Assembly (NCBI RefSeq): GCF_024713975.1
Contig: NC_091096.1
Location: forward strand, 25,135,458-25,199,457
Length of the DNA stretch: 64,000 nucleotides
Source: Paralichthys olivaceus
Lineage: Eukaryota > Chordata > Actinopteri > Pleuronectiformes > Paralichthyidae
Direction of reading: 5' to 3'
The position numbers and the translations under genes were made by a program. The notes under the pieces are model-generated. The model made no database searches, had not been told where the DNA came from, and saw only the letters and a list, made by a program, of their open reading frames with translations. Positions 1-64,000 of this stretch are shown here, in pieces. Position 1 is the first letter of the stretch. Each line of letters opens with the position of its first letter.

Positions 1-713
1 ATCAGGATCCACCATCACTATCGGATGCCACCATAGTCAACAATCAAAGTATAACCAAGTCAACAGTAAAGAATTGCCATCAAGTCTGGGATGATATTTA
101 AGAAAGGTCATCCACTGGATTTGAACCAGTGATCTTGCAGTCTACAGTAAACACTGAGACTACCAGGACTGATCCTGAACACATCATCTATGATCACAGG
201 CTGAATTATAAATGCAACCTGGTGTATGAGAACTAATGCAGTGGGAAGTTAAATATTCACCTTCATTTCAGTTTACGGATAAATCCCTATGGGTAAATAT
301 ACAGGAAATTAATCTGAAATCACATTTGATTTTGTAAAAGCAAGAATTGCGTCCTCAGTTTGGTACCATTTAAACATTGGAACATCTTTGTGTTCTGTTT
401 TTAATGATGTATTAGTCATTCACAGTGGAAACACAACATGGAACATAGAACCAGTGTTGAAAGACTTTCAGTTTCAGATGAAGTCACCCCAACAAATTGC
501 CTATGTGCATTCAAGATGGTATCATGAGCAACATGGTCAACAGTACCTTTATTAATATGCAAATAAAGCTTCACGATCAACCACAAAGAAATGAAAACAA
601 CAGCCCACTGTGACCACAGTACCATAAAACTGGTTAGATGAAGACTGTCCAGAAGGTTTTGACACAAAGTGAAAAATTGTTTCATCACATCTGATCCTAA
701 CATGTATCTGCAG
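1..713. other. top3b intron (partial), no gene seen
   Basis: AT-rich sequence upstream of the first recognisable top3b exon. The only reading frames are short and unlike any known protein. I see no exon in it, so it is taken as intron whose 5' part lies outside the window. Confidence 0.6.
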
Positions 714-1951
714 GCCAAGCCCAGCAGGCTCCACTGTTCCCACTGTGATGAGACATACAGTCTCCCACAGAATGGAGCCATCAAGCTGTACAAGGAGCTC
801 CGCTGTCCACTGGATGAGTTTGAGCTGGTGCTGTGGACCTCTGGGGCCCGGGGCAAGAGCTACCCGTTGTGCCCTTACTGCTACAGCAACCCGCCTTTCA
901 GGGACATGAAAAAAGGTAGGAGAGAAACTTGTTTCTTAATTCAATCATTCTTGTTGTTGTGAAACCTTCTAGCCCTAGGAATCTGAACTCACAGAGGATC
1001 TTAGCTCTGTTGCTCTCAACCACCTTCGCTGGTATGTCCCATTTGTGTACATCTAATTCATACTCAGTACAGATGTTCTTGTACACTATCCCAGTTAACC
1101 AACTGCTGAATACAATTAATTATGGCCTTTAAACCCAATGAAACCAAAATGTTAATTTAAACACCATTTTCTTTGTTAATCTGACCATTAGTCCTTTTTT
1201 TTTCAGGTATGGGATGTAATGAATGTACTCATCCATCCTGTCAGCACTCTCTCAACTCTTTGGGCATTGGACAGTGTGTGGAGTGTGATTCTGGGGTTTT
1301 GGTGCTGGATCCCACCTCTGGACCAAAATGGAGGATGGCCTGTAATAAATGCAATGTGGTGGTCCACTTCTTTGAACATGCACACAGAGTGCAGGTAAGA
1401 ACAGTCCTACATCTTGTCATGATAATCTTCACATATAAATGTATATAGGCTTCACCAACCAGAAAAGAAAACACAAATATATGAACATCTGATTTCTCTG
1501 ATCAATGTCATAAAAGGTTATGTTAATATCAAAATGTGATTACAGTTATTCAAAGCTACTTTAAAACTCAGTTGTGATCTGATTTGAACTCTGCTCTTTA
1601 ATGTTCCATCATTGAATTTATGGTGCTTTTTTTCAACTCTAACAGTTTCTCTTGATCCCATGTGCTTCTTTCTTTCCTTAGGTTGCTCAGGAGAGCTGTG
1701 ACGCCTGTGACGCCTCTCTGGTCGCTGTTGACTTCAACAAGACTCGCACTCCGCTTCCTGCCGGTGAGACCCAACACACAGGCTGCGTTTTCTGCGATTC
1801 AGTTTTCCAGGATCTGGTGGAGCTCAAACATGCCACCATGAGGTACCGGGGTGGGGGTGCGAGAAGAGGACGAGGACGAGGCCGGGGACGCCGTGGTAAT
1901 CCCAAAAAACCTAAGGACAAAATGGCTGCCTTGGCAGCTTACTTTGTATAA
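714..1951 (+). CDS. top3b: DNA topoisomerase 3-beta, C-terminal exons (partial)
   Basis: Type IA topoisomerase that with TDRD3 relaxes DNA and acts on RNA; only the C-terminal part is here. Three exons read through in phase: 714-915, 1206-1394 and 1682-1951, each with AG/GT borders, ending in TAA at 1949-1951. Exon one encodes AKPSRLHCSHCDETYSLPQN and a CPYC pair. Exon two encodes CNECTHPSCQHS, CVECDSG and CNKCNVV. Exon three encodes CDACDAS, CVFCDSVF, an Arg/Gly-rich stretch (GGGARRGRGRGRGRR) and the conserved end KMAALAAYFV. Paired cysteines match the zinc-finger array of vertebrate TOP3B, and the RGG stretch matches its RNA-binding tail. The catalytic tyrosine domain lies upstream of the window. 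An AATAAA at 2119-2124 is a fitting poly(A) signal. ppm1f follows on the same strand, as in other vertebrates. No defects seen. Confidence 0.96.
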
Positions 1952-2118
1952 TGTCAAGTGTTGTATGTCCTATTTGCTTGGCTCAGTATGAAAGAGTACA
2001 TGCCAGTAAGTAGAGCTTTGTTTTCACTTGTGTTTAATTACAATCAAGTAAACTATACATAAAAAAAGTTTGTGTGTTGTTTGTGATGTGTTTGTTCACC
2101 AATATAATTCAGTTCACC

Positions 2119-2124
2119 AATAAA
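2119..2124 (+). terminator. Probable poly(A) signal of top3b
   Basis: AATAAA about 170 bases after the top3b stop codon; the nearest canonical hexamer downstream of it. Confidence 0.5.
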
Positions 2125-2139
2125 TTGATGAATTACATA

Positions 2140-3120
2140 AAAAGGTAAGTAATAACAAGTGTAGTGGATCAAAAACAGTCAGACTTAATTTAAATTTCAA
2201 AATGTGGATATTGTATCCAGCATTGTGCTAAGAGATGAGTAGAAAAGAGGGTCTCATTACCACACCAGGAAGGATGCTCTTTCTAGTAAATTCCCTAAAC
2301 AAAGCTTTTGGGTGATACTAGTGGTACAGAACTACTCATGGCTTGGACAAAACCAGCATTTGTGGATCAATGATACGTCTGCTTTTTTTTTTTAAACATC
2401 AGTCGCATTTCCTCACTCTTGCTGAGGGTTTAGGGGCAGCTGCTGTTGCACCTTGTTAAGCCCTGTGCGACAAATTGTGATTTTCGAATATGGGCTATAC
2501 AAAAGATGTTATTGACGCTGACCTCTGGGTCAGTTTGGTCAGTCTTGAATCGGGAGAGAGAGGTTTAATGTAAAATATGAATTAATGTTCTAAAACCAAA
2601 TTTCTCCTAGCTCTTGAACAGGTAGTCTCAGTTTACTCTGTTGAATCTGTGGAGAGAAGGTACCCTGTGTCTTTATCAGGGGAGTTTAATGTTGAATATG
2701 TTCTGGATATAAAATGTTTTAAGTTTGTCGGACATTGGGGTGTCATAATGGATAGGTTACACTCAAGCAAACATGTTAGAGCTTTAACCATAGTTCAGTT
2801 ATTATAATTTAATAGAGATATTGGATTGCATCATCTGTATTTTAAATTATTCTATCTTGCAGCAATCTTATACAGGCCTGACTAAAAGCCCCCACTCAAA
2901 AGAGAAATTACACTTTAAAAGGCTTTAGTGGCCATCCACAGTAGAAAGGTGCTATATTAATACAGACTGTTTACCAATTACAAATGGATTGAACAAGAAA
3001 ATAATCAGCAAATCAATGAATAAGTAAATATCACTATATTTTCTAGGAACATTAATCAATGGCCTGTTAATCCTTTGTAGTATCAGGGGACATTTTATAT
3101 CAAATGTTCTATGTGTAACT
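2140..3120. other. Intergenic stretch top3b-ppm1f
   Basis: AT-rich spacer with no convincing exon or recognised repeat. Confidence 0.5.
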
Positions 3121-3159
3121 CTACAGCCATCACCACATTGGCAAAGTGTGGCCCTTTAA

Positions 3160-3308
3160 ATACTTTATATAGAGGAGGGAAGACGGAAGTATGATGACGT
3201 ACCGGAGAGTGGACCAATGGGAGGCAGAGTCCGCTGCAGCTCGCTCCACACTGAAGTCTGCGTTGTGATTTAATCATCAGTGTTTCACCATCAGCTCCAC
3301 CAACGCAG
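3160..3308 (+). promoter_or_regulatory. Probable ppm1f promoter and non-coding exon 1
   Basis: A TATA-like TTTATATAG at about 3164-3172 is followed by GC-richer sequence ending in a possible donor GCAG|GTTTG at 3308/3309. The first coding exon of ppm1f has an in-frame stop upstream of its ATG and an acceptor at 4881-4883, so a non-coding exon must exist upstream and this is the best candidate. The transcription start is inferred. Confidence 0.4.
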
Positions 3309-4883
3309 GTTTGTATGTGCGTGCGTGTGCGCGTTATATGCTCATCTCGTACACCGTGGTCCATCCATCCGTCTGTCTGTCTGTCTGTTTGTGCGTATTT
3401 GTGGTTTGTGTGGGCGGACCACCACACTACAGTCTCTGCTAACCTAGCTAGCCCCAGCTAATGTAAAGTAACAGGCTCGTTGCTTAAATGAATCACGTTT
3501 TAACAAAGTCAAGCAGTAACGACGATAGTGGTGAAGGAACATCCATGACGGGGTCACTGTTCGCGTTCCACCCGTCGCTAGAACTACGGAAGCCCCGAGG
3601 CTCGTACCATGGTTACTGCCATAAACTGTAATGGAAAGGTGGCCACTCAGTCACTACACGTCCAACTTACACACGCAGGAACAACATGCTGAAGTGTGAA
3701 GTCACATAATGGAGCTGCCGCCTCATTTTCTCTAGCCGAGCTACACGACTTCATCTGCCTTCTTTGAATTCTTTGACCGCACAATGTCGTGACATAGTTA
3801 GTTTAACCACGAGCACACTTTGCAAACTCTTTCCATCGCATGTGTGATGTTTGTCAAAGTGTTGCTCAACCCTGTGTCACACTCAATATCTTTGTTGGAG
3901 CCAGTGGGGCAACTCCCAGTCTGCAGTATCCGGCCGGATGCAGATGAAGTTGGGCCCGTAGTCGCACTGTGTTGAGCTGTTTGTGGGTAAAGTTTGTGAC
4001 ACAACATGGTGCGTGTCTCTGTTGTGTCACTGAACCACTTTACTTTGTGTTCAATGCAAATCCACCGCACAACGTGAGACCGCTACATACTAGTACTGTG
4101 CAACGGAGTACACTGGGGAAATAATATTTCATAAGATGCACCACAAAACACGCATCTAATTGAAATGGATTGATGATGAAATTCCATTTCTGATTGACTT
4201 TGAAACAGAAGCCCAAAGTCTGGCCTCAAGTCAGGCTAAATCAGTCTGTGAAAATAGGGCAACAGTGCAGGTGACACGATGTTAAAGCTTTTTAACCTGA
4301 AAGGTTGTAGGTTATCTGAAGAGGAAAAATAGATAAACATGTACGCAGGTCAAATATCCGAGGAATACTAAGCAACATGTTGACACCTCCATGTAAATGA
4401 AATGAGTCTAAAGGCAACTTTATTTGATTTGAATAATGAGTAATAGACTAAGACTGTATATGGTAACAGAGAGTAGTCTGTGCTATGAAAATATTTTGTC
4501 AAGACCTATAAAGGATAGATGTTCAATACCCAACCTTCAGAATTCCAGGGTTAGGATTACATTAGACAGATAAATAGATGCATAACTTTATAAATCCCTG
4601 GTAAGAAATTAAATCATCATAGCAGCCAGGTATATGAAAATACAATAAAATTCAAGGTAAAAATACATAAGAAAAGAAAATACACAAGATGCAGCAGAAA
4701 TCCAACACATGTTGAAAATATGACAGAAGGCAATGTTTAAAATATAATGATTGATGTCTGCACGTATCACACATTTTGATACTACCAGGGAAATCAAATC
4801 ACTGTGTGAATTGTGTGCTACATCATTTTCCTATCACACACTGTCAGGGTGTAATTTAAAGCATTCTTTCTCTGCTGGTACAG
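3309..4883 (+). other. ppm1f first intron (inferred), no other gene
   Basis: No coding signal. Open frames here are short and unlike known proteins. Confidence 0.4.
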
Positions 4884-4953
4884 TTTGCACTTGTGAACAT
4901 TGAGCCCTGATCCTCTGTTCATTCGAGACCGCGCTGCAGCCATAGTCAGCGAG

Positions 4954-7900
4954 ATGGAGGAGGAGACCCGGTCTTTCTTGGGGAGGTTTGTGGACGAGTT
5001 CCCAGCTGCTCTGGAGGAAGACAGTCCGCTGCCCGTCAGCCCTCTGAGTCGCAAAGTCTCTCTGGAAGAGCTGCATGGAGAGAGCCTGGAGCTGGGCCTG
5101 AGGCTGCTGACTGCCAGGTATGACTGGAGGGAGGAGCAGCGTCTCCCACAAGCGCCGGCTGTGCACCTAATAACTGACTGCTCTTGTTGTGGCCTTGGAT
5201 TCTGATTCCCTGTTTGATCTGTATAACTGGCCATATTTGAATACAAAGCCGTGACTTTCTCCTTTGTTTGTATGAAGTAATACATTTTCTACTTCCTAAT
5301 TTTCCTTTTAATTGATTGACTGCATGTCAACAATCAGGTGGAAATCTCATGAAAATATGCAATATTTAAGATCAGTGTGAAAGAAGGAACGGTGGTATTG
5401 AAATGCACCTGAATTTAAATGATCATAAGATTTGAAGTCTAGTTTTTACATCTATGGCACAGTTGTGAGGTTTTTCGTCAGTTTCTTTTCACACCATCGT
5501 ATTTTTCAGTGTCATATTATTAATATATGTGCCTGTACTTGTAAATATATCACTGTGAGGACATTTTGGACTCGTCCTCACTTTCTGACATACTTTTAAG
5601 GGCTGTTTCAGGGTTAAGATTTGGACTAAGGTATAGGATTAGAATTAGGTTAGGGTTAGGGATTGAGTTTGGATGGTTAATGTTAGGGTTAGGGGCTATG
5701 GAATGCATTATGCCAATGAGTGTCCGCACTAAGAGAGATGTACAAACGTGTTTGTGTGTGTCTGCATTCTACTCATTCCTGGCAGCTCTGTTCTTGCCCT
5801 GCTCATGCAGTGTGTGGTTGATAGGGTGGAGTAATAGTTGCTGATACAGTGTGAAACTGCAACCAGGCTTAGTTGGGCTTGTTGTCTGGGTTCTGGGGCT
5901 CCTGGGTGGTTTGTGAAGCTCTGGGCCACTGACAAGAAACAGAGAAGCTAGCTCGACCATCAATAACAGCAAAACATACTGGAGAACTGTTCTTCTAGTT
6001 TTTTATCTTTTCATATTGAGAATAATAGAGAAAAGTCTGGTGTTTTTATCACTTCTGCCATTGTGTGCAAGTTGTCTGAGGTCATTAGTCTCCCTCTCTT
6101 CTTAGTAATATTCTAAGTGAAGAGTCTATGAATGAACCTGCTTTACTGCAGAGACACTATTGTTGTCCTCACTTCCTTTTTTCTATGCAGCAGAAATTAA
6201 ATGACAGAGATGATCTCAGACATCTAAGGCAGGCCGTTTCCAGCAGCTGCCTGACCCAGTGCTGCTTTATCCATTTGTTTTTGCTTGTTTGTCTCTAAAC
6301 TCAGGTGCATTTGTCAGCTCTGGCTGAACATTGTGTGGCTGACTGCATATCTCGAACGAAGGACACAACATGTGTTTCTCCTGGTGTTTGTTATTTCAGG
6401 GGTGCTCCTGCAGTCCTCAGTGCCCTCCTGTGCCAGGCAGCGTTGTCTCAGCTGCTGCAGGATGACCTTTCACGTTTCCACTGCCCAGAGGAAACTGAGG
6501 CCAACCAGGAAGAAGAACAGAAAGCAGTCTGTGAGTTTGAGGTTTATTTTATTACCTTCACAAAGAGGTTTTGTTTTTGTCTTTGTTAGTTTATGTGTTA
6601 GACAGCAGGATTACGCAAAAACTACTCATCAGACACAGGGACATGACTCAAGGAAAAACCCATTCAATTTTGGAACAGATCTGAATTAGTGGGGGGGATC
6701 CCAGTTTTTGTTTTGTTTTACACTTTCTCTGCAGCAGGGGCGCAAAAGGATGCTCTCACATGCAACAGATTCTGAGTGACAGATACATAGAATAAAGAGA
6801 GAAAGAAGTTCTTGTGGGAGGGAGAGAAAAACATCACAGCAACGGAGCAAAACACCAAGTTAGAGATCTGAAGTGTAAAAAGAAGTGTTTATTATGAACA
6901 TGTGGTAGGACAAATTAGAACATGGCAAACTGCCAAAGGTCTTGATAATGAATGGAATACACTGCTTTGACATGGTGAGGGGGAATTAGCCTGGCAGAGG
7001 TATGCACTCTCCGCTCTGAGCTCAGTTCTAGTTGCTCATTTTGCTGTTGTTAAAGGTTATTGTGTAGAATTTAGTGACATCTAGTGGTGAAGTTGCATGT
7101 TGCAGCTGAACCTCACCCATTAACGAAATGAATGTCCTGCTTTCTCTGTCTGCTGATAAAAGACTCTGTCCCATAGACAGACTAAGAGATGAGATGTCTG
7201 CTATGAACAGCTGGTCGTTTTCATTCTCTTACGTGTGTCATGTAATGTACTGTATTGACCAACAGCAAAAAGTAAGAACCCAAAGACTGTGGTTTATGTC
7301 TTGTTTATTTTTGTTTTATTTAATCGTCAGTACTTCAGTCAGAGGCAGTCCAACGTCTCTTCCTCAATAAGCTGATAGATGTAGCGCTGGCGTGGCATCA
7401 AAACTTCCTCAAGCCTTCCCCGTCCCCTTCCCAGTTCCGCCGCTGCTCTGTTCATGCCATCAAGAACACAAGGAGAAAGATGGAGGACAAACATTTGGCC
7501 TTAGCTGAGTTTAACCAGCTCTTCGGAATCCAGGTACAACACTTATTCTTCTTTCTCCTGTTATTTAGTGATTAAGAAACTTGAAAAATACAGAAATCAA
7601 AATGGCTATGTGATTAAACTTTGCAATAGAAGGGGTCTTCCAAGTACCTGCATTTTTATTTTTGCTCACTATCCCTTGATTTATATGTGCAAATGCTTCA
7701 TATCTTTAGGTATCTAAGGTAAAAGGTTATGTAAGTCAATACATTTTGATAAATGATGACTGGACTTGTATTAGACTGAAATAGGGTTAGGGTGTTAAGT
7801 AAAAAAAAAAAAAATTGCATCCTAATTTTTTTAAATAAACACATAAAACATTGATCCAAAATATGTCTTCATGTAGAAAAAATATATTTCTGAACACAGA

Positions 7901-10900
7901 ATAAATTATTTGAACTATGGACATTTTTAGTTTTGTCTCTGCTCCTCTCCCACCACTTTGATACCACTATGATATGCATACAACAATCTTACGCTCACAG
8001 GATGTCTTTTCATAATGTTGATAAAATAGGTCAAACATCTACTTCTTTCTCTCTTCACACAATGGCCCAGGATGGAGTGGAGCGTGCCTACTACGCCATT
8101 TTCGATGGACATGGAGGGGTGGACGCTGCCACCTACACAGCAACTCACCTCCATGTTGCCTTGAGTAAACAGGAAATGCTCCAGAGCGACGCAGCCACTG
8201 CCTTTAAAACTGCCTTCAAACGCACAGATGACATGTTCAGGGACAAAGCAAAGAGAGAGGTACTGACGTAGCACTGATTACACCCTGAACTCACTGCCGT
8301 CCGCTGGTACTTACTCCTGACCTTACACACACTGGTGTGAGTGTGCCACTGGAATATTTACAGTACAAAATTAGAACTTACTAAGATATATACACATTTA
8401 AAGGGATAGTTAACAGAAAAATGAAAGTTCACTCATTATCAACTTAAAGGTCCAGTGTGTAAGATTTAGGTGAAAGGGATCTATTGGCAGAAATTTAATG
8501 CAGAATAATCCTCATGATGTTTTCACTAGTTTGTTTCATCTAAATTGTATGAATTGTAGTTTTCTTTACCCCAGAAAAGTCCCTTTATATTTAAATACTT
8601 TATATTTACATGGAGGGATCCTCTCTACGGAGGCCGCCATGTTTTTTTACATTAGTCCAGACTGGACAAACTAAACACCTTTTGAGTTTTTATGACAACT
8701 GAAGCTACCACAGGTTCTTTTTCATGTTTGGAAGGAGAGGGTGAGGTGAGGGGTGTTCAGCTGCAACATGCAAATTCAACACTAGATATCACTAAATTCT
8801 ACACACTGTACCTTTAACACTATGCCAATGGAGGGGTGGGTGAAGTGTTTGAGTCCACAAAACACTTAAGGAGTTTCAGGGGTAAACAGTGTTAGAGCTA
8901 AAGTGAACTCTTCTTCAGATGTAATAAAACAACCTCCATACTGCTGGTGTAGTGCCATCCATGTGTCTGCCAGCCCTGACATTCTGTGTTTTAAGCCTAA
9001 AAGTCCATTACATGAAATAGCGATGCTAGCTGATGTAGCCACACAAACCCAGCAGGAGCCCTTGGGTGAGAGTGTGTGCAGTGTTCAAGTGTGCCCATGC
9101 ATATGTGAATGCACCCCCGAGGAGCCTATCAGAGGAAATTTAGGCTTTAAGCGTGCTGTAAATAAAGTCATTTTGAGTCGGGTTTGAATGTCTGGGCTTG
9201 TGGACACTTTGATGACCACATGAGCAGTATGGAGGCATGTTATTTTTTTTTCTGTTGTTTTATTACGGCTGATGAAGAGATCACAATTGATTTTAATTGT
9301 ATTGGATTCTGCTCCAACACTGTTTACCCCTGAGACTCCTTAAATGTTTTGAGGACTCTAACACTTCAACCACTCCTCCATCGGCTTAGTGGTGAGTAGA
9401 TAATGAGGGAATTCTCTTTTTTCGGTGAACTATCCCTTTAAAAACTGTAACAAATTTGTTGATTTAGGTAAAATTCAAAATATAACCCCACTATTCATTT
9501 TAAGGCTTTTGGATTAAAATATTTTTAAATTCCATTTACCTTTTATGATTCTATCTACCCATCATATTCCATTTCACAATTTGATTTTGTATGTGGTGTG
9601 ATCTTTGATCATTTATAGTCTTCACTTCATACTTGCTTTTATTAAAAATCAGTCTTGCTATTTAAAGGTATGTGAACTCTGTGTAGCACCTCAACATTAA
9701 AATCAATCCCGCATGTGTTGTGAGTGTTGCTTGTCCCAGTGTGCATCGCGGCAGAGAACCTCAGGGTGATTAATAACCTGTGTGTTGTCAGCGTCTGCGG
9801 AGCGGCACTACAGGCGTGGCAGTGCTGATCCAGGATCAGGAGCTGACTGTGGCCTGGCTGGGAGACTCTCAAGCAATGCTGGTCCGAAAGGGAGAAGCTG
9901 TAACACTCATGGACCCCCATAAACCAGAGAGAGAAGTAAGGATACATCTCTCTCACACCTACACACACATGCGCGCACACACACACAAACACACAACAAC
10001 ACAGATATCTCTGGAGTGTTCAGGTGAATGGTGGTGCAGAGGCAAGATGTTTCATCAACATGTCCACTCACTTGTGGTGAATCTGTATCTGCTGAACTCT
10101 CACAAGGGCTCACTCAGACATTATCAAGAGTTTCTACTTGGAGGCTGGCAGGAGAAACTCTGACTCTGTGATTTGCGTTCTCTTATACAGACCCTCCGGT
10201 TGATTTCAGAAGATTATCTGGAATTTGTGGGTGTTTTATACAAAATGTGACTTCACAGTAAGGCACTTGAATCCATTTTTAACATGTTTGACTAAGCCAT
10301 TATCATTACAGACAAGTTGGTTATCAGATTCAGCACATTAACAGTCAAAGAGAAGCCATAATAAATGTGCATTCAGGCGTGCACTGAACTCCGGAGATCT
10401 TCTGCATTTTCTCTGGAGGCGGTGCATGTGTGAACGCAAATGAGAGCCTCCAGACTTTCTGTGGACTTTCTCCGCCTGGCCGCCTAGTTTAAAGTCAGCA
10501 GAAAGTTTGCAGAATCCAATGTTGGAATACAGCAGGAGATCGTCGCTGGATTCACCGCGAGCAAGCGGGATGGTTGATAATGTCTCTAGCACGAGTCAGA
10601 TGCAAAAATATCTCTGGTGAAAACACGGTGTCATACACGTGCAAGACATCAACAAAGATGTCAAGAGAGTTTGTGGTGATAAGAGGCTACATCGGTGTCG
10701 ATGTGCCATAAGCAAAATCACGTGATCTCCTCAGCGGAATTCATACCTCCTGCCTCTGCCTGCTACTCCACCCCTCACCTGGATCCCATGGATTATTTGT
10801 TGTTGTGAACACTTCTGAACACGGAGCCTCCCACTGCGTTGTGCATGTGTGAAAGGCAAACTGCGCATAGAAGTTGATGAATTGCCCTCTGTCTAAACAT

Positions 10901-12339
10901 TTGTCTGTTTCATGTGATTATGACTTAAAAATGATTTGGTTAATCCAAAAAACAATCATCAAATTAATTAATACATTAGATAATTAGATGATGCATGTTC
11001 CAATAACTTCAAATACAAGTTCAGATATAATTAATGATGAAAAGGTAAGCTCTGTCTCTTTTTCCCCCACTGTCCAGGATGAGAAACAAAGAATTGAGGA
11101 TCTTGGCGGCTGTATCACCTTCATGGGTTGCTGGCGTGTTAATGGCACCTATGCTGTATCGAGAGCAATAGGTAAGTCAGTCACAACCAGCAGGACCTGA
11201 AAAGTTGTGCTGATACAAACAGGGTCTCCACCCTTGTTGATAGTGAGCGCCCTCTGCTGGACAAACTACTGCAGCTGGTCTGATACGCTTCTAGACTGTT
11301 TTTAATTTGAATGGGTCATTCGCCCCATGTTCGAATGACAGTCCTACATGGTGATGACCAGGAAACCATAAATTAAGATTCTGCAACACCTGTGATCAGT
11401 TTTTTGCAGTAAAGCAGAGAATATCCTCACTTATAGCTGCACTTCTGTACCGAAGGTTTGCAATATGCAACATCACCACAAGATGCCACTCTGGACCTTT
11501 AATTCAGAGATTGATTTCTCATGGGTCTGTATCCTCTCAAAATTGTACATATTTTATAAATAATTTTTGGAGGATGACGTTCTATTTCTTTTTTTGAAGA
11601 CTATGTTTCACACAGCTGATCACTGGTTGTGAATAAAAATGTTATAGCCATGAGACAAAAAAATTACTGCTACTGTTCTCAGCTATATAACTGCAGCTTA
11701 GAAATATGACAAGAAGGGACATAGCTGAATGTGTAATTTGTTGTCATCTTTAGTTTAACAAATGAATCACAAAAGTTTATTTCCCATTTAAAAAAAAAAA
11801 CTAGGAATTAATGTCCTATTGGATGTCCGCGTGTTCAACATTTACCGGTGATTTAATAAAGATACCCTCAGGTCTGGACTCAGTCTGCTTGAGGATTTCC
11901 TGCTGTACTTGGCTGCAGCTGCTGATCACACATTCATACCTTTCCTCCAGGTGACTTTGACCAGAAGCCCTATGTATCTGGAGATGCTGACTGCTCAACG
12001 ATCCAGCTGTCCGGAGACGAGGACTACGTGTTACTGGCGTGTGATGGCTTCTTTGATGCAGTCAACCCTTCAGCAGTCCCAGATCTGGTCTTGGATGCAC
12101 TCCAGCAGCCTGGTGACCCTGACGGAGGAGACACTCAGCAGAAACAGTCTGAGGAGATTATTGGACTGAGAGTCGCTCAGCATTTGGTAAGTCATGCTAA
12201 GGCAGCTGGCTCTAGTGATAACATAACAGTGATGGTGGTGTTCCTGCGTTCGCCGATGCAGTTGCTGTCTCAAGACCCTACTACAGGAACTGCACAAGAT
12301 ACTGAGGACTCCACTTCCCAAGTTGCTGCAAAGCAGTGA
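4954..12339 (+). CDS. ppm1f: Protein phosphatase 1F (PP2C family, POPX2/CaMKPase)
   Basis: Mg/Mn-dependent Ser/Thr phosphatase; family members dephosphorylate CaM kinases and PAK. Coding exons: 4954-5117, 6400-6530, 7331-7533, 8071-8259, 9792-9935, 11078-11171 and 11951-12339 (TGA). All borders are AG/GT and phases agree, giving 437 residues (human about 454). The start is ATG 4954: it has a purine at -3 and G at +4, while an in-frame TGA at 4894 excludes extension within the exon (4884-5117). An acidic N-terminal region (about 1-110) precedes the PP2C domain. Motifs: NTRRKMED in exon 3, [12 protein letters not shown] (metal ligand D178), SGTTG (233-237), AWLGDSQA (D254), VSRAIG|D across the exon 6/7 junction, LLACDGFFD (D340) and [12 protein letters not shown] (398-408). 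A Gln/Asp-rich loop near 360-377 is longer than in human. Looks intact. Repeats fill introns 4 and 5. Confidence 0.96.
5560..5700. repeat. Telomere-like GGTTAG-rich degenerate repeat
   Basis: Degenerate copies of TTAGGG/GGTTAG within ppm1f intron; a common type of interspersed fish repeat rather than a true telomere tract. Confidence 0.5.
7049..7122. repeat. Short TTAA-type MITE copy
   Basis: Starts TTAAAGGTTATTGTGTAG, contains GAAGTTGCATGTTGCAGCTG and ends at TTAA. This matches the ends of the longer MITE at 8444-8820 with the middle missing. Lies in ppm1f intron 2. Confidence 0.55.
8397..9443. mobile_element. MITE with TTTAAAGGGATAGTT ends, interrupted by a second MITE
   Basis: The left end TTTAAAGGGATAGTTAAC mirrors the right end GTGAACTATCCCTTTAAA. 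Inner parts are also inverted: the left AAACACTTAAGGAGTTTCAG pairs with the right CTGAGACTCCTTAAATG-type sequence. No coding capacity. A second MITE sits in the left arm at 8444-8820. TTAA-like ends suggest a piggyBac- or Kolobok-type source. Located in ppm1f intron 4. Confidence 0.7.
8444..8820. mobile_element. TTAA-flanked MITE (~375 bp) nested in another MITE
   Basis: Begins TTAAAGGTCCAGTGTGTAAG and ends CTACACACTGTACCTTTAA: inverted ends flanked by TTAA. The same element recurs in every unit of the chemokine array (for example 19982-20355, opposite orientation). Non-coding. Confidence 0.75.
9959..9998. repeat. CA-rich microsatellite
   Basis: Imperfect ACAC run just after the ppm1f exon 5 donor. 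Confidence 0.7.
10330..10880. repeat. GC-richer interspersed repeat-like block in ppm1f intron 5
   Basis: A block of higher GC than the rest of the intron with no sustained frame. Its texture resembles non-autonomous transposon families of teleosts, but I could not define ends or family. Confidence 0.35.
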
Positions 12340-12629
12340 AGGAGGAAATCTACTGTCTAGACACCACTTTGCTAAGCTACTGCCTGAATCAGTATATGTC
12401 AGCCTTTTTGCAAAAAGACATCCTGCTGACTGACAAAGTTCATTTGATGCTAATGACGCAGCAGGTTGTTGTCACAATACGTAACTGCTTTGGAGCAAAA
12501 TAGCAGATTCTAGTGTAACTAAATCAGACCACTTGGTCACAACGGTCTGATGGATGCAGGGCGAGAGGAACCTGTACAGCTACCTGTAATAGAACAGCAC
12601 ATACTGAGTCCCCAAATGTGTTCTTACAA

Positions 12630-13365
12630 TAGGGATGTGCACTTTTTATCTCACCAATAACCAGTACTCATTAATTAACCATTATCCGACAGGAAACTAT
12701 TTTTACAAGGATTCATTTTTAAATGTGCAAACAATTTAAACAATAAAATAGAACAATAATTCTACAGTTTTTGATTTTTGATTAGGCTACCTAGACTGTG
12801 TCCGCCTACAAAATCAGATTTGTCTCCTATTTACATACAAGTGTTGCACCGTTGTGTCATTTTAAAGCTGTGTGCAATGCTCTTTACATCACTATCTGTC
12901 TCTTGCCTCTCTCGGACTATCCATCAGCAGCATTGGGATCAGTCCTGCCGCCGAAGTGCCCCAGTGGACCATTAAAACATCCATTATGTTTTACCATCCT
13001 GAGCAGTCACGCAAACCTAATATCGGTTCTAATTTTTGCTTTGGTGATCATAAAGGTAAACTGCTGCATGTACAGTTTGCAATGACATTAATCAACCTCC
13101 ATAACATACCAGGTCAAAGCGGACATCTTGTCTGCTGGTTTTTATTCCGAAACAGCAACATGTCCACTTGTGAATCCTTTGGCAGAGAATGTTCAATCAG
13201 ATGATACTGATGTCCCACAGTAGAGATGGAGTTTATCTTATCTAAGAGTGGTCAGCCACATTAAACATCTGATTTTTAAAAGATTTCTAACTATTAACTT
13301 ACTGTATTATTCAGTCAAAATACTTATTGTCGGTTAGTGGTTAAACTTAATTATGCACATCCCTA
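12630..13365. mobile_element. hAT-like MITE (ends TAGGGATGTGCA)
   Basis: TAGGGATGTGCA at 12630 is mirrored by TGCACATCCCTA ending at 13365; adjacent sequence (TTAACCATTATCCGACA against TGTCGGTTAGTGGTTAA) is also inverted. About 736 bp without transposase. No convincing 8-bp target duplication. Lies just 3' of ppm1f, possibly in its 3' UTR. Confidence 0.65.
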
Positions 13366-13601
13366 TCCCCATCATATGATATCTTTACGACTGTATGCGT
13401 GTATGATTTTTAAAGTCTGCTTTAAACCTCCATATCGGTTGTTTATCTGTGTGGTATTGACTGTAAAAAGGGCTTTGTATCTACGTGGGAGTTTAGCTGT
13501 TGCAAAATAGTTTCCATTCAGTTCTGTTTTATAAGAAATACTATTAACATACACATTGCAAGTATTCAGTCCTTGTTTCTGTTATGGCACAGGAGGAAAA
13601 C

Positions 13602-14342
13602 TTTGTTTTTAAATATATTTTATTGAAAAGAATGGCCAGCACATTATCAGAATAATACACAATAAATGTGTCCACCTTCCATTTTTCATTTTCATAGTGA
13701 ACAGTCCCTTCCATCAAAGCCCCACCACATCTCCCCCCATCCAACCCCCCAGCACCCCCCATGGAACTATTGTAACCAGGCAGACAATATGACAGAAATG
13801 TATAATGTGAGGTAAGAGATGACCCGAAGCGATTCATCACAGAAGGCAAAGTAGTTAAGGCAATTCAAACTGTAGTGCAAATGTGCGCATTTGGGAGTAA
13901 ATGCCTGAATAAGTTACAGGCAATAATGTCAAAGAAATTAAATTAACACAGCAGAATCAAAACAAAAGAAAATAGAAAATAAGAAAATGGGAAAAGAAAA
14001 AGAAACACTACAGTGACATTTCTCCAGGGGAGAGCTGGTTAACATAACTGATCAGTGGCTTCCAATGAGAATCAAATTTATCAGAGGAACCTCTGAGCGT
14101 GAACTTTATTTTCTCCCGTTTTAAGAGGAACAGAGTTTAAGAGGCACAGCCAGGCCTTAAATAAGTGATGTAAGGGTGATTTCCACAAAAACAGAATCTT
14201 CCGACGGGCAATCAGAGAAGTAAAAGTAATGGCATTCACCCTTTGACATTCAAGTCACAAGGGGTCTATTGCATCCCTCATCTAATCTGCCCGGGTAGAT
14301 CTTGGTAAGCCTGGCCTTACTGTAGTGAATTCTATGTACTGA
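13602..14342 (-). mobile_element. 5'-truncated L1-type LINE
   Basis: Flanked by a perfect 14-bp direct repeat CACAGGAGGAAAAC (13588-13601 and 14343-14356), the mark of target-primed insertion. On the minus strand it encodes the ORF2 tail typical of fish L1 elements (IARRKILFLWKS-like, then LFKAWLCLLNSVPL-like), followed by a 3' UTR and a weak T-rich run at 13602. About 741 bp of a multi-kb element remains and reverse transcriptase is absent, so it is dead. Confidence 0.75.
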
Positions 14343-14356
14343 CACAGGAGGAAAAC

Positions 14357-16426
14357 ATTACTGAAGCAGATGTGTGACATGAAAGGCCATAATGATTTGA
14401 AATGTATAAACGGAACACTGAAATGTGACATTTAACCACTACAGAATACGTAATGTGTCTGCATTGAAAATTTTACTTTTTACGTTTTTTTGAATGTGTG
14501 CTTTGAATTAAGCTCTTTTGAAAATTTAAATTACATTATTTCCAAACATATAGGTTTTTTTCAGCTTTACAAATTCACATAGAAAGTTCCAGTGTCCTAA
14601 GTTGGCACCACAGTGGCAGATTTAACTTTAATATCTTTAAAAGTGTTTATGAGTAATGTCTCCTTTTTTATCAGATAGGTAGTCAGAAACAGATTTTTAT
14701 TATTCGTAGCCAAGTGGCTAATTAAGCTAATTATAGCTTCATTAGTCTATCGAAAATGATATCGACCTTCTTCCACAAATTTCTACCTGTATGTGGAACA
14801 CGTATTTTGTGAAACTCACAGTTGGTATGTGTGTTGTAGATTGTCTGAGAAAGCGCAGTGCTGAATTTTGTGCTATTTGAACATATGATATTTTCAATAT
14901 TAATAAAATATAAATAAACAGGCGACCAGCACTCTGTAGCAGGCAGTAGTAGTAGATGCCTGTTGCACAGCTCATTCCACACAGGCAGTAATAATTAACT
15001 AAGGCTAATAGCTCAGCGTCTTCATGAACTACAGATCTCTGTATGTAGCATTGTTCTTTAGCTTTGTGACACAGGCGTCTGGGACCAGCCTCAGAACTTG
15101 TTAATAAGTCTTGGCTTTGGAAATACTGAAAGCTACTTCTTCAGATACCAAACCAGTTACCTGATCATGCTAGCTTTAGAGCAAATTAACACAAAGTTAA
15201 TTCCATTTCTTATCCTTTAAAAGGCTGGGGGGAAAAAAACTTCTCCAAAACAACATCAAGTATTTCAAAACGTTTGTGCCGAGATAATGTTGCTACGCTA
15301 TGATTCGACAATTTCTGCATGGTGAAGGGTTTTAGCAAGTTTAATTCAAATCACACACGGATGGTTTTAACAGATTTAATAGTAGAATAATCAGTAGAAT
15401 TTGAATGGAACAATTTTGTGTTTTGCTGTGGTCAATCACCACGTAGATTCATTTGCTTGTAAGATTCAAATAATTCCAGCTTTTCTTTGCTTCCATATTT
15501 CGGGAAATATTGTTATGACAAGTCTGTTACCTTTATTTAAACTGTTATTATTTTTTGTCAAACTTAAGTTCTCATTTACCACATCTACTGTACAGTGTTT
15601 TTTCTTCGACTCAGTATTACATGCAGTGTTTGGAAATTACCACGTGTCTTTGAAAATAACCGTGCAAAAAGGTCTCAGATGGGTTCTGCAGTGAGAAATG
15701 TTTTATCACAAGTAGCCTTAACTGTGCTGCACTGGATTATAATCCACTTTCTTTTCTATCTCTAATGCCAAACAGTATGACAATTAAGTATTTTACACTG
15801 TATAGGGATCACTGAGGGAGCATCAGTGATCCCAGACTAACTGCGTAAGCTTGTCTGACGGGTGTTGCTTCTTTAACTGGATCACAAACAGTATTTCTAA
15901 CGCATAAAATGTTTTTCTTTTTTCTTTTATACGTTTTTAACAGGTATTGATCATATTTTATTGTGAACATTAAGATATCAGCTTTAATGATTTTGGGATG
16001 TATTGATACTGTTTTGCTCACAAGATGGTTTGCTGTTTTAAATAACGACTGAATAAAAAGCTGTGTGAGTTGAATATATTTTGAGGATGCGTATGCCACT
16101 TATTTAAAGCAAGGTTATGGGTGTCATTTATGTCAACTTAGAGCATATAACATAAATTTACACTGTAAAAATATCAGATTGACATCTGGAAATGAGATGT
16201 TTCAGAAGATGATTAGATGATTGTCTGGTTGAATTGGTGAGACTCAGAGTTAATTTAAAAAAAAAACATTAAAAGATCTGAAAGACTCCACATCTGGTAA
16301 TAAAACAAAGTACACATTTTAAAAACATTGATACCATGACTAATAAAACACTGAGTTTCTTGAAATGAGGCAAACAACTGAGTTGAATTCTAACAAAAGG
16401 TTTTATGGAGCAATGCCCAGAAAAGA
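14357..16426. other. AT-rich spacer between ppm1f and the chemokine array
   Basis: No recognised gene. May include a long ppm1f 3' UTR; an AATAAA occurs at 16052-16057. Sequence immediately before 16427 is not shared with the array units and marks the left edge of the array. Confidence 0.45.
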
Positions 16427-17553
16427 CCCCAGAGGAAAGCTTTTGGCAAAGTACAGTAGACAGTATCCTCTTGGCATCACTACAATGAGTTCTAGCCAAG
16501 TGACAACCCACCATGACATCACCTGTTTTGGCCATATCCATATTTGGAGCCTGACTAAGAGTTGGAGGACACGGCACACACTACCACCTGCCCCAGTCTG
16601 ATAGAGCCCAAATGAAGTGGCTTCTCTCCCCTCTGTTCCAGCCACCTCTCCACTCTCCTCAACAGGTCGAGGCAGATGGCCGCCCAGATGTGTTTGGTTC
16701 TGTTGGCAGCTTCATCCAGTTTTTTTCTCTCCACATTCGCCAATCCGGGAACTGTTGGGTTTCTCTATAATATAATATGATATATAATATAATAATAACA
16801 TAGACTTGATGCATCAAGGAGACCAGAAGGTGAAACAATATCCAAACACTAACAGAGTAACATGAGCAACTGTCACCCCCAAGTCTGAAGATGTCTCCCA
16901 TATATCTTCCTCTACTTGTGTCACCCAGCACATCCATGAGTGGATAGAATTGCTGTCACTCTCTATGTTACATGTAGATGTTTGTATCCTATTGGATAGT
17001 TAAGGCTAAATATGCATTCCTAAATCACATTGTGTCTTTATGTCTTGCCACTAGTGTCTCTGTCTGGCACATCTGAATTAGATATGAAAGTCCCTAAGCA
17101 TAGACAATACTAAACCTGACCTTGGGTACTGCTTGGAGAGAGAAGGGAGTATCTGTGGAATGAGACAGCCACTACTTCCTGTACAGATATAGTGTGATAT
17201 ACACTATATACATAATGTATAGTGGCATATACAGTAATGTGTGAGGTTGAGCAAAAATTCCTCAATGGTCTCGATTTTAAAATCTCATAAAGTCCCTTGA
17301 AATCATGTATGTTGGGATTTGGCGCTACGCAAATAAAATTTAACTGAAGAGATTTAATATTTCTTACACTGCAGGTCCACATTGCAGTGCTGCACACACA
17401 TAATGAATACAACAATCTCATGGGGAAATAGCAGGAGAACATGATGACCAGCCTGCACAACAACATCCAAACCCTTTAGGATGACCAGGAATGCTGGGTG
17501 GGAGCAAATCCCTGAAGAAAAAACCGCAAGTACAGGAAGTCCATCCATAGTTT

Positions 17554-17559
17554 TTTATT
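17554..17559 (-). terminator. Poly(A) signal of chemokine copy 1
   Basis: AATAAA on the minus strand about 160 bases after the stop codon. Two ATTTA motifs lie in the 3' UTR (17564-17568 and 17596-17600), as is usual for unstable cytokine mRNAs. Equivalent sequence follows each of the other copies. Confidence 0.6.
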
Positions 17560-17715
17560 ATTGTAAATATATGTACAGATTATTTACATTGTATATAAAT
17601 ATATGTGTGAAGACAAGTTGAGAACATGATCTGATGATCAGCCACAGAGAACATTTGAACACTTAATAATAACCTGACAAAGGTAAGCTTCTATGACAAC
17701 AGTGGTTCAGTGCCA

Positions 17716-18569
17716 TTACATGGCGGCTGGTGCAGAGTCTGTGATGCGGCTGCTTGTTGAGTTCAAGGAATTTGTTTGACTGGAGCTCGTCGTCATGATC
17801 ACTCGTCTCTTGTTCTCCTGCCTGAATCAACAAATGACACTGTTAGTTAAAAAGCGATTTGAATGTGAAGCAGCCACAGTGTTGTGTGAGACCCCTTCCC
17901 TGCAACAAGACTGTGTCATGTTGTCAGATGTTTCTACAGTCGAGCTGGACTTACTTTTTTTTGTTCATCAGAATTAATTTTCCAAGTTGTGACAGTGGAT
18001 CCACGCATTTCTCCTCTTCTTTAATGGTGCTGTGAGAGAAACATGTCATGTTAAAGAAACCCTGGTGAATGGCACGTGAATGTGAAGTCATTCAGGTCAT
18101 CTACTCACATAATAATCTCCGTTTGATCGCAGAAGCTGTTTGGTGGGTTTATGACTGGCTCTGACTTGATATGCCGCACGAAGTGTTTGGTGACCTGGCC
18201 GATATAACCGTTTAAGCACTTGCATTTTCTGGATCTGCTGTCCGGCATTCCTGTGGGAAGAGGAGACAGGCATTTAGGACTAGGTTAAAGGTCAGCTCAC
18301 CAGACTGTACTGAAGCCTGATAACACCAATAAATGGCATTCTGCAATTCTAGGATAGAGCGAATGATATTGCCTATTTTGTTTCCGGAATTTCTCCACAG
18401 CTTTAAAGATAAAAAGATATTTTCTTGTATGCGTAATGATATAATTGGCAAAGTGTCATAAACAGATTTTGGTTTTCTGTGAATAAAATGACATTTTCTG
18501 ATTTAGTACAGTACCTTGAGCACAGAGGACAAGCAGGCAGCTGAGGAAGGTAATAGTGGATGAGTTCAT
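17716..18569 (-). CDS. CXC chemokine, CXCL9/10/11-like, copy 1 (type A)
   Basis: Secreted chemotactic cytokine, predicted CXCR3-type ligand. Exons on the minus strand: 18515-18569, 18109-18250, 17955-18029 and 17716-17821 (TAA), all AG/GT, phases 1/2/2, giving 125 residues. Exon 1 is a hydrophobic signal peptide (MNSSTITFLSCLLVLCAQ). Exon 2 starts GMPDSRSRKCKCLNGY: the CXC motif is CKC with no ELR before it, resembling the start of CXCL10. Third cysteine is in NSFCDQTEII, fourth in KEEEKCVDPLSQLGKLIL, the CXCL11-like pattern. Four exons with these phases are standard for CXC genes. The tail is basic (QENKRR), then Ser/Thr-rich, ending DSAPAAM. Copy-specific: Glu after TIK, Leu in DPLSQ, and Ser-Ser before Arg in the tail. 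Fish genes of this kind are named cxcl11.x; exact orthology is not established. Confidence 0.92.
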
Positions 18570-18749
18570 GGTTGTGGCTGTAGTCAGGTTCTGGCTCTCC
18601 CTGTAGTGTCTCTCTTCAGTCTGGACTCCTGGTGATAAACAGCACAGAAAGTGTCATCCTTTTATACGCAGGGAATCCAGGGCATGAGTAGCAGCACTTT
18701 CATTTTCACTGTCCCTTCCCTTTTCTTCAAGTAATACTTTTTCCCGGAA
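18570..18749 (-). promoter_or_regulatory. Promoter of copy 1: TATA, ISRE, GAS
   Basis: Minus strand, going upstream from the ATG: TATAAAA (18660-18666), ISRE core GAAAATGAAA (18698-18707) and GAS palindrome TTCCCGGAA (18741-18749). GGGAATCC at about 18671-18678 is a weak NF-kB-like half. ISRE plus GAS is the layout expected of an interferon-induced CXCL9/10/11-type gene. Confidence 0.7.
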
Positions 18750-21700
18750 TCAGAAAGCTCTTCTCTAGAAAGTTTGTTTCAGTGTATCATTGTGTTAAAA
18801 TCTGCACACAAAGCTATTCTGCGGTGGGGGCGTGACCAGTCAGAAACAATATGTATATGTAAAATGAATGAATGATCTACTTTTCCTGATAATTGTTAAA
18901 GATGGATGAAAATGTAAAAACAAGCAAACAAACGAGCAGGGACAAAAAACTTTCCCAAAAAACCATTGCCTGACTGGGGTATGTAACACATGCAGGCTAT
19001 ACATCACTCCTCTATATATTTTCTGATTTGGTTGCAAAAAGACATACATGTTGCTATTTTTAATGTATATTCCAATCTATCAGACTAGAAAAATGATTAC
19101 ATTTGAGCTCATCTAGTGACATAGATGAAAAGTTAGCTACAACCCAGGTTGGAATCAGTGAGGGGCACTGCAGGTAAATAAACCCACGTCCTCAAGATAA
19201 ATTGATTTGTCCAAATGAGGCTTAAAGGTCTCCAGACTCATGAGCAGCTGTGTGAGGCTGTTCCTTTAGTGTTTGAGCTAAATGCTAAGAACCATTGCAA
19301 AAAAGCATTAAATAAGAGGCAAAACTTAAGCTGATGGTAATGTCACCAGATTTTTTAAAGAGTTTAAACAAAAGTAACACAAGTTAGCAAGTAAAAAAGT
19401 TATATAAAAAAATACAGTAATATCAAACTGTTTACTCCTCCATTAAAGACATGGAAAAGCATCAGATTATGAAGAACTAATCACATCATGAGGAAGCTAG
19501 AATCCTAAACCTAAAGGAGAAATTAGAAAACATAGATTCACATACTCAATAAATGAACACAAAATAGGTTTCATGTGGGATACTCTTGTCAAAGTAAATT
19601 CTTACTGTTTGTAAAAACACTGCTCCAACAGAAGATTTACCGAACCTGGAGTTCAAATTGAAAATATTCCTTTTTGAGAAAGGTCAGAGATGTGAGCTAC
19701 TGCAGCAGAGTTGGGTTGAGCACGCCACATAGATGATGATGACCATTAGCATTCATGATATGGTGAAAGTCATTAGCTGTGTCTCAATTCACAGACTACA
19801 TCCTTCAGAGGCTGCATTTGAAAACCGATTGCTTCACAGCAACGTGACCAGGCTGTCCAGTTTCAAAAGGCTTCTTCAAATGTCTGATCTAACCTTTCCC
19901 AAGAGCCACTGCGCTTCAGTGATAAACCCTATTTTAAAGAGGCTATGGTACCAATCCAATGCTTAAGTGTCGGGCTTCAACTTAAAGGTTCAGTGTGTAG
20001 AATTTTGTGATATCTAGTGTTGAAGTTGCATGTTGCAGCTGAACACCCCTCACCTCACGCTCTCCTTCCAAACATGAAAAAGAACCTGTGGTAGCTTCAG
20101 TTGTCATAAAAACTCAAAAAGTGTTTAGTTTGTTCAGTCTGGACTAATGTAAAAAACATGGCGGCCTCCATAGAGAGAGTCCCCTCCATGTAAATATAAG
20201 GTATTTAAATATAAAGGACTTTTTATGGGGTCAAGAAAACTACAATTCATACAATTTAGATGAAACGAACTAGTGAAAACATCATGAGGATTATTCTACA
20301 TTACATTTCTGCCAATAGTTCCCTTTCACCTAAATCCTACACACTGGACCATTAACCAAACAGCTAACCATACACATGTGTATAAAACAAAGCGTAAACC
20401 TAAAACTTTGTAGTGTCCAACCATTATTCTTGTTTCAAGTCAACAGTTTTTTTATTTCAGTTCGGCCTTCCCAGTCTACACAGTCCACAAAGCAGGTGGC
20501 CTTCGTAGGCCCCAGAGGAAAGCTTTTGGCAAAGTACAGTAGACAGTATCCTCTTGGCATCACTACAATGAGTTCTAGCCAATTGACAACCCACCATGAC
20601 ATCACCTGTTTTGGCCATATCCATATTTGGAGCCTGACTAAGAGCTCGAGGACACAGCACACACTACCACCTGCCCCACTCTGATAGAGCCCAAATGAAG
20701 TGGCTTCTCTCCCCTCTGTTCCACCCACCTCTCCACTCTCCTCAACAGGTTGAGGCAGATGGCCGCCCAGATGTGTTTGGTTCTGTTGGCAGCTTCATCC
20801 AGTTTTTTTCTCTCCACAGTCGCTAATCCGGGAACTGTTGGGTTTCTCTATAATATTGTACGGTGTCTGTTATGGAAGTTTTCTGGGGGCTGGTGAAAGC
20901 AGAACTCAGACAGCAGCTGATGTCTGATGCAGAAGATTTTAACATAGACTTGATGCATCAAGGAGACCAGAAGGTGAAACAATATCCAAACACTAACAGA
21001 GTAACATGAGCAACTGTCACCCCCAAGTCTGAAGATGTCTCCCATATATCTTCCTCTACTTGTGTCACCCAGCACATCCATGAGTGGATAGAATTGCTGT
21101 CACTCTCTATGTTACATGTAGATGTTTGTATCCTATTGGATAGTTAAATCTAAATATGCATTCCTAAGTCACATTGTGTCCTTATGTCTTGCCACTAGTG
21201 TCTCTGTCTGGCACATCTGAATTAGATATGAAAGTCCCTAAGCATAGACAATACTAAACCTGACCTTGGGTACTGCTTGGAGAGAGAAGGGAGTATCTGT
21301 GGAATGAGACAGCCACTACTTCCTGTACAGCTATAGTGTGATATACACTATATACATAATGTACAGTGGCAAATACAGTAATGTGTGAGGTTGAGCAAAA
21401 ATTCCTCAATGGTCTCTATCTTAAAATCTTGTAAAGTCCCTTGAAATCATGTATGTTGGGATTTGGCGCTACGCAAATAAAATTTAATTGAAGAGATTTA
21501 ATATTTCTTACACTGCAGGTCCACATTGCAGTGCTGCACACACATAATGAATACAACAATCTCATGGGGAAATAGCAGGAGAACATGATGACCAGCCTGC
21601 ACAACAACATCCAAACCCTTTAGGATGACCAGGAATGCTGGGTGGGAGCAAATCCCTGAAGAAAAAACCGCAAGTGCAGGAAGTCCATCCATAGTTTTTT

Positions 21701-21861
21701 ATTATTGTAAATATATGTACAGATTATTTACATTGTATATAAATATATATGTGTGAAGACAAGTTGAGAACATGATCCGATGATCAGCCACAGAGAACAT
21801 TTGAACACTTAATAATAACCTGACAAAGGTAAGCTTCTATGACAACAGTGGTTCAGTGCCA

Positions 21862-22717
21862 TTACATGGCGGCTGGTGCAGAGTCTGTGATGCGGCCGCT
21901 TGTTGAGTTCAAGGTATTTGTTTGACTGGAGCTCGTCGTCATGATCACACGTCTCTTGTTCTCCTGCCTGAATCAACAAATGACACTGTTAGTTAAAAAG
22001 CAATTTGAATGTGAAGCAGCCACAGTGTTGTGTGAGACCCCTTCCCTGCAACAAGACCGTGTCATGTTGTCAGATGTTTCTACAGTCGAGCTGGACTTAC
22101 TTTTTTTTGTTCATCAGAAACAATTTTCCAAGTTGTGACATTGGATCCACGCATTTCTCCTCATCTTTAATGGTGCTGTGAGAGAAACACGAGTCATGTT
22201 AAAGAAACCCTGGTGAATGGCACGTGAATGTGAAGTCATTCAGGTCATCTACTCACATAATAATCTCCGTTTGATCGCAGAAGCTGTTTGGTGGGTTTAT
22301 GACTGGCTCTGACTTGATATGCCGCACGAAGTGTTTGGTGACCTGGCCGATATAACCGTTTAAGCACTTGCATTTTCTGGATCTGCTGTCCGGCATTCCT
22401 GTGGGAAGAGGAGACAGGCATTTAGGACTAGGTTAAAGGTCAGCTCACCAGACTGTACTGAAGCCTGATAACACCAATAAATGGCATTCTGCAATTCTAG
22501 GATAGAGCGAATGATATTGCCTATTTTGTTTCCGGAATTTCTCCACAGCTTTAAAGATAAAAAGATATTTTCTTGTATGCGTAATGATATAATTGGCAAA
22601 GTGTCATAAACAGATTTTCGTTTCCTGTGAATAAAATGACATTTTCTGATTTAGTACAGTACCTTGAGCACAGAGGACAAGCAGGCAGCTGAGGAAGGTA
22701 ATAGTGGATGAGTTCAT
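21862..22717 (-). CDS. CXC chemokine, CXCL9/10/11-like, copy 2 (type A)
   Basis: Exons 22663-22717, 22257-22398, 22101-22175 and 21862-21967 (TAA); 125 residues, all splice borders intact. Exon 2 reads as type A (KHFVRHIKSEP, then INPPNSFCDQTE). Copy-specific residues: Asp after TIK, Met in DPMSQ, and Phe in GKLFL, the predicted start of the C-terminal helix, where most copies have Ile. The tail has Thr-Leu and Ser-Gly-Arg in place of the Ser-Leu and Ser-Ser-Arg of copy 1. Same strand and spacing as its neighbours. Confidence 0.92.
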
Positions 22718-22897
22718 GGTTGTGGCTGTAGTCAGGTTCTGGCTCTCCCTGTAGTGTCTCTCTTCAGTCTGGACTCCTGGTGATAAACAGCACAGAAAGT
22801 GTCATCCTTTTATACGCAGGGAATCCAGGGCATGAGTAGCAGCACTTTCATTTTCACTGTCCCTTCCCTTTTCTTCAAGTAATATTTTTTCCCGGAA
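22718..22897 (-). promoter_or_regulatory. Promoter of copy 2: TATA, ISRE, GAS
   Basis: TATAAAA 22808-22814, ISRE core GAAAATGAAA 22846-22855 and GAS TTCCCGGAA 22889-22897. All three intact. Confidence 0.7.
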
Positions 22898-24724
22898 TCA
22901 GAAAGCTCTTCTCTAGAAAGTTTGGTTCAGTGAATCATTGTGTTAAAATCTGCACACAAAGCTATTCTGCGGTGGGGGCGTGACCAGTCAGAAGCAATAT
23001 GTATATGTAAAAATGAATGAATGATCTACTTTTCCTGATAATTGTTAAAGATGGATGAAAATGTAAAAACAAGCAAACAAACGAGCAGGGACGAAAACTT
23101 TCCAAAAAAAACCATTGCCTGACTGGGGTATGTAACACATGCAGGCTATACATCACTCCTCTATATATTTTCTGATTTGGTTGCAAAAAGACATACATGC
23201 TGCTATTTTTAATGTATATTCCAATCTATCAGACTAGAAAAATGATTACATTTGAGCTCATCTAGTGACATAGATGAGAAGTTAGCTACAACCCAGGTTG
23301 GAATCAGTGAGGGGCACTGCAGGTAAATAAACCCACGTCCTCAAGATAAATTGATTTGTCCTAATGAGGCTTAAAGGTCTCCAGACTCATGAGCAGCTGT
23401 GTGAGGCTGTTCCTTTAGTGTTTGAGCTAAATGCTAAGAACCATTGCAAAAAAGCATTAAATAAGAGGTCAAACTTAAGCTGATGGTAATGTCACCAGAT
23501 TTTTTAAAGAGTTTAAACAAAAGTAACACAAGTTAGCAAGTAAAAAAGTTATATAAAAAAATACAGTAATATAAAACTGTTTACTCCTCCATTAAAGACA
23601 TGGAAAAGCATCAGATTATGAAGAACTAATCACATCATGAGGAAGCTAGAATCCTAAACCTAAAGGAGAAATTAGAAAACATAGATTCACATACTCAATA
23701 AATGAACACAAAATAGGTTTCATGTGGGATACTCTTGTCAAAGTAAATTCTTACTGTTTGTAAAAACACTGCTCCAACAGAAGATTTACCGAACCTGGAG
23801 TTCAAATTGAAAATATTCCTTTTTGAGAAAGGTCAGAGATGTGAGCTACTGCAGCAGAGTTGGGTTGAGCACGCCACATAGATGATGATGACCATTAGCA
23901 TTCATGATACGGTGAAAGTCATTAGCTGTGTCTCAATTCACAGACTACATCCTTCAGAGGCTGCATTTGAAAACCGATTGCATCACAGCAACGTGACCAG
24001 GCTGTCCAGTTTCAAGAGGCTTCTTCAAATGTCTGACCTAACCTTTCCCAAGAGCCACTGCGCTTCAGTGATAAACCCTATTTTAAAGAGGCTATGGTAC
24101 CAATCCAATGCTTAAGTGTCAGGCTTCAACTTAAAGGTTCAGTGTGTAGAATTTTGTGATATCTAGTGTTGAAGTTGCATGTTGCAGCTGAACACCCCTC
24201 ACCTCACCCTCTCCTTCTAAACATGGAAAAGAACCTGTGGTAGCCTTTAATTGTCATAAAAACTCAAAAGGTGTTCAGTTTGTCCAGTCTGGACTAATGT
24301 AAAAAACATGGCGGCCTCCATAGAGAGGGTCCCCTCCATGTAAATATAAAGTATTTAAATATAAAGGACCTTTTCTGGGGTCAAGAAAACTACAATTCAT
24401 ACAATTTAGATGAAACAAACTAGTGAAAACGTCATGAGGATTATTCTACATTACATTTCTGCCAATAGATCCCTTCCACCTAAATCTTACACACTGGACC
24501 ATTAACCAAACAGCTAACCATACACATGTGTATAAAACAAAGCGTAAACCTAAAACCTTGTAGTGTCCAACCATTATTCTTGTTTCTAGGTAACAGTTTT
24601 TTTATTTCAGTTCGGCCTTCCCAGTCTACACGGTCCACAAAGCAGGTGGCCTTCGTAGGCCCCAGAGGAAAGCTTTTGGCAAAGTACAGTAGACAGTATC
24701 CTCTTGGCATCACTACAATGAGTT

Positions 24725-25154
24725 CTAGTGTGGTGTCTGAAATGCTATGTGTAGTCCTCCCCATAAAAGAAACGTATATGTGGCTTTTAGGTTCACCGGT
24801 CCTGAGGAATTTGGAGTAAGCCTGAATAAATAGTAGGGTGTTAGGACACACTTCAAAGGGGAACACTAAAATTTGAGATAGTATCTCTCTTCCCGTTACT
24901 GGATAACTGGGAAGAGCTGGATAAGTAACTAGATGTGTTTTAATTAGGTTTACGCAAACCCTCCTATATAAACGAGGAGATGAAGTTGCTTCGAGAGAAG
25001 ATTCACATTGGCCCCGAATCTCTCTCCAGGCAGATTGCTTTGCTTGTACTGATGCTGAACTTTTTGTAATAAACCTTTATATACAATCAAGACGGTGTCA
25101 TCGGAGATTCCTTCATCATCCTCACATCATCGCAACCCCAATATACGACACTAG
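24725..25154. mobile_element. Solo LTR of an LTR retroelement (unit 3)
   Basis: A 422-bp insertion (24729-25150), starting TG and ending CA, flanked by the 4-bp duplication CTAG (24725-24728 and 25151-25154). Units without it have a single CTAG here. It contains a TATATAAA box and a late AATAAA, as an LTR should. No internal coding region remains, so it is a fossil left by LTR-LTR recombination. Family (gypsy- or ERV-like) not resolved. Confidence 0.85.
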
Positions 25155-26437
25155 CCAAGTGACAACCCACCATGACATCACCTGTTTTGGCCATATCCAT
25201 ATTTGGAGCCTGACTAAGAGCTCGAGGACACGGCACACACTACCACCTGCCCCAGCCTGATAGAGCCCAAATGAAGTGGCTTCTCTCCCCTCTGTTCCAC
25301 CCACCTCTCCACTCTCCTCAACAGGTTGAGGCAGATGGCCGCCCAGATGTGTTTGGTTGTGTTGGCGGCTTCATCCAGTTTTTTTCTCTCCACAGTCGCC
25401 AATCCAGGAACTGTTGGGTTTCTCTATAATATTGTACGGTGTCTGTTATGGAAGTTTTCTGGGGGCTGGTGAAAGCAGAACTCAGACAGCAGCTGATGTC
25501 TGATGCAGAAGATTTTAACATAGACTTGATGCATCAATGAGACCAGAAGGTGAAACAATATCCAAACACTAACAGAGTAACGTGAGCAACTGTCACCCCC
25601 AAGTCTGAAGATGTCTCCCATATATCTTCCTCTACTTGTGTCACCCAGCACATCCATGAGTGGATAGAATTGCTGTCACTCTCTATGTTACATGTAGATG
25701 TTTGCATCCTATTGGATAGTTAAGTCTAAATATGCATTCCTAAATCACATTGTGTCCTTATGTCTTGCCAGTAGTGTCTCTGTCTGGCACATCTGAATTA
25801 GATATGAAAGTCCCTAAGCATAGACAATACTAAACCTGACCTTGGGTACTGCTTGGAGAGAGAAGGGAGTATCTGTGGAATGAGACAGCCACTACTTCCT
25901 GTACAGCTATAGTGTGATATACACTATATACATAATGTATAGTGGCATATACAGTAATGTGTGAGGTTGAGCAAAAATTCCTCAATGGTCTCTATCTTAA
26001 AATCTCGTAAAGTCCCTTGAAATCATGTATGTTGGGATTTGGCGCTATGCAAATAAAATTTGATTGAAGAGATTTAATATTTCTTACACTGCAGGTCCAC
26101 ATTGCAGTGCTGCACACACATAATGAATACAACAATCTCATGGGGAAATAGCAGGAGAACATGATGACCAGCCTGCACAACAACATCCAAACCCTTTAGG
26201 ATGACCAGGAATGCTGGGTGGGAGCAAATCCCTGAAGAAAAAACCGCAAGTACAGGAAGTCCATCCATAGTTTTTTATTATTGTAAATATATGTACAGAT
26301 TATTTACATTGTATATAAATATATATGTGTGAAGACAAGTTGAGAACATGATCCGATGATCAGCCACAGAGAACATTTGAACACTTAATAATAACCTGAC
26401 AAAGGTAAGCTTCTATGACAACAGTGGTTCAGTGCCA

Positions 26438-27251
26438 TTACATGGCGGCTGGTGCAGAGTCTGTGATGCGGCCGCTTGTTGAGTTCAAGGTATTTGTTTG
26501 ACTGGAGCTCGTCGTCATGATCACACGTCTCTTGTTCTCCTGCCTGAATCAACAAATGACACTGTTAGTTAAAAAGCAATTTGAATGTGAAGTAGCCACA
26601 GTGTTGTGTGAGACCCCTTCCCTGCAACAAGACTGTGTCATGTTGTCAGATGTTTCTACAGTCGAGCTGGACTTACTTTTTTTTGTTCATCAGAATTAAT
26701 TTTCCAAGTTGTGACATTGGATCCACACATTTCTCCTCATCTTTAATGGTGCTGTGAGAGAAGAACGAGTCATGTTAAAGAAACCCTGGTGAATGGCACG
26801 TGAATGTGAAGTCATTCAGGTCATCTACTCACATAATAATCTCCATTTGATTGCAGAAGCTGTTTTTTTGGTGTATGACTGGCTCTGACTTGATATGCTG
26901 CCTGATGAACGGTTTGGTGACCTGGCCGATATAACCGTTTAGGCACTTGCATTTTCTGGATCTGCTGTCCGGCATTCCTGTGGGAAGAGGAGACAGGCAT
27001 TTAGGACTAGGTTAAAGGTCAGCTCACCAGACTGTACTGAAGCCTGATAACACCAATAAATGGCATTCTGCAATTCTAGGATAGAGCGAATGATATTGCC
27101 TATTTTGTTTCCGGAATTCCGGATTATTGGCAAAGTGTCATAAACAGATTTTCATTTTCTGTGAATAAAATGACATTTTCTGATTAAGTACAGTACCTTG
27201 AGCACAGAGGACAAGCAGGCAGCTGAGGAAGGTAATAGTGGATGAGTTCAT
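26438..27251 (-). CDS. CXC chemokine, CXCL9/10/11-like, copy 3 (type B)
   Basis: Exons 27197-27251, 26833-26977, 26677-26751 and 26438-26543 (TAA). Exon 2 is 145 nt, one codon longer than type A, giving 126 residues in frame. Type B changes lie between the second and third cysteines: KPFIRQHIKSEP and IHQKNSFC replace KHFVRHIKSEP and INPPNSFC. After the third cysteine this copy has Asn-Gln-Met where type A has Asp-Gln-Thr. Exon 3 has Asp after TIK and Met in DPMSQ; the tail has Thr-Leu and Ser-Gly-Arg. Borders intact. Because changes cluster in the N-loop/30s-loop region, receptor preference may differ from type A; this is inference. Confidence 0.92.
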
Positions 27252-27431
27252 GGTTGTGGCTGTAGTCAGGTTCTGGCTCTCCCTGTAGTGTCTCTCTTCA
27301 GTCTGGACTCCTGGTGATAAACAGCACAGAAAGTGTCATCCTTTTATACGCAGGGAATCCAGGGCATGAGTAACAGCACTTTCATTTTCACTGTCCCTTC
27401 CCTTTTCTTCAAGTAATACTATTTCCCGAAA
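27252..27431 (-). promoter_or_regulatory. Promoter of copy 3: TATA and ISRE kept, GAS altered
   Basis: TATAAAA 27342-27348 and ISRE core 27380-27389. The GAS position (27423-27431, + strand) reads TTCCCGAAA, one substitution that breaks the TTCNNNGAA palindrome. Confidence 0.65.
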
Positions 27432-30400
27432 TCAGAAAGCTCTTCTCTAGAAAGTTTGGTTCAGTGAATCATTGTGTTAAAATCTGCACACAAAGCTATT
27501 CTGCGGTGGGGGCGTGACCAGTCAGAAACAATATGTATATGTAAAATGAATGAATGATCTACTTTTCCTGATAATTGTTAAAGATGAATGAAAATGTAAA
27601 AACAAGCAAACAAACGAGCAGGGACGAAAACTTTCCAAAAAAACCATTGCCTGACGGCTATACATCACTCCTCTATATATTTTCTGATTTGGTTGCAAAA
27701 AGACATACATGCTGCTATTTTTAATGTATATTCCAATCTATCATAATAGAAAAATGATTACATTTGAGCTCATCTAGTGACATACGTGAGAAGTTAGCTA
27801 CTACCCAGGTTGGAATCAGTGAGGGGCACTGCAGGTAAATAAACCCACGTCCTCAAGATAAATTGATTTGTCCAAATGAGGCTTAAAGGTCTCCAGACTC
27901 ATGAGCAGCTGTGTGAGGCCGTTCCTTTAGTGTTTGAGCTAAATGCTAAGAACCATTGCAAAAAAGCATTAAATAAGAGGTCAAACTTAAGCTGATGGTA
28001 ATGTCACCAGATTTTTTAAAGAGTTTAAACAAAAGTAACACAAGTTAGCAAGTAAAAAGTTATATAAAAAAATACAGTAATATAAAACTGTTTACTCCTC
28101 CATTAAAGACATGGAAAAAGCATCAGATTATGAAGAACTAATCACATCATGAGGAAGCTAGAATCCTAAACCTAAAGGAGAAATTAGAAAACATAGATTC
28201 ACATACTCAATAAATGAACACAAAATAGGTTTCATGTGGGATACTCTTGTCAAAGTAAATTCTTACTGTTTGTAAAAACACTGCTCCAACAGAAGATTTA
28301 CCGAACCTGGAGTTCAAATTGAAAATATTCCTTTTTGAGAAAGGTCAGAGATGTGAGCTACTGCAGCAGAGTTGGGTTGAGCACGCCACATAGGTGATGA
28401 TGACCATTAGCATTCATGATATGGTGAAAGTCATTAGCTGTGTCTCAATTCACAGACTACATCCTTCAGAGGCTGCATTTGAAAACCGATTGCATCACAG
28501 CAACGTGACCAGGCTGTCCAGTTTCAAAGGGTTTCTTCAAATGTCTGACCCAACCTTTCCCAAGAGCCACTGCGCTTCAGTGATAAACCCTATTTTAAAG
28601 AGGCTATGGTACCAGTCCAATGCTTAAGTGTGAGGCTTCAACTTAAAGGTTCAGTGTGTAGAATTTTGTGATATCTAGTGTTGAAGTTGCATGTTGCAGC
28701 TGAACACCCCTCACCTCACCCTCTCCTTCCAAACATGAAAAAGAACCTGTGGTAGCTTCAGTTGTCATAAAAACTCAAAAAGGTTTAGTTTGTCCAGTCT
28801 GGACTAATGTAAAAAACATGGCGGCCTCCATAGAGAGGGTCCCCTCCATGTACATATAAAGTATTTAAATATAAAGGACCTTTTCTGGGGTAAAGAAAAC
28901 TACAATTCATACAATTTAGATGAAATGAACTAGTGAAAACATCATGAGGATTATTCTACATTACATTTCTGCCAATAGATCCCTTTCACCTAAATCCTAC
29001 ACACTGGACCATTAACCAAACAGCTAACCATACACATGTGTATAAAACAAAGCGTAAACCTAAAACTTTGTAGTGTCCAACCATTATTCTTGTTTCAAGT
29101 TAACAGTTTTTTTATTTCAGTTCGGCCTTCCCAGTCTACACGGTTCACAAAGCAGGTGGCCTTCGTAGGCCCCAGAGGAAAGCTTTTGGCAAAGTACAGT
29201 AGACAGTATCCTCTTGGCATCCCTACAATGAGTTCTAGCCAATTGACAACCCACCATGACATTGCCTGTTTTGGCCATATCCATATTTGGAGCCTGACTA
29301 AGAGCTGGAGGACACGGCACACACTACCACCTGCACCAGTCTGATAGAGCCCAAATGAAGTGGCTTCTCTCCCCTCTGTTCCACCCACCTCTCCACTCTC
29401 CTCAACAGGTCGAGGCAGATGGCCGCCCAGATGTGTTTGGTTCTGTTGGCAGCTTCATCCAGTTTTTTTCTCTCCACAGTCGCCAATCTGGGAACTGTTG
29501 GGTTTCTCTATAATATAATATATAATATAATATAATAATAACATAGACTTGATGCATCAAGGAGACCAGAAGGTGAAACAATATCCAAACACTAACAGAG
29601 TAACATGAGCAACTGTCACCCCCAAGTCTGAAGATGTCTCCCATATATCTTCCTCTACTTGTGTCACCCAGCACATCCATGAGTGGATAGAATTGCTGTC
29701 ACTCTCTATGTTACATGTAGATGTTTGCATCCTATTGGATAGTTAAGTCTAAATATGCATTCCTAAATCACATTGTGTCCTTATGTCTTGCCACTAGTGT
29801 CTCTGTCTGGCACATCTGAATTAGATATGAAAGTCCCTAAGCATAGACAATACTAAACCTGACCTTGGGTACTGCTTGGAGAGAGAAGGGAGTATCTGTG
29901 GAATGAGACAGCCACTACTTCCTGTACAGCTATAGTGTGATATACACTATATACATAATGTATAGTGGCATATACAGTAATGTGTGAGGTTGAGCACAAA
30001 TTCCTCAATGGTCTCGATTTTAAAATCTCATAAAGTCCCTTGAAATCATGTATGTTGGGATTTGGCGCTACGCAAATAAAATTTAACTGAAGAGATTTAA
30101 TATTTCTTACACTGCAGGTCCACATTGCAGTGCTGCACACACATAATGAATACAACAATCTCATGGGGAAATAGCAGGAGAACATGATGACCAGCCTGCA
30201 CAACAACATCCAAACCCTTTAGGATGACCAGGAATGCTGGGTGGGAGCAAATCCCTGAAGAAAAAAACAGCAAGTACAGGAAGTCCATCCATAGTTTTTT
30301 ATTATTGTAAATATATGTACAGATTATTTACATTGTATATATATATATATATAAAAATATATACATGTGAAGACAAGTTGAGAACATGAACCGATGATCA

Positions 30401-30475
30401 GCCACAGAGAACATTTGAACACTTAATAATAACCTGACAAAGGTAAGCTTCTATGACAACAGTGTTTCAGTGCCA

Positions 30476-31330
30476 TTACATGGCGGCTGGTGCAGAGTCT
30501 GTGATGCGGCCGCTTGTTGAGTTCAAGGTATTTGTTTGACTGGAGCTCGTCGTCATGATCACACGTCTCTTGTTCTCCTGCCTGAATCAACAAATGACGC
30601 TGTTAGTTAAAAAGCGATTCGAATGTGAAGCAGCCACAGTGTTGTGTGAGACCCCTTCCCTGCAACAAGACTGTGTCATGTTGTCAGATGTTTCTACAGT
30701 CGAGCTGGACTTACTTTTTTTTGTTCATCAGAATTAATTTTCCAAGTTGTGACATTGGATCCACGCATTTCTCCTCCTCTTTAATGGTGCTGTGAGAGAA
30801 GAACGAGTCATGTTAAAGAAACCCTGGTGAATGGCACGTGAATGTGAAGTCATTCAGGTCATCTACTCACATAATAATCTCCGTTTGATCGCAGAAGCTG
30901 TTTGGTGGGTTTATGACTGGCTCTGACTTGATATGCCGCACGAAGTGTTTGGTGACCTGGCCGATATAACCGTTTAAGCACTTGCATTTTCTGGATCTGC
31001 TGTCCGGCATTCCTGTGGGAAGAGGAGACAGGCATTTAGGACTAGGTTAAAGGTCAGCTCACCAGACTGTACTGAAGCCTGATAACACCAATAAATGGCA
31101 TTCTGCAATTCTAGGATAGAGCGAATGATATTGCCTATTTTGTTTCCGGAATTTCTCCACAGCTTAGAAGATAAAATATATTTTCTTGTATGCGTAGTGA
31201 TATAATTGGCCAAGTGTCATAAACAGATTTTCGTTTTCTGTGAATAAAATTACATTTTCTGATTCAGTACAGTACCTTGAGCACAGAGGACAAGCAGGCA
31301 GCTGAGGAAGGTAATAGTGGATGAGTTCAT
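30476..31330 (-). CDS. CXC chemokine, CXCL9/10/11-like, copy 4 (type A)
   Basis: Exons 31276-31330, 30871-31012, 30715-30789 and 30476-30581 (TAA); 125 residues with intact borders. Exon 2 matches type A. Exon 3 combines Glu after TIK (otherwise only in copy 1) with Met in DPMSQ. The tail has Thr-Leu and Ser-Gly-Arg as in copies 2, 3 and 5. This mix of copy-1 and copy-2 markers within one gene suggests exchange between units. Confidence 0.92.
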
Positions 31331-31510
31331 GGTTGTGGCTGTAGTCAGGTTCTGGCTCTCCCTGTAGTGTCTCTCTTCAGTCTGGACTCCTGGTGATGAA
31401 CAGCACAGAAAGTGTCATCCTTTTATACGCAGGGAATCCAGGGCATGAGTAGCAGCACTTTCACTTTCACTGTTCCTTCCCTTTTCTTCAAGTAATATTT
31501 TTTCCCGGAA
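31331..31510 (-). promoter_or_regulatory. Promoter of copy 4: TATA, GAAAGTGAAA ISRE, GAS
   Basis: TATAAAA 31421-31427; ISRE core GAAAGTGAAA 31459-31468, flanked to give AGTGAAAGTGAAAGTG; GAS TTCCCGGAA 31502-31510. The ISRE differs by one base from most copies and is shared with copy 8. Confidence 0.7.
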
Positions 31511-34500
31511 TCAGAAAGCTCTTCTCTAGAAAGTTTGGTTCAGTGAATCATTGTGTTAAAATCTGCACACAAAGCTATTCTGCGGTGGGGGCGTGACCAG
31601 TCAGAAACAATATGTATATGTAAAAATGAATGAATGATCTACTTTTCCTGATAATTGTTAAAGATTAATGAAAATGTAAAAACAAGCAAACAAACGAGCA
31701 GGGACGAAAACTTTCCAAAAAAAACCATTGCCTGACTGGGGTATGTAACACATGCAGGCTATACATCACTCCTCTATATATTTTCTGATTTGGTTGCAAA
31801 AAGACATAGATGTTGCTATTTTTAATGTATATTCCAATCTATCAGACTAGAAAAATGATTACATTTGAGCTCATCTAGTGACATACGTGAGAAGTTAGCT
31901 ACAACCCAGGTTGGAATCAGTGAGGGGCACTGCAGGTAAATAAACCCACGTCCTCAAGATAAATTGATTTGTCCAAATGAGGCTTAAAGGTCTCCAGACT
32001 CATGAGCAGCTGTGTGAGGCTGTTCCTTTAGTGTTTGAGCTAAATGCTAAGAACCATTGCAAAAAAGCATTAAATAAGAGGTCAAACTTAAGCTGATGGT
32101 AATGTCACCAGATTTTTTAAAGAGTTTAAACAAAAGTAACACAAGTTAGCAAGTAAAAAGTTATATAAAAAAATACAGTAATATAAAACTGTTTACTCCT
32201 CCATTAAAGACATGGAAAAGCATCAGATTATGAAGAACTAATCACATCATGAGGAAGCTAGAATCCTGAACCTAAAGGAGAAATTAGAAAACATAGATTC
32301 ACATACTCAATAAATGAACACAAAATAGGTTTCATGTGGGATACTCTTGTCAAAGTAAATTCTTACTGTTTGTAAAAACACTGCTCCAACAGAAGATTTA
32401 CCGAACCTTGAGTTCAAATTGAAAATATTCCTTTTTGAGAAAGGTCAGAGATGTGAGCTACTGCAGCAGAGTTGGGTTGAGCACGCCACATAGGTGATGA
32501 TGACCATTAGCATTCATGATATGGTGAAAGTCATTAGCTGTGTCTCAATTCACAGACTACATCCTTCAGAGGCTGCATTTGAAAACCGATTGCATCACAG
32601 CAACGTGACCAGGCTGTCCAGTTTCAAAAGGCTTCTTCAAATGTCTGACCTAACCTTTCCCAAGAGCCACTGCGCTTCAGTGATAAACCCTATTTTAAAG
32701 AGGCTATGGTACCAATCCAATGCTTAAGTGTGAGGCTTCAACTTAAAGGTTCAGTGTGTAGAATTTTGTGATATCTAGTGTTGAAGTTGCATGTTGCAGC
32801 TGAACACCCCTCACCTCACCCTCTCCTTCTAAACATGGAAAAGAACCTGTGGTAGCTTCAGTTGTCATAAAAACTCAAAAGGTGTTTAGTTTGTCCAGTC
32901 TGGACTAACTTAAAAAACATGGCGGCCTCCGTAGAGAGGGTCCCCTCCATGTACATATAAAGTATTTAAATATAAAGGACCTTTTCTGGGGTAAAGAAAA
33001 CTACAATTCATACAATTTAGATGAAATGAACTAGTGAAAACATCATGAGGATTATTCTACATTACATTTCTGCCAATAGATCCCTTTCACCTAAATCCTA
33101 CACACTGGACCATTAACCAAACAGCTAACCATACACATGTGTATAAAACAAAGCGTAAACCTAAAACTTTGTAGTGTCCAACCATTATTCTAGTTTCTAG
33201 GTAACAGTTTTTTTATTTCAGTTCGGCCTTCCCAGTCTACACGGTCCACAAAGCAGGTGGCCTTTGTAGGCCCCAGAGGAAAGCTTTTGGCAAAGTACAG
33301 TAGACAGTATCCTCTTGGCATCACTACAATGAGTTCTAGCCAAGTGACAACCCACCATGACATCACCTGTTTTGGCCATATCCATATTTGGAGCCTGACT
33401 AAGAGTTGGAGGACACGGCACACACTACCACCTGCCCCAGTCTGATAGAGCCCAAATGAAGTGGCTTCTCTCCCCTCTGTTCCACCCACCTCTCCACTCT
33501 CCTCAACAGGTTGAGGCAGATGGCCGCCCAGATGTGTTTGGTTCTGTTGGCGGCTTCATCCAGTTTTTTTCTCTCCACAGTCGCCAATCCGGGAACTGTT
33601 GGGTTTCTCTATAATATTGTCAGGGTTCTGTTATGGAAGTTTCCTGGAGGCTGGTGAAAGCAGAACTCAGACAGCAGCTGATGTCTGATGCAGAAGATTT
33701 TAACATAGACTTGATGCATCAAGGAGACCAGAAGGTGAAACAATATCCAAACACTAACAGAGTAACATGAGCAACTGTCACCCCCAAGTCTGAAGATGTC
33801 TCCCATATATCTTCCTCTACTTGTGTCACCCAGCACATCCATGAGTGGATAGAATTGCTGTCACTCTCTATGTTACATGTAGATGTTTGCATCCTATTGG
33901 ATAGTTAAGTCTAAATATGCACTCCTAAATCACATTGTGTCCTTATGTCTTGCCACTAGTGTCTCTGTCTGGCACATCTGAATTAGATATGAAAGTCCCT
34001 AAGCATAGACAATACTAAACCTGACCTTGGGTACTGCTTGGAGAGAGAAGGGAGTATCTGTGGAATGAGACAGCCACTACTTCCTGTACAGCTATAGTGT
34101 GATATACACTATATACATAATGTATAGTGGCAAATACAGTAATGTGTGAGGTTGAGCAAAAATTCCTCAATGGTCTCGATTTTAAAATCTCATAAAGTCC
34201 CTTGAAATCATGTATGTTGGGATTTGGCGCTACGCAAATAAAATCTAACTGAAGAGATTTAATATTTCTTACACTGCAGGTCCACATTGCAGTGCTGCAC
34301 ACACATAATGAATACAACAATCTCATGGGGAAATAGCAGGAGAACATGATGACCAGCCTGCAAAACAACATCCAAACCCTTTAGGATGACCAGGAATGCT
34401 GGGTGGGAGCAAATCCCTGAAGAAAAACAGCAAGTGCAGGAAGTCCATCCATAGTTTTTTATTATTGTAAATATATGTACAGATTATTTACATTGTATAT

Positions 34501-34621
34501 AAATATATATGTGTGAAGACAAGTTGAGAACATGATCCGATGATCAGCCACAGAGAACATTTGAACGCTTAATAATAACCTGACAAAGGTTAGCTTCTAT
34601 GACAACAGTGGTTCAGTGCCA

Positions 34622-35477
34622 TTACATGGCGGCTGGTGCAGAGTCTGTGATGCGGCCGCTTGTTGAGTTCAAGGTATTTGTTTGACTGGAGCTCGTCGTC
34701 ATGATCACACGTCTCTTGTTCTCCTGCCTGAATCAACAAATGACACTGTTAGTTAAAAAGCGATTCGAATGTGAAGCAGCCACAGTGTTGTGTGAGACCC
34801 CTTCCCTGCAACAAGACTGTGTCATGTTGTCAGATGTTTCTACAGTCGAGCTGGACTTACTTTTTTTTGTTCATCAGAATTAATTTTCCAAGTTGTGACA
34901 TTGGATCCACGCATTTCTCCTCATCTTTAATGGTGCTGTGAGAGAAGAACGAGTCATGTTAAAGAAACCCTGGTGAATGGCATGTGAATGTGAAGTCATT
35001 CAGGTCATCTACTCACATAATAATCTCCGTTTGATCGCAGAAGCTGTTTGGTGGGTTTATGACTGGCTCTGACTTGATATGCCGCACGAAGTGTTTGGTG
35101 ACCTGGCCGATATAACCGTTTAAGCACTTGCATTTTCTGGATCTGCTGTCCGGCATTCCTGTGGGAAGAGGAGACAGGCATTTAGGACTAGGTTAAAGGT
35201 CAGCTCACCAGACTGTACTGAAGCCTGATAACACCAATAAATGGCATTCTGCAATTCTAGGATAGAGCGAATGATATTGCCTATTTTGTTTCCGGAATTT
35301 CTCCACAGCTTTAAAGATAAAAAGATATTTTCTTGTATGCGTAATGATATAATTGGCAAAGTGTCATAAACAGATTTTCGTTTTCTGTGAATAAAATGAC
35401 ATTTTCTGATTTAGTACAGTACCTTGAGCACAGAGGACAAGCAGGCAGCTGAGGAAGGTAATAGTGGATGAGTTCAT
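34622..35477 (-). CDS. CXC chemokine, CXCL9/10/11-like, copy 5 (type A)
   Basis: Exons 35423-35477, 35017-35158, 34861-34935 and 34622-34727 (TAA); 125 residues, splice borders intact. Type A exon 2. Exon 3 has Asp after TIK, Met in DPMSQ and Ile in GKLIL; the tail has Thr-Leu and Ser-Gly-Arg. It therefore differs from copy 2 at the helix residue (Ile for Phe) and from copy 4 at the residue after TIK (Asp for Glu). Confidence 0.92.
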
Positions 35478-35657
35478 GGTTGTGGCTGTAGTCAGGTTCT
35501 GGCTCTCCCTGTAGTGTCTCTCTTCAGTCTGGACTCCTGGTGATAAACAGCACAGAAAGTGTCATCCTTTTATACGCAGGGAATCCAGGGCATGAGTAGC
35601 AGCACTTTCATTTTCACTGTTCCTTCCCTTTTCTTCAAGTAATACTTTTTCCCGGAA
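35478..35657 (-). promoter_or_regulatory. Promoter of copy 5: TATA, ISRE, GAS
   Basis: TATAAAA 35568-35574, ISRE core GAAAATGAAA 35606-35615 and GAS TTCCCGGAA 35649-35657. All intact. Confidence 0.7.
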
Positions 35658-38600
35658 TCAGAAAGCTCTTCTCTAGAAAGTTTGGTTCAGTGAATCATTG
35701 TGTTAAAATCTGCACACAAAGCTATTCTGCGGTGGGGGCGTGACCAGTCAGAAACAATATGTATATGTAAAATGAATGAATGATCTACTTTTCCTGATAA
35801 TTGTTAAAGATGGATGAAAATGTAAAAACAAGCAAACAAACGAGCAGGGACGAAAAACTTTCCAAAAAAAACATTGCCTGACTGGGGTATGTAACACATG
35901 CAGGCTATACATCACTTCTCTATATATTTTCTGATTTGGTTGCAAAAAGACATACATGCTGCTATTTTTAATGTATATTCCAATCTATCATAATAGACAA
36001 ATGATTACATTTGAGCTCATCTAGTGACATAGATGAGAAGTTAGCTACAACCCAGGTTGGAATCAGTGAGGGGCACTGCAGGTAAATAAACCCACGTCCT
36101 CAAGATAAATTGATTTGTTCTAATGAGGCTTAAAGGTCTCCAGACTCATGAGCAGCTGTGTGAGGCTGTTCCTTTAGTGTTTGAGCTAAATGCTAAGAAC
36201 CATTGCAAAAAAGCATTAAATAAGAGGTCAAACTTAAGCTGATGGTAATGTCACCAGATTTTTTAAACAGTTTAAACAAAAGTAACACAAGTTAACAAGT
36301 AAAAAAGTTATATAAAAAAATACAGTAATATAAAACTGTTTACTCCTCCATTAAAGACATGGAAAAGCATCAGATTATGAAGAACTAATCACATCATGAG
36401 GAAGCTAGAATCCTAAACCTAAAGGAGAAATTAGAAAACATAGATTCACATACTCAATAAATGAACACAAAATAGGTTTCATGTGGGATACTCTTATCAA
36501 AGTAAATTCTTACTGTTTGTAAAAACACTGCTCCAACAGAAGATTTACCGAACCTTGAGTTCAAATTGAAAATATTCCTTTTTGAGAAAGGTCAGAGATG
36601 TGAGCTACTGCAGCAGAGTTGGGTTGAGCACGCCACATAGGTGATGATGACCATTAGCATTCATGATATGGTGAAAGTCATTAGCTGTGTCTCAATTCAC
36701 AGACTACATCCTTCAGAGGCTGCATTTGAAAACCGATTGCATCACAGCAACGTGACCAGGCTGTCCAGTTTCAAAAGGCTTCTTCAAATGTCTGACCTAA
36801 CCTTTCTCAAGAGCCACTGCGCTTCAGTGATAAACCCTATTTTAAAGAGGCTATGGTACCAATCCAATGCTTAAGTGTGAGGCTTCAACTTAAAGGTTCA
36901 GTGTGTAGAATTTTGTGATATCTAGTGTTGAAGTTGCATGTTGCAGCTGAACACCCCTCACCTCACCCTCTCCTTCTAAACATGAAAAAGAACCTGTGGT
37001 AGCTTCAGTTGTCATAAAAACTCAAAAGGTGTTTAGTTTGTCCAGTCTGGACTAACTTAAAAAACATGGCGGCCTCCGTAGAGAGGGTCCCCTCCATGAA
37101 CATATAAAGTATTTAAATATAAAGGACCTTTTCTGGGGTAAAGAAAACTACAATTCATACAATTTAGATGAAATGAACTAGTGAAAACATCATGAGGATT
37201 ATTCTACATTACATTTCTGCCAATAGATCCCTTTCACCTAAATCCTACACACTGGACCATTAACCAAACAGCTAACCATACACATGTGTATAAAACAAAG
37301 CGTAAACCTAAAACTTTGTAGTGTCCAACCATTATTCTTGTTTCAAGTTAACAGTTTTTTTATTTCAGTTCGGCCTTCCCAGTCTACACGGTCCACAAAG
37401 CAGGTGGCCTTCGTAGGCCCCAGAGGAAAGCTTTTGGCAAAGTACAGTAGACAGTATCCTCTTGGCATCACTACAATGAGTTCTAGCCAAGTGACAACCC
37501 ACCATGACATCACCTGTTTTGGCCATATCCATATTTGGAGCCTGACTAAGAGCTCGAGGACACGGCACACACTACCACCTGCACCAGTCTGATAGAGCCC
37601 AAATGAAGTGGCTTCTCTCCCCTCTGTTCCACCCACCTCTCCACTCTCCTCAACAGGTCGAGGCAGATGGCCGCCCAGATGTGTTTGGTTCTGTTGGCGG
37701 CTTCATCCAGTTTTTTTCTCTCCACAGTCGCTAATCCGGGAACTGTTGGGTTTCTCTATAATATTGTACGGTGTCTGTTATGGAAGTTTTCTGGAGGCTG
37801 GTGAAAGCAGAACTCAGGCAGCAGCTGATGTCTGATGCAGAAGATTTTAACATAGACTTGATGCATCAAGGAGACCAGAAGGTGAAACAATATCCAAACA
37901 CTAACAGAGTAACATGAGCAACTGTCACCCCCAAGTCTGAAGATGTCTCCCAAATATCTTCCTCTACTTGTGTCACCCAGCACATCCATGAGTGGATAGA
38001 ATTGCTGTCACTCTCTATGTTACATGTAGATGTTTGCATCCTATTGGATAGTTAAGTCTAAATATGCATTCCTAAATCACATTGTGTCCTTATGTCTTGC
38101 CACTAGTGTCTCTGTCTGGCACATCTGAATTAGATATGAAAGTCCCTAAGCATAGACAATACTAAACCTGACCTTGGGTACTGCTTGGAGAGAGAAGGGA
38201 GTATCTGTGGAATGAGACAGCCACTACGTCCTGTACAGCTATAGTGTGATATACACTATATACATAATGTATAGTGGCATATACAGTAATGTGTGAGGTT
38301 GAGCAAAAATTCCTCAATGGTCTCGATTTTAAAATCTCATAAAGTCCCTTGAAATCATGTATGTTGGGATTTGGCGCTACGCAAATAAAATTTAACTGAA
38401 GAGATTTAATATTTCTTACACTGCAGGTCCACATTGCAGTGCTGCACACACATAATGAATACAACAATCTCATGGGGAAATAGCAGGAGAACATGATGAC
38501 CAGCCTGCACAACAACATCCCTTTAGGATGACCAGGAATGCTGGGTGGGAGCAAATCCCCGAAGAAAAAAACAGCAAGTACAGGAAGTCCATCCATAGTT

Positions 38601-38763
38601 TTTTATTATTGTAAATATATGTACAGATTATTTACATTGTATATAAATATATGTGTGAAGACAAGTTGAGAACATGATCCGATGATCAGCCACAGAGAAC
38701 ATTTGAACACTTAATAATAACCTGACAAAGGTAAGCTTCTATGACAACAGTGGTTCAGTGCCA

Positions 38764-39619
38764 TTACATGGCGGCTGGTGCAGAGTCTGTGATGCGGCTG
38801 CTTGTTGAGTTCAAGGAATTTGTTTGACTGGAGCTCGTCGTCATGATCACTCGTCTCTTGTTCTCCTGCCTGAATCAACAAATGACACTGTTAGTTAAAA
38901 AGCAATTTGAATGTGAAGCAGCCACAGTGTTGTGTGAGACCCCTTCCCTGCAACAAGACTGTGTCATGTTGTCAGATGTTTCTACAGTCGAGCTGGACTT
39001 ACTTTTTTTTGTTCATCAGAATTAATTTTCCAAGTTGTGACAGTGGATCCACGCATTTCTCCTCATCTTTAATGGTGCTGTGAGAGAAACACGAGTCATG
39101 TTAAAGAAACCCTGGTGAATGGCACGTGAATGTGAAGTCATTCAGGTCATCTACTCACATAATAATCTCCGTTTGATCGCAGAAGCTGTTTGGTGGGTTT
39201 ATGACTGGCTCTGACTTGATATGCCGCACGAAGTGTTTGGTGACCTGGCCGATATAACCGTTTAAGCACTTGCATTTTCTGGATCTGCTGTCCGGCATTC
39301 CTGTGGGAAGAGGAGACAGGCATTTAGGACTAGGTTAAAGGTCAGCTCACCAGACTGTACTGAAGCCTGATAACACCAATAAATGGCATTATGCAATTCT
39401 AGGATAGAGCGAATGATATTGCCTATTTTGTTTCTGGAATTTCTCCACAGCTTTAAAGATAAAAATATATTTTCTTGTATGCGTAATGATATTATTGGCA
39501 AAGTGTCATAAACAGATTTTCGTTTTCTGTGAATAAAATTACATTTTCTGATTTAGTACAGTACCTTGAGCACAGAGGACAAGCAGGCAGCTGAGGAAGG
39601 TAATAGTGGATGAGTTCAT
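38764..39619 (-). CDS. CXC chemokine, CXCL9/10/11-like, copy 6 (type A)
   Basis: Exons 39565-39619, 39159-39300, 39003-39077 and 38764-38869 (TAA); 125 residues, borders intact. Type A exon 2. Exon 3 has Asp after TIK and Leu in DPLSQ. Exon 4 matches copy 1, including the synonymous ACTCGTCTC variant and Ser-Ser-Arg, so its 3' end groups with unit 1 although five units separate them. Confidence 0.92.
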
Positions 39620-39799
39620 GGTTGTGGCTGTAGTCAGGTTCTGGCTCTCCCTGTAGTGTCTCTCTTCAGTCTGGACTCCTGGTGATAAACAGCACAGAAA
39701 GTGTCATCCTTTTATACGCAGGGAATCCAGGGCATGAGTAGCAGCACTTTCATTTTCACTGTCCCTTCCCTTTTCTTCAAGTAATACTTTTTCCCGGAA
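39620..39799 (-). promoter_or_regulatory. Promoter of copy 6: TATA, ISRE, GAS
   Basis: TATAAAA 39710-39716, ISRE core GAAAATGAAA 39748-39757 and GAS TTCCCGGAA 39791-39799. All intact. Confidence 0.7.
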
Positions 39800-42700
39800 T
39801 CAGAAAGCTCTTCTCTAGAAAGTTTGTTTCAGTGTATCATTGTGTTAAAATCTGCACACAAAGCTATTCTGCGGTGGGGGCGTGACCAGTCAGAAACAAT
39901 ATGTATATGTAAAAATGAATGAATGATCTACTTTTCCTGATAATTGTTAAAGATTAATGGAAATGTAAAAACAAGCAAACAAACGAGCAGGGACGAAAAC
40001 TTTCCAAAAAAACCATTGCCTGACTGGGGTATGTAACACATGCAGGCTATACATCACTTCTCTATATATTTTCTGATTTGGTTGCAAAAAGACATACATG
40101 TTGCTATTTTTAATGTATATTCCAATCTATCAGGCTAGAAAAATGATTACATTTGAGCTCATCCAGTGACATAGATGAGAAGTTAGCTACAACCCAGGTT
40201 GGAATCAGTGAGGGGCACTGCAGGTAAATAAACCCACGTCCTCAAGATAAATTGATTTGTCCAAATGAGGCTTAAAGGTCTCCAGACTCATGAGCAGCTG
40301 TGTGAGGCTGTTCCTTTAGTGTTTGAGCTAAATGCTAAGAACCATTGCAAAAAAGCATTAAATAGGAGGTAAAACTTAAGCTGATGGTAATGTCACTAGA
40401 TTTTTTAAAGAGTTTAAACAAAAGTAACACAAGTTAGCAAGTAAAAAAGTTATATAAAAAAATACAGTAATATAAAACTGTTTACTCCTCCATTAAAGAC
40501 ATGGAAAAGCATCAGATTATGAAGAACTAATCCCATCATGAGGAAGCTAGAATCCTAAACCTAAAGGAGAAATTAGAAAACATAGATTCACATACTCAAT
40601 AAATGAACACAAAATAGGTTTCATGTGGGATACTCTTGTCAAAGTAAATTCTTACTGTTTGTAAAAACACTGCTCCAACAGAAGATTTACCGAACCTGGA
40701 GTTCAAATTGGAAATATTCCTTTTTGAGAAAGGTCAGAGATGTGAGCTACTGCAGCAGAGTTGGTTTGAGCACGCCACATAGGTGATGATGACCATTAGC
40801 ATTCATGATATGGTGAAAGTCATTAGCTGTGTCTCAATTCACAGACTACATCCTTCAGAGGCTGCATTTGAAAACCGATTGCATCACAGCAACGTGACCA
40901 GGCTGTCCAGTTTCAAAGGGTTTCTTCAAATGTCTGACCTAACCTTTCCCAAGAGCCACTGCGCTTCAGTGATAAACCCTATTTTAAAGAGGCTATGGTA
41001 CCAATCCAATGCTTAAGTGTCAGGCTTCAACTTAAAGGTTCAGTGTGTAGAATTTTGTGATATCTAGTGTTGAAGTTGCATGTTGCAGCTGAACACCCCT
41101 CACCTCACCCTCTCCTTCTAAACATGATAAAGAACCTGTGGTAGCCTTTAATTGTAATAAAAACTCAAAAGGTGTTTAGTTTGTCCAGTCTGGACTAATG
41201 TAAAAAACATGGCGGCCTCTGTAGAGAGGGACCCCTCCATGTAAATATAAAGTATTTAAATATAAAGGACTTTTTATGAAGTAAAGAAAACTACAATTCA
41301 TACAATTTAGATGAAATGAACTAGTGAAAACATCATGAGGATTATTCTACATTACATTTCTGCCAATAGATCCCTTTCACCTAAATCTTACACACTGGGC
41401 CATTAACCAAACAGCTAACCATACACATGTGTATAAAACAAAGCGTAAACCTAAAACCTTGTAGTGTCCAACCATTATTCTAGTTTCTAGGTAACAGTTT
41501 TTTTATTTCAGTTCGGCCTTCCCAGTCTACACGGTCCACAAAGCAGGTGGCCTTCGTAGGCCCCAGAGGAAAGCTTTTGGCAAAGTACAGTAGACAGTAT
41601 CCTCTTGGCATCACTACAATGAGTTCTAGCCAATTGACAACCCACCATGACATCACCTGTTTTGGCCAAATCCATATTTGGAGCCTGACTAAGAGCTCGA
41701 GGACACGGCACACACTACCACCTGCACCAGCCTGATAGAGCCCAAATGAAGTGGCTTCTCTCCCCTCTGTTCCACCCACCTCTTGACTCTCCTCAACAGG
41801 TCGAGGCAGATGGCCGCCCAGATGTGTTTGGTTCTGTTGGCGGCTTCGTCCAGTTTTTTTCTCTCCACAGTCGCCAATCCGGGAACTGTTGGGTTTCTAT
41901 ATAATATTGTACGGTGTCTGTTATGGAAGTTTTCTGAAGGCTGGTGAAAGCAGAACTCAGACAGCAGCTGATGTCTGATGCAGAAGATTTTAACATAGAC
42001 TTGATGCATCAAGGAGACCAGAAGGTGAAACAATATCCAAACACTAACAGAGTTACGTGAGCAACTGTCACCCCCAAGTCTGAAGATGTCTCCCATATAT
42101 CTTCCTCTACTTGTGTCACCCAGCACATCCATGAGTGGATAGAATTGCTGTCACTCTCTATGTTACATGTAGATGTTTGCATCCTATTGGATAGTTAAGT
42201 CTAAATATGCATTCCTAAATCACATTGTGTCCTTATGTCTTGCCACTAGTGTCTCTGTCTGGCACATCTGAATTAGATATGAAAGTCCCTAAGCATAGAC
42301 AATACTAAACCTGACCTTGGGTACTGCTTGGAGAGAGAAGGGAGTATCTGTGGAATGAGACAGCCACTACTTCCTGTACAGCTATAGTGTGATATACACT
42401 ATATACATAATGTATAGTGGCATATACAGTAATGTGTGAGGTTGAGCAAAAATTCCTCAATGGTCTCGATTTTAAAATCTCATAAAGTCCCTTGAAATCA
42501 TGTATGTTGGGATTTGGCGCTACGCAAATAAAATCTAACTGAAGAGATTTAATATTTCTTACACTGCAGGTCCACATTGCAGTGCTGCACACACATAATG
42601 AATACAACAATCTCATGGGGAAATAGCAGGAGAACATGATGACCAGCCTGCAAAACAACATCCAAACCCTTTAGGATGACCAGGAATGCTGGGTGGGAGC

Positions 42701-42911
42701 AAATCCCTGAAGAAAAACAGCACGTGCAGGAAGTCCATCCATAGTTTTTTATTATTGTAAATATATGTACAGATTATTTACATTGTATATAAATATATAT
42801 GTGTGAAGACAAGTTGAGAACATGATCCGATGATCAGCCACAGAGAACATTTGAACACTTAATAATAACCTGACAAAGGTTAGCTTCTATGACAACAGTG
42901 GTTCAGTGCCA

Positions 42912-43725
42912 TTACATGGCGGCTGGTGCAGAGTCTGTGATGCGGCCGCTTGTTGAGTTCAAGGAATTTGTTTGACTGGAGCTCGTCGTCATGATCACAC
43001 GTCTCTTGTTCTCCTGCCTGAATCAACAAATGACACTGTTAGTTAAAAAGCAATTTGAATGTGAAGCAGCCACAGTGTTGTGTGAGACCCCTTCCCTGCA
43101 ACAAGACTGTGTCATGTTGTCAGATGTTTCTACAGTCGAGCTGGACTTACTTTTTTTTGTTCATCAGAATTAATTTTCCAAGTTGTGACAGTGGATCCAC
43201 GCATTTCTCCTCATCTTTAATGGTGCTGTGAGAGAAGAACGAGCCATGTTAAAGAAACCCTGGTGAATGGCAGGTGAATGTGAAGTCATTCAGGTCATCT
43301 ACTCACATAATAATCTCCATTTGATCGCAGAAGCTGTTTTTTTGGTGTATGACTGGCTCTGACTTGATATGCTGCCTGATGAACTGTTTGGTGACCTGGC
43401 CGATATAACCGTTTAGGCACTTGCATTTTCTGGATCTGCTGTCCGGCATTCCTGTGGGAAGAGGAGACAGGCATTTAGGACTAGGTTAAAGGTCAGCTCA
43501 CCAGACTGTACTGAAGCCTGATAACACCAATAAATGGCATTCTGCAATTCTAGGATAGAGCGAATGATATTGCCTATTTTGTTTCCGGAATTCCGGATTA
43601 TTGGCCAAGTGTCTTAAACAGATTTTCGTTTTCGGTGAATAAAATGACATTTTCTGATTTAGTACAGTACCTTGAGCACAGAGGACAAGCAGGCAGCTGA
43701 GGAAGGTAATAGTGGATGAGTTCAT
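42912..43725 (-). CDS. CXC chemokine, CXCL9/10/11-like, copy 7 (type B)
   Basis: Exons 43671-43725, 43307-43451 (145 nt), 43151-43225 and 42912-43017 (TAA); 126 residues, borders intact. Type B exon 2 with a private Gln in KQFIRQHIKSEP (Pro in copies 3 and 9), and Asp-Gln-Met after the third cysteine. Exon 3 has Asp after TIK and Leu in DPLSQ; the tail has Ser-Leu and Ser-Gly-Arg. Reading exon 1 into its intron gives a longer open frame down to 43498, which is not the real protein. Confidence 0.92.
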
Positions 43726-43905
43726 GGTTGTGGCTGTAGTCAGGTTCTGGCTCTCCCTGTAGTGTCTCTCTTCAGTCTGGACTCCTGGTGATAAACAGCA
43801 CAGAAAGTGTCATCCTTTTATACGCAGGGAATCCAGGGCATGAGTAACAGCACTTTCATTTTCACTGTCCCTTCCCTTTTCTTCAAGTAATACTTTTTCC
43901 CGGAA
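43726..43905 (-). promoter_or_regulatory. Promoter of copy 7: TATA, ISRE, GAS
   Basis: TATAAAA 43816-43822, ISRE core GAAAATGAAA 43854-43863 and GAS TTCCCGGAA 43897-43905. This is the only type B copy with an intact GAS. Confidence 0.7.
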
Positions 43906-46900
43906 TCAGAAAGCTCTTCTCTAGAAAGTTTGGTTCAGTGAATCATTGTGTTAAAATCTGCACACAAAGCTATTCTGCGGTGGGGGCGTGACCAGTCAGA
44001 AACAATATGTATATGTAAAATGAATGAATGATCTACTTTTCCTGATAATTGTTAAAGATTAATGGAAATGTAAAAACAAGCAAACAAACGAGCAGGGATG
44101 AAAACTTTCCAAAAAAAACCATTGCCTGACTGGGGTATGTAACACATGCAGGCTATACATCACTCCTCTATATATTTTTTGATTTGGTTGCAAAAAGACA
44201 TACATGCTGCTATTTTTAATGTATATTCCAATCTATCATAATAGACAAATGACTACATTTGAGCTCATCTAGTGACATAGATGAGAAGTTAGCTACAACC
44301 CAGGTTGGAATCAGTGAGGGGCACTGCAGGTAAATAAACCCACGTCCTCAAGATAAATTGATTTCGTCCTAATGAGGCTTAAAGGTCTCCAGACTCATGA
44401 GCAGCTGTGTGAGGCTGTTCCTTTAGTGTTTGAGCTAAATGCTAAGAACCATTGCAAAAAAGCATTAAATAAGAGGTCAAACTTAAGCTGATGGTAATGT
44501 CACCAGATTTTTAAAAGAGTTTAAACAAAAGTAACACAAGTTAGCAAGTAAAAAAGTTATATAAAAAAATACAGTAATATCAAACTGTTTACTCCTCCAT
44601 TAAAGACATGGAAAAGCATCAGATTATGAAGAACTAATCCCATCATGAGGAAGCTAGAATCCTAAACCTAAAGGAGAAATTAGAAAACATAGATTCACAT
44701 ACTCAATAAATGAACACAAAATAGGTTTCATGTGGGATACTCTTGTCAAAGTAAATTCTTACTGTTTGTAAAAACACTGCTCCAACAGAAGATTTACCGA
44801 ACCTTGAGTTCAAATTGAAAATATTCCTTTTTGAGAAAGGTCAGAGATGTGAGCTACTGCAGCAGAGTTGGGTTGAGCACGCCACATAGGTGATGATGAC
44901 CATTAGCATTCATGATATGGTGAAAGTCATTAGCTGTGTGTCAATTCACAGACTACATCCTTCAGAGGCTGCATTTGAAAACCGATTGCATCACAGCAAC
45001 GTGACCAGGCTGTCCAGTTTCAAAAGGCTTCTTCAAATGTCTGACCTAACCTTTCCCAAGAGCCACTGCGCTTCAGTGATAAACCCTATTTTAAAGAGGC
45101 TATGGTACCAGTCCAATGTGTCAGGCTTCAACTTAAAGGTTCAGTGTGTAGAATTTTGTGATATCTAGTGTTGAAGTTGCATGTTGCAGCTGAACACCCC
45201 TCACCTCACCCTCTCCTTCTAAACATGGAAAAGAACCTGTGGTAGCTTCAGTTGTCATAAAAACTCAAAAGGTGTTTAGTTTGTCCAGTCTGGACTAATG
45301 TAAAAAACATGGCGGCCTCCGTAGAGAGGGTCCCCTCCATGTAAATATAAAGTATTTAAATATAAAGGACTTTTTATGGGGTAAAGAAAACTACAATTCA
45401 TACAATTTAGATGAAATGAACTAGTGAAAACATCATGAGGATTATTCTACATTACATGTCTGCCAATAGATCCCTTTCACCTAAATCCTACACACTGGAC
45501 CATTAACCAAACAGCTAACCATACACATGTGTATAAAACAAAGCGTAAACCTAAAACTTTGTAGTGTCCAACCATTATTCTTGTTTCAAGTTAACAGTTT
45601 TTTTATTTCAGTTCGGCCTTCCCAGTCTACACGGTCCACAAAGCAGGTGGCCTTCGTAGGCCCCAGAGGAAAGCTTTTGGCAAAGTACAGTAGACAGTAT
45701 CCTCTTGGCATCACTACAATGAGTTCTAGCCAATTGACAACCCACCATGACATCGCCTGTTTTGGCCATATCCATATTTGGAGCCTGACTAAGAGCTGGA
45801 GGACACGGCACACACTACCACCTGCCCCACTCTGATAGAGCCCAAATGAAGTGGCTTCTCTCCCCTCTGTTCCACCCACCTCTCCACTCTCCTCAACAGG
45901 TCGAGGCAGATGGCCGCCCAGATGTGTTTGGTTCTGTTGGCAGCTTCATCCAGTTTTTTTCTCTCCACAGTCGCCAATCTGGGAACTGTTGGGTTTCTCT
46001 ATAATATAATATATAATATAATATAATAATAACATAGACTTGATGCATCAAGGAGACCAGAAGGTGAAACAATATCCAAACACTAACAGAGTAACATGAG
46101 CAACTGTCACCCCCAAGTCTGAAGATGTCTCCCATATATCTTCCTCTACTTGTGTCACCCAGCACATCCATGAGTGGATAGAATTGTTGTCACTCTCTAT
46201 GTTACATGTAGATGTTTGCATCCTATTGGATAGTTAAGTCTAAATATGCATTCCTAAATCACATTGTGTCCTCATGTCTTGCCACTAGTGTCTCTGTCTG
46301 GCACATCTGAATTAGATATGAAAGTCCCTAAGCATAGACAATACTAAACCTGACCTTGGGTACTGCTTGGAGAGAGAAGGGAGTATCTGTGGAATGAGAC
46401 AGCCACTACTTCCTGTACAGCTATAGTGTGATATACACTATATACATAATGTATAGTGGCATATACAGTAATGTGTGAGGTTGAGCAAAAATTCCTCAAT
46501 GGTCTCGATTTTAAAATCTCATAAAGTCCCTTGAAATCATGTATGTTGGGATTTGGCGCTACGCAAATAAAATTTAACTGAAGAGATTTAATATTTCTTA
46601 CACTGCAGGTCCACATTGCAGTGCTGCACACACATAATGAATACAACAATCTCATGGGGAAATAGCAGGAGAACATGATGACCAGCCTGCACAACAACAT
46701 CCAAACCCTTTAGGATGACCAGGAATGCTGGGTGGGAGCAAATCCCTGAAGAAAAAAACCGCAAGTACAGGAAGTCCATCCATAGTTTTTTATTATTGTA
46801 AATATATGTACAGATTATTTACATTGTATATAAATATATATATGTGAAGACAAGTTGAGAACATGATCCGATGATCAGCCACAGAGAACATTTGAACACT

Positions 46901-46952
46901 TAATAATAACCTGACAAAGGTTAGCTTCTATGACAACAGTGGTTCAGTGCCA

Positions 46953-47808
46953 TTACATGGCGGCTGGTGCAGAGTCTGTGATGCGGCCGCCTGTTGAGTT
47001 CAAGGTATTTGTTTGACTGGAGCTCGTCGTCATGATCACACGTCTCTTGTTCTCCTGCCTGAATCAACAAATGACGCTGTTAGTTAAAAAGCAATTCGAA
47101 TGTGAAGCAGCCACAGTGTTGTGTGAGACCCCTTCCCTGCAACAAGACCGTGTCATGTTGTCAGATGTTTCTACAGTCGAGCTGGACTTACTTTTTTTTG
47201 TTCATCAGAATTAATTTTCCAAGTTGTGACAGTGGATCCACGCATTTCTCCTCATCTTTAATGGTGCTGTGAGAGAAACACGAGTCATGTTAAAGAAACC
47301 CTGGTGAATGGCACGTGAATGTGAAGTCATTCAGGTCATCTACTCACATAATAATCTCCGTTTGATCGCAGAAGCTGTTTGGTGGGTTTATGACTGGCTC
47401 TGACTTAATATGCCGCACGAAGTGTTTGGTGACCTGGCCGATATAACCGTTTAAGCACTTGCATTTTCTGGATCTGCTGTCCGGCATTCCTGTGGGAAGA
47501 GGAGACATGCATTTAGGACTAGGTTAAAGGTCAGCTCACCAGACTGTACTGAAGCCTGATAACACCAATAAATGGCATTCTGCAATTCTAGGATAGAGCG
47601 AATGATATTGCCTATTTTGTTTCCGGAATTTCTCCACAGCTTTAAAGATAAAAATATATTTTCTTGTCTGCGTAATGATATAATTGGCAAAGTGTCATAA
47701 ACAGATTTTCGTTTCCTGTGAATAAAATGACATTTTCTGATTTAGTACAGTACCTTGAGCACAGAGGACAAGCAGGCAGCTGAGGAAGGTAATAGTGGAT
47801 GAGTTCAT
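46953..47808 (-). CDS. CXC chemokine, CXCL9/10/11-like, copy 8 (type A)
   Basis: Exons 47754-47808, 47348-47489, 47192-47266 and 46953-47058 (TAA); 125 residues, borders intact. Type A exon 2 with one synonymous change (ATT for ATC in HIKSEP). Exon 3 has Asp after TIK and Leu in DPLSQ. The tail has Thr-Leu and a private Gly-Gly-Arg. Confidence 0.92.
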
Positions 47809-47988
47809 GGTTGTGGCTGTAGTCAGGTTCTGGCTCTCCCTGTAGTGTCTCTCTTCAGTCTGGACTCCTGGTGATAAACAGCACAGAAAGTGTCATCCTT
47901 TTATACGCAGGGAATCCAGGGCATGAGTAGCAGCACTTTCACTTTCACTGTCCCTTCCCTTTTCTTCAAGTAATACTTTTTCCCGGAA
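47809..47988 (-). promoter_or_regulatory. Promoter of copy 8: TATA, GAAAGTGAAA ISRE, GAS
   Basis: TATAAAA 47899-47905, ISRE core GAAAGTGAAA 47937-47946 (same variant as copy 4) and GAS TTCCCGGAA 47980-47988. Confidence 0.7.
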
Positions 47989-49814
47989 TCAGAAAGCTCT
48001 TCTCTAGAAAGTTTGGTTCAGTGAATCATTGTGTTAAAATCCGCACACAAAGCTATTCTGCGGTGGGGGCGTGACCAGTCAGAAACAATATGTATATGTA
48101 AAAATGAATGAATGATCTACTTTTCCTGATAATTGTTAAAGATGGATGAAAATGTAAAAACAAGCAAACAAACGAGCAGGGACGAAAACTTTCCAAAAAA
48201 ACCATTGCCTGACTGGGGTATGTAACACATGCAGGCTATACATCACTCCTCTATATATTTTCTGATTTGGTTGCAAAAAGACATACATGCTGCTATTTTT
48301 AATGTATATTCCAATCTATCATAATAGAAAAATGATTACATTTGAGCTCATGTAGTGACATAGATGAGAAGTTAGCTACAACCCAGGTTGGAATCAGTGA
48401 GGGGCACTGCAGGTAAATAAACCCACGTCCTCAAGATAAATTGATTTGTCCAAATGAGGCTTAAAGGTCTCCAGACTCATGAGCAGCTGTGTGAGGCTGT
48501 TCCTTTAGTGTTTGAGCTAAATGCTAAGAACCATTGCAAAAAAGCATTAAATAGGAGGTAAAACTTAAGCTGATGGTAATGTCACTAGATTTTTTAAAGA
48601 GTTTAAACAAAAGTAACACAAGTTAGCAAGTAAAAAAGTTATATAAAAAAATACAGTAATATAAAACTGTTTACTCCTCCATTAAAGACATGGAAAAGCA
48701 TCAGATTATGAAGAACTAATCCCATCATGAGGAAGCTAGAATCCTAAACCTAAAGGAGAAATTAGAAAACATAGATTCACATACTCAATAAATGAACACA
48801 AAACAGGTTTCATGTGGGATACTCTTGTCAAAGTAAATTCTTACTGTTTGTAAAAACACTGCTCCAACAGAAGATTTACCGAACCTGGAGTTCAAATTGG
48901 AAATATTCCTTTTTGAGAAAGGTCAGAGATGTGAGCTACTGCAGCAGAGTTGGGTTGAGCACGCCACATAGGTGATGATGACCATTAGCATTCATGATAT
49001 GGTGAAAGTCATTAGCTGTGTCTCAATTCACAGACTACATCCTTCAGAGGCTGCATTTGAAAACCGATTGCATCACAGCAACGTGACCAGGCTGTCCAGT
49101 TTCAAAAGGCTTCTTCAAATGTCTGACCTAACCTTTCCCAAGAGCCACTGCGCTTCAGTGATAAACCCTATTTTAAAGAGGCTATGGTACCAATCCAATG
49201 CTTAAGTGTGAGGCTTCAACTTAAAGGTTCAGTGTGTAGAATTTTGTGATATCTAGTGTTGAAGTTGCATGTTGCAGCTGAACACCCCTCACCTCACCCT
49301 CTCCTTCTAAACATGGAAAAGAACCTGTGGTAGACTTCAGTTGTCATAAAAACTCAAAAGGTGTTCAGTTTGTCCAGTCTGGACTAATGTAAAAAACATG
49401 GCGGCCTCCGTAGAGAGGGACCCCTCCATGTAAATATAAAGTATTTAAATATAAAGGACCTTTTCTGGGGTAAAGAAAACTACAATTCATACAATTTAGA
49501 TGAAATGAACTAGTGAAAACATCATGAGGATTATTCTACATTACATTTCTGCCAATAGTTCCCTTTCACCTAAATCTTACACACTGGACCATTAACCAAA
49601 CAGCTAACCATACACATGTGTATAAAACAAAGCGTAAACCTAAAACTTTGTAGTGTCCAACCATTATTCTTGTTTCTAGGTAACAGTTTTTTTATTTCAG
49701 TTCGGCCTTCCCAGTCTACACGGTCCACAAAGCAGGTGGCCTTCGTAGGCCCCAGAGGAAAGCTTTTGGCAAAGTACAGTAGACAGTATCCTCTTGGCAT
49801 CACTACAATGAGTT

Positions 49815-50244
49815 CTAGTGTGGTGTCTGAAATGCTATGTGTAGTCCTCCCCATAAAAGAAACGTATATGTGGGTTTTAGGTTCACCGGTCCTGAGGAAT
49901 TTGGAGTAAGCCTGAATAAATAGTAGGGTGTTAGGACACACTTCAAAGGGGAACACTAAAATTTGAGATAGTATCTCTCTTCCCGTTACTGGATAACTGG
50001 GAAGAGCTGGATAAGTAACTAGATGTGTTTTAATTAGGTTTACGCAAACCCTCCTATATAAATGAGGAGATGAAGTTGCTTCGAGAGAAGATTCACATTG
50101 GCCCCGAATCTCTCTCCAGGCAGATTGCTTTGCTTGTACTGATGCTGAACTTTTTGTAATAAACCTTTATATACAATCAAGACGGTGTCATCGGAGATTC
50201 CTTCATCATCCTCACATCATCGCAACCCCAATATACGACACTAG
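49815..50244. mobile_element. Solo LTR of an LTR retroelement (unit 9)
   Basis: 422 bp (49819-50240), same ends, same site and same CTAG duplication (49815-49818 and 50241-50244) as the LTR in unit 3; by eye the two copies differ at about two positions. No internal region, so it is a fossil. It was copied along with its unit rather than inserted twice. Confidence 0.85.
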
Positions 50245-51527
50245 CCAAGTGACAACCCACCATGACATCACCTGTTTTGGCCATATCCATATTTGGAGCC
50301 TGACTAAGAGCTGGAGGACACGGCACACACTACCACCTGCCCCAGTCTGATAGAGCCCAAATGAAGTGGCTTCTCTCCCCTCTTTTCCACCCACCTCTCC
50401 ACTCTCCTCAACAGGTCGAGGCAGATGGCCGCCCAGATGTGTTTGGTTCTGTTGGCGGCTTCATCCAGTTTTTTTCTCTCCACAGTCGCCAATCCAGGAA
50501 CTGTTGGGTTTCTCTATAATATTGTACGGTGTCTGTTATGGAAGTTTTCTGGAGGCTGGTGAAAGCAGAACTCAGACAGCAGCTGATGTCTGATGCAGAA
50601 GATTTTAACATAGACTTGATGCATCAAGGAGACCAGAAGGTGAAACAATATCCAAACACTAACAGAGTAACATGAGCAACTGTCACCCCCAAGTCTGAAG
50701 ATGTCTCCCATATATCTTCCTCTACTTGTGTCACCCAGCACATCCATGAGTGGATAGAATTGCTGTCACTCTCTATGTTACATGTAGATGTTTGCATCCT
50801 ATTGGATAGTTAAGTCTAAATATGCATTCCTAAATCACATTGTGTCCTTATGTCTTGCCACTAGTGTCTCTGTCTGGCACATCTGAATTAGATATGAAAG
50901 TCCCTAAGCATAGACAATACTAAACCTGACCTTGGGTACTGCTTGGAGAGAGAAGGGAGTATCTGTGGAATGAGACAGCCACTACTTCCTGTACAGCTAT
51001 AGTGTGATATACACTATATACATAATGTATAGTGGCATATACAGTAATGTGTGAGGTTGAGCAAAAATTCCTCAATGGTCTCGATTTTAAAATCTCATAA
51101 AGTCCCTTGAAATCATGTATGTTGGGATTTGGCGCTACGCAAATAAAATTTAACTGAAGAGATTTAATATTTCTTACACTGCAGGTCCACATTGCAGTGC
51201 TGCACACACATAATGAATACAACAATCTCATGGGGAAATAGCAGGAGAACATGATGACCAGCCTGCACAACAACATCCAAACCCTTTAGGATGACCAGGA
51301 ATGCTGGGTGGGAGCAAATCCCTGAAGAAAAAACCGCAAGTACAGGAAGTCCATCCATAGTTTTTTATTATTGTAAATATATGTACAGATTATTTACATT
51401 GTATATAAATATATATGTGTGAAGACAAGTTGAGAACATGATCCGATGATCAGCCACAGAGAACATTTGAACACTTAATAATAACCTGACAAAGGTAAGC
51501 TTCTATGACAACAGTGGTTCAGTGCCA

Positions 51528-52341
51528 TTACATGGCGGCTGGTGCAGAGTCTGTGATGTGGCCGCTTGTTGAGTTCAAGGAATTTGTTTGACTGGAGCTC
51601 GTCGTCATGATCACACGTCTCTTGTTCTCCTGCCTGAATCAACAAATGACACTGTTAGTTAAAAAGCAATTCGATTGTGAAGCAGCCACAGTGTTGTGTG
51701 AGACCCCTTCCCTGCAACAAGACTGTGTCATGTTGTCAGATGTTTCTACAGTCGAGCTGGACTTACTTTTTTTTGTTCATCAGAAAAATTTTTCCAAGTT
51801 GTGACAGTGGATCCACGCATTTCTCCTCATCTTTAATGGTGCTGTGAGAGAAGAACGAGTCATGTTAAAGAAACCCTGGTGAATGGCACGTGAATGTGAA
51901 GTCATTCAGGTCATCTACTCACATAATAATCTCCATTTGATCGCAGAAGCTGTTTTTTTGGTGTATGACTGGCTCTGACTTGATATGCTGCCTGATGAAC
52001 GGTTTGGTGACCTGGCCGATATAACCGTTTAGACACTTGCATTTTCTGGATCTGCTGTCCGGCATTCCTGTGGGAAGAGGAGACAGGCATTTAGGACTAG
52101 GTTAAAGGTCAGCTCACCAGACTGTACTGAAGCCTGATAACACCAATAAATGGCATTCTGCAATTCTAGGATAGAGCGAATGATATTGCCTATTTTGTTT
52201 CCGGAATTCCGGATTATTGGCCAAGTGTCATAAACAGATTTTCGTTTTCTGTGAATAAAATGACATTTTCTGATTTAGTACAGTACCTTGAGCACAGAGG
52301 ACAAGCAGGCAGCTGAGGAAGGTAATAGTGGATGAGTTCAT
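51528..52341 (-). CDS. CXC chemokine, CXCL9/10/11-like, copy 9 (type B)
   Basis: Exons 52287-52341, 51923-52067 (145 nt), 51767-51841 and 51528-51633 (TAA); 126 residues, borders intact. Type B exon 2 (KPFIRQHIKSEP, IHQKNSFCDQME). Exon 3 has Asp after TIK, Leu in DPLSQ, and a private Ile-Phe pair in GKIFL. The tail has Ser-Leu and a private His where other copies have Arg (Ser-Gly-His). It is the most divergent copy at the protein level. Confidence 0.92.
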
Positions 52342-52521
52342 GGTTGTGGCTGTAGTCAGGTTCTGGCTCTCCCTGTAGTGTCTCTCTTCAGTCTGGACTC
52401 CTGGTGATAAACAGCACAGAAAGTGTCATCCTTTTATACGCAGGGAATCCAGGGCATGAGTAACAGCACTTTCATTTTCACTGTCCCTTCCCTTTTCTTC
52501 AAGTAATACTTTTTCCCATAA
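52342..52521 (-). promoter_or_regulatory. Promoter of copy 9: TATA and ISRE kept, GAS lost
   Basis: TATAAAA 52432-52438 and ISRE core GAAAATGAAA 52470-52479. The GAS position (52513-52521, + strand) reads TTCCCATAA, so the palindrome is gone. The change differs from that in copy 3. Confidence 0.65.
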
Positions 52522-54281
52522 TCAGAAAGCTCTTCTCTAGAAAGTTTGGTTCAGTGAATCATTGTGTTAAAATCCGCACACAAAGCTATTCTGCGGTGGG
52601 GGCGTGACCAGTCAGAATCAATATGTATATGTAAAATGAATGAATGATCTACTTTTCCTGATAATTGTTAAAGATGAATGAAAATGTAAAAACAAGCAAA
52701 CAAACGAGCAGGAACTTTCCAAAAAAAAACATTGCCTGACTGGGGTATGTAACACATGCAGGCTATACATCACTCCTCTATATATTTTCTGATTTGGTTG
52801 CAAAAAGACATACATGCTGCTATTTTTAATTTATATTCCAATCTATCATAATAGAAAAATGATTACATTTGAGCTCATCTAGTGACATAGATGAGAAGTT
52901 AGCTACTACCCAGGTTGGAATCAGTGAGGGGCACTGCAGGTAAATAAACCCACGTCCTCAAGATAAATTGATTTGTCCAAATGAGGCTTAAAGGTCTCCA
53001 GACTCATGAGCAGCTGTGTGAGGCTGTTCCTTTAGTGTTTGAGCTAAATGCTAAGAATCATTGCAAAAAAGCATTAAATAAGAGGTCAAACTTAAGCTGA
53101 TGGTAATGTCACCAGATTTTTTAAAGAGTTTAAACAAAAGTAACACAAGTTAGCAAGTAAAAAAGTTATATAAAAAAATACACTAATATAAAACTGTTTA
53201 CTCCTCCATTAAAGACATGGAAAAGCATCAGATTATGAAGAACTAATCACATCATGAGGAAGCTAGAATCCTAAACCTAAAGGAGAAATTAGAAAACATA
53301 GATTCACATACTCAATAAATGAACACAAAATAGGTTTCATGTGGGATACTCTTGTCAAAGTAAATTCTTACTGTTTGTAAAAACACTGCTCCAACAGAAG
53401 ATTTACCGAACCTGGAGTTCAAATTGAAAATATTCCTTTTTGAGAAAGGTCAGAGATGTGAGCTACTGCAGCAGAGTTGGGTTGAGCACGCCACATAGGT
53501 GATGATGACCATTAGCATTCATGATATGGTGAAAGTCATTAGCTGTGTCTCAATTCACAGACTACATCCTTCAGAGGCTGCATTTGAAAACCGATTGCAT
53601 CACAGCAGCGTGACCAGGCTGTCCAGTTTCAAGAGGCTTCTTCAAATGTCTGACCTAACCTTTCCCAAGAGCCACTGCGCTTCAGTGATAAACCCTATTT
53701 TAAAGAGGTTATGGTACCAGTCCAATGTGTCAGGCTTCAACTTAAAGGTACAGTGTGTAGAATTTTGTGATATCTAGTGTTGAAGTGTCTTGTTGACTCA
53801 AAAGGTGTTTAGTTTGTCCAGTCTGGACTAATGTAAAAAAAACATGGCGGCTTCCATAGAGTGGGTCCCCTTGATGTAAATATAAAGTATTTAAATATAA
53901 AGGACCTTTTCTGGGGTAAAGAAAACTACAATTCTGACAATTTAGATGAAACGTATGGAAGCCTGTTTCCGTCACAAAAAAAAAAAAAATCATTATTATG
54001 AGATTAAAAGTCATAATTATGAGATAAGAAGTCATAATTATGAGATAAAAAGCCATAATTATGAGATAAGAAGTCGAAAATATCAGGTAGGAAGTGCGCA
54101 TGCGCTGCAGGAGCTGTCTTCAGAGGTGCCTTCATCATTATCACTGCCAGAGCTAAACATGAATAAGTTAGCGAATGTTACATTGAATTGTGAAGTATTT
54201 TAATCAGTCCGAAATTGGTAAAATTATGACATACTTTCTCAGAACAGATTAGTAGCAGCTTTTAAACAATTTGACACGGTA

Positions 54282-54960
54282 ATGGATTGTGAGTACATTA
54301 AGGACTACTTTAAATGTGGCTTTAACACGGATGAAATACTTAATTTGCTTGCTGAATTACATGGGAATGTACTAAGCAAACACATCCTTGAAAGGATTTT
54401 AAGCAAGAAACAGCTCTGGCGGAGAAATAATAAAACTGATGTGGCTGAGGTGGCTGAGGAGGCAACTTTCATTGAACAGCAACTAGAAACATCTGGTCGG
54501 TGTCATGGTGACCGATGGATGCACCAAAAATGTTGGTTACATGGAATCGTGACTGACAGAGAAACAACAGCTATTGGATAGTAAAGGTGTTGGTCTGAGG
54601 TCAAGAAACAGACTGCGAAGACGTGTTTACCACAGCTGTGGTACAAACTATGTATGGCACATCGATGACTACGACAAGCTTAAGCCATTTGGAATTGCAA
54701 TCAGCGGATGCATTGATGGTATTCCAGAAAGATGATATGACTTGAAGCCTAGAAAACAAACAGTGACCCAAAGATCACCACTGGCTATTTCCAAGCACTG
54801 GAAACCAGCGAATTGAACAATGCTGGCTGATCTTGCAAAGTGAGTGTGTCCAGTTTTGGATAGACCTATTTGACAAACTGAGAGAAGATGGCTACTTCTC
54901 AGACAACTTCTTGGACAAGTCCTTTATCCAGTTTTTTTTCTTCAAACAATACAGGTACAG
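54282..54960 (+). pseudogene. Integrase-core transposase remnant (IS3EU-like)
   Basis: The first frame (54282-54581, 99 residues) starts MDCEYIKDYFKCGFNTDEIL, a helix-turn-helix-like N terminus, with RWMHQKCW near its end. Downstream frames give RRRVYHSCGTNYVWHIDDYD and KLKPFGIAISGCIDG, the start of a DDE integrase core. Then follow CVQFWIDLFDKLREDGYFSD and FLDKSFIQFFF, the C-terminal part. The middle of the catalytic core, about 100 residues in relatives I recall, is missing, and in-frame stops and frame changes occur. It cannot make an active transposase. Confidence 0.75.
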
Positions 54961-55459
54961 TAGTACACACATTATGAGATAAAGAAATGATCATGTGTAA
55001 AAAATAATTGGCTGTGTTTGTGCAGAGAAAGATTCATAATTAAGTTATGGTTTTTGGTTTGAAAAAATAATGTGGGTTGTGGTATTCCAAGTAGCTCTGC
55101 ATCAAACAAGTAGGCATCATTTAAGAATGTACCAGTGTAATGAATAGCATGGCATAATAGCGTAACAGCCCCTTTACATTCAAGGTTCCTCCACTTCATA
55201 TTGGTAGCTGTGAGAATAAAACATTCATTGCACTGCTGTAAATTACGTTTTGCAGGTATTCAAATTAGTGTTCCAACCCACTATGTTATGATCAAAACAA
55301 ATCTCACAGTCAGGACTACTTGACTTAGACAGTAGTCTAAGGCATAATTGACAATTTGTTTCTCCTTGGCATTCTGGGTAGTAGGGTAAGTAATTGATCT
55401 CATGATCTTGGCTGTAGTTCTTCATAGACTGCTGCAATCCCTTTCAGCTATGATCTAAC

Positions 55460-56236
55460 AGGTTCAAGCATGTTGCTCCACTGTTCAATGACAAAAGCAG
55501 GCTCTTGAATCAGTTTTTGGTGAGCAAGCTCCCTCAAGTTTTGCTCAATCACAGTTGTGGATATCCATGATTTCCAACAATTCCTCTTGGTCAACACATT
55601 CAAAATCTGAACAACAAGATTCAAAGGTCACACGCTCAGACTCAGAGACATACTTGAGAAAGTTGTCCACAAGATCACTCTCCACACAGCCCAAAACAGC
55701 TTGCTCCAGAAGTGCGGGTGCAATTTTTATAGGAAGGTACTTCTCCTTCTGCCAGTCAAATGTAACGATTCGGCCTACACTTTCCCATTCTTGTTTATCA
55801 AAATCGTGACGTAGGTATGGCACTTTGCATTTCCCATGGTGCACTGCTCATAAAAGTCATTCCAAAATTCTGACAGTACATTCCTCAAAACGCCTCCATC
55901 ATCCACAGCCTTTTCAAGCTTTCCATCTGGAAGAATAACTTGAAAATTCAAGTCATACTCCATGATACTTTGCTCAGAAAACACTTGAATAAGTTCTCTA
56001 AGAATCTGACCAAGATGAAGAACAATCATTTTCTTGACTCTCTCTCTTTGACTGACTTGTTCCTGCAACATATCCATGGAAGGAGGCAAGAGTGATTCCA
56101 TGGACAGTTCCAGAGAGAGAGGCAAGGTATCATCAAGACTGGAGGACTCCATCCCAGAGAGGCTTTCTGTGTGAAAAGTCACAATTCCACTATCCTCTAA
56201 TGCACTAACATGAAATAACGTTTCATGTTCTGGCAA
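55460..56236 (-). pseudogene. HECT-like (G2E3-type) ORF carried by the transposon
   Basis: Two overlapping minus-strand frames (55775-56236, 153 residues; 55545-55844, 99 residues) carry the start of a HECT-type E3 ligase domain. The first has KAVDDGGVLRNVLSEFWNDF; the second has KVPYLRHDFDKQEW, LPIKIAPALLEQAVLGCVES and CVDQEELLEIMD. This resembles fish proteins annotated as G2/M-phase-specific E3 ubiquitin ligase-like. Weak coding similarity continues to about 55460 (FVIEQW-like). A frameshift separates the two frames and the catalytic-cysteine end is not evident, so it looks inactive. It is convergent with the transposase remnant. Confidence 0.7.
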
Positions 56237-56519
56237 ATTAGTTGCATCAGTTATGTTGACTGTGGTGTATAGAAGGGTTACACTTTCACTGCTTGCATTT
56301 GCAAATACTGTGCTGCTTCCAACAAAAACAACATCTGAGTACTTATCCTCTCAGCGTCTGTTGCAAAAGTGTCTGTAGAGTGGCAATAGATATCAGGTCT
56401 GTCATGTGTCATTCTTGTGCAGTTGCAATACACTGGTATTGTCTCTTTTCTTGGTTGTTAAATAGAAACGTAAAAGAGGTAATTTTGTCTTTTCATATAG
56501 AGTAATGTCTCCATCCCTG

Positions 56520-57560
56520 TTGAATAAAATTGAAGCTTAAATATACCTAAACAAATTTAAAATGTGTACAAAATCATTTTTCTTCACAGCCAATGTCATG
56601 TTTAAATAAGACAAAACCTCTTACTATGCTCTAAATTATTCACCTTAGAAGGAAGGTAGCATTACTACCTTTTGTTATCTTTTATATTTCTTTTAAAATA
56701 AAGTTCTTGGATTTCAAATTTTCTATAGCTGGCCTATGATATTATGACAAATTCACACTCTGAACCCCAGGGGCTTTTGGACCACTTTTGGTCCCCCTGG
56801 ATTTATATGCTATAAAGCTTGTATAACATCAGCCCTGTAATGCACAGTCAGGTTATAACAAAGTTTTTTTTCAGGACAACCTGGGCTCTAAGAATATTTG
56901 TGCTGCAGTGTCATAAACTGAAAAACATAAAACATGTGTTACATTATCCGTAGACTTTTCTACATACTGTATGTGTTCATACATGTATGCTAGTGTTGTA
57001 AGGCTGGCATAGCGCCTTTCAGGAATAGGGCGGTGCGTGAGTTGTGTGTGCATAAGGTATGAGTTGGCGGGTGAAAGAGAGAGCGTGCATTCATGTGAAC
57101 GGTGAATGCATGCGAGAGGAAGGAAAGCGAAGGAGGTAACAGTAGTAGCAACATAAATTAATGTACAGTACAGCCTGCAGCTTTGCTGTGAAGTAAAGGC
57201 GACGGCTCCTCAAGATACAGCAAAGCTCCCTGGTATTATTTCCCTGGTATTATTTCCCGACATAACATGTGAAAGGGGGTTCACCCCGAAGGCAAACATA
57301 AACTTCTGCCCTGGAGGAAATCATCTCCCATGTGCTTCCCGACCATGGTCCGGGAGCCGAGCAGGAATGGTGTAACAGTAGGATGACTATAGGTTGATTT
57401 TATAGGTGTGATAACACTTACCAACTCTTGAGTAAAGAGCTATGTGGAGGCTGATGTTTCCGCCTTTGAGTAACATTCAGCAACTTGCCGCAGATGCACC
57501 GACACTGTTTTCAATATTGGCGTGAACGTTAGCCTGCTACACAACTTAATACACAGTTAA
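56520..57560. other. Non-coding interior of the IS3EU-like transposon
   Basis: No recognisable coding sequence; open frames are short. Lies between the HECT-like ORF and the right inverted end. Confidence 0.5.
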
Positions 57561-58098
57561 GAGATATTGTCATCGGTGGACTGATTAAAATACTTCATAT
57601 TTCAATGTAACAATAACAAAAGTCCCCTAGGCTCTAATAGTTCGCTAACTTATTCATGTTTAGCTCTGGCAGTGATGGCGATAATGATGAAGGCAGTGCG
57701 CTCCTGCAGCGCATGCACAATTCCTATCTCATAATTTTGACTTTTTATCTCATAATTATGACTTACCACTGGGATATTTTAGTGACAGAAACGGGCTTCC
57801 ATAGAAACAAACTAGTGAAAACATCATGAGGATTATTCTACATTACATTTCTGCCAATAGTTCTCTTTCACCTAAATCTTACACACTGGACCTTTAACCA
57901 AAAGCTAATCATACACATGTGAATAAAACAAGGGGCGCTAAAACCTTGTAGTGTCCAACCATTATTGTTGTTTCTAGGTAACAGTTTACATTTCAGTTCG
58001 GCCTTCCCGGTCTACACGGTCCACAAAGCAGGTGGCCTTTGTGGGCTGGGTTGACCACGTCCTCCAAAGGATGCAGCTCCTGAATTAAGACATAGCTG

Positions 58099-58738
58099 TT
58101 ATGCCAACTGCAGACACAGGCTACAGGAAACAGTATTAGCCTTTAGCTGTGGTTGGTTTTTAGGGACATAGTGCACTGCCTTTGCCCTTTCATGTGGCAC
58201 ATGGTCTTAGACAGTGGCATCAGTGCAGGTCAAATATACCACAAGACTGCTCTGCTGATGGTTATACATTATAAAAACTGTTTATTCTAGTAGTGGTGAG
58301 CACTGGAGCCGATCTTAGCCAACATTGGCAGTTCAGGAAATCCCCCAAAACTGCCACGTTTTCATTGGGTGCTTGGCATCACCCACAGTGAATCATCAGT
58401 GACCCAGCTTCCCTAATTTTCCTTGTGAGAAGGACTGTTCTGGGCTCAACTATAGTTTTACAGATCTGAACAAATAACAGAACCGAAAGAGACCAAGATT
58501 TTATTGGTCTTCAGATTCACCAGATAATTAAAAACAGTTGCACTGACTGACAAAAAAACATGAACCACATTTTTCATTCATCTTGTCATGATCTTCTCTT
58601 TCCCCTTTTAATCTGCTAATGGTATAATAATGATATAATAATGATATAATAAGAGAGGATAGAGAGGAGGGTATTGTCTTTCAGCAAAAAACACGTTTAA
58701 ATATATTCCTAGGTCATTTCCATTCAGTTACATATAAA
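58099..58738. other. Spacer right of the array, no gene seen
   Basis: Unique-looking sequence with no convincing exon. Confidence 0.45.
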
Positions 58739-58970
58739 TAGTCGGTATTTATATAGCACTTTTCTAGTCTTAATAAGCACTCAAAGCTCTTTACAGCGCA
58801 GTTTTGCCATTCACCCATTCACACACATTCATACAGTGCATCTACATGCAGCACTTTCTCTTTACACATCACTCACACACTTGCATGTTGTTCAAAACAC
58901 TTCAACATGGGGGAGGAATGGGGGGTGACAGGGATTGAACCGTTGACTCCCTGATTATTGGCCATCATAA
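58739..58970. repeat. LINE 3'-tail-like repeat
   Basis: Contains TTTATATAGCACTTTTCTAG, CTCAAAGCTCTTTACAG, CATTCACCCATTCACACAC and GGGATTGAACCG, the sequence order of a widespread teleost L2/CR1-type LINE tail. No coding part. Confidence 0.6.
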
Positions 58971-60775
58971 GTTGTAAGTGTTAATCAGTATGAGAGTTTG
59001 AGTTAATATCTGCGCAGTGTGTATATATGCAAATATACTATATGATCTCCAATATAATAAACGTCACCACACACAGCAGTAGAATTACTGACAGCTGATT
59101 CAGCTGTTACACCAGAAACAGACTCTGTTTCAGAAAAAGAGGACATGACGTCGCATTTCTCCAGAATGATCCCATGCCTGCCAACCCTTCTAAGCACCCC
59201 ATATTCATTGCATCACTCAATTCATTAGAGGCAACGCAGAATTTCAAACTATGTCTAATATTACATTTGAAAGTTCAAGTTCCTGCACGGTGCCCAATCA
59301 CTGCTGCAGCAGGATATACAGAACTTTCATTTCTCTAAAAGCATGCTTCCACATTTTGTCATCTTCAGTGGGGGACTACGAAATGAGGAAAGGATGCAAG
59401 TGAGGGAACTAAGATTTACTCATGGTGCTTCAGTGGATAAGGCTGCTTTTTGAATAATGCAAATTTAAACCAATCTTAAAGTAAACCTAACTTCTAACCT
59501 CTAACCTGTGCACAATAGTTTCCACAATGGCCAGAAGGGACATGCACTGTATGTGTCAAATTGTCAAAGCTAAAACATGGTGTAACTGTAACAATCGACA
59601 AACAAATGCAATAATGTTAAGTCAAACAATATCCAGTGAACAGTTAACTAGAATATGTCAACACAGGCATAAACTGACGTATATGAACAAGTGACGCAAT
59701 TTCTTCTAAATAATTTGAATTGTGCAAGTGTGTGCTGCTCGTCATCATTCTTCCCTTTTCCACATCATTGTGCAAGATTGCTTCCTTTCAAAGGAAACAC
59801 TGACCTTCTCAAGACAACGTGCATGTGACTGACCTGTCGTCTGGTTTGCCAGAGATTCAAAGCAGTGCACAATCAATACAATAAGTGACGGTCATTTTTT
59901 CCAACAGACAGCTTTTTTTCTAAACTGTATGCGGTGCTTCTGTAATGCACTGTCAGCAGATCTCTCAAGGTTTCCAAAGAACTGGGATGTGAAATTGAAA
60001 GGAAAAAGCTGAGGGAAATGTCCTCAGCAATGAGCTGTCACTGACAAAAACAGTTTCTGAATCTGTCAATGTAGCACTTGTGTGAAAACAAATGTTAACA
60101 CAGCGGAGGAAATTCTTGAGCAAATATTTCATATAATGACACTATATCACTCTAGTGTTTGCTCATTTTATGAATTATACAATTCTAATATTATTGAAAC
60201 AACATGACATGACAATGTTCTCTAGATTCTTTCAGTTTATCTGGATGCAAACAAACTCTTGAACATGAACAGCAATATTTCAAGTCCAATTTGAAATATT
60301 GGACTTGATAAATAAAACAGGAAAATCACAATATAAACATGGAGACAGGACAAAAACTTAGCTTGACCTCACTGTGGTGTGACAGTATTTCTGTTATACC
60401 ACTAGGCCTTATGGGTGACAGCCGAAATGTATTTATATTTATGAGGTCAGGGTATGTTCGTTAGTAAAGATGTCACCTTGCGCCCTTATCGCCTGAATTT
60501 GTGTTCACTATTTATTGGTTTATGTAAGATATTTAGCACTTAACAATAAAAAGGCTGTGTTGCCAGACACAGTTGGCTTCCCTTCCCTTTTCTCCTAGAC
60601 TAAATCTGGGTTGCAACAGATACTGCAACATATATTGTTATAAAGCCATTTCATTATCACTTCATGACTTCAATATATAACGTGATGACTCGTGAATATT
60701 TTAAGAAACTAATCTTATTGATTCCAAAAGTTCAAGCATTACTCATGACGTCACTTATATTGCATCATATCAATC
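58971..60775. other. AT-rich spacer, no gene seen
   Basis: Short frames only; no recognised gene or bounded repeat. Confidence 0.45.
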
Positions 60776-61030
60776 CATCAATCAAATTTTATTTGTATAA
60801 CCCATATTCACAAATCACAATTTGTCTCATTTTTGTCACACGCTTTAACAAGCTGTGACATCCTCTGCCCTTAACCCTCAACAAGAGTGAGGACAAACTA
60901 CCAAAATAAAACTTTTAGCAGGGGAAAAATAACAGAAACCTCAGAGAGCCACACGTGAGAGATCCCTCTCCCAGGACGGACAGAAGTGCAAAAGATGCCA
61001 CGTGTAATGGAGAACATCAGAAAAAGCATG
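60776..61030 (-). repeat. LINE 3'-tail-like repeat
   Basis: Begins with ATCAAT-type short repeats, then AAATTTTATTTGTATAACCC, GACATCCTCTGCCCTTAACC and CTCCCAGGACGGACAGAAG. This is the layout of a common fish CR1/L2/Rex-type LINE tail, in reverse orientation. Confidence 0.6.
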
Positions 61031-61839
61031 ATGGAAGGTAAATGAATTGAGGAATTATTGTCCTGTATTGAGTATCTGAGGAGACATATTGTATGTCAAG
61101 CAGTCTTGTTGTAATCATAGTCTACGATCAGCAGCCAACATGATAGGTTCCACCATCAACAAAGAGTATCAACAAAAAATTCACCCAAACAATAACATGA
61201 CTCATTACCTCATGACATAATTAATCTTAACTATCGCTAAGGGGATGGATTGGCAGCAGATGTTTCCTCTTTGTGCTGTAAATCAAGTCTTCGTCCTTCC
61301 TCTTTTCTTGTAAAATTGCATCATGGATGGGATTTTAGTAAATCCATGGCCCTATTATAGTGAAAGTGAAAGTGATGCAGATAATGACTCTACAGTAAAT
61401 TGTTAATGCAGGCCACTTCATCAATGATAATGATGAGTAAAATAAGAAAGCAATAAGATGTTGTTTGTTCCACTGCTCAACTATATTTTATTTTGCTGCA
61501 GTTGTCTTTCACCTGCTCTCATGAGGATATTCAGCATATTTGATTTTGTTTTCCTTCACTTAGTATATCCTTCCTGGTACAATCAGGGGAACAGGAAATC
61601 AAACCACCATCCCAGGGATCAGCAGCAGACCTGCTCTACCACCTGAACCATGTATTAGTACATTTGCACCCAGTAATTGCTCATAATGACAATTTTCCGT
61701 GTAGTTCTTTCAGACGGGTGTGCAGAATGATGTGTGTGAGGACTAATGTGACAAATATGTGATTTGGAAACCTGAAGCTTCCAGTGCACATACAATGAAT
61801 ATGGACTTTAAGTAGAAGGAACAGAGATTTTAAGGTGAA

Positions 61840-61990
61840 GCTCTCGAGAATCTAGTGAAATCTAAACGTGAAGATATAGTGCCCTCTATAGGGGAAGTTG
61901 CATACTACAACCAACCAAGTCCCCTCACCTCACCCTCACTTTTCAGGGGAAATCTATGGTGGCCTTCAGAGAACATGGGAATCTGGTGCA
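61840..61990. repeat. Possible MITE fragment
   Basis: Contains GAAGTTGCATACTACAAC and CCCCTCACCTCACCCTC, like the interior of the TTAA MITEs in the array, but without defined ends. Confidence 0.3.
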
Positions 61991-62046
61991 GCTTGATTGA
62001 ATTTAAGGGCACTGTTGGGTCTTGGTGGAGGTACGTGCTCTACTGA

Positions 62047-62265
62047 GGAATATTCAATTCAATTCAATTTAATTTGTATAGCACCAAATTCATAATGTAC
62101 ATTATCTCAAGGCACTTTACGTAGAATGTCAAGACCTTACAATCAAAATATAGAGAAACCCAACAGTTCTCACAATGAGCAGCACTTTGGCGACTGTGGA
62201 GAGAAAAACTCCCTCATTAACAGAGAGAAACCTCTAGAACCAGACTCAATGTGGACGGTCATCTG
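62047..62265. repeat. LINE 3'-tail-like repeat
   Basis: AATTCAATTCAATTTAATTT, then CTCAAGGCACTTTACG, GAGAAACCCAACAGTTCTC and GAGAGAAACCTCTAGAACC, a frequent teleost LINE-tail motif order. Part of it resembles the minus-strand sequence near 16600-16790 of each array unit. Confidence 0.6.
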
Positions 62266-62710
62266 ATATCAGGTATTCTTGTTTCTTTTTATTTCTTCAG
62301 ATCAGTATTTCTCACTACTGTGGCTATTTGTGGAAATCCTTACTGCTCTCAACAAGGACATAATATTGGAAGGGAATCTCAACTCCTGCCCAGTAAATAT
62401 AATATCTACAAATTGATCAGAAACTGTTTCATATTTTCTAAATTATTAAAAAAACATAGAGTAAGTTACCATTACTACTTTGACTTCCTCCCATTCCCAC
62501 ACTCTCAGAATCATTTCTTCTTGACCCGTCTTGTCATAATATATTAAAAATACACAGCAAATAAAAACACTAATTATTTTAAACTAATAGGCAGATGCAT
62601 GATTAAGCCAGTTTGTGTTTAGTGTCAGATAATTAGTGTGAGTGGAGAATCAGAATTCTGCTCTTACTGATTTACAAGTGGAAAATAACAATATTATATG
62701 CTCTATCTAG

Positions 62711-62711
<1 letters not shown>

Positions 62712-62775
<64 letters not shown>
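62712..62775. repeat. GT microsatellite
   Basis: About 32 nearly uninterrupted GT/TG repeats. Confidence 0.95.
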
Positions 62776-62776
<1 letters not shown>

Positions 62777-63179
62777 CACAATAATCATGAACACATGTTA
62801 AAGCCAGAAATATCTTTTGATAGGTTTATTCAATGAAATAATAGTGAAATAAGAAAAATAAAACAACAACCAAATAATAAAACTGAATTTAATATTGATA
62901 AGTGAGTAATATATTGAAATAATGGAAACATGAACAAATGAAATAATGACAAAGTGGACTAATGAAACACTGACATTGATAATGAAATAACTAATGAATT
63001 ACAAATAAATGAGAAAGTTGGTGTAGTGTAACTGTTCGCTAAGTTGTGCACCAGGCTGTGCAGAGTGACGTACAGCTGCACCTGAAGGCAGCACGCAGGG
63101 AGCGCAGCAGCAGCGTGCTGACGTCACAGACGGACTTGCCTCCACCGCAGGAGAAACGTGAATCAGAGGATCAGTGATG

Positions 63180-63390
63180 GTCGGTGCTGCAGGTCTGTGC
63201 TGCAGGTCTGTGCCAAGGAGCGGACTCTTCCTCTTCACTCAGTTGCTCTCCTCTCGGTCTTACTCTGATCTCCTCGGTCTTCTCCGCCCGGAGCGCAGAG
63301 CGATGGGGGAATGATCATCACCGAGCAGCCTCCTCTTCCTCCCGCTCCTCCGGTTGCTCTCCCCTGACAGTCGTCGGAGCTCTGCCCAGG
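63180..63390 (+). promoter_or_regulatory. CpG-rich promoter/5' UTR of the right-hand gene
   Basis: Sharp rise in GC and CpG compared with the AT-rich sequence before it, with a duplicated GTGCTGCAGGTCT near 63183-63208. A tiny upstream frame ATG GGG GAA TGA lies at 63303-63314. The start site is not determined. Confidence 0.5.
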
Positions 63391-63460
63391 ATGTGGGCCC
63401 CGCTGCTCGGCCAGGCTGCGGTGTTTGCGGCCCTTGTGGCGCTGAGCTCCTGCTTGACAG
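63391..63460 (+). CDS. Signal-peptide exon of an unidentified secreted or membrane protein (partial)
   Basis: ATG at 63391 has A at -3. It encodes MWAPLLGQAAVFAALVALSS then CLT, a short N-region followed by a hydrophobic core and small residues: a typical signal peptide. The frame reaches a consensus donor ACAG|GTAAAG at 63460/63461, leaving phase 1, as is common for first exons of receptors and immunoglobulin-type genes. The open frame continues into the intron but looks non-coding there. Remaining exons lie outside the window. I do not recognise the gene. Dense minus-strand frames over this CpG-rich block are treated as shadows. Confidence 0.65.
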
Positions 63461-64000
63461 GTAAAGATCCGCCGCTGCTGCTGCCTGCAGAGCGGCCTGC
63501 GATGCTCCGCGATGTGCACTGCACCCCCTCCTCACTGAGGAACCCTCACGTCACTGGGGTTTGTCTCGTCATGGCCTTCTCATGCCTCTTTTGTAATTGT
63601 ATAATGTTTTGTAATGATAAATCTGAATAGGATGTAGCTCAGTTAATTATAGGCTGCAGACTTGAAGTAATTCTCCACTCAATTGAGTAGTTACTCAATT
63701 AAACAGCAGCTAAAATTGATTAGTTAATTGATTAGTTGTTTTAATTATTTAAGCAAAACCAGTCCAAGTAGTTCTCCAGTTGTGAAGGATTGCTACTTTG
63801 GGTTTTGAAGTTTTCTGTCACAATAAGCAATTTAAAGACATCATCTCGTAGAAAAAACACTTGATCTGTTTCTTATATTATATTTGAACTTAAATGTGTG
63901 TTATTTACTCCATGTACCAAGTGAGAGATTGTTCAAAATGAGTGCTGAAAGTATTAATCCATTAATTGATCATAGGTCATCAAATATAGATTCATGGTGT
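63461..64000 (+). other. First intron of the right-hand gene
   Basis: Returns to AT-rich sequence after the donor site; no further exon seen. Confidence 0.5.

Follow-up and report, generated by a model that had tools for sequence, protein, structure and literature searches.

We identified a tandem array of nine CXC chemokine genes, all of them intact, in a 64,000-nucleotide stretch of the Paralichthys olivaceus genome (NC_091096.1, positions 25,135,458 to 25,199,457; this whole stretch is called the window below, and coordinates are counted from its first letter). The nine units share promoter motifs and carry a signal of recombination, and they form two classes set apart by an island of fixed differences in exon 2, which ruled out the idea that the copies are of one near-identical kind. 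The best explanation, which we consider probable, is an array that grew by unequal exchange and is homogenised by exchange between units, with two exon-2 forms kept by selection.

The array (16427..58046, without strand assignment) was delimited by self-comparison of the window, by a unit-start motif and by pairwise identities. Self-comparison gave long matches at ~97-98% identity, and the motif occurred 9 times, at 16427, 20510, 24660, 29170, 33271, 37418, 41561, 45661 and 49750 for units 1-9 (spacings 4083, 4150, 4510, 4101, 4147, 4143, 4100 and 4089). All eight internal junctions lay at one identical point, which together with the nine motifs confirmed the direct tandem units proposed by an earlier sequence-only reading. 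Such an array would have started from one founding tandem junction and then grown by unequal exchange. At the right edge of the array, unit 9 is split in its upstream part by a 3.85-kb transposon-like insertion with inverted ends (53954..57803, no strand assigned), whose integrase-core match falls short of the Pfam cut-off; the unit continues at 57804-58046, and its outer pieces (53800-53953 and 57804-58046) were only 89-90% identical to unit 1. The left neighbour is a TOP3B coding piece (663..905, plus strand; Pfam PF23546; PDB 9cah, E 2.4e-39), and coding pieces of a PP2C phosphatase were found at 7894..12336 (plus strand; PF00481). Of the neighbours named earlier, top3b was recovered and a PP2C gene does lie beside the array, the latter being assigned at the level of the PP2C family and not as ppm1f.

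Units of ~4 kb at ~98% identity are difficult to assemble, and the array might consist of fewer real units that the assembler multiplied or rearranged, or of two haplotypes joined. We regard such an artefact as very unlikely, since the nine coding sequences were all distinct, indels and insertions were both private and shared, 198 of the 3450 gap-free columns varied among the nine units, which we judged to be much for allelic or read error, and both edges of the array were single.

Each unit contained one chemokine gene on the minus strand with four exons, the usual layout of CXC chemokine genes. All nine frames were open (125 or 126 aa), all 27 introns across the nine genes had GT..AG borders, and AATAAA was found in every unit. 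A pseudogene reading of the copies was ruled out by these splice borders and frames, in agreement with the initial description of intact four-exon genes. From start to stop, the class A genes (units 1, 2, 4, 5, 6 and 8) occupied 17716..18569 (gene 1, 125 aa; exons 18515-18569, 18109-18250, 17955-18029 and 17716-17821), 21862..22717, 30476..31330, 34622..35477, 38764..39619 and 46953..47808, and the class B genes (units 3, 7 and 9, each 126 aa) occupied 26438..27251 (exon 2, 26833-26977), 42912..43725 (exon 2, 43307-43451) and 51528..52341 (exon 2, 51923-52067), giving the order A A B A A A B A B along the array.

As judged from their sequences, the nine genes are CXCL11/CXCL10-like chemokines in tandem. 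The C-X-C motif and the four cysteines (C28, C30, C59 and C74 in unit 1 numbering) were invariant in 9/9 proteins, the stretch before the first cysteine read SRSRKC in all of them, i.e., there was no ELR, and a putative signal peptide was judged present by eye. Every protein matched the Pfam IL8 family (PF00048) at E <=0.1; the curated threshold is 21.3 bits, which unit 1 exceeded (22.1) and unit 3 did not reach (18.6). The nearest-relative comparison covered units 1 and 9 against solved structures in PDB, with CXCL11 (8.9e-07) and then CXCL10 closest to unit 1, and CXCL10 (8.1e-06) and then CXCL11 closest to unit 9. None of the nine proteins matched NCBIfam, a prokaryote library, and none of the 20 stretches in viral contigs that fitted a pattern was confirmed as a relative. 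Among the flank matches listed for extra chemokine exons (queries from units 1-5 and part of unit 6), E values were at least 2.3.

The promoter motifs were similarly conserved. An ISRE (GAAANNGAAA) at -138 and TATAAA at -97 were present in all nine units, as had been claimed. Motif search placed those of gene 1 within 18661..18749 on the minus strand: TATAAA from 18666 (-97), ISRE GAAAATGAAA from 18707 (-138) and GAS TTCCGGGAA from 18749 (-180). The GAS consensus at -180 was found in 7/9 units (absent from units 3 and 9) and a second GAS match at -217 also in 7/9 (absent from units 1 and 6), so that every unit holds at least one GAS. These ISRE and GAS sites are consensus matches, with no chance control, to interferon-type motifs, and they suggest that interferon (ISRE/STAT) would switch on all units jointly. 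Each unit would then yield a secreted ELR-negative CXC chemokine that may attract CXCR3-bearing leukocytes.

The sequence-only reading had also taken the nine open copies to mean that gene dose or variety is useful. Approximately 2.6 disabling changes were expected without constraint and 0 were observed (P 0.078), and pN/pS ranged from 0.61 to 0.78, with N and S counts not different from neutral at 0.05. The intactness of all nine is a weak sign of selection, and the argument from it is correspondingly weak.

The description of the copies as near-identical held for overall identity (97.30-98.58% in pairwise comparisons of units 1-8) but missed the two exon-2 classes and the fact that no two of the nine proteins are identical. 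Over 95 bp of exon 2 (18121..18215 in unit 1 coordinates, minus strand), nine substitutions were fixed between classes A and B, and B carried one additional in-frame codon. Gap-free sites splitting exactly units 3, 7 and 9 from the rest numbered 14, including 9 in exon 2, 3 at gap edges in intron 1, where class B units have a 45-bp deletion, and 2 elsewhere. Between A and B, divergence was 7.4% in exon 2; it was 0.35% over the 141 bp of intron 1 next to that exon, 1.6% in exon 4 and 1.8% in intron 3. Raw divergence was also raised in the distal part of intron 1 (74 bp, 5.0%; net 1.2%) and in exon 3 (3.1%), where within-class variation equals the A-B variation; net divergence was 6.6% in exon 2 and no more than 1.2% in each of ten other listed regions. 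The pattern is thus a peak of divergence, with one exon high and its adjoining introns low, in units that otherwise exchange sequence. In the exon 2 tree the B clade had 100% support. A single lineage of units 3, 7 and 9 was not rejected downstream (AU 0.128), and its support was 63% in the upstream part and 94% in intron 1; this history may therefore be common to the unit as a whole.

In another split, of units 1, 4 and 8 from the rest, fixed differences formed their largest cluster (12 columns), and net divergence reached its maximum over all windows and splits (9.2%, compared with the 6.6% for units 3, 7 and 9 in exon 2). This cluster borders on a 61-bp complex indel, which separates the same three units, within TATAA-rich sequence, and resembles a misalignment; in our judgement it is probably that, and we therefore set it aside as a class division.

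Exchange between units, which had been proposed from their homogeneity, was borne out by an Rmin of 35 and by a PHI-type test in which 0 of 2000 permutations matched the signal with all sites included. With two clustered stretches removed, the counts were 5, 67 and 13 of 2000 (windows of 100, 200 and 400, respectively). By pair, conversion tracts were nominal in 13 of 36 comparisons and 0 of 36 after correction (global 0.068). Exchange may hold most of every unit alike, while two forms of the presumed receptor-facing part of exon 2 persist, alternating along the array.

A neutral history could also yield two forms, and we regard it as possible though not likely. The array would be recent, the B exon 2 would have been converted in once from a diverged CXC paralog located elsewhere, or have arisen once, and would then have spread to three units by unequal exchange, and all nine genes would be open because too little time has passed. 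The edges of the island are sharp, B copies of exon 2 differ from one another to an ordinary extent (pi 1.4%), and drift is rejected neither by the N and S counts nor by intactness. One insertion is common to units 3 and 9, a 422-bp solo-LTR-like element near the start of unit 3 (24729..25150, no strand assigned; TG..CA ends, with CTAG flanking both sides) and at the matching place in unit 9 (49819..50240, no strand assigned); the two are identical at 420 of 422 bases, the LTR-like label being taken from the ends with no library match, and their sharing implies that B copies multiply along with their surroundings. Against neutrality, exon 2 of class A is unusually uniform (pi 0.23%) whereas exon 3 is not (2.5%), the changes lie in presumed receptor-contact loops, and codon 41 reads CAC in class A, CAG in unit 7 and CCG in both unit 3 and unit 9, which would be consistent with stepwise in situ change.

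Under the preferred explanation, that selection keeps both forms in an exchanging array, the two forms most likely persist through somewhat different work, such as receptor subtype, glycosaminoglycan binding or decoy escape. If A and B do different work, exchange that erases their difference would be selected against. A stricter version appears rather doubtful; in it, exon 2 is a specificity cassette giving one interferon-induced chemokine two receptor-facing versions under a single promoter type, the six A and three B copies are matched to different CXCR3 paralogs or resist different pathogen decoys, and selection separates them while the remainder is homogenised by exchange. Teleosts have several CXCR3 genes (PMC4348563; PMC3568907, Table 2), and as of 2015 it was stated to be undescribed which Cxcl11 form pairs with which Cxcr3 receptor (PMC4348563).

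Small cxcl11-like clusters in fish are indeed known. Seven tandem genes (cxcl11aa, ac-ah) are described on zebrafish chromosome 5 (PMC4348563), and Table 1 of PMC3568907 gives eight genes in the zebrafish CXCL11 group and none in medaka, stickleback and Tetraodon. The af and ag cDNAs are reported to be 2 bp apart, and recombinant aa and af to attract macrophages in a Cxcr3.2-dependent manner (PMC4348563, PMC3568907). Both species have CXCL11-like genes in tandem; unlike the zebrafish cluster, the array here comprises nine units that share one layout, with two exon-2 forms interspersed among them. Interferon-induced CXCL9-11 relatives are described in rainbow trout (CXCL11_L1, or gamma-IP; PMC4690017) and Atlantic salmon (PMC11410577), and in contrast to the present locus the sections of these papers concerning them mention no near-identical array; the words 'tandem', 'copies' and 'paralog' are absent from the main text of PMC11410577. 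The sections consulted of PMC5600903, PMC7409096 and PMC13403563 contained nothing on the array locus, and no description of a nine-unit array was found among the open-licence literature matches listed (titles and abstract beginnings), which does not establish that the array is unpublished.

The closest parallel to the exon-2 peak is in the human red/green opsins, tandem genes described as homogenised by exchange except around the function-bearing exon 5 (PMC3924837). There, function and selection were argued from data, whereas here we have the pattern alone, in nine immune-ligand genes. In the GRO chemokines of mammals, the positive selection reported fell mainly in the glycosaminoglycan-binding and not the receptor-binding part, and gene conversion was not found (PMC5627130). 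In weighing the preferred explanation, we counted for it the array with its junctions and intact genes, the chemokine matches, the ISRE and TATA motifs, the exon-2 divergence peak, the support for the B clade, the exchange signal and the opsin parallel. Counted against it were a pN/pS of 0.59 between A and B in exon 2, i.e., amino-acid change not in excess over silent change, the sharp island edges, as from one imported conversion tract, the raised raw divergence in distal intron 1 and exon 3, the possible whole-unit history of units 3, 7 and 9, the lack of corrected tracts and the GRO findings.

Human CCL3L and CCL4L are chemokine genes of variable copy number and dose; the array resembles them as a set of multi-copy chemokine genes, copy variation being a feature of CCL3L/CCL4L. 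With nine natural variants of one protein, which fall into two clean classes separated at only a few positions, the array would allow a direct test of dose versus variety, and the A and B variants would allow a test of receptor choice by the N-loop and 30s-loop.

In the window, nine direct units of ~4.1 kb were detected from 16427 to about 58046, in register in the repeat finder output and each opening with the same unit-start motif (n=9); self-BLAST of the window gave long matches of about 97–98% identity. Every unit contained a single minus-strand gene, with coding exons of 55, 142 or 145, 75 and 106 bp. The observation of nine intact chemokine units in the sequence-only reading was confirmed, as all nine starts were recovered, 9/9 frames were open and 27/27 introns had GT..AG borders. 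The nine protein sequences were all distinct, each matched Pfam IL8 (E 0.1 or better), and the ELR motif was absent from them. When units 1 and 9 were searched against solved structures, the closest relatives were CXCL11 and CXCL10, both of which bind CXCR3. Relative to human CXCL11, the span between the second and third cysteines had four gaps in unit 1 and five in unit 9. An eight-A run at the coding end of exon 3 (17955-17962 in unit 1) was constant in length in all nine copies.

In our judgement, the host is probably a fish. Tandem chemokine genes are also known in zebrafish: seven cxcl11 genes are described in PMC4348563, where the products of two attracted macrophages in a manner that depended on Cxcr3.2. 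Table 1 of PMC3568907 lists eight zebrafish genes in the CXCL11 group and zero in medaka, stickleback and Tetraodon. The array could belong either to this group or to a fish-only group.

The same 15-mer was found directly left of all 8 internal unit starts, with one base changed at 33271; neither the left flank nor the sequence past the right edge of the array resembled this 15-mer, and the two were also unlike each other. Because the 15-mer recurs at internal starts and the edges differ, we infer that the array goes back to a single founding junction and then grew by unequal exchange. At its outer end (53800-53953 and 57804-58046), unit 9 was 89–90% identical to unit 1, compared with 97–98% within the array, a drop that would be expected if exchange is less frequent at the edges. 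A 3.85-kb insertion with inverted ends was present at 53954-57803, in which 27 nt at the extreme termini matched at 89% and longer arms lay further in. Its interior contained broken reading frames, one of which had a below-cut-off match to integrase-core PF24764 (E 0.0045), and a minus-strand frame that may be HECT-like; the insertion may be akin to fish IS3EU elements. Elsewhere, a segment between coding pieces of the PP2C gene left of the array (8444-8817) was 94% identical, in opposite orientation, to 19982-20355, a 375-bp part of the upstream flank of unit 1, the one unit covered by this comparison; the repeat is probably a dispersed element.

Consensus matches, counted without a chance control, placed an ISRE at -138 and TATAAA at -97 relative to the ATG in 9/9 units, all of which also had AATAAA. 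The GAS consensus TTCNNNGAA was present in 7/9 units at -180 (altered in units 3 and 9) and in 7/9 at -217 (missing from 1 and 6); since these losses hit different units, every unit retains at least one GAS. At -180, units 3 and 9 lost the motif through different changes and unit 7 retains it, and all three retain the -217 copy. The 180 columns of lowest variability (18505-18684, unit 1 coordinates) covered exon 1, the 5' UTR and the TATA and included 1 variable column (mean, 10.3). Runs free of variable columns extended to 132 at most, a length reached in 6.3% of permutations.

Exon 2 divided the units into two classes. Within 95 bp (18121-18215, unit 1 coordinates), nine fixed substitutions plus the insertion of one codon set units 3, 7 and 9 (class B, 145-bp exon) apart from the other six (class A, 142-bp exon), and intron 1 of the class B units had a 45-bp deletion. 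From A to B, the protein changes were H41 to P or Q, V43 to I, one additional Q, N-P-P to H-Q-K 3–5 residues ahead of the NSF of the third cysteine, and T to M past it. Aligned to CXCL11, these class-specific residues fall in the N-loop and 30s-loop, which would be expected to contact the receptor. Between classes, exon 2 diverged by 7.4% and the neighbouring 141 bp of intron 1 by 0.35%; elsewhere, raw divergence was lowest in exon 1 (0) and reached 3.1% in exon 3 and 5.0% in the distal 74 bp of intron 1. After within-class variation was subtracted, exon 2 stood at 6.6% and every other region at 1.2% or less. Within class A, exon 2 was nearly uniform (0.23% variation).

Sequence exchange among units was indicated by an Rmin of at least 35 recombination intervals. 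Neighbouring sites were more compatible than permuted ones at three window sizes (0/2000 permutations, all sites); the values were 0, 4 and 0 of 2000 without the edge of an indel shared by units 1, 4 and 8, and additional removal of exon 2 and intron 1 gave 5, 67 and 13 of 2000. This complex 61-bp indel (16774-16795, unit 1 coordinates) lies in a TATAA-rich stretch downstream of the gene. Single conversion tracts were nominally significant in 13/36 unit pairs and in 0/36 after correction (global 0.068), and individual tracts cannot be named with confidence. Units 3 and 9 had a common 422-bp LTR-like insert, absent from unit 7, with identical CTAG flanks and 420/422 bases alike, and therefore had a common source there. 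Trees grouped units 3, 7 and 9 with support of 100% in exon 2, 94% in intron 1 and 63% upstream. Downstream, they were scattered; class B may nevertheless be one lineage throughout, because grouping them there was not rejected (AU 0.128). The exon 2 island stands whether or not this is the case.

The interpretation offered in the sequence-only reading held up in part; its step from intact copies to usefulness was checked against the damage expected by chance. Hand counts gave ~26 substitutions in coding sequence and, outside it, 14 indels of frameshift size. With 3.8% of random changes yielding a stop, ~2.6 disabling changes were expected without constraint versus 0 seen (P 0.078). Hand-counted N:S values of 17:8, 16:8 and 9:6, which differ by the handling of doubtful codons, gave P of 0.13, 0.11 and 0.07; pN/pS was 0.61 within A, 0.78 within B and 0.70 between them, and variable columns were about equally frequent in coding (24/378) and other sequence (174/3072). 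Coding constraint on the nine genes is suggested, not shown.

A better sign of selection than intactness is the exon 2 divergence peak. According to the review PMC3924837, whose example is opsin exon 5, such a peak marks differences kept against gene conversion, and PMC3728101 states that islands of divergence can indicate selection for new functions. A peak derived from one imported tract would be expected to resemble a selected one. As a counterpoint to the selection reading, PMC5627130 reported that positive selection on the GRO chemokines of mammals acted mainly on the GAG-binding part, and found no gene conversion there. What is new is the presence of two exon-2 forms, interspersed in an array otherwise kept alike.
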